Source: Liolophura sinensis
Taxonomy: Eukaryota; Mollusca; Polyplacophora; Chitonida; Chitonidae
Assembly (NCBI RefSeq): GCF_032854445.1
Contig: NC_088300.1
Location: forward strand, 28,129,608 to 28,193,607
Direction of reading: 5' to 3'
Length of the DNA stretch: 64,000 nucleotides
Part shown: piece by piece, positions 1-64,000 of the stretch
How the letters are laid out: every line of letters begins with the position of its first letter
Position numbering within the stretch: the stretch's first letter is position 1
Program-made: the position numbers and the translations under genes
The notes under the pieces: model-generated
What the model saw: only the letters and a program-made list of their open reading frames with translations
What the model was told of the DNA's origin: nothing
Databases searched by the model: none

Positions 1-419
1 GATTTATACAGATGTAAATAAGTTGTAAATAAACTTTTATGAATATAAAGTAACTTCCATATGTAGCAGGCGTCTCCATCTTCTAATTTGTTTGTGTGGC
101 GAGTGGGCTTTACTAGTGCTCAGTGAGGCACGCTTCCTGTATCGATACTAGGGTGATAGGGCTATTTTGATAATATCCCAAGTTAGCTATGGGAATTCAC
201 AAACCAGATAAACTGTATGCTTCCCGGACTTTATTTACCACTAGGGAGGGGGCATGTTGTCGAGTGTTTAAGACTCTTGCTTTTCTATCGTTAGGCCAGA
301 GGTTTATTACAGTTATTGGACAGGGTTTAAAATTTCTTTGCTTCCATCTGGCTTGAAGCATTAGTGACAGCAAGGTTTAAGCTGTTGAGCTGTTAAGTGC
401 TTTCTTTTGCAGTGTTTCT

Positions 420-650
420 TATTTTGTGTTTTACTCTGTACTCACGAATATTTCACTTAAACGGCGATTGTGGAAGCAAAAAGCCCAGGGGAAACCCGTA
501 GGTTGTTGTCAGCCCTTCCCACTTACAGCTTGAGAGGAAGCCAGTGTGAGCTGGACTTGAACTCACAGCAGCCACATTGGTACAAGGCTCCTGGGTCATT
601 GCGCCATGCTGGCATGCAATCCGCTTCAGCCACGGAGGCCCGTGGTGTTC
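420..650 (-). repeat. tRNA-headed SINE, diverged copy
   Basis: Reads on the minus strand. Matches the other copies in this window: tail (TTTTACTCTGTACTCACGAA), core with the GGGGAAACCC segment, and a tRNA-like head ending in a GCCACGGAGGCC match. It is noticeably diverged, so an old insertion. Confidence 0.8.
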
Positions 651-1558
651 CATGGAGACATCTTCTGATAATGTTGCAGATGGTCATACATGGATTAGAT
701 AACTAGCCTAGATCGGTGGTTTCCACGTTGTACAGACAACAATCACTCCAAACTTAGATCATTGCCTAGCTCCATTAGTGAAGCAGAGTGCAGATTTAGC
801 AATGCACTACCTCATCCGTCTAGTCAGTACTGCTTGGCACATCACTTCATCATAGATCAGTGGAGAAACATGTCATTGGCTGAAGCTGAAATCCAACTGA
901 GAATTAGGAGCTCTCACTGAATCAGATTTCTTTGTCAGATTATATAGATTTGCCGTGTTCAGTTTCATACACTGACCCTTGTTTTAATGATAAACTGGAT
1001 TTACGTCATAATGAGCATGTGTGCCTCATTACTTGAGGTTAGAGCCCAAATAGTGAGGAGGATAGGCAAGTTCAATCCTCAGCCTAGTCATCAACCCCTT
1101 AGGCTTTCTGGTGGGAACCTGTCAAGCGCCTGGCAGGACATAGATACCATGGTACTGATGTCAAACATCGGTTACAGTTTTACATTACATGTAGCACCAC
1201 CTAATGGATTAGAAAATATGCCATCTCCTCGTTTTCAAATTTAACAGGCAGCAGATACACTACTCTGACCAAAGCTGTAGTAAAATCTGTTGCTTCCTGG
1301 TTTTATACGTTGCAACTTTTTGTGTAAGTGTGCTTATAAAGGTGTGATCTCTTACACCAGCATTCTGATTGCGGTCAAGCTAAATAAAGTAGTGTGTTTT
1401 GGTCAGACTGCAAACTGAGCTCCGATTCCGCAATACCAGTTTCTAGTCTAGTAAAAAAAATTCCCATTCCAGAGCTTAACTCATCCTAAACCCTGCGATC
1501 ACAATCAAGGAAAGACCTGACCATTGTACAACATAAATTTGAGAGTATATATGGTTAT

Positions 1559-1564
1559 TTTATT
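1559..1564 (-). terminator. Candidate polyadenylation signal of the PGC-1 family gene
   Basis: Minus-strand AATAAA about 640 bases past the stop codon at 2202. It is the first exact hexamer noted downstream of the stop; use is inferred only. Confidence 0.4.
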
Positions 1565-2201
1565 TTCCATATCAAAATAAAGGATACAGATTTGTTGCCA
1601 TAAATGTTGATAAATACAACACGAAAAAAAAAAAAAGAGGCATCTTATTCTGAAATGTATTCATACTTAATTATTTCATTAATTGAATTTCATCTGAAAA
1701 ATTAAGCATTGCGTCCGTGTGATGAATCATTTTGTGTGTACCAAATCAACAAGTCATTGGGAAAAAATTTAAAACAAGAAAACAGAAAGATCTTGATCAT
1801 CAGGTTTCCTTTAACATGACAATGGACTTTAAACAGAACTAGAGAAGTGGATACAGCATAACCCTTGCTGAAACAGCATTCCAACAAACAAGTTTTCATC
1901 AAGAGCAATGTATTCAAATGTTAAGATGCGAGACAACAAAAATGCTCTGTTAGACCACCATTGATAGACAAATGCAATAACAAAAAGCAAACCTTGATGT
2001 GTATGCAACATGCACCATTGATAATACTTAACTTAAGCATTCAGATTTTCATGTTTCATCAAAATCAAGTCCTTGGCCTTTCAAACTGAATCCATTAATT
2101 CAACTTCACCCATAACAAAGGAAATAAAACACAAAACAAAACAAAACCAAAAACAAATACAATTCTAGCTTGTAAATAACCCAATGTGGTAGAAGTCGAA
2201 G

Positions 2202-5200
2202 CTATTTCTTCAATTTCCGCCTTGCTTCATTAAGAAGTTGATCGAAGTCCAGCACAGCAGGTTTTCTCATCATGGAGAAGCTCTCCTCTTCCTCCTCTGC
2301 TTGACCATCTGCCAATATACACACAAGATCAGTTACCACAGCAACACACAAGATCAGTTTCCACAGCAACCCTAAAGCTATCATTGCTACAGCCACAGGA
2401 TATTACAGAGTGTGACTTCAATTACATAATCACAATACAGTATTTGTAGTTGAATTAATGAATCTACCCTAAACCCTCCACTGGGTTGTCACCTGATCTG
2501 GATAGGTAATTTAATAATTTTGTTTAGTTTGGATTTTTTTTGATTGGTGCTTAATGGTGTACAAGAATTTTTCACTTATGCGATGGTGGCTGGTAAGTTT
2601 GTAAGTGTAGTTACCTAAACACATTTTACTCTTATGAATTTTACTGGTAAATGACATCAAAGTTATACTTTACTGGTTGAATTAGTTGATACTTCAACCA
2701 TATTCTCTTTGTTTAAAGAACTAACCATTATACTGTGTTCTCAGCTGTTACACATGAACAGACAAGGAAATACACCATGGTTTTCCTATGCATAATAGCA
2801 ACTCTGATAAAGCATTCTCATAATTTACAGCAAACAAGGGAATGAACTGACCCAGATCAGCATAATCTGTAGAACAAAATTCGCGTCGTCCCCCAAAACA
2901 CAGGTCAAATGGCTGCTCTCCAGCGATCTTGTTACCATCTAAAAACATAAACAAATCATGTAAACAAACATTTCCAGCTCTTTGTGTCTGCCTGACTCAT
3001 CTTGGGTCCATACCTATAATCATGTAGCCATGGCACTCCACTATTTTCAATACATGTATCAGACAAAATAGCAGACAGAAACACACGTCATGGCATAAAG
3101 CTGCACTGCTTTCACAACACGTTTTTCAAGACTGTTGGTTTAGGACAGTTCCCTAATATGAAGTTAATTTTACTGTTTTACGCATTAGCCAACACTACAA
3201 AATGGAATTTTGAAATTTAGAAGTACACATTTTCCATGATTTTAAAATTTTGGGTCAGGCATGTACCGTTGTGAACTCAAATGTGTCTTTCACATAAATA
3301 TTTCCTCCAATGAAATTCAACTTACTTTCAATAGCAGCATAGGCATCACAAGTGTATGCGTATGTCACAAACCCGTAGTTATCCCTGCAATAAAGTAAAC
3401 ACCAGTCAACAAAATTCCTTTTTTTTTTCTTTTTACAACTGAAAATGAAAGTGCTGTAATTTGTGCATAACTAAATGAATACTGATTTTGACTGATGGAC
3501 TAACCTGAACTCTTGTCAGCAATACGTGTCTAAAAACTGTACATTTCTTTGAAATCTATCAAAATAAACAAAGCAACAGGCTGGAAAGTTGGAAACGTGG
3601 TATAATAACTGCTTCAGAGAACAGATTAAGAGATGGCATAAATATTGGATATTGGTGATAAGATGTTGCAAAAGTATCTTTTATTGAAGTACACATATTT
3701 ATGGTCTACATCTGGATTTTTTTCTTGAAATGCTCACCCATTCTCCCTGAAATGCACACTGGTTTCTTCAATTTCTCCAAACCTGTCAAATCTGGCTCGT
3801 AATTGTTTTCTGGTGAATGTGTCTGGAATCTTGCCTACGTACACAATCCTACGTTCCTCCTATAAACAGACATGAACATAATACATGTGTATGTGCTTGC
3901 GTCAAGTTAGGGATCAGGGTCCATTTGTTCAAAAATGTCTTAAGACTTAATACCAGATTTAAATTTAAGCAGAGTCTTCAATTTTGTACTTCGCCCCAAA
4001 GTAAGTCCACAACAATATACAAACTATAAACTAAATTTCTGCTGTTATACTTTGACTCTGGACAACTGTATTGGCTGATGAATTTGGCTAAAATTCAAAA
4101 TATACATACAACTTCATACCAGTATTAGCTTATACAATTTCGAACATTTGTACCCTTACTATTCATTACTTTATGCTGTACTTAATATTTCACTACTAGG
4201 GCAGGGTCCAGAATTACAGTGGTAGGAAATCGAGCAGAGCCCAAGGGAGACCCACAACCGTTCACAGGTTGCTGGCAGACCTACCCACGTATGACCAGAG
4301 AGATAATGGATGCTAACTGAACACTCACTATCTGTCTCTTTTTCTCCTCTTCTCTCAACTTCTGTCGCTCTTCTTTACGCCTTTCATAAGATGCGTTTCT
4401 TCTGTCATGAAAGATTATAAACAGCATTCAGTATTAAGAAACTTTGTTACAGCAGCAACTGTAATAAGCAACAAGTAACACATGTATCACTGACTTGATA
4501 GCATTCAATCCTATCTGCAAGGAATCTGCACAACGCTACACATGGGATCCGTAGAAAAACAGGGTGTGTAGCAATAAAACCTGCACAACTGTATGAAACT
4601 GTTGCCAGCTAACGTCTTATTCATCTAGTATGCTGTTAATTTTAGGCCGAGTGGTTAGGTTTATGGGTGGAGGAAATAACAATGCTGGTGAGTAGATCAG
4701 CACCCTTCACCGGGTACCTGACAATCATCCCGATTTAAAGCTGCAGCTGAACTGATCGTCTATGTTGATCAGGGCCAGACTGGCTATGGCAAGAACCAGC
4801 AAAGAGCCTCAGCAAATATACGGCCACAAAGACAATTTAAATACTGTAATTCTCCAACCTTTTCAGATGTTTGCAAGGTGTTTATTCAGAAACACTGTGA
4901 GAATACTATCCCAAGTAGACAAAATTATTTTTGTAATGAAGTCCCACAAGTGACTTCCAGTCATGACGATAAGGAGTCATCAGGTATGCATATTAATAGT
5001 GTTTTTGTGTGGCAGGGCGATTCATGCCACCCAGGTAAAAAAAAATTGACTTTCCAACATGCAAATATTCACAAATCCAGACACATAAATGATTGTTGCA
5101 ATTTATCCACTTCCTTGTTCTTTTGTAATTATAAATGGAATCTAATACAGTCAACACATTGGATGCCCTTTTTGTCGTTTTGTCGAGATCACACCGAAGA

Positions 5201-8200
5201 GCTCAAAATATCAAACATTTGGACACCTGAAAGGGTGTACCACTTTTCCGAAACAGAAGCACAGATGCACTTCAGTACCATCCATATGTTTCTCACTGAC
5301 CTGGATTTATGCCTGTGTCTGGATGGTGACCTTGAATGGGAGCGTGATGACCCTCTGGAGTACGAGCGAGAATAGTAGCGATCTCGTGAACAACTGCGCG
5401 ACCTGTCAAGACAATCAAAAAAATGAAAGCAATTGCTTAGTGTTAACAAAACACCAGTTATTCATCCATACTGCATCTTGGGCACATTACATCATGCAAT
5501 AATCTCAAGGTGTAGCAGGGCAGCAATGCAGTATGTAGAAAATAATTAAAGGCTCTGATTCCAAGCTTCCAAGGCAATATTGTGACTGTGCATTAAGACT
5601 AAAATACAACTGAAAATAAAGCTTTCTGGTAGCTTTTACGTGTGTAAAGGAAAGAAAACTGAAAACTAAAATTTAATTAGTAACCCATCAGAATTTTCTG
5701 GTTAGCTTTAACACAGCCTGACCAGTTTGGGCACCCAATGTTTTTCGGAACATAAAACAACTCCAGATTTGGCTCTGGGCAGGTACTCTTAATTGTTCCC
5801 ACACTACAATTCAGAAGGTTGACAGGTGTTATTTTTTCTTGTGCCAACATTTGGACGAGCAGAATTTGGGAATAGGGATTAACATAGATCGTGCCCTGAT
5901 TACATTATCAGCTTTACCTGGAGCAGTAGGACCAGTCCGAGTCAGAACTAACACTGGAGTACGAGGAGTAAGAGTGGCCACGTTCACGTCTCCTCGGGCG
6001 CCTCCTGCTACGTCGGCTCCTACCACGAGAACGTGACCTGTCAAAGGAATTTGGAGAAGATGGATTGGACAATACATTCAGTATGTATATGACGAAGCTT
6101 ACATGTACTAGGGGCCATTCCAGCTATGGCAATATCCATCAGTAGCTTGTGTTTGATGTGCTGAATCAGCAGTTCAGGGGTCTAGCGAGTTCACGCAATT
6201 TTAGGTGAGACAAGGTGGCTCTCTCATTCAGTTTGTGCAAAGTAACAAAGGTAAAAGGCATGATTTTATGTTAGTTGCTAGATTGAATATACATCTTGTA
6301 TAGTTTTTACTGCTGAATCAGAAGCGCTGTTGGTACCTACCATAAAATCATGTCTTAACCGCGGTACTTTGCACCAGTCCCCACATTATCTCGCCTAAAC
6401 CTGCATGAACTAGCTAAACTCCTGAAATGACAATTTCGCTTAGAGGATTTGGCTTATATATAAAACTACTGGACCATTATCAAGTTTTGGACAACTATAC
6501 TGAAAGGTTTTGAAAGGAAGTTATAATTCAATTATACTGCCCATAAGTTCAACATTTATACTACTAATGATCTCCGTATGCCCGTAAGTTCAACATTTAT
6601 ACTACGATTCCTATCAGGCATTATCTCCATATGCCCATAAGTTCAACATTTATACTACCATTGCTATCTGGCATTATCTCCATAGGCCCATAAGTTCTAA
6701 TGATCTCCGTATGCCCGTAAGTTCAACATTTATACTACGATTCCTATCAGGCATTATCTCCATATGCCCATAAGTTCAACATTTATACTACCATTGCTAT
6801 CTGGCATTATCTCCATAGGCCCATAAGTTCAACATTTATACTACCATTGCTATCTGGCATTATCTCCATATGCCCATAAGTTTTTTCTTTATGGCACCCT
6901 ACACTACAACCCTCTTCAAAGTTTGTGACAGTACCACCCTAGGTCTGCCAACCTGTGGACTGTCGTAGGTTTCACCGCTGGCTCTGCCTGGTTTCCTCCC
7001 ACCATAATGTTGGCCGCCGTCGTTTAAGTGAAGTATTACAGAGTACAGCATAAAACACTAATCAAACAAATAAAGTATCCTGCATAAAGCTTAAACAGCA
7101 TAACTTTTGGGGCAGGGGGGATGTTGCATAATCAAGACTTTCTTTTAAACAAAGTGCACATTCCAACTGACAATCCTCTGGCTGGAGGTTTTTTAAGATG
7201 CATCACATTTTGGAAGCATAATGTTGTATACCCACAGAGTTTGCCACGCAGGAATGCAGATGCATTTTGAGCTATTTTCTCAAATCACTCACTAGCCACT
7301 GTAACCGGACAGATGGGATATCTATGTTATCCCACAATAATCAAAATTGTCCACGTTGAGCACCCAACTGTCAATTTTTGGCTAACAGTACGTTTACCTA
7401 ATCTACAACTAGCTAGACTCTAACAGCAGCTTTCCCTAAGTAAGACAAACCCAACAACTAACCGATATATGCCTATTCAACATCCCTCTATTATTCAACT
7501 GTGAAGAAAGTGGTGAACAAAAATGAATTTCAATAAACCAGAGGTAAATATTGTCAGTTATTCTACAAATTGTCCAGGCAGTTCATGAGGTGAGGGTGAA
7601 TCACTCACCTTGACCTTGAGCTGTGTGACGAGGGGGAGCGAGTGCTACATGCACTCCTTGACCTTGATGAGTGCCGTGAACTGGAGCGTGACCGCGAGAT
7701 CTCCCGGGACTTGGACTCGTACCTGCTCTCCAGCATCAGCAGTGGGGACTGACTACGACTGCCGGGATTCTCACGGTTCAGATTGTCTCGCAAGCGATCC
7801 CACGGGTATTTGGCATTCTCTAGCTTCACAGCCTCCACCATAGACAAGGAGTTAGAGGCAGAGGAACTGTCGTATTTAGTACTATTGATGAAACAATTGT
7901 GATAGGCTGGTAATTTGTTGTACACTTCTGAGTGGCTGTGCACAGAAGGTGAAATCTCGCGCTGAATGAAGTCTGTCACTTTCATGCCACAACTTGGTTG
8001 ATCTTTGTCGTTTTTCTGATCTTTCTTCGGTGGTTTTGTCGGGCGAGACAGATTGCTGATGTAGGAAGGTATCTTGTCGAAGAACTGGCCACTATCCTCT
8101 GGGAACTCCACTCTTTCCTCTTTCTTTCGGTAGTTACGATGTCTATGTTTGTATTCTTTATGCGTGATTTTGTGTTTGAGGTTTGTGAACTTTTCCTTGA

Positions 8201-10852
8201 GCACACCTTTGTTATCTGCTGAACACTTTTTGAATGTCACACTGAACACAGAAGATTCTGGATCGTGCAGCTGAAGAACCTGCTGACTACTGGTGTCAGG
8301 AACACTGGATGAAAGCACTACATTTCTGGGAGGATTAACCTCGTTTTCAATTTTCTTTTCTGAGGTATTTGGTGGAGCTGCAGAATGTGGGAAGTTCTGA
8401 CAATAATCATGGTCTGATATGTCATCATAATAGGAACTACTGACTTCACCATCTGACGAGGAACTGGTTGGTGGCGAGCTTGCCTTCACAGCTGTATCGC
8501 TTGGAGGTTGCTGTTCTGCTAAGCTGGACGTTTTGTGGAGTATTTTTTGTAGTTTAGGAGAAGAGCAGTGAACAGGTATGGCTGCAGACTGCCTGCTGCC
8601 CCTTCCACATGGAACCCCCATGGGCAGTAATATAGCACCTTTCCTCTTTGTCCCACATTTTAACTTTTCAGAGACGTAGTTTGTAGCTCGAACTAAAACA
8701 TAAAACAAATTAAATTATTTCTCCAATAGAAATTTTTTTTTTTTTTTGATTGGGGTTTTACGCCGTACTCAAGAATATTTCACTTATACAACGGCGGCCA
8801 GCATTATGGTGGGTGGAAACCGGGCAAAGCCCGGGGAAAACCCACGACCATCCGCAGGTTGCTGACAGACCTTCCCAGGTACGGCCGGAGAGGAAGCCAG
8901 CATGAGCTGGTCTTGAACTCACAGCGACCGCATTGGTGAGAGGCTTCTGGGTCACTACGCTGTGCTAGCGCGCTAACCGACTGAGCCACGGAGGCCCCCA
9001 AAAGAAATTTACACTTTAATGTAACTTGCAATTTCATCCCGTTTGTATGCAACATTTAGATTTTCCCCTCAGGAATTACGGATGACAAAATGATGGAACT
9101 ATTACATAGCTGTGGATGCATAACAAATTCAAAATGAAAAACCTGATTGCGTTTTAACACCTTACTCCCCTTTTTATTACTGTCAGTTAAGAGTTTTATG
9201 GATGGAGAAAACCTGGTTACATAAAACCTCTTCACTTGATAGCTGAAGTAAAGCCACAGCCTTCAAAGCTGAGAGATACATGGTACAAATCTTGAAATAC
9301 TTACCCTTATGAATCGGGGCAGCTTCCCTCACCGCAGCTTTCCTAAAATCAATAAATGATATTAAAACCAAATATTTTGCCAAGGTGGGGTCCTGCAGTT
9401 TTCTGACTAAATTCTGGAACTATTTAGAATATAGTATACACAAATGACACCACAGTCACTATCTCAAAACATTAACAGTAATATACTTGAAATTCCCGTC
9501 CCAAAAAAGTGCACTTTAGAAGTAAATAAATGCTACATGTATAAAATATAACTCGTAGTGCTCAAACTCATATTTTCCAGTTGGATATTACCCTACCTGC
9601 CACCCGAACTCAAAGTACCTTTTCATCATCAGTAGAACTCTCATAATCGGGTAAATGATTACCTTAGTCATGAGTAAATGATTACTTTAGTCATGAGTAA
9701 AGGATTACCTTAGTCATGAGTCAAATTTTATGTCATTTACAGCAATAGATACGCACCTCTCTGGGATCCTTGTAAAGGTGTTTGTCGCACTTGGCTGACT
9801 ACTGTCTTCTGATGACTGAGAGGCTGGAATGTTAAAATGCTTAGCTAAATTAACATAACAAGTAGACAATTAATTCACGATGCTGGGATACACATGTACA
9901 AATTTTAGCTGAACTTTCTTGGCTCTAAACAAGCATATGTGTCTTGCTCTCATGCTCCCTGCTCTGTTAATGGCCCATTCCAAAAGGTGGGATGTCAGAA
10001 ATTTGACTAACCAAAAAACCAACTTATAATGCCACTTATCATAGGTAATAATGCATGTTTTTGACATAGTGCAAAGAAACATCTGCATTTATGACGGCCT
10101 GAACTGTTAGATGTGTTCAGGTTTTCTTACCTTCCTCAAACTGTTCCAGCAGACTACCGACATCATGAGCTTCAATCCCTACAAGATATGCAAATTGATA
10201 TGAAGCCGATACCATTCAAATGGGAGCACAAAATTATGATCTCTTCACATCCTCTCAGAATAATCATGCCATATTGAGGCCTAATTTGTGAAAGACAGGA
10301 ATAAGTCTGTAACAGTAGTCTTACAGTTATGTGCAATGTAACCATTAATAAAAAATAGGTCTTTCCCCTCACCCCCCCCCCCCTCATATCTTGCCGTTAC
10401 ATTAAGCAGTGGAATTCAATTGAACAATTACAATCAACTGTAGTTACTGAATATTTTTGTAGGCTTAACTTTTCTATAATACTGTACTTCACTTTTTCAA
10501 ATGACACATTTTACTCAATTCTGAAGGATCCATTTACCTATTAAGCCACTTTGATAGAGTGAAAATTTGATTAATTTCTTTTCAGAAAAATTTGGCATCA
10601 AAAGTATCACTTTAAGAACTGTCATTTTCTGTGCTTCAGAAAGCTTATTTTTACAGGCCAGCTTTTTGGTGAAATATGGTATTCTGTGACTATTCCATGT
10701 ATAAACATTTTCTTTGATTAAGACAATTTAGCCGCTGTAGTTTTACCCCCATATTACTCAAATGTCATTCCAGGTTTCTTACCAGCAAATTCTAAACTTT
10801 CAGTTCCAGTGAGCCTGGATTCAGCATTCTTCAAACCAACATCCATTTCCAT
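2202..10852 (-). CDS. PGC-1 family transcriptional coactivator (PPARGC1/PPRC1/Spargel type)
   Basis: Nuclear coactivator family controlling mitochondrial and respiratory genes. Coding exons, in gene order: 10852-10783, 10178-10131, 9823-9757, 9342-9305, 8692-7609, 6037-5918, 5402-5301, 4401-4329, 3859-3738, 3384-3326, 2938-2852, 2308-2202. All have GT-AG borders and matching phases, giving 1977 nt or 658 residues. Seen: an acidic N-terminal motif SLLEQFEE (near residue 30); DHDYCQ at 168-173, the HCF-binding motif of the family; YPWD at 370-373, also conserved; an RS-rich stretch at about 385-510; and an RRM from about 537 with RNP2 IVYVGKI and RNP1 DNYGFVTY, closely resembling vertebrate PGC-1 (YTCDAYAAIENG, STDYADLD, LDFDQLLNEARRKL at the end). 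The start is the first ATG after an in-frame stop in a candidate upstream exon; further 5' exons are possible. PPRC1 versus PGC-1alpha/beta cannot be told apart, since the vertebrate paralogs arose later. Confidence 0.93.
4640..4760. repeat. Decayed dispersed-repeat fragment
   Basis: Contains GTTTATGGGTGGAGGAAA, shared with 26045-26090 and with the repeats at 30595 and 58030. An intronic fragment of the second SINE-like family in this window. Confidence 0.4.
6537..6880. repeat. 53-bp minisatellite in a PGC-1 intron
   Basis: Direct repeats opening with CCCATAAGTTCAACATTTAT and carrying GGCATTATCTCCATA. Unit starts at 6539, 6581, 6634, 6687, 6714, 6767, 6820 and 6873 give a 53-bp period, with shortened units of about 41 and 27 bp. 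The short units contain TAATGATCTCCGTATG, and the order suggests duplication of a multi-unit block. It lies in the intron between the exons at 5918 and 7609. Confidence 0.9.
6935..7074 (+). repeat. SINE fragment (core and tail, no head)
   Basis: Plus-strand fragment with TTTCCTCCCACCATAATGTT, GGCCGCCGTCG and the tail ending CACTAATCAAACAAATAAA. The tRNA head is missing. Confidence 0.7.
8747..8999 (-). repeat. tRNA-headed SINE, full length
   Basis: Well preserved minus-strand copy of about 250 bp in the PGC-1 intron between the exons at 8692 and 9305. The head has an A-box-like TGGCTCAGT and a B-box-like GAGTTCAAG. Both flanks carry AGAAATTT, a likely target-site duplication. Confidence 0.88.
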
Positions 10853-10999
10853 GCTAGAACATTTCCAAACTACAATCGAAGAAAACAATGTTCAATTTCT
10901 CTGCTTTCCAAATCATTTCAGATGTTAATTCCACATAACAGGGCACATCTAACATCAAGGTCAATTCTTACATTAACTTATAGCATCGGCTTAACTATC

Positions 11000-11105
11000 A
11001 ACAGGGACAAAAGCCTGTTTTCCTCCCATGGTAATGTTGACCACTGTTGCGTAAGTGAAATATTCTTAAATGCGGCGTAAAGCACCAATGAAATGAATAA
11101 ATCGA
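11000..11105 (+). repeat. SINE tail fragment
   Basis: Contains TTTTCCTCCCATGGTAATGT, GTAAGTGAAATATTCTTAAA and a tail ending in AATGAATAAAT. Only the 3' half of the family is present. Confidence 0.6.
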
Positions 11106-11693
11106 CAGGATCAAGTGCATTACAATGAAACATTATCTCAAGAAAATGCCTACAACACATGGCAGATATACAAGTACATCTATGTTTCTGGTCTTGAGGT
11201 ACATGTAGCCAAGTCTGGTACAATGTTATAGAGCTAATAAGTGAAAGCTCACCAAGAACAAGAATTAAACAGTTTAAGACTTAAAAGGCATTTCTGTTGA
11301 AAACAAGTATGTCCCATAACATGCTTTGAATCAAAATCATATACCTTGACTGGAGGTTTATTTGTATCAATGTCTCTAAAAAAATGGCATGTTCAAGACG
11401 CATACACAGCACAAAAATATAAGGATATACCAGTATTAATGTTACAAGCAGGTGAGAGCAGATGTCAAAGCCAAACAATGTTCTCTGGCTTGCAGCAATA
11501 ATTGCTGTAGCATACTGGAGTGACTAATTTACATATCAATACATACTACCAGGTCATTTACACATATATCAATACATACTACCAGGTCCCTTGATATTAA
11601 CTGGACATATATACGAAATACAAAACCTGAATTCATATTTGATCCCAAGGAAAATTCTACAGAGACCGTCACATGGTGCTTCAAATAAATGGA

Positions 11694-11699
11694 TTTATT
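11694..11699 (-). terminator. Polyadenylation signal of the small unrecognised gene
   Basis: Minus-strand AATAAA 49 bases past the stop codon at 11748. It supports 11748-11966 being a true terminal exon and separates this gene from the PGC-1 family gene downstream. Confidence 0.6.
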
Positions 11700-11747
11700 A
11701 TCAACATTTCATTAATGCAAACCCATGCAAGGGGTTATAAAAATGTT

Positions 11748-14016
11748 TTAGTACTGAGACTCGTGTGCAAGACCAGGATGGGTAGACCAGTTAAACATCG
11801 GTAAATGCAGGGAAATGTCTGAAGTGACAGACTTCGCTGACCTTCCCCAGCCTTGGCTGCCATAGGTCTCTTGTGCTATGAATAACCGTGCCATTTCTAA
11901 TTCTTCAACCATTTCAACCGCCTCTGCAAGCATTGGGATGTAGACAACTTGCATTGTCTTATAAATCTTGTATCTTTAATGTCACAAAAAAAATCATAGT
12001 GTTATTTTAATAAAAATATGCATAAATTCCACTGGAAACAGTGCTTCATGGGGTTGAAAACGAAGATTTACAGTAAGTGTGCAGTAGAGCCAGAAATGCT
12101 GTTTAATGATCCTTACACTTTGTCTTATTTTTCACAGCTTTTCTCAAAATGTTATGTTGTTTGTAACTCCATACCGTATAAAGAAAAAGCAGGATTTTAA
12201 TACAATTATTTTAATTATTTGATTGGTGTAAAATGCCATACTCATATTTTACTAATATGACGGCAGCAAGCATTATGGTAGGAGAAAACTTAGAAGGGCT
12301 TGAAAAGTTACCCGTCTGCCTGTGGAGAAATCAAAATTTACCAGTCAGTTGTGACAGGTGAGTACAGGGTTACAAGTGAAATGTCTATTCTTAATTTGGT
12401 TCAAGTTTAATGGCAACTTGCTCAGACTTTGTAACAACATGTCAAGTGACTTCACTGCAGAAGGCTAAAACTATTTGCAGCAAAAGTTTGTATCAATACT
12501 GTTGTCCTCAAGGTCCACAAAAATGTTAATCAGGTATTTATTGCTAAATCGGAAACACCCAGGGGAGTCAGAACCATGGCTTGCATTCATAGCTGGCTCA
12601 CTGTTTGTTTTGTCAACTGTTTTAAACTAACAGTACATTAAATTATAAGCACATCTTGAATATGGAGTCAAACAATAAAATAAACATAAACATTCATATC
12701 CTGTAATGCATGCATGTTAGATGAATACATTTTTTCTATCTCTATCCCATGCATTCTGGAAATCAGGATAATTCTTTGGATTTTTCTTGATGGCCTCCAA
12801 TTCCTTAAATTGGTTGGAATTTTGACTTAGAATAGTTTCAATGATTTCTGTGCAAATGGTTGCTGTATTTAGCAAGAAAACTCAAGGGAGATAAATCTAG
12901 GCAGTATTAATCATCTAAATTAGACTTGCCTCCCTTGGAATATTTAATCTTTCCCTTTACTCCAATTTTTGTGAGTAAATTTGATTATTAATCTGATTGG
13001 TGTTTTAGGCTGTAACTCAAGAATATTTCACTTGCACGACAGCTGCTTGCAATATGGTGGGAGGAAACCAAGCTGAGCCCGGTGGAAAACCACGACCATC
13101 TGCGGTTTGCCAACAGACCTTCCGACGTATTCCTGGAGAGGAAGCCAGGATGGGATAAACACACAGCGATCACATTGGTGAGAGGCTCCAGAGATGTGTG
13201 CTGGCACACTAACGACCTCAGTCACAGCAGTCCCTTAAACGCAATCCAATAAGGACAGCACCTTCTATGGATTAATAAGTCAGTAGATAGTTTGGTTACT
13301 CCACTCAAACATGTATATACTGTGTTACTCCAAGATTTCAAGCAGGTGTGTTGATTTACATCTGAACACTGGATTTATCACGAATAGCAGTCCAAATTTT
13401 CCCACTAGAATTTGCAACAGATACTGTGGTAAGCCTGATGGCATAATGCAGTTCTCATCAGAAGTCGCTCCAAGTTCTAGTCAGAAAATCCAGACCACAC
13501 GAGTAACTGTTCCGGGATGATGGCTTTAGCTGGCTCACCATGATATTTGGGGAGAAGACCCTGGGATTTGAAGAAATAGCCTGGACGACCCTTTTTACTT
13601 TTTTATATTTGGAGTTTGGGATAATGCCCAGTGTGAATTGGAATGTAATGGCAGCCTAATTTTTAAGTACGTACGGGTAAGCGGCGTGTACACCGTTAAG
13701 GTACTTCCACTTGATACACCGTGAATTACCATTCCACTACAGCAATAACCAGAAGGATAACAGTTATCAGGAACCACATTAATTATCAAAACATCTTCAA
13801 CCGTTCAACATGTGAGGTACTGATGTTGAGTGAACTTTATCACACACCACGTGCCCACGTGGTCAACACGCCACACACCAAACACGATAAATATCACTTG
13901 TAACAGCTTTAACACAACGTAAAGGAAACACATACACACACAATCTAAATCCGTCCAGTCGACAGAAAGACGAAATAACCCATTTGGCAAACTGATAAGA
14001 ACAAATTCCTTACCAT
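11748..14016 (-). CDS. Small four-exon gene, product not recognised (125 residues)
   Basis: I do not recognise the product. Exons in gene order: ATG at 14016-14014 directly before a GTAAGG donor; a 22-nt microexon at 13560-13539 between CCCAG and GTGAGC; 12862-12729; and 11966-11748 ending in TAA. The phases join exactly to 378 nt. The protein begins MGLLPKYHATICTEIIETIL and contains KNPKNYPDFQNAWDRDRKN, then a probable helix (LAEAVEMVEELEMARLFIAQ), and ends GLAHESQY. It is charged, with no signal peptide or membrane segment seen. An AATAAA follows the stop by 49 bases. It lies between the PGC-1 family gene (same strand) and the divergent C6orf163-like gene. Weak points are the donor at 12729 (AAT|GTATTC), the microexon, and a possible further 5' exon. 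Confidence 0.55.
12992..13235 (-). repeat. tRNA-headed SINE, strongly decayed
   Basis: Minus-strand copy recognisable from the tail (TGATTGGTGTTTTAGGC), GTGGAAAACCACGACCATCT and the head remnant. It lies in an intron of the small unrecognised gene. Confidence 0.75.
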
Positions 14017-14640
14017 AAGTTCAACTCCTTCTAGAGACAGTGTCTCAGTGATAAGGATGAGTGCTCGTTGACGTCAGCGTGGAATATCGCAAAATCTCGT
14101 CAAATGTCGTTCATGTTCCCATGGCAACCGCATCACGAAAGATAGCGAATAAATTAATACGCCGATTGGAACTCTTCCATCTTTAAGGCCTTTATCGCTC
14201 ACATGTTTCTCTGTTAGATCCATTGGCGCAAGATTGTTGTATTTAGTATTTTTTCTCGAAACGGTTGTAACAGAGGCTTATAATGAGTTACTATATTTCT
14301 ATGCGAAGTCCATATCCGGTTGGGAAACATGAGTGCTGTTCGGTTGTAAACATTGTCCACTCCTAGGCTTAGAATTTTGTGCAGGGGGAAGTCAAAGGAC
14401 GCTAATTTGGTCATTGTTTGTATCACGGACCTGATTGTAGTTCACACAGAAGCACCTCAAGGCGATGATGTTGCGCATTTTTATGAATTGCCACAGGCAC
14501 TTTTGAATGCGAATGTGTGAAGACTACCAGGCGTCAATGTAGTGAGAAGTGTGCATGCTTTCCTAACAGTTAATGTCTAACTCATAGACGTCAAGTTGTA
14601 TACTTTGCATGTAATCCAGATCGACACACTTCAGCTTAAC
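14017..14640. promoter_or_regulatory. Divergent promoter region with CRE-like motifs
   Basis: The 0.6 kb between the start codons of two head-to-head genes. A palindromic TGACGTCA (CRE consensus) is at 14069-14076, 53 bases before the minus-strand ATG. A GACGTCA is at 14587-14593, 48 bases before the plus-strand ATG. Minus-strand ATGs here open short upstream frames, for example to the stop near 14214, so 5' UTR exons probably lie inside. Promoter function is inferred from geometry. Confidence 0.5.
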
Positions 14641-16379
14641 ATGTCACAGCCAATTTCATTAACCTTACCAGCGTTGCCTAGGTATTCTGGTGTTCCGAAA
14701 CGCTATGAGGAAACAAGGCCAGTCCTTATTCAAGATTTCTCACACAAAAGAATATTAGGTAGGTCTTTCGTGGTTCATCATTGAGATTTATATCTTTAAA
14801 GAGCCTTTGTCACTGCACCTATGCCTGGTACCATTTCTAATTTAGGTACAAAGATTTTTACATCCTGAATCCTTTTGCCAAATCAGCTTTTTTCTGAAAT
14901 TGTAATGTAATTAAACCCATTATGTCTATTGAAGTTTACGCATGCTGTTTCTCTCACCTCTGCTAACAGTTATCACGCTATGATAAATATGTATTAGTCC
15001 TTCCAGCATGCTGAAGCCATACCCAAATTAGAAGTTGGAATTAGTTATTTTTTGTTTGTCAAACTAGGCCCTTGGTCATGAAATCCATCGTAAGCTCCAT
15101 GAAGAAGCAGAAGAAGAAAAGCAAAAAGCAATTCGTACCACAGAGGAGATGGTGTGGCTGGAAGCCAAGGCTGTGGCTGAACAGGACTTACAGCGAGTCC
15201 TGGAAGAGGCCAAATTAGAACAGGATCGCGTGGTAAAAAAAATCCATGAAAGCGCAAGGTCATGCAATCAAGGTTTGGTGTATTACTTTAGTTGTAGAGT
15301 GTGAAATTACACCCAAATTTTGGAAAATACCTTAGCGTATATAAAAAAGGTTACCTAGTTATAGCACAAAATTCCAAATAGTTTTTGAAATGTGGCCTTA
15401 TTAACATGGTGCTTGTGTACAGCCTTCCTCACATTTTACACAAAAAAATATACTTTAAATTAGGCATTGCAGCAAAATATTTAAACCCACCTCTTGGTGC
15501 CTTTCACCAATGCGGTCGCTGTGAGTTCAAGTCCAGCTCATGCTGGCTTCCTCTCCGGCCGTACGTGGGAAGGTCTTTCAGCAACCTGCCGTTGGTCGTG
15601 GGTTTCCCCTGGGCTCTGCCCGGTTTCCACCCGGGCTGGCTGCCGTCGTATAAGTGAAATGTTCTTGAGTACGGCGTAGAACACCAATCAAATAAATAAA
15701 TAAATCTTGGTGCCTTGATTTAGTTCCTGCCGTTTCTTACTTTGATGGAACATGTAGTGTAGTAAGTGTATGTGCCATAAACTCAAAAGCATGCACTAAA
15801 CACTAAAGAAACGCTAAACACACAGTGACATCCTTGGTTGTTGAACTAGGGAACACTTCCCTTAGATATTAAACTGTCAAACTGTAGTGTAAAATGACAG
15901 AAAAACACAGGGCATAATGGAAATAGAAAAATCAATCGAGGTACAGTGCATATTTTACCAAAAGTGGAATAATCTCCATGACACTTATAACTGTAAATTA
16001 AAGACAAGCACCGGTAAGAATATATAACCCCTAAAATTGTTTGCTATCATTGATTCTGGCATACTCTCATGCATATTGCTAAACCAGGAGCTGGAGAAGA
16101 AGATGCTGTAAGACAGCTGTTCTAAATGTCCAATTTCATTCTAGTTTCACATACACTTATTACTGTAAACATGTATATAAGATCATGTCACATGAAATTC
16201 TGTATCTTTATGCCCGGTTAAAGACTTTCAATTTCGGATTGGCTGGAAGTGCCCTAAACGTTCATTCTGAATTTCGGCGATGCGTGGTAATGATCTGTAA
16301 TGTCTACTGTAATGTTGTAAGTAACTGACTCACATCGTGTGTCCAATAATGCTGTTCATGTTACATTGTATAACCTTTT

Positions 16380-16448
<69 letters not shown>

Positions 16449-19120
16449 GCACATAAATTATCATAAAATGTATGTCATGTATGTATGGCTTTTTCAAAAA
16501 TTTATTTACAATATGAGTGGAGAACAACTCTGTAATTTCTTTCCTAGTTGGCAAAGATATGTAACTTGATGTGAGAAAACTTTCAAAAGCTGCCTGTGAA
16601 CAGTTATTGTATAAAAAGGGCAAATTAGGTAGTTTTTTTGACCTGGAGCATAATCAAACACCAAGTACATCCAAAATAAAGCTTTAAAGTGGCCATTCCA
16701 TATTGTATATGTATGAATGACCTTGTACCTGTATGTAAGTAATGATATTCAGGTAGCAAAGATCTCCTTTATATTTCACCTGACCCGTAGCAGTTCATTG
16801 AAAATACAAAATTTAATGAAAACATTAGGCAAAGTGTTAGTATCTCAAAAAGTATTGAGTGTATTACTTTTCTAAGGCCACATTCTGAAAACCTGGATAG
16901 GAAAACCTCAGTAGGTGGAATTAGAACAGACCTTTGCTGTGAATGGGAAATTGTAACCATCTTAAATTGACTCCATGACCAAGACATTTCAAGCATTTCA
17001 GGATCACTGCAAAAAAAAAAAAAAACATTGTTTTTGGATGATTGAACATGGAATGACCCTGTATGTGTACTTTAAATAGTTTGGTACTTTTTTGTGTTTA
17101 AAGCCAGTATCTCAAAGTGAAGCAATCAGCTAAGTGTTACAAGCTGTAGCTATGTGAAACACCAGGTGGTCACACAGAAAATGTGAAAAATGCTGTTTAT
17201 GTCATTAAAATATAGACTATTAAGTTAAAATGCTTCATACTTACTATTTAAACAGAGGTTGATTTATCTAAGCATAGCACAAAATTGTGCAAAAATAGTG
17301 TATAGCAGTCATGTGGGTGTTGCTGTTGCGTTGACTAGTAGTTGTTCTCAATTGATAGCTTTTGACTTCATTATTATTGTTGATTATTTAGATATATTCT
17401 CTACATATATTTTCATCGCGACAAACAAAATACTGCCATTAAAACTACACCCCACCGACGTTGCTAACTTGTAAGTTTCTGTATTATCTTTATCTATCAC
17501 CAAATCCTTGTTATTCTCACATAACCAGTAAGTCAGTTAATGTGAGTTTTGAAATTAATCTTTCTTCATATAGCTGTAATGTAAAAAAAGAATTCTAAAG
17601 ATACAAGTATTTATTTAATAATATTTATTTCTTATTTTCTTCATTGTAGTATGCCTAAATCATGGTGATTAATCAATTAATACAGAAGAATTTTATTCAT
17701 GTGTATTCAAATAGTGCTGCATTTTGTAGTAACTGGGAATGTACGCACATACATACATCATTATAACTGAAACAAAGACAGGTTTATTGCTACCTGTGTT
17801 TTATGATTGAGATGTTTTGTTGCTCCCTGTATTTCACAATTATAACAATTTAACAAAACAGCAAGAAGCATTGCGTGTGGAGATGGCCATGCAGAAGTCA
17901 GCCCTAGAACAGGTGCGCATAGAGCGCGAGGAAGGTGCGAGGAGGATGAAGGAAGTTCTAGCACAAATGGAAGCTGAAATTGTGCAGAAGCGGGAAGAGG
18001 CAGTAAAGGCTGCCAGGGAGGAAGAACAGAGGATTGCAGCAAGGGAAATAGCCAGAATCACAAGGTAATCTATTATTTGGTATAAAGGAAGAAATGAAAA
18101 ACTCATTATGGCTTAAAGCTATTTTGGCAATATTACAGCCATATATTGTGGGGAGATCATCTAAAAAAAAAAGAAGGAATGAATGAAAGAAAAATTATGT
18201 ACTAATATCACATTGGTAATATTGCAGATATATTATTGGATGAACATCTGTTACTTGGAATTACAGATACTTCACAGGATAGCTATCAAAAGTGCTTCAC
18301 AGCACTTATAGTACTACACAGCACTTATAGTACTACATCTATTAGTTACAGAAATGAATATCATTTCTTCACATCTTTTGGAGAAAATACCCCTTCAACA
18401 GATTTGATCAGTAAAGAAGTGAATATCCTTTCTTCACATGTATAAGAGAAAATATCTCAAATTTTCAACTAATTTGGACCAGTGAACTATTACTTTAGAT
18501 ACAGTTTGTAAACATGATTGACACACAATTTTGAAGACTTATGATGTATAGTTCAAGTGCACATAAATTATAAAAAAAAAAACTTGTGCAGATTAGTTAA
18601 CATTCTTCAAATATCCCAAGGCATACAATATGTCATTGGTTGCATTTGTTGAAGATTTGCAGTATTTATATATCAATGATATCAGTGGGTGTTATTTCTC
18701 CTTTCTAGAATTCACAATGAAGAACTGAAAAGGGTAAAAGACGAGGCGGAGGCAGTCTTAAAGGAGACAAAAGAGGAAATTTCTGAAGTCCAAGAGAAAG
18801 CTGTTAAAGAAGCTGTTCAGGAGACAATAAAGCAAGAGAATTTGAAACACACGGCTGATTTGGCTTCTGCTATCGTCAGCTACGATATAGAATTGGCCAA
18901 AATGAGAATTGAACTGGACATACAGCTGAATGAGATCAACAGGTTACTGGCAAGAGTGGAGGATAGAGAACGCGCCAAAGAACGAATAAAGGAGGAACTG
19001 AAAAGAACCAGACAATCGTTCCAGGATTACATCACACGTGTGGGAAAGTTTACAGAGGGCCACGCTGCCTTTATGCTCAATCCAATGGTCGAAAGTGTTG
19101 TGGACTTGTCAGAGTCATAA
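14641..19120 (+). CDS. Coiled-coil protein resembling human C6orf163
   Basis: Exons: 14641-14758 (MSQPISLTLPALPRYSGVPK...), 15068-15272 or 15258, 17862/17866-18064 and 18709-19120. About 310 residues; the human protein is about 330. After a short N-terminus with FSHKRIL, nearly everything is charged heptad-rich helix (EEAEEEKQKA, KREEAVKAAREEEQRIAARE, EEISEVQEKAVKEAVQET). It ends with RTRQSFQDYI and GHAAFML, which match my memory of the C6orf163 C-terminus (MAFQKYI, GHADFIL). Exon 3 to exon 4 joins in phase. Exon 1 to 2 is one base out of phase with the best donor and acceptor (TTAG|GTAGGT, CTAG|GCC), and exon 2 to 3 has two possible junctions. So a sequence error, a missed small exon or unusual splicing is possible. 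Molecular function is unknown. Confidence 0.68.
15498..15708 (+). repeat. SINE, 5'-truncated
   Basis: Plus-strand copy starting inside the tRNA-like head at TTTCACCAATGCGGTCGCTG and complete through core and tail (AATCAAATAAATAAATAAAT). It lies in the intron after exon 2 of the C6orf163-like gene. Confidence 0.85.
16382..16446. repeat. Compound (AC)n(AT)n microsatellite
   Basis: About 17 AC units run directly into about 15 AT units, intronic. Expected to be length-polymorphic. Confidence 0.95.
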
Positions 19121-21550
19121 AAATAGAAAATAACAACCATTGCCAAACACAATTCCAGATAATGCCAACATGAATAGATCTGTGGATCTCATTCAGCTAC
19201 ATATCCAATGAGTGACGTATGTTTGTATGTCTGTCTTAAGTATTTATGTTCAAAAGATTTTATAACTTGTATTTATGTTTGCAAATAGTTTCAAGGAAGA
19301 AGAATTTGGAGGGGGGCGGGGAACAGCAGTAAGAGGGTGGGGAGACGTGGGGGAGAGTAGGGACACTGTTTGGGTTAAAGAAAGACCGTCAATCAGAAAT
19401 AGTGTTAGCTATTAGTGTTCTGATTTAGACAGTCTCAGATAAGTAGATAATACCAGGTTATGTTTTTTTGTAAATTACTTCATGGTTCAGTCATTTTGTT
19501 TGTTTTGTATTTGTTTGTCCCATATGTACCATCAGAACATTTTGATACGGAACAGTTTACATTTAGACAACAGTTGGATTGATTTTCCCCACATCCTTTT
19601 GTCACTGGTCTTGCCACCTGGAATAATGAATTTTCTATTTTTTTAATCTTGATCAAATTCTACCATATTTTCATATACATGTCCATGTATCCTCTTTTTG
19701 ATACATGTTATATTGTGATAGTACTAATGATTTTATTATGTTTAGTGTGAGTACCATTAAAAAAAATCATGTATATTAACACTGAAAAACTGTTCTTAGT
19801 GCTTTGTTTCCTTTACAGTAATATTTACTGTAATATATTGACTTCATTTAATTCACAGGCTTAAATAGACAAAGGATGCTGTTATAAATATTTATTACCA
19901 TTGCAAATGTAAATGTTTTAATATTTTGTATCCCACATTTCAGTGAAAGCAAGAGAATAATTCTGGTCTATCTGCAACAGCTGGGTTTCTGTGCAAATTA
20001 CGTTGTCAAATATTGTTTAGTGGTGATTAAATTCTGCCAGCATATCAATTTTTGGAACCTCAAATCTAGTTATTAAACCAGCTTGCTCCAATCATAAGTT
20101 TTGCATGTTGACATGTTTTCACTAGATTTAAATTAGCTTAATTTGCTTGCTTTTCTTTATCTTAGTGGTAATTATAATGACAGGTGCACCTATGCTGTGG
20201 ACCTTTCCGTGTAGGTATGGCCAATAAGATCAGAAGAAAAGTCACAAAAATTGTTGCATAAAGTTTTGTGAAGGTGGTCTTCTATGCTTTCATACGTGTA
20301 ATAATATTCTCTTCCGGAACACGAGGAGACCTTGACCAATGAAATCGCCTGTGCAAGTTACTGCTCCTGCCTATTCGGCTTTGGGTGCGAGTCGAAAAGT
20401 TTGTGCCAGTTGCCTTGTGAAACTCCAAAATTCTTCCATTAAGGTCAGACCATAACCAAGGTGATCATGTAGTCAATTCCAGCTCAGCTGGATTCCAGTC
20501 ACAAGATTTTGTCAATTTACTGGTTAAATTCCCTTAGGCTCTCTCTGGTTTTCTCCAATAAATCTGACATAAGTCAGATATGTCAGATACTCATTAGTGC
20601 AATGAAAACACCAATCAGATAAATATATGTCCATAACAAGCCGATTAAACACGGTGTAAATGATGGGGAAGGATTGAAAGGACATTACTTTTATAATATT
20701 ACTACCTATCACAACCAGTTGAGTCACGTCTCAGCCTCTTGTGTAGGCTGAACTTTAAGGTGCCGTATGGATATGCATCATCTGGCCAATTCCTTTCTCA
20801 TGAAAGGTTTGATTAAGTGAGAAGGTATGAAATTAGGTGACACTTCAAGAGCCCAAACCCCAATTGCAAAGAGACAATACTCTGTATTTGTACATGTCAC
20901 AATTGGTAGAACGTTTGCTTTGGGAGCAATAGATCCAGGGTCAATCCTAAGTCGAGTCACACCTAAGACCTTAAAAGAAGAAGTTGTAACTTCCTCGCTT
21001 GGCATTCAGGGGATAGTGCAACGATTGGTTGACCCATATCAGTATAATGGCTCAGGTGGGCGGCTTACTTGCCTTTGGTAAGGCATCTCAGTGAAGCAGC
21101 AGTAGATAAAAGAGCAGTGGAAATCCGTCCTACAACAAGAAGGCACATTACAAGCATTCTAAGGATTCCTTCACTGTCATATGACTGAAAAATTGTTAAG
21201 TACAAGGTTAAACCTCAAGCACTCACTCTCTCAATGGTGAAGAATCATTAAAAATTTCCCGGACCTGAATTCAGATGAAAATCGCCACCAAAATTTAACG
21301 TATGGCCTAGGAAAACCCATACCTGCATTGCGAAATGGCGTCCATGGCTCAGTGGTGACATACAATGTCAAGGTTTGTCAGGTATTGATGGCTGTTCATT
21401 AGGATCATTCAGATTTCCTACTCAGTCAAAATTCTCAATTACAGCTTTAAGCACCAATCAAATGAATAAATACATTAGTTCAAAACCTTGCGAAACACTA
21501 TATCTGTGACAAAAATGAAACCATTTGCTTTGGTGGACAGATAAAAAGAC
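19121..21550. other. Convergent intergenic region with decayed repeats
   Basis: No coding exon recognised between the stop of the C6orf163-like gene and the 3' end of EXOSC1. It should contain the 3' UTR of the former; no clear AATAAA was found. A SINE-tail fragment is at about 20525-20625 and a tRNA-like repeat begins at about 20880. A GA-rich patch (GGAGGGGGGCGGGG) is at about 19310. Confidence 0.5.
20878..21130 (+). repeat. tRNA-like dispersed repeat, second type
   Basis: Contains TTGGTAGAACGTTTGCTTTG and GATCCAGGGTCAATCC, spaced like the A and B boxes of a tRNA-derived head, then GTCACACCTAAGACC. It does not match the main SINE of this window. No second copy is present here, so the call rests on the tRNA-like arrangement. 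Confidence 0.4.
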
Positions 21551-21556
21551 TTTATT
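21551..21556 (-). terminator. Polyadenylation signal of EXOSC1
   Basis: Minus-strand AATAAA about 75 bases beyond the EXOSC1 stop codon, a normal distance for a short 3' UTR. Confidence 0.65.
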
Positions 21557-21628
21557 TCTAAAATTATTAAAAAAAATATATATATATATAAACATTAAAT
21601 TCCTTGCATGAAGAAACAATAACACTGA

Positions 21629-24600
21629 TCACGTGTCATCTGATGTTATGAATTTAGGCTGCACTTTTGCAACTTTTCTGTACTCCTTTGCAAACGTTTT
21701 TGGACACTGCATTTCACACCAGCTGATAGGAACCATGGGTGCACCTTTAAAATAAGACAACCAGTCAGAAAAGTAAATATACATGTACATACAAACAAGT
21801 AGTGAAAACTGACAGATAATGTACACTTTAACCGTCTCAGAAAATAAATCATACCATATACAGTGTACATACTGGATTAACAATATTTAGTCTCTCTTTT
21901 TCACAGTAGGTAACTGTCAGCAGTTCTATCAGGTACCTCACAAACGTCCATAGTTTAATGCAATCATTCTGGTTTCCTCCACCCATAAAATCTGTGTATG
22001 GCGTTAAACACCAATCACAACCATACAATCCAGGCATCTGACTGCATTTTATGTTTTCTTGCAAGAGTACTGTTTACACTTACCTGCTTCACTAGTTGCC
22101 ACGACAACCCCCAGCTCATTCTCAGCTGTGCTCAGAAGGTAAGAGTAAGCATCTCCTAATGACAACTACGAAAGATTAAGGAACCAATTCATAAGCACTG
22201 TGACAAATTTAACATTTAACATACCTGTAGACAGATAGGGAATAGTAACATCATAAGACAGTAAGACTTTAATTATACTCATTATTTCAGGAACATTTTT
22301 GATGATTGATGGATAATGTCAATATAGTACTTGATATTTAATAGTTGTTGCTGCAGTTTCAAGAGATCTGGTTTCTTTTGAGTACTATTTTTCAGTATGA
22401 ACGTAGATTATTATAGTCATTTGCTGTTTAAAAACTAATAATTGGTGACATTTTATACAGTAACATCTGTCGTCTATGACAGCTGCAGTTCCCAAGTGCA
22501 AATCCACTAGCATCCACGGATAATACGTGGATGGAATCAGCCTGTGTAGAATCTCTAGTGGAATTTCGGCAGTGTTCAACATTAGTGTGGATAGAGCCTC
22601 TGTAGATACTATAGTCTATTTCTTTTACTGAGTTGCGTATATTCAGCTGTTTGTATAGTCAGTCATAGCTGCTACCAAAATTCTCTTATTCAGTGTCACG
22701 TAACAAGCCAAGCTCTACACGCTGATATGTTGAACATCCATATTATTACAAAGAAATTCAGTATGAGAAGTATCAGAGTGTAGAAGCACTAGGATCCACG
22801 GGGAATAAGCCAGTGTAGAATTTTTTTCAAGGAAGTTTCTGCGGAGTTTTGTTTTATCGTTAGTGTGGAAACAGCCTCTGTAGATACTAGGTAGAAGTAT
22901 CATGAACCGAGGAGCCTCTGGGGTAATAGGTACACCATAATGATATATAGTGCTGTGTTTTGATGAATTAGAAACACCAACACATCTCTATCATCAGCGT
23001 CCTTGGACATAGGGGAAATAAAAATTGTTGTCCATTGCTGAACTGAATATTCTGTCTGGACTTTAATCAATTCATATTTATTTTTCACTAGAATTCATGC
23101 TTTTTCTTCAGTCTTGAATTTGGAAGCCAGATTATTTAATCTACTTCAAAAATTATGTAGGGGTGCCTCCACAAGTTTGGTGTAAATATTTACATCACTC
23201 CACGGTTTGTACCAAAATTCACAAGGCACTATCAAAAGGTGATTGAGTTCATGAGAACTGGTACTCACCATAGACTTTCAAAGTAAAAAGGAAATATAAT
23301 CACTCTACACTTGAACAGTGGCAACGATTGGAAGAAATTCCCGCTGCAGTACTTGAATGTTTTATACCATGAACAGAGATTAACATTTCTTCTAGTACAC
23401 AAAAACAAACTAAGTAAATCAAACATACTTCCATGAGTATCATGTGCATCTTCAAGACACATAATCTACACTGGTTTTATCTGCTAAAGACTTAGCTCAG
23501 TTAACACTAAACATGATAAATGTCTTAACTCCTGCCATCCCATCACTCTCACTCCCCTGCTGAAACATTGGTAGCGCTTTGTGTTAAAATACCCTGAAAC
23601 TTGACCAAATAAACTGCTCATCCTACGACACCAAAGGATACAACTCGACTGATAATAACATCTCCTGGTCTGAAACACTTGTACAGTTCCACCTGAAACA
23701 GAGACATAAAGTATTACAAACTAGAACATTATAATACTGACACACTACTGGACTGGTACATTTGTGGGCTGTTAAACTGGTTGACTTTGACAGTTGTACC
23801 TTCACACCTATGGACTGTCATACATGTACTTGCACACTGTCATACTGCTGGGCTGTCAAACGACATACTGGTGGACGGTCGTACTGGCACACTGCAAACT
23901 GGCACAGGTAGGCTATCTTACTGGAAGACTCATAGTAACAGTGGACTGTGAACTCCATATACAGAAATTGTGCATCACAATTTGGGTGCTCAAACAAGGA
24001 AATTTGATGACAATCATAACAAGAGATGATCAATCAAATATAATTGGTTTGTTTTGTATTAAAATTGTTCCAGAAAGGCTATCCTGGCTTGTTTATGTAA
24101 CAATTCTGTTCTATTTTGCCTACACCATACATTATGTGTGTCAAACCACTTGAGTGCTAAAATGTATTGTATGATCACCAAAGCCTTTATACTGGGTGAG
24201 ACCCTGGGTGAGATGTTGGGAGAGATCCTAGGTGAGACCCAGGGTGACACAGGTGAGATCCTGGGTAGGCTCTCAAACTTGTCCCACTGACAGATAAGGA
24301 AAGCAAATATGTGTACTTGTATATTTATACCAATCCAGGCATATACTGTACTGTATATGGTATTAATCCAAATAACTAGCTGTAATTATCAGTCATCTCT
24401 TTGTTGAATGAGAAACTATAAACCCATTTTAGAGGAGTTTGATGTAGTATTCCTTTTGACACAATCATTGCAAAATTGTGTGTGTGTTTAGATGACAGAT
24501 GCAGCTCTAAGAGCACCACAAGAATCTGCTACAACCCTTATTAAACATCGACTTTATACAGGATGACAAATAATAATGTTTTACCTTGTCCTTTTCTGTG

Positions 24601-26632
24601 GCACGCACATCCTCCTTCCTGTAACAAACACAGAACAATTTAAACTCTCAATCCAAACAATAATGCCCAGCAACTGAGTTAGTAATGCACATGTTTATGT
24701 TTCTATATTATAATGGGTAATTACACTGGTGAGCTAAAAAGCTTAGAGGAAACCACTTGTGGGGCAGAAATAGGTACTTAGGCTACTAGACAAGATACAT
24801 GTAAATATTACAAAAAAGTGAAAATGTTACAAAACATTATCTCCTGTCCTCAAACAAATTTCATGTTCAGTTTACAGTTAGAACTGTCAAAGTGATGTGC
24901 TGCCAAAATCTCCCAGTGACCATAAGGTTATGGTATAAAATACAAACCTGAGAATTCCACGGAATGGTTCTCGTAATGTGGTCCTCTCCACTGCTATAAT
25001 CAAGCATTTACAGAAACGAGGATTGACACCTGTGACCTAAAACAAACAGGGTAAGTGAAAGTCTTGCAATCAAAGCTTCTGTACCACTCAATGTCCCTGC
25101 GTTTAAACTCGAGTTTTAGATGTGAAAAGAAATCACATCTAAACACCCAGGATAAAGCACCAACCTCTGGCAAGTTACAGACAAACAATCCCATTTGTGA
25201 TGTACAGGTTTGGGGTCAAGTGGTGTTCAATGAAGCAAAGACTGCACTATGCTCATGAGCATGTTTGACTGCTCAATGTCATCAAAGCTTCACAAAGAGA
25301 AAAAGCTGTGAAATTCCTGTCTAATGTTTAACGCTGAACCAGCACCTAATGTGCTCTAGTGATCAGAGATAAGCATCTTAATCATGCAAACAAAAAAAAA
25401 GAAAAGAAAAAAAACTTGATAACAGAATCAAATCAAAAGTAGGTTCTGATCATTCAGGTCCTTATATACATGCAGACGTACAGTATATCACACAACCAAG
25501 AGAGTCATTAGAAGAAACTTAGATAAATCACAATATAGATTGTTACTAACCCTTGCTGTAACAACACTGTCTACTGAAGGTACGATGCTGTTATCAGCGC
25601 TCGTCCGCACTTCAATGACTTTCTGAAAAGATAAATTAGGACGTACATATACATGAATACAAACAGTGCAGCCAAAGTTCCCCCAAAACATTTCCATACT
25701 TAAACATCCCACGATATTTTCTCAATAAGAGACGAAGTAACTATGCTGACACTGTATCATATAACCACAATGAGCTTGCATCATGTTGATAAGGCGTGTG
25801 ATCTGATTATGAAGCATAACAAAGAACTCATCTCACATCAACTGGACTCCATGTTAACTCAAGTACTAACCTTTCCATCTCTGCTGTCTGTATTTAGCTG
25901 GCCAGCCAGGCTTGAAAATATGAAACCATTTCTCTCATAAGTACCATGTCCGCCTATGTGTCCTTCATCTGATCGGCAAATTCTCTGACCTGTCCAAAGC
26001 AAACAGATATCACTATTACCCTGTTACAATCTATCTGCTGAAAATTTTTCACTTATATAACGGTGGTCAGGTTTACGGGTGGAGGAAACCGATGGTTAGT
26101 CATTAGTCTAACTAGACGGAACTGGCATGATGTAATAAAAATACAAGACAGTGACATTTATTTCAATGATACGATGGAGTCTGATCTATTTGTATGGTGT
26201 TACCTAGTCCATCTGGATGGACTTGGTGTGTTATTTTAAAGTTGTGACATTCATCATAACATGGAGTCCATCATTCTCTCTAGAAACAAAAATCAATGAA
26301 CTGGTCTCCACAAGGTCCACACTTATGGTACCGAAATTTACCTATAGTCATAAGAACAAATTCTTTTTTATGTCCTTCTCTACTGGATTATAAAGACTAA
26401 TAGATGCGAGATCCCGTGTTAAAGAATTATTGAAATGCCAGTTTTCGTCAAGCTACAGCTACACATTTTGATATTATGCATCATAATTCCTCTTTGACGT
26501 CACGCGCCCGTCTTGGGATCTACAAAAATGTTAGAATGAACTTTCAAAAGAAACAAAAGAAATGATTTGATGACAGTTTGTTGATTACACCAGAAACTTC
26601 CAACCTGGTATGCATATAATGGGCGCCGCCAT
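21629..26632 (-). CDS. EXOSC1: Exosome complex component CSL4
   Basis: Cap subunit of the RNA exosome, which degrades and trims RNA in nucleus and cytoplasm. It is a non-catalytic S1-domain protein that bridges the RNase PH-like ring to cofactors. Exons in gene order: 26632-26605, 25989-25871, 25622-25551, 25036-24948, 24618-24585, 23692-23632, 22155-22084, 21744-21629. Every junction is GT-AG and in phase, giving 591 nt and 196 residues; human CSL4 has 195. The sequence follows the human protein throughout: start MAAPIICIPGQRIC, then GFIFSSLAG, the S1 region with FRGILRKEDVRATEKDKVE and FRPGDV, STAENELGVVVA, and the C-terminal MVPISWCEMQCPKT with KVAKVQPKF. Start and stop are both confident. 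The gene is divergent from FRA10AC1. Confidence 0.97.
23750..23935. repeat. Decayed short tandem repeats in an EXOSC1 intron
   Basis: Loose repeats of a roughly 20-bp motif resembling CACACTGTCATACTGCTGG and GGACTGTCATACATG. Too diverged for an exact period. Confidence 0.4.
24193..24270. repeat. Short GGGTGAGA-type minisatellite
   Basis: Five or six imperfect units around CTGGGTGAGACC, spaced about 15 bp, inside an EXOSC1 intron. Confidence 0.6.
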
Positions 26633-27803
26633 TTTATTTCCAGCGGGCTGTGTCCATAAACAAGAGTGGGTGATTGCCGCATTTAAAAAATGCATTTTTA
26701 CATTGATTTTTTCCTTATAAAGAGTTTTGTGTTTGTTGGTATCAATAATAAAGGTATCAAATAAAATACATTAAAAGTGACGCAAACACAACTGCCTACT
26801 GAAGTGTTTTACGTCTTCTATTTTTACGAACACCTCCATTTCGCACTACATTAATCGACTAATCCAATCTACTTCCTGTTTTGTTTCCCAACGATGGCCA
26901 ACAGAATAGATTTAGTGGAGGCAAGTTAAACATGTGCACAGTCTTTTGATATGTCACATACATGTCACATGTATACGTTGGCTTGCTGAATACCTCGTAC
27001 ATCACTGGGAATTAACTGGAGATACTTATATCGCTTAAATATATGGAGATTACCGAAGAAACAGGTCCCCTTAACTTCTAAGTTGTTTTCCATATCTATC
27101 AAGTCAGTGGTGATCTGCTCTCATCAACTCTTTCACCAGCTTTCCGAACACCTAGTGTACACAGATCACAATAGATATCTACAGGTGTATTGACAAATTA
27201 CAATGTGCCCGAAAGGACGAATTATCAGGTTAAACGGGCCACTTGAACATGTTTCTTATGATCAGAGACTGAGACAAACTCTGTGGGCTTATCAGTTGGT
27301 GTGCTGGGTTGCCAATCTCAAGCACATTAATACAGTGTGTCAACATGTACGCCACCACAACAGAAAAAGCCGTAAACAGCAAACATAGTACAAATAAAAA
27401 ATCCATTCATGTTTATATCACTACCAGTAGGCAAGGTTTAATTGCAAATGACATCAGCTGAATAATAAGTGGGGGGTGGGGATTATCATGGAATAGTATG
27501 GCTGCCATAAAGAAGGTCATGATGACGTCTGTTCTCGCGATACATACAATCCACATGAAACATCGGAAATATACAGACTTAAACATAGCACTTAACTCAC
27601 GAATGTAAGATTTGAAGTCACAACTCATATGGTGGCAATATTTTATTTTCTAATGCCATGGTTTTTTAAACAGTGCCAAAATTTCAAATTAAAGTTAACA
27701 GTATTTCATAGATTTACTACATAGATGTAGTCAATTAGTACTGAACAAGACGTATGCTTGTAATATGTGTAACTTTTTTTATTATCTGGTGCCACTCTTT
27801 CAG
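26633..27803. promoter_or_regulatory. Divergent promoter region of EXOSC1 and FRA10AC1
   Basis: Separates the EXOSC1 start codon from the first recognised FRA10AC1 exon, which are head to head. It must hold both transcription starts and the missing FRA10AC1 first exon. I saw no CGG repeat like that of the human FRA10A fragile site, and no clear TATA box. Position is inferred from gene order only. Confidence 0.45.
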
Positions 27804-30800
27804 ATACACGCAGGTGGGAGCTATGGATCAGAATTTGAAACAGACAGCGAAAATGAAAGACAGAGGTACATCCAAATGGCTGATCTGATTCAGAATGTCA
27901 AGTTGATATTTTGTTCCTTTGAATCATCATGTCTTCAATACAAGCTTTTTTCAGTTCATGCATAAACGGTACTGTTGTTTTGTTTTCATTAAATGAAATA
28001 AACGGTTGCAGATTCCCTCTATTTATGACTTCCTTGTAAGTGATTACTTTATTTATCAAAACCTGTTCAATTTTAAGTGCCATGTTTGCTTCTCATAGGT
28101 CAAAGAAGGAATCACTGAAGGGTCTTGTATCAAAAAAGAAGAAGACTACAGATGGCGTTGTCAGTAAACATGAACTGGAGAAGGAATACAGCAAGTAAGG
28201 CAGTACTGTGCATTTCTTTAGTCAAATAAATTAAGCTGTTGACTGATGATGGTATAGTTTAACTGTAAAACAGTCTCACTTAGTGAAAACCTATGCATGT
28301 AGGCTCAATACTATAATGCATTTGAATGAAAACCCATAGTTTGTTATATGCTTGTCATAAGTCAAATTTGAGAATACTTATAATTGCCATTGAATTTTTC
28401 AGGGAGGAAGGTAGAACTCACAGGTTCAAGATTTTAAGTCTGGATGCAGTATCCTTTGTTGATGATGGCTCATGCCTCAGTGAAATAACCAGTGCAAATT
28501 TGCATAAAGTAAACATCACCTTGTTCTCAGCCTCTTTGTGATTTGACATACATAAGATGTCTAAAATTTAACTGAATAACTGACCAGTTGACAGAATGAT
28601 AGACAGACAGAGTGATTTCTAGAATGCTTGTTTCATCTCAAAAGCATTTTGCTACTATCCCAAAAGTGTTACAACACAACAGCCCATTCCAATGGGAAAC
28701 ACTTTTCCTGCCACTGCCTGTTATCCTTTTTAACTTTATAGCTTCTGGAAAAATTCCCTTGATAGGAGTATTAGGATCAACTTGATGGCACCTGATGGTG
28801 AACATGGATCATGCCCAATTGACATGGGTTTTGCCATGATTTACTTAATGGCCTGTGTCACTCATGTTATTGTTTATGCTTAAGTCAAAGCCTATTAGAT
28901 AGCGTTAAACACTCAGCTGTATTAATTTGGGAAAATCATATGAAAGCTTATCTGGTTGACAGTAATTCACTCATAACTCATTAGCTAATTACACTTCTGT
29001 AATGCAAGATGATTAGTTGATAAAAAATTCCATCTTAAAAGTGTCATTTAGATCAGTTAGATCATTTACTGTCACTTGGTTTGTTTTTCTCTCAAATTAC
29101 ATTATGGCACTTAAGTCCTGAGTAAAATATGAAGTATAATATGGGAAACTTCCACCTTTTGTTTTATTTCAGAGGCAAACAGGCTATATGCTATAAATCG
29201 CATACTTACCACCATGTACCAGTATTTCTCTATCCTGCCATGCTTTGTGGAAATCAGCATTTTCTGTGCATCTAAAATTGATATGTAAGCTAGCATGATA
29301 TACTTGCCAGGGGAGATAACTTATTTTACATCTTGAATGCCTAATATGTTAAAAAATGCCATGCTTAATGAGGTGTGATGGTTAAAGCTGTGCTGAAGTG
29401 ACTGAACAAACAACTGTTTCCATTTTTTTTTAATTCATTGGGATCTCAATTGTACTTGTGTTGCATATTTAATTCAATTTAAAATACAGAAGATGGTTTC
29501 TAGGCACACTTAGGGGGAGATAACTCAAATACCGCTTTCATTACTTTCCATCTATCAATGGTTTTGCTTTACTACCAGGTACATAATTAGCCAAACTGAC
29601 TACAGCATTGTGTATTGTGCAAGCTGCATTAGAATTAACTATTTTTAATCACTATATGTAAATGTCAATAATCCCATGTAATCCCATTACATTTCAATAA
29701 TTGAGTTTTTTATAGACCAAATAGAATGTCATATTGCTGTTGAAATATATTTGTTCAAATAACTGCCATTGAGTTTGTTTTCTAGATCAAGACATTTATA
29801 GTGTTTTTAATTGAGTCAGTACTTGCTGCATATATTAGAATATATGTTTATATGCTCATAGAATGCAACATGGTTTGTCTTATTCCTTACCTTGTAACAG
29901 TTTTCCAGACATAAACAGTTTGTCAACAACTATTTGCTATATTATGGAGGTTCGAGAGAGGACTTCAGAAGAGATAGGTGAGACATTAACATAATATAGC
30001 CTCTTCTCTTTGGGCACATGACAAGCACTTTCAACACTAGAACCGGTGCTATATCTCAAATAGGTTGTAATACTGTTAATTAAAATCCACTTTCGAAATG
30101 ACCTCTACTAGTCTCGCCACACAAAGACATCTACACTTGTTGACAAACTTCTAACAGCAAACATAATTTGGGTGCCACGTGGCCTAGTGGATAGCGTGCA
30201 AGTCCGGCCAAATGACACGGGAGCCTCTCACCAATGTGTTCACTATGCGGTTAAGTCCAGTACATGCTGGATTTCTGTGCGGTCATACATAAGAATGTCC
30301 TACAGCAACCGGCAGATGGTCGTGGGTTTCCACTGCTCGGTTTTCTCCCACAATAATGCTGGCTGCTATCATATAATTGAAATATTCTTGAATATTGCGT
30401 AAAACAATCAAATAAATAAATTAATAAAAAAATAAATCTAGATACAATCAGGATAATTTGATCTATCTTTGTTGGGTTTAGCCGGTAATTGTTTAATTGC
30501 CCAACTTCTGACCAGCACATATACTATCCGCGGATTTGGCAGACCAATTTCTTCCTGCTCAGTCTCTATATTTGACTTTTGCTTAACACTACATTCAAGA
30601 AGTTTTCATTTTCACGATCCAAGTCAGCTTTATGGGTGGAGGGAACCAATCCACTGGGTAAACCGCCCACGCGTGTGAAGTTACTGTAGAACTTTCTGAT
30701 GTGTGACGCACAGATGTGCATGCTTTATTGGTGGAAGACAGCTCGTCCTCAACTAACGTATTTGTAATTCTGTGCTAATGGTTCTATAAGTTCAATTATT

Positions 30801-33005
30801 GTCTTCAATTCCTCATGAACAGAGAGAGTAAGTGAACTAAATGTTCATTGTCCGAGGCAGGGGTTGAACCTGCAGCTCATGTGTTTCATGGTTGATGTCC
30901 TGCATGTATGTCCGTGGATGCTTCCATTGGCCCATGCCCAAAGAAAGGCCTTAGAAATCAGCCCGTCACTTGGTGGGTTTAGATGGAGAGAGAGAAAAAT
31001 TCCTCAGTACGGCTTTAAACCCAAGTGAAATAAATCATTAAATACACTCATCGTCACCAGTGCTGATTGTTATTTTGATGCGCTACCTCTGAATTCTTAC
31101 TATTCACTTGACTTTCATTTTCCTGACTTGTGATCTCTGTGCTTATATAATGTCAGAAAGAGGATGTTATTACTGGTATAGATAAAACACATGAAACATT
31201 ATAACCATGGTATATTTTTTTTTGTCTGTAGTTCGGGTGATAAAACAGATTTCGATGTGATACGTGAGAATCATCGTTTTCTTTGGAATGAGGAAGAGGA
31301 TTCAGAAGACAGTTGGTAAAAACATAAAGTGACAAAGAAATGCTTTATATTAAAGGCTGAGTGATTGAAATTGGAAAATAAGATATGGTAGTGTTGGCCG
31401 TCACCACACTGATAGTGGCCGTGTTTGTAATAGGGTCGGTTTTAGCAGGTGAAAGTCATACTGCAAACAAATGACAATTCTCTTCAGTTATTTCTATGTC
31501 ACGGATACATGCTCTAGCTAAATGTTGTCATGGTTACCTTTACTCAAACACCTTTGTCCTATTCATATTGTCATGTTAGTCTACACTTTAACAAAAAGAA
31601 TCTTCAACAATAGATGGAGAAACCATAGTGATTTTGTAATGAAATAAAATGAAACTTCATTAAATAGAATAAAAAAAAATTAAAAAAAAAAAAAACGCTT
31701 GCGGGATCTTGATTTTTTCCTGACAAGCATTTGGTAGCCAAGTTCTTAAAACTTCAGAAATCAGTTTCCTGTTGACTTTTCATTAAAATTACATTCTGTA
31801 CATAATGATTGTGTTTTTCTGTAGGGAGAAACGACTGGCAAAGAAGTACTATGATAAATTATTTAAGGAGTATTGCATAGCTGACCTTAGCAGGTATAAA
31901 GAAAACAAGGTGAGGCATAGATTAATGTTTGTATGTAATTATGTATTGTTGATGATTTCATAGGTATGTGTCAGAGCAGTGCTCTAACTAGAGGTAATTT
32001 GTAACTAAAAAACTAATGCACATGTATTGATGGTGATGTCCAAATTTTGTGTCTGACAAAACCCCATATAGAGTAGGAGCCATGTGTCTGTCATTGAATT
32101 CACACTTATTATGATGTAACTATAAATGTAACAATGTTTTAGGTTGGCATGAGATGGAGGACAGAAAAGGAAGTGGTGGACGGAAAAGGTTAGTCTGCTT
32201 GACTTTGCAATACAAAGATTGCATCTTAGTATATTTAAGTATCATTCTTTTAGAGAATGAATAAGTGATTGATATGCAGTCAATACCTGCGATGCGCGCT
32301 CCTTTCATAAATGCATCCCATGTTCAGCGAGTGAAAGAAGGTCATCTCCAACAAGAAGAACCACAACTCCTCCCTACCAAAACGCTGCTAGGCCCATTTA
32401 AATACAGTGAATTGAGCACTTACAACCTGCAGATTACCCCAAATTAAATTTGAATCATTAAGGTGAGTTTTAAAAAAAATACTGTGAATGAAATTGAGTA
32501 ATAAAATTTGTCTTTTTCAAAATGTGGTGTCTAGATTCTGTTAGATTATGAGTAAGAATTCTGTTAGACCGTGGGTTATAGATCAACACCCAGGCTTCAC
32601 AGATCTGCTTCACGTGATCATCTGATTTCAGGCCAATTCATCTGTGGTAACAAGAAGTGTTTAGAAACCAGCAGCTTGAGAACGTGGGAGGTCAACTTTG
32701 GCTATGTGGAAAATCAGGAGAAGAAAAATGCCCTTGTAAAATTACGTGAGTTAAAAGTAGGCATAGCCACTGTGAGATGTCATAATATCCGGTGTCTCCA
32801 GCATGATGCCAGTATTGAAAATATGCTGACTCTGAGGCAAGCCTTCTGTAAGGAGATTGTTGTATATGACCAAATAATGTTACAAGCAATGTTAAACCCC
32901 AAACAAACAACAATAAAAATTATTTCAGAACAGAAAATGGTCTCTTAATTCAGCTACATTATGTTTGAAACCATCTTTAAAGTAAAAGAAAGCTAAAATA
33001 TGAAG

Positions 33006-33060
<55 letters not shown>

Positions 33061-36000
33061 TATATATATACTTTCATTTATTTTTTACATTTTTGTGAAG
33101 AGAGTTAAAGCTGTTTAAACCTTTGAATTCTAAGGTGGGCCTTATGGACCATACTATCAGAGTTTAGGAGCTCTGTAGTCACAAGAAGTTTTTCCAACTT
33201 TAATCACGACACTGAATGTTGTGATAACTTTTTTAACTGATGAGTGAAAGATTACTGAAATAATGTTCTAAAAAATTCCTCCCTTCTGGTGAACATCAGG
33301 AAAAAAGGTGATGTGACGTCAGTTCCTAAATACCGTCAGTATGGCCCATAAAGCCCACCATAGAATTCAAATAAAACACTCTGCGTTTAAACACTCCGAA
33401 ATAAATCTAAAATAATAAATGAAAGTATTTTTACAGTTTTCACTTGTCTGTATGATGAACCTTACTTCATATTTTAGCTTTTTTTTTTACTTTGAAATTT
33501 TTGGCACCTTACTGATGAATTAATAAATAAATGTAGGTAGCAGGATGTGGGTCAGTGGTAAAGTTCACACTTTCTATGAGGTGGCACATGAATTGCTGAT
33601 TCAATCCCGACCTTGGGCTGAATATTTCTAGATTGCCATTCTCTCATCACAGAGCACTGGTTTTCTCCACACATAAAACTGACTGCCATCATACAGTTAA
33701 AAAATTCATAAAGGATTGAGCAAATAATGAAAGAACTCTAAAAGTACTAAGTATTTGCGTATTTTTTCCAGGTCTGTGTCCTGATTGCTCATATAAACTG
33801 AACTACCATCACAGGTAAGCAGCGAGTGGTGTGTCCTTTAGCCTCGAGTAACTATCTTTCTTCAGCATTGTTAGAGTTTCAGTGTAAAATTTAGTGAAGT
33901 CTTATCAGACCGTTATGGTTTTATCACATTCCATAGTGAATCACACCATTGTAATTCCATTAACTAGAACTAACTTATATCGTAAAATATCTTTATCTTG
34001 TATATCAAAATAAAATCCATGTTTGTGAGATGGACTGACCTGAGCGAGTGAGAGGGCAAGTAAAATGGAGAAAGGGACATTATTTTTAGGCAATAAACTG
34101 TACTAGAAAAACCAATTTATTGTCATTACTTATGGGACGATTTAAGTGCAAGACTGATTGTCTTATTGTCTTCGTAGAATGATTGATTGATTGACTGAAT
34201 GTTGTTAAAAAACACACTCTGGAATTGTTCACATTTCACAAGACCAACTTGGCAACTTGTTGATGAACATGCATAATATACAGATTTGTGTGCCATGTTG
34301 GTGGATCACAGATCCAGATCTATACCTCTCCTGCTGATAAACTGATGGACCGTTAGCTACTGAGTTAGAGATAGCAGAATTGTCCAGCTTCTCCAGCAGC
34401 CAAAATGAAGCAGTGTGGCAGATTTCAGTTGGACAGTTTGAGTGGGAGCACCTGGCATGGAGCATAAATAGCAGTAGCATAAATAAGCAGTGATAGATAA
34501 CATGTATACCTTGAAAAGCTTCACAAAACATGGTTTTATTGAAAACAGGTGTTGTTATTGAATGGTAAGCCCTGACTTTTTCTCTACAATGTTCGCTGAG
34601 GATCTGTGGCTGAACAGTGAAGTTACCTGCGTAATTTCACTCCTTAGCTCTCTATTTATCAGCATGCATCAGTAGGTGGGCTCCAGTACTGTATCTAGTG
34701 GAACAAAAGTGGTCTTCAATAGATGTAATACTGTGCAAGTGCAGGAAATAAATAGCGTTTTGTAGTTTTATCTTTGATTTTACTCTTTGACAAGAAAAAT
34801 GAGAAGAGGCTGTGAAGAAGTGCTTATAATGTTGAAAACCTGCATACATTGAATGGTGTTTTGTTTGAATGCATGAAGTTTTATCATTACTTTGTAGACG
34901 AAAAGAGGTAACAAAACAGCCAAAGACAAAGAGAAAATTAGAAGGGGATTCGGAAAAATACTTTAAAAAACCAAGATCAGGTTGGTGAAGTAAATCTGTT
35001 TAGTTTGTTGACTGTAACTTAGGATCTGGGTGTGACATTAAAGGTATGAAACTTAGGCTTGGATTCTTTATTATAGGCCATATCATGGCTTGTTTTATTG
35101 TGTGGCTTTGTCCATATGCCTGTCTGAACTTTTGGGTATTATCTATATTTGCAGAACCACTTCACTTATGGTCAGAAAAATTTGTTCACTTTTTGTCCGA
35201 GCCACTATCACAGAAGCTTATTAAAAAAGGGAAAAACAAATCACACAGCTTTAAAATTTAGCTCTGAGTTATTCCCCTTTTTGTGATACAGCGGTTGTTC
35301 ATGCTAATGCTGTATGGGAAGACCTTCTTTACTTGAAATAGGACGATCATCAACAAGTCTGGTGTTTGTTTTCTGGTATTATTTCTTTGTTCACTCTGCC
35401 ATGATGGCTGTATCTTCCATAACTCTTGTTATGTTAAAGGGTGCAAATGTGATTCTAAGAGCTTAAACATTGCAGGAGCAGTGGCTTGTATTTTGAACAG
35501 CATCAAGAAGACATCTGAATTACTGGCATTGTTTTGTCAGTGTGAAGACAAGAACACCTGGCTAGTTTTGGTTTGGCAAATCTCTTCATCTGTTATTTGA
35601 TATTATTTGGGCTCCAACTCGATCATCTTTTTTTGTGGTTTGACACAATGTGGTATCCACTAAATGAGTGAGATACAAAGAGTTTCAGCATTAGAGTGAC
35701 TTGGATCTGTCATATGAATGTTTTTCTATTGGCAAATGCTTAATGGTTTTTTGGCTTATCAAGCTTCACTTTTATTATTTGTCCAGACATTAATACTGAT
35801 TACTGCATGCAGTGTCTGTTCTTGTTTCTTTATCAGGCGAGACATTTTAAGCTGACATACTTGTAATACCAGTAAGAAGAAATGCTCTCACAAAAATTCT
35901 GCTCTTTGGTATCTTATGGCATTAGGGTGCGTGACTAAATATACCATGTGGCCATGAAAAAAGGCATTCATTTTAGAGATACGTCCAAGGGTCACCGTGG

Positions 36001-36943
36001 CCCTTGGAATCATTGAAATTCCTTTCATTTGTTGAAAGATTTCCAAGACGATAGTCTTTGAATGTAGATTTACTTGATTTTTTAATATTTCAAAGTACAC
36101 CAGCCACTAAAATACATGTAGTATACATAAAGTATGTAGAATAAACATGAAGGATTTGTACTAAACTTGAGTGGTCCTTGGAAGCGCTATAAAGTCCTTA
36201 AAAGATGTTTTCTTTCATATGTGGTAACCCTATATGTAATATACTAGTATTGTGGGTCCATCTTGCAGAGAGTTCCGGCAGGGAAGAGGATGCTGCTTCC
36301 TCATCCACACCTGATGCGAGAGACGCAGGCGAAGCCAGCAGGACACAGCCACAGCAGGATGAAGCCAACATATGGAAAGGGCCAGCTAAAATACAGGAGG
36401 ACAAATCAAGGTAGGTTTTATCTCAAATCATGTAAATATCATCGCATATGGATTTTTTGTCTCCATGGTCACTATCACAAGCTCCTGTGGCTAATACCTG
36501 TCTAAAGTTGAAAAGTTTCATTGCATGAAAGAGGTGTTTCTGTGCTTGTACAGGCATTGAAATACCATGTTTATGTCTTATAGATTGATGTATGTTTACT
36601 GATTATAAAGATTATGGTGTAATGATGTGTTTAAATATACCTTGAAATTGTAATGAACCCATCAAAGTCTTGTTGAGTTAATGTTGACTTCCATAAAATA
36701 AAGTCTTCATTTGCAAGTTGAAATTTCAATCCAGTCAATAAATTAATTGGTTGTAAATTCCGATGGGTTTAGAGTGGTAAGGTTTTGATGAACGTGATAA
36801 AGATACATGTATGGATGGAATTTCCTGATCAATATCTTTGAAATGTTTTGTGTGAATATTACGTTCTGGTAACTTATGCTTGTGTGTTCTGTATTTGTAG
36901 AGATGAAGAGTTTGAAGACTATTTTGAGGGTATGTTCTTATAG
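27804..36943 (+). CDS. FRA10AC1: FRA10AC1 homolog (5' end incomplete)
   Basis: Conserved nuclear protein linked to the spliceosome. Exons: 27804-27865, 28099-28194, 28403-28448, 29901-29977, 31232-31315, 31825-31909, 32143-32188, 32632-32745, 33772-33814, 34898-34980, 36269-36410, 36901-36943. All borders are GT-AG with matching phases; 921 nt, 306 residues plus a missing start (human about 315). It follows the human protein closely: SRHKQFVNNYLLYYGG, DKTDFDVIRENHRFLWNEEE, EKRLAKKYYDKLFKEYCIAD, CGNKKC with WEVNFGYVE, then LCPDC, which completes a four-cysteine zinc-binding set, a basic region, an acidic Ser-rich linker, WKGP, and the C-terminus FEDYFEGMFL. The first exon found starts IHAGGSYGSEFE, aligning with human MHGHGGYDSDFS, so only a few residues are missing. 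The most likely arrangement is an upstream exon ending in the initiator codon. Confidence 0.93.
30166..30428 (+). repeat. tRNA-headed SINE, decayed
   Basis: Plus-strand copy in a FRA10AC1 intron. The head GTGGCCTAGTGGATAGCGTG, GGGAGCCTCTCACCAATG, core GATGGTCGTGGGTTTCC and tail AATCAAATAAATAAATTAAT are all recognisable. Confidence 0.8.
30595..31045 (-). repeat. Second SINE-like family, copy 1
   Basis: Shares TTTATGGGTGGAGGGAACCA and a GGTGGAAGAC segment with 58030-58382. It contains GGGGTTGAACCTGCAGC, a B-box-like element on the minus strand. Intronic in FRA10AC1. Confidence 0.55.
33008..33070. repeat. (AT)n microsatellite
   Basis: About 30 nearly perfect AT units directly next to the left end of an inverted-repeat element; a possible TA-rich insertion target or a slippage product. 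Confidence 0.95.
33069..33430. mobile_element. MITE-like element with long inverted repeats
   Basis: The outer arms pair: ATACTTTCATTTATT at the left and its complement at 33414-33428. The inner arms are nearly perfect over about 33 bp at 33122-33154 and 33341-33373 (left starts TTGAATTCTAAGGTGGGCC, right complement starts TTGAATTCTATGGTGGGCT). No coding capacity. TA at both outer edges fits a Tc1/mariner-type duplication but cannot be separated from the adjacent (AT)n run. Confidence 0.75.
33538..33735 (+). repeat. Third tRNA-like SINE
   Basis: A-box-like GTGGGTCAGTGGTAAAGTTC and B-box-like GATTCAATCCC, followed by a decayed region resembling the tail of the main SINE. Intronic in FRA10AC1, single copy here. 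Confidence 0.5.
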
Positions 36944-39900
36944 CTAATGAGCAGACTGATTTTTCCTGGAATCTGTGCTGGCGAGATGTACATTCCCACA
37001 ACGACAGATTCTTAACTGTGCTGCAGTCCTGCGGAGGTCAGCCGGTAAATTCTTGTATCAAATGGACTATAGGGCGCTTGCTGTGGCCAAGTTGTTAATG
37101 TGTTATCCTTTAATTTACTTGGTCATTGAAGAGGTGGGTTCAGGATCATTCTCTGATACAGAACTGTGTTCTCTCCACATTCCGATGTCTTCTTAAAATT
37201 TGCAATGATGCCTCCTACATAGCCCATTTCAAAAAACGACTTACAGTAGTACTCTGTGGTCAAATCCCACTACTCCAGAGCATAGCCTGCAACTCTTTGT
37301 GGGTAAGGAGTCAGGAGAAAAACATTTATACATGTACATAGAAAAATCCACAGCCTTACAACAAAATACGCATGTTAGATGTTAGACTGCACAAGGCTCA
37401 TCAACCACATATTGTCGACAAGGCCACAAGGGAGTACTGGTACAATAAATAAGCTGCCAAAGGTCAAGTGGGAACCTGCACTTTGTGTTTCATCATAATA
37501 ACAGTGCAGTTTGATGTACAGACCAAAAGTTCTCAGGAGAAACCTTCTTTAAGCAGTTGTGAGTCTAGTTGTTCAATACTGTTTTAAGATGTCATACCTG
37601 GAATTGATTCCACAAAGACATTTCAGTCAAAATTTTATATACAATCTTAAAGCCTATTTTACTGTTTTTTGAAGCAAAATTTTGTCCAACTCATGGAGTG
37701 TTATGCTTAGTGAAATGTATCCAAATTTGAACTTTCAGTTCCAATAACTGAGCGATTGTGAAGATTTAAAATGTTGACTTAGGTCAGAAATGGCTTTATG
37801 GAATCAGTCCCAGATTTTGACTTATTTGTACTTAGCCACAAACCATTTGTGTAACTGTGTATTAAAGATTTACCAAATCTGCTGCTGTTATTACCTGCTG
37901 GATTTTGATGAAATCTTAAATACATAATCTGAAGTAATACTGGTATTAAACATGTGTTTTAAAAGCAAGGTTAAGTGACAAGGATAGAGATAGTAGGAAT
38001 TGCTTTCTTAAATTATTAAAAAAATGAATTGTATTAAAGCCGCTGTTGTTACTTCTGGAGGATATTACGGAAACAGAAGTTCTCTGTCGATTCCCATTTT
38101 GCCTGGTGTGACGTCTTGCAAGAACACTTGACGTCACCCATCACTGACGTATAGCAACAAATGACGGTGTACTTTCAAACGCGCCTTACTCAGTCATATC
38201 AGCTTCATTCATTATCACATACGGAATATTACCACTTCACACCAGGAAAATTTTACGAGAAACTGCCCAAGATTTTGTTTTTGAGGACTGTTCACTTACA
38301 GGGGTTATAAATAGCCTTATTCATCGTGAATGATTTGAACCGTGGTTGCTAGCTATATTCCATAGGGTATCCTTCATATCAGTTTAATATTTCCACCTGG
38401 CCTCTCTTGGCACTAAAGTAGCACTGTAAAAGATTAAACTACTTACACTAAAAAACTAAAGAACGACAGAGCTGAACAAGGTAAGTTTGAAGTCAAAATG
38501 ATTTATTACAGGACTTGAAAGGCAGTTCTGATACAGCATTGACTTGAAGAACAATTATGCGTGTAAATATCTGACGTTTTAAATGCACATTGAAAATTAA
38601 CAGGAAAAATCTCCTAGTGACTTCTGATACCCCTGCCGAGTCAGAGCACTAAATATCAAAACAATTTATCTGTTTACTAATATCACACATACTTGCTTTT
38701 TGTGATGATTCTGAAGTAAAAGTATAGAGAAAAAACAATGAACAATAAAATATGTATCAAATGGACAACCATTGAAACTGTAACAGCAGTGGTTAGTTAA
38801 AGTTTCCCAGCCTTTGATGATGCTGTTGGTACATTAATACAGTATACTTGATACATGTACACGTTTGATATTCAAATCCGCAGAGCTTCCTTCTGATGAA
38901 TGGACTATGATAGCTGAGCAACAATCACATTAAAACACCTTTTGGTCCCACCAGTAACATTTACTGCATATACTCTTGAATTCTCTGACTTATATCTACT
39001 ATGGTATGTTACATTACAATGGAAGTCTCTCCAACTGTATAACTTAAGCCATGACAGGTCAATGCAAATCATTCCCGGCTGTTCAGGAGAAATATATGTG
39101 CTGAAGTTGGTACTATACAGGAACAAAGATTCAGAATGCACAAACTGTCACAGAAAAGGACCTGTTTACCCAACATGAAATGAGTAATCTAAAATACCTA
39201 CTTATTCACAAAAATAATACAAATTTTTGTACAACATACAGATGTGTCTGCCTGCTGAATTTGATAACATCAGTAATAATTTGCCAAATCTGGGAGACTG
39301 AACATATTCCAAGCAAATGAAATTTTCCCAGGAAAAGGTTGAAAAGTTTCAGATGATATTCATGTAGCTCAAGAAGAAAATATTTTTTGGAATTCCAGAG
39401 CTATATTATTGTAACAGTTTTACCATTTTAAAATACTAATCTGACAACATGATGTAGTAGCAGCAGGATTAGTTCTCTTGTTAGAGTGAATAGTGGTCAA
39501 ATGGCTTTACATAAAACTGCATCATCCCATATAACCAGTGTCAAAAAATATTGATGTGTATTTGACCCAGGTGTCTCATATATGTATACTACTGAAACGT
39601 GCATTTTGTTTTTCATAAGACAAAACTCTGTAAGCAATATGCATCTTGTCAGAACGTACAATATGATTCAGAAATGTCATTTCTGCCTCTTTCTTTGGAA
39701 AATAACAGAAAAATTCTTTGTGAATGTGCCAATGCAAGTTTTATCAAGCATTGTTTCTGAACAAATTGCACTGATCTTATATGCTTTCACCATTACTGCA
39801 GAAATGACCATTTAATCCACCATCACCGTTTATGCATTATTTATATTTGTCCAAGCATTAACATGCTATATCACTTCTTTTTAAATGCAGGTCTGTTTCA

Positions 39901-39986
39901 CAGATTGTATCGCAAGTACATGTAGATAACAGAAGTGTGTAATACAAACTTCATGTAAACTGTCATCATTCAGGATCTCGTGAAGA
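36944..39986. other. Convergent intergenic region between FRA10AC1 and the PDE gene
   Basis: About 3 kb with no recognised coding exon. AATAAA at 37444-37449 could end the FRA10AC1 transcript. The middle is occupied by a dispersed repeat (37950-38430) also found in a PDE intron. Confidence 0.5.
37950..38430 (+). repeat. About 500-bp dispersed repeat, copy 1
   Basis: Aligns along its length with 54675-55210: TTTTAAAAGCAAGGT at the start, GGAATTGCTTTCTTAAATT, TTTTGCCTGGTGTG followed by ACGTC-rich sequence, CAAGATTTTGTTTTTGAGGA, and AAAGTAGCACTGTAA near the end. Non-coding. Confidence 0.75.
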
Positions 39987-40085
39987 TCACAAAACTGAGC
40001 AGAAGTTACTTGTTGCTTTAACTTTTTCCTCTGACTTTTGTGAAGTTTCTGGTGGCCTCTTATTTTTTGTTGATCGATCCGACTT
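39987..40085 (-). CDS. Last PDE exon with CaaX prenylation box
   Basis: Starts after a TTTTTCCATTTCAG acceptor and reads [20 protein letters not shown], then a short lysine-containing stretch, ending TSNFCSVL and TGA. A basic linker and a C-terminal Cys-aliphatic-aliphatic-Leu is the PDE6 arrangement (human PDE6C ends CLML), and Leu at the end predicts geranylgeranylation. It needs phase 0 at its start, which the 20-nt candidate exon at 41899-41918 would supply. No other gene here could own it. Confidence 0.6.
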   Translation of the reverse strand, partial: KSDRSTKNKRPPETSQKSEEKVKATSNFCSVL

Positions 40086-43000
40086 CTGAAATGGAAAAAC
40101 AATATCTCATCAATGTGAGGTCTAGTACATGGCTCAGCCAACATTATGTCGCCCCATCGCCATACTTTACTCAATCACCCACTGATAAATATAGCTTGGT
40201 TCTCCTTTGCAGGCCTACTTAGGGAATTCCTCACTACATAAATTCTTGAAGCCTGGTTCTCATCCACCATACATCTCATAACGGATGCCAGGCAGTGAAT
40301 GGTTGAATGTGGTGGGACCAGCAGTTTGGGTGTCCTCATGACTTTGATTCACTGGTGAACCTCTTAAGATGAACCAAGCAGCAAGCAACTAACTCACAGA
40401 TGGTTTGTCTGTGGTATGACCAAGGGAATACATGTACTTGAATTTCTAAGAAAAGGGATCATTTTTTTTTAGACCATATAGCACTAGCACTAATCTGAGC
40501 TGTAAAAAAACATTAATTATTAGAGTATTTTGTCCTGCTTGTTACTGATTATTATCTGCCTTGTACAAACTTGTTATGGTGCCAAATGGGGTTCACAAAT
40601 CTGATTTGACATAAAAACACGTCACAAAACTAATACAAGCAAATGTTGGACAATATTTTGTGCCACAAAAAGAAGTTTCAGGCTGTTATACCCGCAAGCA
40701 ATGATGTCATGAGAAGATGGTCATCTTTAGCCAGTGATACACTAATACTGATGGCATTGCAGGAGCATTTGTATACATCTGTGGCATCATAGGAATAATA
40801 AAACATTCTATTTATACGGGTTCATGTAAGGCAGGCAATAATTAATAATCAATGGGTAAGACAGACTGGTGGTGGTATGTAACTGGCACATGGATAATGA
40901 TGCAGAAGTTTGAACTTCTCTCACTTATGATAGGAGTTTGTAACAGCAATAACAGTTAGTGCAATGCACCATATATATAGCACAGCAAAACATGTATGCA
41001 CCCAACAAACAATGTTCAGGTTTTTCAGGCCTTACAAAGAGAAAAAAAGAACACACACAAGAAAAACATTTATGTGTACCTGATCATTTTTGTCTGTTTT
41101 TCCATTCTGTTTTAAGGACTGCCTACGTGTTACTTCTGCCTGTTCATAGTCTGTTGAAACATTTACATTCTCATTATAATAAAAAATGCACCAGTATAAA
41201 TCTTGCGCAACTCAGATATTTAGATGTGACTTTAATACGTCTGCATTTCAATGAATTCCTTTATATTTAATCTTAAAAACACACCCACAGGCTTTAAAAC
41301 ATATTATAAATAGATATCTTTCTTAGATTGCCTTTTTCATTACACTTACTGCATGAAGGTGCTCAGTTTAAGTGAAGAAAATAGTAGCAAATATATAATT
41401 ATAAAATAAATGTAACTTCACAAAAAAAAAAGCCAAACTAAAAACACAAGTTAGTTCAAGAGACAATTTATTGAAACAAAACAACTCAATTAGAATGAAT
41501 GGTTTTAAAGTCATCTGCAATCTGTCATTATTGATACCCAAATAAATGCACAAAAACTTGAGCATGTATTAAATTAGTATATATTAGCATGCGATAGCTT
41601 GCTTGTACATGAAAATAAAAACACCTGCTTGTTAGTATAACATTTTGAACGCCCTTTTTTTTGCCTGCCGTATTGTTTAATGGGTGCATGTGAAGTAATA
41701 TTCCATTATAACCCATACACCTAGAGAATGAGACTAAAATGAATGCATTAAATAAAAATTTATTAAAACTGAACTGATAATATTGGCCAGCAAGAATGAA
41801 TGTCACAGGGAGGCATAATAAAAAAGAAACTTTATAACATTTTAAGAAAGACTTCTGCTGCGCAACATTTGCAAATTGTCGACTGCTCATAGAATTACCA
41901 CGAGATCTGTAGTATGGACTAGAAGCAGGCAGCCACACATTTTGAGTAAGATGTTGTGAAATGGAGAACATGCTAATTGTATGAACCAGGGCCCGGTTTC
42001 ACAAAGCATTCTTAACACTGTGTTCATTTAACTACCTTGGCAACCAATACTGTAGGCATTACGTCGTCATGGCAGTTCGTAACATTAAGAGAGCTTCGTG
42101 AAGCTGGGCACAGATATTTACTACAAATCACAGTGTATAAAAACTCAATTTCTGGACACTTCCATGTATATTGAAAAAAGTTAGTTCCCTGGTATTATAA
42201 TAAGATAACATAAACAGTACAGTCTGACACTTAATGGAATAAACATTTCAGGAAAAGAAACTGTTCTGAATGTGACAGTTGTACCTTAAACTTTTCTCAG
42301 TTAATGGTAAATGACTTAAAATATTGTCCATCTCTGTCATTCACTTAGCCTGTTCCTGATAATTCTACAGACATTAGTAAAAGGTATTTTAATGTTTGTT
42401 TTGAAGTTAGGATTATATTTCCTACTAGGAAAATATGAATTTCAGCACCAAATGTAACATTCTGACATTCATTTGCCTCTAAATGCACTTTATGAAGGTG
42501 AAATTTTAGGTCATTTACCACACTACATTAATTTCCTTAAAAGAAATTTCACTTTATTTCTCAAAGGTGTTGTGTCACCTATATGTTTTTTGTAAATACT
42601 AAAGGTCTTCAAGATCACAAGAAAATAACAGTAAAAACATAATTCTAAGACGGTGAACTTTAAAGGAATAAACTGTGCATTTTACTTCATTTCAGTGGGC
42701 ATTGTTCAGAGTCGTCACATACCCTGTGTGCTCTGTAAAAGCTTTCGTTCATGTTCATCAGCCAATTTTTGCCAATTTGTTCTATTATCACTGCATCCAT
42801 CATACAATGGTTTTAAATTTTCTGATACCACGGAAAACATCTGTTCCAACAGAGATAAAGAATATAAAAATACATACAAGTCAAGTAAATATCTGCATTA
42901 TTGCACAATATCCCACTGTTTCATCCACTGGCAGGATGGCTGATGACAGTAAACAACAAGAACTATAAAGAACAGACAACAGCAATGCATTAGTAATAAA

Positions 43001-46000
43001 TCAACAAGCGTAACTGCAGAACACAAAATTATTTAGAACACTCAACCCTTTTCAACTTTATCAGCCAATTCTTGCCAGCATCTCCTGTTGTATAGTACAC
43101 CATCATATAATGGTTTAAGCCCTGGCCATAAGTCTGCAAACATCTGGTAAATAAAACAACAATAAATGTTCATTGTAAATTAAATTTCTTTTGTTCATTT
43201 ATGTGATTAGTATTTACTGCGTTGTGCTAAGAATTTTCACTCATATGATGAAAGTCAAGTTTCATAAATTTCCATTCATAAACTTCCTCTTCATACAAGT
43301 TACACAGTGATCATCTTGGCACCCGTACGGGACCCAATGATCATCTTGTCAAGTGTTCACCAATTTCCTTAAACAAGGTTCATCATGCTGTTTTCTTCTC
43401 TGGCTCTTTGTGGAAAGATTTGCCAGTAACCTGCAGATGATTGTGAGTTTTCCCGGGGCTTGGCGTGGTGTCCTCCCACTACAATGCTGGCCGCCTTCAT
43501 GTAAGTGAAATTAGGCTATAAAATATGCAAATTAATGTGAGGATAGAGGGGGCCCCCCATAGCCGAGTTGGTTAGCATATCAGCGATGGTGCATTGATCC
43601 AGGAGCCTCTCACCAAGTCCTAGGCCCACTTTCACAAAACTTTGTGAATCAATTTTTTTGTAGCTTTTCTCATAAATGATTAATGTTACCTTATGGCACT
43701 ATAACCTAGACAGCGTCTTTTGAAAGTGGGTTAGGTTATACCGATCCTCTCCAGCCCTACATGGAAAGTTCTGCAAGCAACCTATGAATGGCCACTGGTT
43801 TTTCCGCCCGCCATCGTATTAGTGAAATATTCTTAAGAAAGGCTTAAAACATCGAGCAAATAAATGAATAAATGTAAGGATAGACCTGATTGAATAACTC
43901 TGCAAAAGTTCAGGAATTTCCTGTGAATAAGCTCAGGGATATAGTTTTCACAAATTGTTGAACAAATTAAACAAATCAATATACTATTCAAGGCAAAATA
44001 TGCTAATTCATGCAAGAAGAGACCTATATGATTCTCCAGATAATGCCAGCAAATGATCAGGAATTGTGAATAGGTTATATTTAAAATCTCTGATCAATCC
44101 ATCAAGTTTCAGTTGAGATATCACGTGGAAATATTTCAACAAATGCCTGTTTTACAAAGTAGTCGTATTCTTTGCCTTGAGTAACTTCACTGACAGTATA
44201 TCTTGAGATATGTCATCATGATAAATGCATTTGATATGGTGTTGTGACAGCCTTGTAAAACTGGTCCCTGGATAAAAACAAATCCCAAGCAAGGTGTATC
44301 ATGACGAGAAGATTTCATGATGAAATGAAAACTTTCAATAGCTGCACAATCATACCAGGCAAATGAGCCAACAGACAAAAAAGTTGCATTCAGGCAGGGA
44401 AGAAACAGTCCGAAGCAAAGTTTCATGACAAGATACCCATGTGCCAACTTTGGAGCCAAACTTCATGAGGAACCCAAACATCAAATGGAGAGTCAAACAA
44501 GCTAAAAACAGTATACCCCAGTAATAAATAAAAAAACTACCAGTACTGATCGACCTCCCAAGAAAATCTCAGAAAAATTGTGTAAACAAGGATGGAATAT
44601 GCTAATATGAGTTTGGGGTTCCTTCGTGGCCGAGGCAGTTAGCGTGCCAGCACACTGACACAGGAGCATCTCACCAATGCGGATATTGTGAAATCATGCT
44701 GGCTTCCTCCCACCACAATATTGGTTGCCGTTGTGTAAGTGAAATATTCTTGAGTATGGCATAAAACACTAATCAAATAAATAAATAATAATTTGGATTT
44801 GTGTATAACTTACTGCACAGGGCATGACAAATACACATAGTTACTAGTACCTGATAAACTGGAATACAGATGGCATCTATGAAGCCAACCTGCATTTTCG
44901 GTAATTCATCTTTTTTATTCCTGTCCATCATTGCCTGAAAGAGAATATAAATTGACTGACATCATTCTGATACAAGAAAAGAACTTCCCATAAAGATTTC
45001 AGAAGGCAATTATCTTGTAACTCTTATGTGTATATAACATGTTTGGTAAAATGTTTTATAAGCGACCACACAAACAGATTTGTCTGTTGTCTGCTGTTCA
45101 GAAACACTAATTTCTCAAGACAATTCACCATTAGAATGAGGAGAGGTTTGTAATATATTAGTGTTTAAATTCAATCAAAAATTGTGAGAAATTGTATATA
45201 ACTTAACCAAGGACTCTTTCTCTATCTTAGCAAAATGTTGCTCTGATGATGTTAATTAGGAACTGTGAGGTGTCTTTCTACAGTATAGCATCAACATTTT
45301 TCAAGATTCAGTTGAAGAAATGAGTGTTTTTATATAGATAGAAAACTGGAGAAGGATTATCTTTATGGTTAAACATAGTGCTAGGATTAGTGCACATTAG
45401 GGTTGTACTGTAGTGTACTACGCTGTACATGTATCAGTATGCCTCAATGTTCTGTAATATGCACAGTGGTATGTATAATTAGGTCTGCAAGCTGATGTAC
45501 AGACTAATGAAAGCTGAAGGGGGCTGATTACTTTCTCCTGACGTCTTTTGTGCAGGCAAACGTTTCCAAAACATGCACTATCAAATGGCACCTATGGTAT
45601 TAAACACATTGCAGAACAAATTCCTCATGATATTACTGTTATGTAAGAGCCTTCAATGAAATATTTAACTTGAGATGATCATTTAACAGTACAAATTAAC
45701 TCACAATTGGCTGCTGCTTCAGCTTCTCCTTTTCGATGTCACCTTGTTCAAAGAATTCCCCTGCGACCAGGTGTGCAATTTTCTTTTGAATTTCCCAAGG
45801 TTTACAGATAGCAGCAACATCACATGCTGTCATCATCATAGCCCTGAAAAATGCAAATTTATACATATAAATACTGCTTGTCCGTCATCCCTTAAACCAC
45901 ATGACTGGAATGAATGTGAGTATTTCAAAGTGCAGCATTTGCAGAATTTGGTTTCAGTATATGACACGACATGACATAACACAATGTAATGATGTTCTAC

Positions 46001-49000
46001 TGGTGCAGGTTGTTCTAAATACTTGTAATCACCAAAAGCAGGGGATCGGCCCCAGAGAAGTACAATAAGAAAGTGCCAATTTCAGAATCCAAGCCCAACT
46101 CTGTAAATTTCCAAATTAAAGCATCAACCAAAATTACATGGCCACAGAACAGATGCTTGCTTAGTAATAACTGGCCAAAAATGCACTCTCAATCAAAACG
46201 CCTATTTTTTGTAGAAATGAGGCACTGGTTTTTTAATTTACTGGATGTATGAAGATTGCCATCAACCAGAAAAATATTTTACTGAAAGTTTCACACATGT
46301 ATTTTTACGTGCTGTCAAAGGCCCTTTTTGGTTAATGTTTGTCTTTATATGCAAGATATAAACTTTATAATGTGGTTAGTTTTGTTATATTTTGGCAAGA
46401 TTAAAATCTGTACTTCTGCCCAAGTCGAGAAGGCAACCTCCATAGTGTAGTGAATAATTTAAATGATTGTGGAGAAAAAGCAGTATTGTGTGAAACAGTT
46501 CAAATTATGGTGGCTGCATCATTTTTTTTCTTTGGAAACATATTTTTGAGTGAGTAAAAATACAGGCCAAATTGTAATATAGAAGTGTTGCCATGAATTA
46601 AATCGAGAATTTTCATGCTACTACGTAACATGCAGCAACTATTAACTTGTGACACTTACGTATAATATAATTCAGCCTGAAAGTTGCATTTGCTATATAT
46701 ATTTTTTTGACTGCACAATGCTCAAGAATTTTTCACCAAGTTACACTTGTGTATCTGATGTGGACAAGTTATTGTATAATTTCTTTCAAGTTCATATGTG
46801 CCCCTACCTTAACATTACACTTCAGTCTTCAAAACCTTAATATTGAACTTAAAAAATAATTCATAAGTTGTAGTTTACTTGTCAAATTTGTTGAGGATTC
46901 ATGATATGCATGGATGGTACTAAGGCATTTATTAGTTTTTAGAAAATTACCATTATCTTATACACTGATCCATGTTACATTTCACGGACTGGTAAAGCAA
47001 TAGGTAAACACAAAGGTAAATCACTCTGTTGGAGTGGAGAAAGTCATAAATGAAAACCACATGCAGCTGTGGAGTAATATCTGAAATTAGTCAATATCCT
47101 GTGTAACAAAGACTGTACGTATTGTCATATTATCCAAATAACTGCAGGTCAGGTTTATCATATTAACTGTTCGGAAGAAAATAAAATCACACAAAAGCCC
47201 TGAAGATCAGAAATTTATTATTTAGTAAATATTATTAATGGCTATATATGCCAGGTAAAAGTTCCCTTCAGTCATAATGCAAAATATAACCCATGACCCA
47301 TGATTCAAATGTACCAAGCATGTAGCATGTACCTATTAACTCTTGTGTGATTGAAGTTCATACTATCTTCAGTTCTCTTTTGCACATACTTACTTCAATA
47401 GATCCTTGTGCTCAGTATTTTTGAAGTCTGTTTCACCCTTATCTATGAGTTGTTTAAAGCTGCCTCTTTTCCTGTGAAGTATCATGTAAAAGAACAACAC
47501 CTACAGAACCTTGTAAAATGCACGCATTAATGTACTACACTTATGAATGAATATTTGAGCAACATCTTTAAAACAGTTACATGTACTAAATTATTAAATG
47601 ATGTGTCAAAATAAAGCACAAATTAAACATCGACCAGAAGAAATACCATTATCCAAGATAAAAAAGCTTTCTGGAAGTACTGTGACACAATACCCTACTA
47701 GTTAAGGCAGTCAAAATAATAGCTGTAAATGTCAAACCCCTCACAAAACCAAAAAGGCCATAATTTGTTTGAAAAGGGATGAAACTTTTAAAATTTGAAC
47801 ATGGTCTGTAAACTGTGATAATGAAGATAAGTATCAAGTTTCATTTCAATGTGATGAACCATTCTGAGAAAAAGTCCACAAAAGTGATTCATGACAGACT
47901 GACAGACCATGAGATGTAAATCTACATTCCTTTCCCAAGAAGACTAACAAGTAGATAGAGTGCTCCAAACACAATTGGCCATTTGAAAATGTGTTACATT
48001 ACTCTTTGGCTATATGAAGTCATACATTTTTCTCTTACTTGAAGTATAGTGCAAGATCTGTAGACAAAATGGCATGCTCTAACATCTGAATGACTTTGCG
48101 ATAGTCTTCAGGACCCAGTGAGGCAAAGATGTTATTGCCCTGAAATTAAAGAAAATATATTTTGATTTAAGTCATAAGTACTCCCTGCAGGCAATTTTTT
48201 CTTTAATAATACCTATAACAACAAAATCTGCCAGTGGTTTCTTTAAAGTTTCAGGCATATCCCTGAAGATGACTTGATTAATTTGAATTTCAGAAAACTA
48301 GTTTTCAACACTGGAGAATGTGAATCAGCTTTATTTACCAGTGCCAATTATCTCATTGATATATATTCACCAGTCACACACATGTACCTTACAAGTACAG
48401 CCATTACTATTTCACATCTCTGGCCATAAATACCTTAAGTCACAGTGATCTGTTGCCATATCATTAGTAAACAAGAGTTCCGGTGAACACAATGTACTCC
48501 TCAACAAATCCATTTGTTTGAAATGTATAAAAGAATATCAACAGCCTTGTGGTGAGTATAACCCCTGAGGGGAATCTTCATGGGTGTTGATGATGGGTGT
48601 GGACAAATGTGTCCACCACAAAAGAAAACTTTATATGGAAAACAGTTGCAGCCAGGACACAAAATCATTTCTTTTTATATAGTATACATAGAGAAATCTG
48701 GTAGCCATGACTACAGTGGAAATGGACAAATGTGAGTCACGACACACTGTCATTTGTGTATGTATTTATCCTCCAAAAATCAAAACTCTACACAGAAAAC
48801 AGTTGGATTTATAGCCCATACATGATATCATATGTATCTCTAAAGTATATATAACGCAAAATAGCTACCTGGTAAGCATGGCAACTGTGCAAATGTACAA
48901 ATGTGAGTCTTAGCATATTGTCTTCTGTGTATGTATGTATCCACCAAAAATTAAAACACACAGAGAACTGTTGGAGTTATAGCCCAGACACGAATATGGA

Positions 49001-52000
49001 CGGACAGACAGATGGACAAAATCACTATAACATAATATACTCCGCCTATTGGCACATAAAAATGGGACACCTATAATCCAACATTGAAATCACATAGAAT
49101 ATGACTGTTTATCAAGATTGTCACACATGTGATGTGCCTTAAAATTTGCAAAAGCAACTCTGTAGAGGAGAACTGACATTTAATATATTGTTGTTGCTAT
49201 AATGCAGATTAGCATTATAGATACCTAGATGTATAAGCAGTTATTACTTACACAAGACATGTCACGATTCATAAATGTTTAAAACTGACCTTCTGAACAT
49301 ACTGTGCATTTATAAGACTTAGTTTCAAGGCATAAACATATAATGCAAGGGACTGAAAATTCAACTGGATTGTTTCTTTGCAACTAATTTCTGCTTGAAT
49401 ATGCTGACCTCACTGTTCAGGATCATAATGCAATGGTCAAAGTGATGGTGCTCCATTGTGGATGTTCCGTACAACATAGCCAGAGGGGAATCACTCCTGA
49501 AAAACACATAGGAATTCTTCTCGTCAGATATTTACAGCTACATTTATGTTATGTTAAATCAACATGAAGTCAGCCACACATATCACATAAAAATTATTTT
49601 AAATTTCAGTTAGGTTTTGACAACTGAGATGATGGAATTCAACAATGACAATCATTATGGTACTGGTGGTCAATTTACAATGTAGAAACTCTTATGACTT
49701 TGGAAATCACTGGCACTGAAAGCATTACATGATACTTTGGCTGTGACATCTACTGATTCATGAGTTCTTGATTGTAAATTGGACATTTTATGATGGATAC
49801 ACGTAAGACAATGATGCAATACATCAGATTTTGAGCCTATTTTAAGCGTTAAACTGAAGAATTTTGGTCAAAGTAAATAATAATACGTTTATGTGGAAAT
49901 AAGAGTAACAGAGATTCATAAAGCAAATTTCTTCTCAACATCAGCAGGAAAGAACGTGCTCCAAATGAAAATGCCCTTTTTCTGTTTGGTACATTTCTTG
50001 ATGTCTACAGCCAACTAATGTTGAACCTCCTAAAGATAACACTGTGCCCACAAAGAAACTTTGAAAACAAAAATAACTGTAGGAAAAACAATAGGCTTTG
50101 GTTTGATAACGGTGCAACATACTTTAAGACTCCAGGGCATAGGCCTTTTGGGTAACATTTATTAAGGAATGTGAATGTGTAGATGTATGCCTAGACTGTC
50201 TGATCAAAAAAAAAAACAAGAATTCAGTGATAATAAAGTATTTACTAACGCATATGGTTTGTTGGATAGGACAACTAAACACAAACATTTTCTTTGGATT
50301 AATAGTCATTTGTACATTTAGTCATCATAGAGTTTTTGTCACTTCAGAATTAATCTTTTAAACTGAAAAGGCTATGCTCTATCAGAATTATACAAATCTT
50401 TTATTAATAAAGTAGCTTTGCATGCTGTAGGCATAAATATAAATATCTGAACATGAATAAGGTTAGAAAATCGAGTCTATTCTGCTTTACAATAATGTGA
50501 AGCCATCAGCACTCAAAACTAATACACCGTTTTAACACTCACGCATAAGATCAATCACAATAGGCTTTGCTGCACATTGTGTGTTCTACAGATTAGTTAT
50601 CTATGATCAATATTTCTGTGATGTCACAAGTGATGATATGAATGCTTTCACTGAAAACAGAATAAAGAGGATGCATCCATTTTGTACAAACTTGCATACA
50701 TAGCAATGCTCATCAATTGTCATGCATATGGGTTGAACTGGAACTTTTCTCTGTTCATTTTCTCAAGCTGCTTTTCTGCTATTAGAGGAAAGGTACAGAA
50801 TGTCCATTCTGAACTGAAACCTTATGATTATTATCCAGTATAATTTCTTTAAATTATTAGTGATTATGGCACATCTTCTGCTCATGTTCAGAAAAATAAA
50901 TGATTACTTTGTTTGGAATGCGTTGTTCGTTCCTCTGTGATCCAAGTCATGACAGAGGCAGGCAACCAACAAAGTAAATGTTTCCAGACGGTCCATTAGT
51001 TTAACTATTCCCCCGACCTGGAAGAAAAGTTGAATTATATCTTGACTGGAAAATATTACTTTCATTTAAAATCCATGTTTTCAAAAAGCATTCAACGTAA
51101 AATCCAGCACATTTTGTAAGTTTCTGAATATAATCTACAGATAGCCACACACTAGTGTTTTCTGTTTGCCAGTTCAGAAAGACTGCAAGAAGTTTATTTT
51201 TTCAAATATAGTTTCAGAAGTAAGAATGAGTTTCACTCAAAATCGTGTATCAGTGTATGACCTGAAATATCTCGTGCTGATGTTCTAATTTGATAAGCTT
51301 TATTATATAGTCAGGGCAATACATGGACTGGTATGATCATTGTGTTATTGTAAACACAACATGCTACTGAGCTAGATTGCCTTAGTTTTGACCTCAGTCA
51401 CCTGTGCCTTTAACTATAATCTGGTTGTGTTTTAAAAAGATCTCTTCCTGATTAAACTAACGCCTTACGCACATGTACCTAACGAGGTGCGATGGCTCAT
51501 CTAAGTTTTGCCAGATTTCCTCCATCAATAAAGTTGGTTGCATTATATACATGTGCTGCAGAAATTTTTCTGATGAATCAAACAAGTAATTAATTCAAAG
51601 TGTAGAATACACTGTTGCCGACCCATTTATGTGTACTTACCAACAACATACAGAACATTGTTTGTGTCACATTGAACGCATGTCGCCAGTTGTGGTATGT
51701 CACAGGGCGGTAGTTCTTTTTAACACTACATATCCACCTGACCAATACCTGAGGAGAAGAAAGATATGTTAACCCATAGTTTTTATATATTACAGTATAG
51801 CAATTCACATGGCCAAAGTCACATATTTCTTTTTTTACCTTGTGTGAGTACTCACTATAATATAGTTAACTTAACATTTTCCTGCAACCCAGGAAATCGA
51901 AGCAGTTCAGTCAACCAAGGAACAATGATTTATTTATTTGACTGGTGTTTTACACCATAACCAAGAATATTTCACTTACGACTGATGACAGAGGCAAGCA

Positions 52001-55000
52001 TTAATGTGGGAAATTGATAAACAATTAAATGACCCTACTGGGACAATAATTCTTTGTCAAGTGTACATTTAAGCTTTAGCACACGGTATGTTACCTTCCA
52101 AATTTAATGAAACAAGTGTCCTCAAAAACAGCATGTGCTGGGTAATTTATAGTAGCTTTGGGATATTAAACTCTGGTTTGTAAAGTTAACTTAAACTAAA
52201 AATTAAGAGACTGAAGATTTCCTTTCCTAATTTTTAAATGTTTCAAATTTGATGATACATGTATAACATTACTACGTGTAGTATTCAAGTAAGGATAATA
52301 ATATTCTCATTTGTTCTAGTGGTTTTAAATGTGTGTTTGTTGCCATGTCCAGAATCCTTTCAATGAAGCCATAGATCATAAACCCACAATATTAATGTAC
52401 CGTAGGGTTACTAATCCATTAAAGGTACTTACATTTGTGGGAACTCTGAATTCTGATATCACACCAGAGTCCATAAACATTCTCATTGTTGCTTTAATGG
52501 TGTCATCATCAGACAGGGGAAAGTCGTCAAATGAGTACTCCAAAAGATGATAATCCTTTGATGACGGTATGGAGGATGACTGTCAAAAATTGTGAGTGGG
52601 AAAGAATGTAAATGTCCATTTGTGCTCTATAGGTCAAGGCTTTAAGTTTTAGTCACCTGTATGGTGCAGTTGTCATCATTGAAGATCATGATCTACATGT
52701 ACATAGCTCTACCTTTGATAACACCTTGGTACTATTTAATTAATCTGCGCGCTACAATTTCCGCAGCCTAATCTTTATTCCTTATCAGCCTTCGTTTTGA
52801 AGTCCACATGTCACAAGAGAATAAAATGGCTGTAACTTAGACCTGGGACTAATATGTATATAACAGTCCGAGCTTAGACAGACAGCCCAAAACCCTTTAG
52901 GCAAATATGTGATCTTACTGTTCAGATAACAGCAAACTTCAACACCGTGAGTAAATTTATCAACTTTGTACATTTGCAAGTTAAATGAATGGAAAATTGA
53001 AGTTTTGAAACCGTGTCATTTTTGACATGGGGTAACTGAGATGTGCCCACCCTAATTCCTCAACTTTTAGCACATGAAAGAGCAATTTTCAGTACAATTT
53101 ATGCACATTTTTGCTTTGACTTTGAAGACCAAATGACATCCCAGTTTCCGGGCTTCACAAAAAGTATATTTTTTTCAGTCAACACAGAATAATGCCTTCA
53201 CAATATGAAGAAACACCTTGCAAACAGGCGAAAAGGCTGTAGAATTACAATAAACTAGAATCTGCTACCACCAGTCATCCACCTTCGTTTCAAATGTCTA
53301 TTCAGAGTGATCATTTGTAGCATCATAACAATGCAATAAAACAGCACTGTGTGAAAAAAAAAAAATACAACAGATTCTGTATATACAGTTGACTATGAAA
53401 AGTAGTGCATTTTTCCATATATGCATGTAATCCAATGAAACCAGCCTTACCACAAATTTTCCAATATTCTCATTTTGAGCTGAAGCATGGAATGACAACA
53501 CTTCCAAAGCCACCTTCTGTTTTGCCATCAGTTTACATGCATTTTCATACATGGTACAGTTATGAATACCCAAGCCACAGAAAATAGAGAATGCCTGTGG
53601 ATAAAAAAACAAGATTTTATCAGCTAAAGTTACCAATATAGCTTATCCAATTCTGCAAATATAATACTTGTTTTTTTCTCTACAATCTTTGTGAGCTCAC
53701 CGATTTTCAAGAGTTTCTCCATATTCTTTGTGACATATATACATATATACACATTTGAATACCACAGTCAAGTGTAAATAGGTACAGTAAATAAAAAAAT
53801 TAACTTGTGAAACTTCTTCTTGCATGTAACAAACTGTTCCGAGGATATACCTTTTGTTCTTTCCTTTATTATGTTGCCATTATCAGCTTGAGTGTGTGCT
53901 CATAGAACTAATTAGTACACAAGCACTAGAGCATTACAGAAGATAATGGTGCTCTACTGGACTCAAAGTGTAGCCTGCTCGAGAGTTCCACATTAAAAAC
54001 TGTCCAAGAAAATAGTCTGATTCATTTTTTTTTCAAAAGTTAAGAGTATTTAAAATATTTCATCATAATGTGGCCTGTTTATCCATACTACGGTCTAGTG
54101 ACGTCACAAGGCATTTTTGTTTTCTAATTTTACACAGTTTGTGACGTTGATCAGCACCGTTCAGAATTCATGTTACTACATATACATGTATTTAAAATGT
54201 ACAAATCAGTTAATGACATGACATTCTACCTATTACATGACAACCATTTGTATTTAAATATAAAAGGAAAATGTACGACATTATAGAGGCATATTCCCTA
54301 GATCACTGGGAGACACTGCACAGTAACAATATAGATTTGTTCATATTCTTTGTAATTTATTTATTTGATTGGTGTTTTACGCCCTACTCAAGAATATTTC
54401 ACTTGTACCACGGTGGACAGCATTATGGTGGGAGGAAGCTGGGCAGAGCCCGGGACGAACCCATGACCATCCGCAGGCTGCTGACAGACCAACAGAGAAG
54501 AAACCAGCATGAGCTGGACTGGAACTCACAGTGACTGCAAGGGTGAGAGGCTCATAGGTCATTGCACCGCGTTGGCGTGTTAACCACCTCGGCCAAAGAG
54601 GCCCCTGTTTGTAATGACCAGATGTATACAACACACTACATGTATTTTGCTACAACAACTTTTCATTAAAGAGCTACTTTGGTGTCAAAACATCTGTGTC
54701 TTAAAAGCAAGGTGAATTGATAGAGACTGGGATAGTCTGAATTGCTTTCCTAAATTGTGAAAATACTGCAGTAAAATTAAAACCGATAGTGTATGTTTCG
54801 TCAGAGTATACGGAAACAAAATATTTTGTTCCCGTATACTTTGTCCCTTCCACTTTGCCTGGTGTGTACGTCACCCACGAACACATGGCATCATCAATGC
54901 TGATGTATAATCCACAAATGACGCTGCCCTTTGAAACGCTTTTGACGTCATCCCAGAATAAATGCCTTACTCAACGTCACATCTGCCTGATTCGACGTCG

Positions 55001-58000
55001 TACAGGGAATATTATCATGTCACATCAGTAAAAATTTTACACACACTGCCGAAGATTTTGTTTTTCAAGGAATCATCACTTATATGGGTTAAATAGTGTT
55101 ATTCATCAAAATCCTATTGAACCATAGTGTTATGCTTACTCCGTAGGATTTCTTTCATATCACTGTAATATTTCTACGCAATTTGTATTGTAACCAGAGT
55201 AGCACTTTAAGTTATCAATTATTCAGACACCATTTTCATACAACAAATCATGATCCAACTAACAAAGAGTTTGATCAATACCTCAATGATATTAACATCA
55301 TTTTCATTAAATGGTGTTCCATTCTGCTTGTTGATCAGTTGCGTCACTCCTATAATCCTTTTCTCACTGTTAAAAATGGGTGTGCACAAAATACTTCGGG
55401 TTTGGAATCCACTTTCTTCAACAAACTGAAAGGAGAAACACACTGGAAGTTGAAATACCATTTTGTTTTTGTGACAAAAAGACGTATGGAGTAGCTCATA
55501 TTACATAAATCATGAAGTGGCAGTTTTAGAGTAACCGCTGCCACTTTTTATCTCACCCTGCCTTCTTACCCATATAAAGAAATTTACTACACTTCAAACA
55601 ATTCTATGAACAATTCTAACGCTGGTGAATAATTCTCTGACAGTACAATATGACATACATGCAATATTTATGAACTGATCCAGAGGGCACACAGCATTTA
55701 TAACTTTGCAACACCTTGTAAATAATGTTGGCACAGCTTGTTATAAGCTCGCACTGTAAACTGTCAAAGTCATGTACCAGAAGTATTTGCATTTAGTATT
55801 TGTTATTAAAAAGAAAGTTACATATCGATACGTTCATAACTGCTGTATTTTCAGTACAGTTGTATTTTTAAATGTTTTCTATTTACTGAAACAATACAGC
55901 TTTAACCGATATGTAATGTATATAATGAGTTCAAGATAATGGGGTACCAGCAGATTTTCCTCTCACAAAAGGTGGCGCTAGTGTGAATTATGATATGCAC
56001 GTCACAAGTCTATTGCTGAGCAACGTAAAACATGTTATGACCTGCGTTTTGTTATGTGATGTATTTGCTCTACCCATTGTGACATCGCGCTGTTGATGCT
56101 GCAGTGGAATGTCCAGCATCATTGAAATGACATAATATGTCCCACTTCAAACTGCTACCGGTATCCCATTCGCTGGGCACATAAGTGCTCATGCAGTTAG
56201 TATAAAGGTAATTGTGAGCTGCTCCAAGACTGGAGATTATACAAATTATTTTTCTAGCTTAAAGTGGATGAATATTGGTTTACAAAACTTATCTTTCCTT
56301 GTCTGATATGATGATCACGCATGTAATGATTAAGGTCTAGTCTTACACAGCAGCTGTACTATACAAATGCTGTAAAAACATATGTATTAACAAACATATA
56401 CATGCATGCCCTTTTCCAAACCTGTCATCAGATTCCAACGTAGCAGTTGTAATTTACAATTTATTTATTTATTTATTTGATTGGTGTTTTACGCCGTACT
56501 CAAGAATATTTCACTTATACCACAGCGGCCAGCATTATGGTGGGAGGAAACTGAGCAGAGCCCGATGGAAACCCACGACCATCTGCAGGTTGTTGGCAAA
56601 CCTTCCCACTTACGACCGGAGAGGAAGCCAGCATGAGCTTGTAATTTACAACAAATATTAAAGACATACATGTTTGTATTAACAAACATTATACTCACAG
56701 GTCCTTTTCCAAACCTATCATCGGATTCTAAGTCTTCAATGTTTACAAACTGAAATTGAAAGTAGAAAAGGCAGTGACAACGATTGCATTTTCACATAAT
56801 TCAAAAGAGATTCTACGAGAGAGGGATCAGATGCTGTTGGTGTTGGTGTCACGACTGGTTAAAGTTTTTGGACAATCACAGGGTTGAAGTGGCCACCCAT
56901 AGTGCACAGATACTTGCCAATCATGAGTAGCCATTTGCATATTAAAGACCAAGGAAGCTTTTACCTCATAGCTCAACATTTTGCTCAGCTACTCAGAGGG
57001 TTGCAATTGACTCTCATAGCACAAGGATGGTCCTTATTGACTTAATGGCAATATCTTACAACTATATAATTACAGGATAATATTTGTGTATGACAGAGTC
57101 AATCATTCTACATTTTTTAGGGCTTAGATTTATTAAATCTATTTATTTGATTGGTGTTCTATGCCATACTCAAGAATATTTCACTTATACGATGGCGACC
57201 AGCCTTATGGCGAGAGGAAACTGGGCAGAGCCTGAGGGAAACCCACGACCATCCACAGGTTGCTGGTAGACCTTCCCGCATACAGCTGGAGAAGACGCTA
57301 GCATGAGCTGGACTTGAACTCACAGCAACCACATTGTTGAGAGGCTCCTGGGTCATTACGGTGCGCTAGCGCACTAACCATCTGAGCCACTGAGTACCCT
57401 TTTGGTTGCAAGGTTAATATTTGAATGTATCACATGACTTGAACATTATGTAGTATTACAAACTGCTCAATCAGGCGAACTATCGGTATTCTCCGAATGC
57501 CTTCTTTCAAGTTATAACACACTAACAGATTGGATCCCGCCAGTGCTATATGCCAACAGCTTAAGTTTTCACTGATGTTATAATGACTGCAAAAACAAAT
57601 GCTTAGGCTATCACTGTATTTTTTTAATAACATGAACCTTCATTTGTAATCGTACTACATATAGAGGCTTACTGTTCCTTTGCGGACCACAAACTTAGCA
57701 ATCTCCACATTTTTGGCCTTTGCTATCTCTGCAGAGCTGAAAGGTAAACAGGCCATCTATTAAAAAATTTATACAATGTTTGAGGCTGATAAACGGTAAA
57801 ATGCCTAATTACTTAACTTCAACACTTTCAGATTTGGAGTTGGACGGGGAGAAACACCAGGAATCTCCATAGTAAATGTAAAACATTGGATCTGTAAAGC
57901 AATGGGTCTAACTAATCAGAAGTAAAAAAACAAGTTCAATTTTGACACAACTGCATCATAAAGAGAGACCTGGGTTCCATCCCACAACGAAGAAACCTTG

Positions 58001-59200
58001 ATATTCACAAACACAATATATTTATTAGCCTGATTGCTGCATAACACTACACTCACAAATTTGTCGCTAATATAATGATGGTCAGTTTTATGGGTGGAAG
58101 AAACCAGTGTTCAGGGTGAACCACCCACCTTGGACAAGATTCTGACAAACCATCCCTCACGTACATACATGCACACCATACTGGTGGAAGACCATTGGTC
58201 TTAAATAAGCATGAAGTGAAGAGATGTCCATACAAGCATTGTTGGCTACTTATTGTTGCACGCAAGGCCTCAAAATTAGTGAGAGAGAGAGGAATGTACA
58301 AATTCCCAAGGCTGAATTTGACCTCGTGGGTCATGTCTATTGAAAATGCACTTGTATAACCACTAGACCACGGCCTGCTCCCCACGGCTGATGTTTTATG
58401 TATTAATAATATCACTAGTACCCTTACCTTTGTACGTGAATGCTGCCTTTTTCCTTAGCAAAGAGATCAAAACCCTTCACAAAGCACACTTCCTGTGAAT
58501 TGAAATCGAGGTAAAATGGTAAGATGCATATATATGTTTGTTATGGTTGACTGGAAGTCACTTTGAGTTACAATCTGCAACAATCTGAAATAAAACAGCA
58601 CCACAGGTTCCTACCTGGTCAACCTAAAATTTTCAAATCGGTAGCCTACAGGTACTACCTAGCTTAGCACTGAGCATAAGAGGAATATACCTGTATGTGA
58701 GCCGAGAACAAGGCGGCCCTATATAATATGTATAATATGACCAAATGAGATGTCATGTCTGGTATCTTAGGCATGGTATTCCAGTGAAGAAGCACTATAA
58801 ATATACACCCATGGGGTTCAACCTGCTAAAAGGAGAAACCATTGTGATATGACCGAAACATTACTGACAGCAATGTAACCCAATTAAACAAATCTAACAA
58901 TGAAAGAACATTAAACTTTAACACATGAGTGCAGACGGTGGATTCTATGACTAGTGACATTTCTGAGTAATGTTATGGATACTGATCAGAACAATAACAA
59001 GATCCTGGATGTTACAATAGAATTATTTACTATTTAGTACAGGTGTAGTGAATTATAGTGTATCATAATGTACTACACCCACATACAGCATCAGTTTTTA
59101 AAGGATTTCACTGACTCATATAAATGTACAACCAAAAATGTGTATTAATCACCTTTTCAATTTCTCTGTTTTCTTGATGTTCTTTCTCTGGTGTTTCAAT
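39987..59200 (-). CDS. cGMP phosphodiesterase, PDE5/6 group (3' part of gene)
   Basis: Hydrolyses cyclic nucleotides, by family mainly cGMP. Exons in gene order: 59200-59153, 58492-58428, 57736-57673, 56749-56699, 55425-55282, 53594-53451, 52579-52433, 51748-51641, 51017-50908, 49496-49409, 48139-48039, 47471-47394, 45843-45705, 44934-44851, then one of 43143-43047 or 42840-42723, a tentative 20-nt exon 41918-41899, and 40085-39987. Upstream exons lie off the right edge. The first exons end a GAF domain ([33 protein letters not shown]). The catalytic domain is complete: [53 protein letters not shown] and [19 protein letters not shown], so the metal-binding His/Asp set and the invariant Gln are present. 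MMDRNK and MMMTACD favour PDE6-like; [17 protein letters not shown] recalls PDE5. The tail ends CSVL, a CaaX box. About 535 residues are in the window. Confidence 0.93.
41899..41918 (-). CDS. Candidate 20-nt PDE microexon
   Basis: Lies between a strong acceptor (GGCTGCCTGCTTCTAG) and a donor GTAATT. It turns the phase-1 end of the upstream alternative exons into the phase 0 needed by the CaaX exon and adds HTTDLV. The support is arithmetic and splice-site quality only. Confidence 0.35.
41989..42110. mobile_element. MITE-like inverted-repeat element
   Basis: Left end GGGCCCGGTTTCACAAAGC and CTTAA pair with the right end TTAAGAGAGCTTCGTGAAGC followed by TGGGC. Length about 120 bp, non-coding, in a PDE intron. 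The termini resemble those of the element at 43621. Confidence 0.7.
42723..42840 (-). CDS. PDE alternative exon, distal form (118 nt)
   Basis: Begins [16 protein letters not shown] and continues [20 protein letters not shown], between GTTGGAACAG and a GTATGT donor. It corresponds to the end of the catalytic domain (NR..W..LAD) and is closer to vertebrate PDE5/6 here than its neighbour at 43047. If the donor is not used, it reads on to TGA at 42715. It starts in phase 0 and ends in phase 1. Confidence 0.75.
43047..43143 (-). CDS. PDE alternative exon, proximal form (97 nt)
   Basis: Begins [16 protein letters not shown] and continues [15 protein letters not shown], between TTTACCAG and a GTTGAG donor; unspliced it ends at TGA 43042. 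It shares MF and LKPLYDG, then NR, W and LAD, with the exon at 42723, and has the same start and end phase. Using both in one mRNA would shift the frame. Confidence 0.75.
43400..43520 (+). repeat. SINE core fragment
   Basis: Contains GTAACCTGCAGATGATTGTG, TCCTCCCACTACAATGCTGG and GTAAGTGAAATT; head and tail are missing. Confidence 0.65.
43549..43873 (+). repeat. tRNA-headed SINE split by a MITE
   Basis: The head (CCGAGTTGGTTAGC, CAGGAGCCTCTCACCAA) is on the left of the insertion. The core (CCTCTCCAGCCCTACATGG) and tail (GAGCAAATAAATGAATAAAT) resume after an insert of about 114 bp at 43621-43734. Confidence 0.8.
43621..43734. mobile_element. MITE inserted in a SINE
   Basis: Termini TAGGCCCACTTTCACAAAA and, at the right, TCTTTTGAAAGTGGGTTA form an imperfect inverted repeat of about 18 bp. 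The insert interrupts the SINE head and core. Non-coding. Confidence 0.7.
44614..44793 (+). repeat. tRNA-headed SINE with internal deletion
   Basis: The head (TCGTGGCCGAGGCAGTTAGC, CTCACCAATGCGG) is joined to TGCTGGCTTCCTCCCACCAC and the tail. About 70 bp of core is missing between two TTCCTC motifs, consistent with deletion between short repeats. Confidence 0.8.
48480..49070. repeat. Diverged tandem copies of a dispersed repeat
   Basis: Two to three imperfect copies of a unit of about 170-190 bp sharing GGACAAATGTGAGTC or TGTACAAATGTGAGTC, CTGTGTATGTATGTATCC and GTTGGAGTTATAGCCCA, ending near GGACGGACAGACAGATGGAC. Intronic in the PDE gene. Confidence 0.55.
51925..52010 (-). repeat. SINE tail fragment
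   Basis: TTTGACTGGTGTTTTACACC and CAAGAATATTTCACTTACGA match the SINE 3' end; the rest is absent. Confidence 0.65.
54362..54605 (-). repeat. tRNA-headed SINE
   Basis: Nearly full-length minus-strand copy, with a small deletion in the core around ACAGACCAACAGAGAAGAAA. In a PDE intron. Confidence 0.85.
54675..55210 (+). repeat. About 500-bp dispersed repeat, copy 2
   Basis: Same orientation as 37950-38430. The ends look like inverted repeats: TTAAAGAGCTACTTTGGT at the left and, on the other strand at the right, TTAAAGTGCTACTCTGGT, both beginning TTAA. It contains TTTTGACGTCATCC and CAACGTCAC. Non-coding. Confidence 0.75.
56380..56436 (-). pseudogene. Partial duplicate of the 56699-56749 PDE exon
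   Basis: GTATTAACAAACATATACAT then CCCTTTTCCAAACCTGTCAT and CAGATTCCAA repeat the intron-exon border at 56674-56733. The donor is lost (GCATGC in place of GTGAGT) and the exon is broken after about 25 bases, so it cannot be spliced in the normal way. Confidence 0.7.
56460..56638 (-). repeat. SINE, headless, with target-site duplication
   Basis: Core and tail only. TTGTAATTTACAA is found exactly at 56447-56459 and 56639-56651, a 13-bp target-site duplication. It shows that the element inserted already truncated. Confidence 0.9.
57140..57399 (-). repeat. tRNA-headed SINE
   Basis: Nearly full-length minus-strand copy, with TTGATTGGTGTTCTATGCC at the tail and CTGAGCCACTGAG at the head. In a PDE intron. 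Confidence 0.85.
58030..58382 (-). repeat. Second SINE-like family, copy 2
   Basis: On the minus strand it starts with GGGGAGCAGGCCGTGGTCTA, an A-box-like GTGGTCTAGTGG. It shares TTTTATGGGTGGAAGAAACC and GGTGGAAGACCATTGG-like segments with 30595-31045. Its head is a different tRNA-like sequence from the main SINE. Confidence 0.6.
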
Positions 59201-59379
59201 CTGTAAAAGAATATCAGATAAGTAATTATCACCTCTTGCTTTACAATGGATTATTAGTAGAAAACTAAAGGCAAAGAAAACATCAACATGAAGTATGGGT
59301 CAGGTGAAAGAGCACAAAACATTGTCTATTGAAATAGTTTGATTTAATTTCAAATGCACTTGACACTTTAGATTCTTCT

Positions 59380-60270
59380 TTGATAGCCCCAGCCTATCCG
59401 GATAACATTTGCATGGTCTATCATGCCCAGCAAGACGTGATTTTTAACGAGACCTCCGGTCCCACCACCTGGCAGGCCACGAGTTACTATATAACCCCTC
59501 ACCACCCCACAGTTCTTGTCCTTTTATTCTCTATCATGCAGAGGTTGAGACAACGTGTGATGGATAAGAATAAAGTAAGAGATGCATGCCAAAATCATGG
59601 AGCAAATGAAACATGTATGAGTCAATGCGCTCGGGACACGTGGTCTTTGTCACAGGACACACAGAAGACAGATCAAGTGGTCTTCTCAGATGTGTCAGAT
59701 TCTAAAGGATCATATCCCCAGTTCGAAGGGTTTCACGCTGATGGGGTGCCTATCATGTCCATACCTTTGCACAGTGATGATACGCCCAAACATGATAACG
59801 GAACCGCTGCGACGAACAAAACTAAAAATAAGCAAAAGTTGCTTACAGGCAAGTCCGGTTTTTGGCTCGCAAGTAAAACAAAGATGAAGGGACCCGAGCT
59901 TTGTGTCTTCGGGATAAACTTGTCTTGCTTTTATGATCTGACTCACTCAATGAAAAGATTGACAAATTGCTTGAAGGTGGTGGATTTCCAGCCAGACATG
60001 GAGTCCAGGCACCACCGCCACTGGCGGGTATGATCAGTAGGCCAGTCACTGGTAACCCTGGACCTGTGAACCGAGTCGGGGCTTGGCAAACATGCAGAAG
60101 TCAAAGGGAATGATTTTTCGCTTGACTTTGACCTAGGCTTTCCTCAGTCGGGGACGGAAGTCGTCCCGTATCAGCGTGAAGACGAACTAATGGATTTTAG
60201 TCCACCCGACATTTTTGTCACCAGCAAGGCTAGTGGGCTGCCATTTTCAAACTGTCTAAATTTATAAATG
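59380..60270 (+). pseudogene. DIRS gag-like ORF1 remnant
   Basis: An open frame at 59380-60033 (217 codons) followed by related sequence in other frames. GINLSCFYDLTHSMKR, then in another frame KLLEGGGFPARHGVQAPPP and PGPVNRVGAWQT, resemble DIRS ORF1 proteins as I remember them. A frameshift separates them. Confidence 0.5.
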
Positions 60271-60939
60271 AAGCTAGTTCATGGAAAACGGATGTAACCA
60301 GTGTACTAGACGAGTTTCCAGTCCCTTCAAACTGTGAACAGTTTCTTCCACCATAGGTCAATCCAGACATCTAGAATTCACTGGGCTCCATGGTAAAACC
60401 AAGAGCCTTATATTTTCAGAAACTCAGGACTAACTCAGCCACATAATAGCTGCAGTACTGAAACTCGCAGAGGAAATGTGCCATTCAAGACCCTCCGTCA
60501 ATGTGAGGAAGGGTCGTGAGGTTACTTCTGACGCGCTGTCCTTATTATGCCATGTGAACTTCCAAATTTCAGTCTCTCGTAGACAAGCAATTAAACCATA
60601 CCTGTCCAAAAAATAAGAGTCACTCCTCTCTATTTGACGATAACTTCAAACACCGAGTATCAGAGATAGATAACATTGCCAGAACAAGCAAATGCTTAGA
60701 GCTTTACCTATGGCCTCATCAAGGGTAGCAAAGCGGCAGGGTCAGATGGGGCTACAGGCCATACCCTGCAAGGTACAGCGCAGGTCGCCAGTACACAAAC
60801 GGGACTCACACAGCGATGTACTCAGAGTAAAGCCATGTTGCACGGAAGCAGAGGTAAGACAGTATAGAGCTGCTTCACTGCTCTTTCATTTATCTGTATG
60901 GGAAAAGGTTACGAGTAATCCTTGAGTCCTGCAAAATTT

Positions 60940-61640
60940 CGTGGGTCACTTGACTGAGTTACAAGCACGCCTATATCAGAGCAAGGAGCCAAAACAATTA
61001 CATTTTCAGTCAAAGGAAAAGATGGCCGAAGATTTCAGGCCTTCTTGATAAAGGCATCATAGAGATGTGCACCTCGTCGCCTGACCAGTTTCTACTATTT
61101 TCTTCAGACTGAAAAAGAATGGTAAATTAAGAACTATATTGAATTTAAAGTCATTTAATAAGTTTGTACAATATTTTTACTTCAAAGAGGAAACTTCTGA
61201 GGTGACATTAGAACAGCATCGCCATTTCCAGTGCCCTGCAGGGTTTTCACTAAATCCCTTAAACCAGTGTATTCTGCAGTTTGCTCTAATGGTATCCGTT
61301 GCGGGTAATAAGGTCATGGCTATAAAGGTTTCCAGGGACTATAATGCGATAATGGACCTGTCAGAGCCAGCCATCCAGGACATTGGTTGGTGGACGACCA
61401 ACATGACGAGAAATAATAGTACACTTATTCAGAGACCCCCTTGTCGCTGCTAGCTGGGGTGGCTGGTCCGGCAACATGCGACTTAAAGGCCGATGGTCAG
61501 TGATGGAATCATCCAAGCCACATAAACAAACTTGAGTTATTAGCCGTTCTGTTTGTACTCGAAGCACTGGGTTCAGAAGAATTTAAGGGTAAACATATCC
61601 AAGTAGCTTCTGATAGTATGACCACGTTATATAAATCGCC
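60940..61640 (+). pseudogene. DIRS reverse transcriptase / RNase H remnant
   Basis: FRLKKNGKLRTILNLKSFNK with FVQYFYFK matches the DIRS reverse transcriptase entry region. After a deletion come DIGWWTTNM, GGWSGNMRLKGRWS, HINKLELLAVLFVLEALGS and QVASDSMTT, the RNase H segment typical of DIRS. Several stops and frameshifts. Confidence 0.7.
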
Positions 61641-61644
61641 CGGG

Positions 61645-62055
61645 TGATACTCAAGCTAACTTTTGCCAGTTACAAATTGGTGTCTTTACTAGCTTTGATC
61701 TATGCTCAGCGTGTACAACGCTCAAAGCTCTCAGCCTGTCAGGGATGCACATATCTGCTGATCAGATCTTTTTGATTGATAAGTCGTTAAAAACAATGAC
61801 TCAAAGGCACCCACCAGGTTTTTTTTAACATTTGCAAGTTTCGAGAGAGAAGCATTTGTGTTGTTCATACACTGCTAATTTATTTACAGCGTACTAATGC
61901 CAAATGGAAATGTGACCAGTCGCTACTTTCATTTAAGACTCTACGATCAGTGTCAACGGAAACTATTTCTAAGTGGCTATGTGAAGTCCTTAGGTTATCA
62001 GATATTGACACTGATATAGGACGGAAATATGTTGAAGCCATGTTGCAGTAAATAT
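61645..62055 (+). pseudogene. DIRS tyrosine recombinase remnant
   Basis: Fragments LIYAQRVQRSKLSACQGC, TQRHPPGF and VSTETISKWLCEVLRLSDID resemble the C-terminal part of DIRS/Ngaro tyrosine recombinases. The stretch with the HxxR and Tyr residues is not recognisable. Confidence 0.6.
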
Positions 62056-62205
62056 TCATTTAGGGTTTTCCTGAAGCTGAGCTAGTTAATACCAAATTTC
62101 CAGCTATGTAACGGTTTTAGATATATGTATTTCCACTGGCTGTTGGGAAAGTAGAGAGCACAATATAACAAAAAGTCTGATAAATGTTGTCGGTTGTCAG
62201 TTTGT

Positions 62206-62640
62206 TAAAGATGCAAATGTTATCCCGATAGGCTGAGGCTATCCAAAAAGAGTTCCCCCTCTCATCCCAGCATCTTGGAAAGATCTGCAGGATGGGAGGG
62301 ATTCTACGAGATACCGGCCGAAGCCTGGAGAGATAATACCCACCCTATCTAATGTAACGTCAGCCTAGTATCTCCTCACCCATCAGGCTGCAGGTACTGC
62401 CAACCGATTTGTGCTGTCGGTTTAAAAAGATAGGAACTGAAGGGTGGCCAAGGGTTTATATAGTACCTGGTGGCCTTGCACCTAGTGGGACCGGAAGTCT
62501 CGTTAAAGACTATGGGCATGACAGGCCATGCAAATGTTATCCCTCAAGGCTTCGGCCTGTATCTCGAAGAATCCCTCTCATCCTGCACATCTTTCCAAGA
62601 TGCTGTGAGGAGAGGGGAATTCTAGGGTGACCTTTTTCTG
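62206..62640. repeat. Inverted-repeat 3' end of the DIRS element
   Basis: 62210-62345 is the imperfect inverse of 62525-62632. Both carry CATCTTGGAAAGAT(C/G)TGCAGGAT or its complement, GGGATTCT.CGAGATAC and GGCCGAAGCCT. About 180 bp lies between them. Confidence 0.75.
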
Positions 62641-62769
62641 ACTATATTTGGACGAGTGACGTCACATTAGGCTTTTTCACATAACACACACAGACTGTCT
62701 AGTTTTCGTCATCAAAAATGCATACACATAAATATCTATGACTATATTCACTGAATGTAACTTGAATGG

Positions 62770-63016
62770 AACTAGTTGGTTAGCGCGCTAGCGGAATGAC
62801 CCAGGAGTCTCTCACCAATGTGGTCGCTGTGAGTTCAAGTCCAGCTCATGCTGGCTTCCTCTCCGGCCATACGTGGGAAGGTCTGCCAGCAACCTGCCGA
62901 TGAACATGGGTTTCCCCCGGGCTCTGCCCGGTTTCTACCCATAATGCTGGCCGCCGTCATAAGAGTGAAATATTCTTGAGTATGGTGTAAAACATCAATC
63001 AAATAAACAAATAAAT
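62770..63016 (+). repeat. tRNA-headed SINE
   Basis: Plus-strand copy, well preserved: TTGGTTAGCGCGCTAGCGG, CAATGTGGTCGCTGTGAGTT, core, and tail CATCAATCAAATAAACAAAT. The first bases of the head are missing. Confidence 0.87.
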
Positions 63017-63244
63017 GAATGGAACTATTTCAAGCAAACAATAAGGATGTGACATCACTAATACCCTTTGGGTCATTACAGACCACTGTGAAATTTGATG
63101 CTTTAAAACCATTTTACTTGGTTTGAAAAATTCTTAAAAAATAAATCGAACTGTCTTTCATCTGATATACATGTATACTTCATTTTAGTGTTTTTTTTGC
63201 TGTTAACTTGTACAATTGTAAACTTTCAAACATACATTTCTTAT

Positions 63245-63900
63245 GAGTAGGTCATGCTGTGGGAAAGAAATGGTTCAAGTCCTATTATATATTATAAAGT
63301 AAGATACTAAGCCAGTGTACATGGAGTGTAGTCGGTCATGCTGGGGGAAAGAAATGGTTGAAGTCCCATTATTTATTATAAAGTAAGATACTAAGTGTGC
63401 ATCACAGCCAGTGTACATGGAGTGTAGTAAGTCATGCTGTGGGAAAGAAATGGTTTAAGTCCTATTATATATTATAAAGTAAAATACTAAGTGTGCATCA
63501 CAGTCAGTGTACATGGAGTGTAGTAGGTCATGCTGTGGGAAAGAAATGGTTTAAGTCCTATTATATATTTATTTGATTTATTTATTTGATTGGTGTTTTA
63601 CGCTATACTCAAGAGTATTTCACTTATACGACGGCGGCTAGCATTATGGTGGGTGGAAACCGGGCAAACCCCGGGGGAAACCCACGACCATCCACAGGTT
63701 GCTGACAGACCTTCCCACTTACGGCCGGAAAGGAAGACAGCATGAGCTGGACTTGAACTCACAGCGACCACATTGGTGAAAGACTCCTGGGTCATTACGC
63801 TGCGCTAGCACGCTAACCAACTGAGCCATGGAGGCCCCTATTATATATTAGTAGGATACTAAGTGTGCATCACAGCCAGTGTACATGAAGACACGCTGAA
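63245..63900 (+). repeat. 96-bp tandem array
   Basis: Units start with GTCATGCTGTGGGAAAGAAA at 63251, 63335, 63431 and 63527. The period is 96 bp, except for the first unit, which lacks 12 bp (GTGTGCATCACA). The fourth unit is interrupted by a SINE and resumes at 63837. Confidence 0.93.
63570..63836 (-). repeat. tRNA-headed SINE inside the tandem array
   Basis: Full-length minus-strand copy, near-consensus (CCACGACCATCCACAGGTTG, AGCATGAGCTGGACTTGAAC). CCTATTATATATT at 63557-63569 and 63837-63849 is a 13-bp target-site duplication made of array sequence. Confidence 0.92.
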
Positions 63901-64000
63901 GGAAGCTGCATCAATATCTAGATAAATGTACATACATGTAAATGACCTGAAAATAGACACACTTTGGACATCGGCAACTTTAAAAAATAGGCACGTGTAC

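Follow-up and report, generated by a model that had tools for sequence, protein, structure and literature searches.

A chiton gene neighbourhood around a PDE6-type phosphodiesterase as a likely unduplicated counterpart of the vertebrate 4/5/10 paralogon

Genes of the window and its flanks

The window is a stretch of 64,000 nucleotides from the chiton Liolophura sinensis (C6:28129608-28193607, in an assembly of 609 Mb). Positions below are counted from its first letter, and negative values lie to its left. Extended into the flanks, it holds a run of eight genes that reads, from left to right, BOD1L1(+)-NOA1(-)-SLU7(+)-PGC-1(-)-C6orf163-like(+)-EXOSC1(-)-FRA10AC1(+)-PDE6(-). The BOD1/BOD1L1 family gene on the plus strand (about -37 to -25 kb) was recognised by PF05205, and SLU7, also on the plus strand (-11.6 to -1.3 kb), by PF11708 (E 1e-38). 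The minus-strand gene between them (about -16.6 to -13.5 kb) was identified by eye and is presumably NOA1, by similarity; no supporting Pfam or PDB model was found for it where these were searched.

Inside the window, the first gene encodes a PGC-1 family coactivator on the minus strand (2205-8714), the exons of which were read directly from the sequence. The RRM (PF00076, E 4e-8) is encoded by exons 3859-3737 and 3383-3321, followed by a post-RRM exon (2918-2850) and the C-terminal exon (2402-2205). Direct reading also gave RS-rich exons and the C-terminal motif LDFDQLLNEARRKLKK, so that the RS-rich region, the RRM and the C-terminal motif of the family are all present in a set of recognised exons that excludes the N-terminal ones. 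The RS-rich exons and LDFDQLLNEARRKLKK resemble those of PGC-1. A PDB search with the RRM returned generic RRMs only, there being no PGC-1 structure in that database to match. To the right lies a plus-strand gene for a coiled-coil protein (14683-19117), whose exons were likewise read directly. We take it to be C6orf163-like from its C-terminal similarity, and the protein has no Pfam or PDB match.

EXOSC1, the exosome component CSL4, occupies 21632-26023 on the minus strand. A genome-wide search with its Pfam families found nothing because the exons are short; the protein joined from the exons matched PF14382, PF10447 and human CSL4 structures (E 1e-50). FRA10AC1 follows on the plus strand (27816-36943, stop codon 36941-36943) and is the only locus of its kind in the whole genome (PF09725, E 7e-35), with no PDB match. 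EXOSC1 and FRA10AC1 form a head-to-head pair whose recognised coding exons are about 1.8 kb apart (25.9-27.9 kb), and a bidirectional promoter is possible. In human the two genes are megabases apart, so a shared promoter would not be the general reason for the order of the block.

The last gene of the run encodes a PDE6-type cGMP phosphodiesterase on the minus strand, which extends from 42715 to the window's end at 64000 and on to about 71500 beyond it. It was identified by PF00233 exons, structures and trees. FRA10AC1 and the phosphodiesterase gene therefore converge, with stops at 36941 and, in the last exon read, at 42715 and a tail-to-tail interval of 5.8 kb between them (36944-42714), in which no gene was recognised and a single long open reading frame has no Pfam match. 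The original prediction, which had named a PGC-1 family gene, EXOSC1, FRA10AC1 and a PDE gene with the last two convergent, was confirmed for all four places and for the convergence by Pfam, structures and exons. It had passed over a fifth gene, the C6orf163-like one (14.7-19.1 kb, plus strand).

A dispersed repeat (RPSHVRPERKPA and variants) is abundant in this region, with copies for example at 8704-8936, 15485-15719, 54377-54649 and 62792-62976; it retains long open reading frames on either strand and could readily be taken for exons. To the right of the phosphodiesterase gene lie about 50 kb of gene-poor, repeat-rich DNA, the next recognised coding exon being at about 122925 on the minus strand and, by eye, of a sodium/calcium-potassium exchanger of the SLC24A type.

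Structure and affinity of the phosphodiesterase

The gene has the domain layout expected of a PDE6 catalytic subunit: a GAF pair, with GAF-A exons at 66.8-71.3 kb and the GAF-B exon at 55.4 kb, precedes a class I PDE catalytic domain, with exons at 53.6-42.7 kb. Beyond the window's edge, at about 71.5 kb, lies the first coding exon; an end of the gene at 59.2 kb, as previously proposed, is not its start, since the GAF-A exons are further right. Matches to PDE5 and PDE6 structures reached E 1e-93 to 1e-112, and the catalytic metal-binding and substrate residues are all present, including the glutamine in QVGFID. Two versions of the last exon (43143-43045 and 42840-42718, minus strand), each with an AG acceptor directly before it, both match a single C-terminal segment of PDE5 and PDE11 when aligned; such tandem last coding exons suggest alternative C-termini. 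An intron of the gene holds, on the plus strand at 59338-62630, the remnants of an apparently DIRS-like retroelement, among them a stretch that resembles RNase H.

The genome has 13 PDE loci, and a screen of their catalytic exons placed three of them in the PDE5/6/11 group: a PDE5-like gene (C1:37.235-37.253 Mb), a PDE11-like gene (C1:80.747-80.766 Mb) and the gene of the window. The first two share C1 and make a clean comparison among all three genes possible. A catalytic-domain tree grouped the window PDE with PDE6A/B/C (SH-aLRT 95.3, UFBoot 89), and the addition of GAF-B and linker columns raised these values to SH-aLRT 97.6 and UFBoot 94, in trees of few taxa for which the catalytic sequence of human PDE11A was entered by hand. 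The segment QQPIxMMDRNKxDELPKxQVGFID is common to the window PDE and PDE6, and the C1 genes have the PDE5 and PDE11 versions of it. By sequence, PDE6 is the nearest vertebrate relative of the window PDE. The claim that this gene is the positional counterpart of PDE6 was borne out, and the sequence trees now agree with it (SH-aLRT 95-98, UFBoot 89-94).

Two other placements were considered and rejected. PDE11 appeared closest in raw tblastn scores, a lead that arose because the PDE6 references are shorter and that disappeared in aligned identities and trees; the PDB gave no PDE11 match. A grouping of the window PDE with PDE5 was rejected at AU 0.002 for the catalytic domain and, with GAF-B, at 8e-5 under LG+G4 and 0.028 under LG+C20+G4.

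Another reading holds that an ancestral PDE5/6 gene was duplicated within the mollusc lineage, the window PDE being one of the two copies, and that PDE6 is a later product of the chordate lineage. The window PDE is 60% identical to the PDE5-like gene on C1, more than either is to any human PDE, and in GAF-A it is a better match to PDE5 than to PDE6. Moreover, no PDE6 was found in amphioxus, and Lagman et al. dated PDE6 to the tunicate-vertebrate ancestor (PMC4906994). Four-point distances alone did not separate a union of the window PDE with PDE6 from one with the PDE5-like gene, and maximum-likelihood topology tests were therefore used. The trees joined the window PDE to PDE6, whereas topologies with a mollusc-specific pair lost 9-17 log units under LG+G4 (14-17 at AU 0.02-0.05) and 5-7 log units under LG+C20+G4 (AU 0.07-0.13), so that a lineage-specific pair is disfavoured and not every form of it excluded. 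The duplicate reading is also at odds with the PDE6 form of the segment described above, the C1 gene having that of PDE5, and with the place of the window PDE beside FRA10AC1 and PGC-1, which is the setting of a PDE6 locus. We regard it as unlikely. Tree and position favour an origin of PDE6 before the bilaterian radiation.

The window PDE would be a PDE6 counterpart by orthology, which does not imply the role of a photoreceptor enzyme. The last exon read ends in STQGM-stop and has no CaaX prenylation motif (as read from genomic exons; other isoforms may differ), so the sequence does not establish a photoreceptor-enzyme function. The inhibitory gamma subunit of PDE6 has been reported as vertebrate-only (PMC4906994).

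Linkage on the chiton chromosome and in vertebrates

Six families, NOC3L, MMS19, EBF, LDB, GrpE and SepSecS, were chosen by us because their human members lie in the same regions as those of the block. In human, NOC3L and MMS19 are on 10q, LDB1/LDB2 on 10q/4p, GRPEL1/GRPEL2 on 4p/5q, SEPSECS on 4p and EBF on 5q/10q/8p. All six were matched on C6; judged by length, with C6 at 13.5% of the assembly, this has p 6e-6. Only one of 14 controls fell there; these were DHPS (C13), NEMF (C6) and the remaining 12 PDE loci, none of which lies on C6, and the contrast with the 6/6 gave a hypergeometric p of 1.8e-4. NEMF is on human 14q and, with C6orf163 at 6q15, places on C6 two genes from elsewhere, so that C6 is not purely one linkage group. 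The six families lie 13-50 Mb from the window, and this conservation is thus chromosome-scale. NOC3L is also in a goat gene list (PMC9902602). Two side observations came from other chromosomes: the deoxyhypusine synthase gene is an apparent tandem duplicate, with two full exon sets about 20 kb apart (C13:18868216-18895013, minus strand), and one haemocyanin gene of molluscan type, at C8:37880506-37891931, encodes eight functional units.

For the block itself, SLU7, NOA1 and BOD1L1/BOD1 are on human chromosomes 5, 4 and 4/5, and PPARGC1A is on chromosome 4 with PDE6B. C6orf163, at 6q15, is the sole member with a counterpart off 4, 5 and 10. The original prediction had matched the gene set to human 10q23-q24, which is too narrow as the extent of the block; the human orthologs spread over 4, 5 and 10, with C6orf163 on 6q. 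On 10q the order PDE6C-FRA10AC1-EXOSC1-PPRC1 appears to be collinear with the mollusc order, PPRC1 being about 8.5 Mb from PDE6C, and PDE6C and FRA10AC1 are convergent there. All three PGC-1 copies keep linkage to a PDE6 gene. The same neighbours in the same orientation are found in two distant lineages; the mollusc pair was read from exons, and the mammalian adjacency comes from gene lists.

A 2R paralogon includes PDE6A on human chromosome 5, PDE6B on 4 and PDE6C on 10 (PMC4906994). PDE6C and FRA10AC1 stand side by side in gene lists from pig and goat (PMC8871947, PMC9902602), and the FRA10AC1 locus FRA10A is at 10q23.3 (PMC10048706). PPARGC1B lies at most about 100 kb from PDE6A in cattle (PMC10454746), and the two have been analysed together as 5q-minus-syndrome genes (PMC4671954). 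The proposal that singled out PPRC1 as the paralog still in the ancestral place does not hold in view of PPARGC1B beside PDE6A, since that distance (about 100 kb) is smaller than that from PPRC1 to PDE6C. The idea of an inherited linkage block stood in part: the six families on one chromosome and the PDE6C-FRA10AC1 pair in pig and goat uphold the linkage, and its description as a 10q block does not hold.

A further alternative accepts ancestral linkage at the level of the chromosome and has the tail-to-tail FRA10AC1-PDE6 pair arise separately in the two lineages by shuffling within the group. Given linkage, the adjacency would be expected by chance in about 1.4-4.6% of cases, or 0.4-1.2% with orientation, for a shared linkage group of 300-1000 genes and any one of seven neighbour pairs, and this is not negligible. 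The apparently collinear 10q order argues against separate origins, and so does the PPARGC1B-PDE6A pair in mammals, which also joins two members of the neighbourhood (PMC10454746). The FRA10AC1-PDE6 adjacency gains weight because this second mammalian adjacency exists, and we consider separate origins improbable. Finally, that the human match is a selection effect, the four genes having been chosen because they chance to be on 10q, draws on the omission of C6orf163 and on the three human chromosomes that PGC-1 and PDE6 each have to match, but is hardly credible against the 6/6 independent families on C6 and the four of five single-copy families of the eight-gene run that are on human 4/5/10, for which a rough null from gene shares gives about 8e-4.

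Origin of the neighbourhood and known systems

We favour the reading, at a probability of roughly 85%, that the window lies in a surviving piece of a chromosome of the common ancestor of molluscs and vertebrates, the unduplicated counterpart of the 4/5/10 paralogon. Computed here, on one invertebrate genome, are the gene identities, the mollusc order and strands, the PDE6 affinity and the excess of one-chromosome linkage. Under this reading the ancestral neighbourhood would still be single in the mollusc, as the eight-gene run, and in vertebrates it would have been quadrupled by two genome duplications and then thinned by gene loss. PGC-1 and PDE6 would each have retained three copies, on chromosomes 4, 5 and 10, and the single-copy neighbours would have stayed on one or other of these. 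Reciprocal loss may then have left FRA10AC1, with EXOSC1, near PDE6C on 10q, and on 5q, which lacks both genes, a PGC-1 gene still adjoining PDE6A. PDE6C-FRA10AC1 and PDE6A-PPARGC1B would be two different remnants of one neighbourhood.

We infer that the block was inherited from the bilaterian ancestor and that its order was kept by slow rearrangement and not by shared regulation. We also weighed a functional constraint as the cause of the tail-to-tail arrangement and did not adopt it, as genes that converge have no promoter in common and the sequence gives no hint of such a constraint. PDE6 probably split from PDE5/PDE11 before the bilaterian radiation and has had FRA10AC1 tail to tail, with EXOSC1 and PGC-1 near, for more than half a billion years in molluscs and mammals. 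Position helps to date PDE6 in this way, the trees alone being uncertain because the vertebrate copies evolve fast.

Ancestral linkage groups and 2R paralogons are already well known, so the mollusc block is a further instance of them, and it reveals no new kind of gene or mechanism. Like bilaterian ancestral linkage groups, in which whole-chromosome gene content is kept between phyla, C6 corresponds to human 4/5/10; in contrast to them, a small set of genes here has also stayed close together, a rarer condition than the sharing of a chromosome. Like the window PDE, Drosophila Pde6, cnidarian 'PDE6-like' genes (PMC10248080, PMC9776813) and a Lymnaea gene with PDE6A as best hit (PMC11556747) are invertebrate genes of the PDE5/6/11 group. 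They were named by similarity, whereas for the window PDE the tree, the topology test, the separate PDE5-like and PDE11-like genes and the position agree. The literature searched gave no report that ties PDE6 to either FRA10AC1 or PGC-1 in animals other than vertebrates.

Another close known system is the 2R paralogon of PDE6A/B/C on human 5, 4 and 10 (PMC4906994). It has the same gene on the same chromosomes, and the mollusc block resembles an unduplicated version of it. The neighbour families listed by Lagman et al. in 2016 are STK32, TBC1D, PPP2R2, DPYSL, ABLIM, AFAP, JAKMIP and SH3TC, without PGC-1, FRA10AC1 and EXOSC1 (PMC4906994). The block would add PGC-1, FRA10AC1, EXOSC1, SLU7, NOA1 and BOD1 as markers of the 4/5/10 region. 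It would offer an outgroup view of this paralogon before its duplication, and account both for PPARGC1B beside PDE6A and for FRA10AC1 beside PDE6C.
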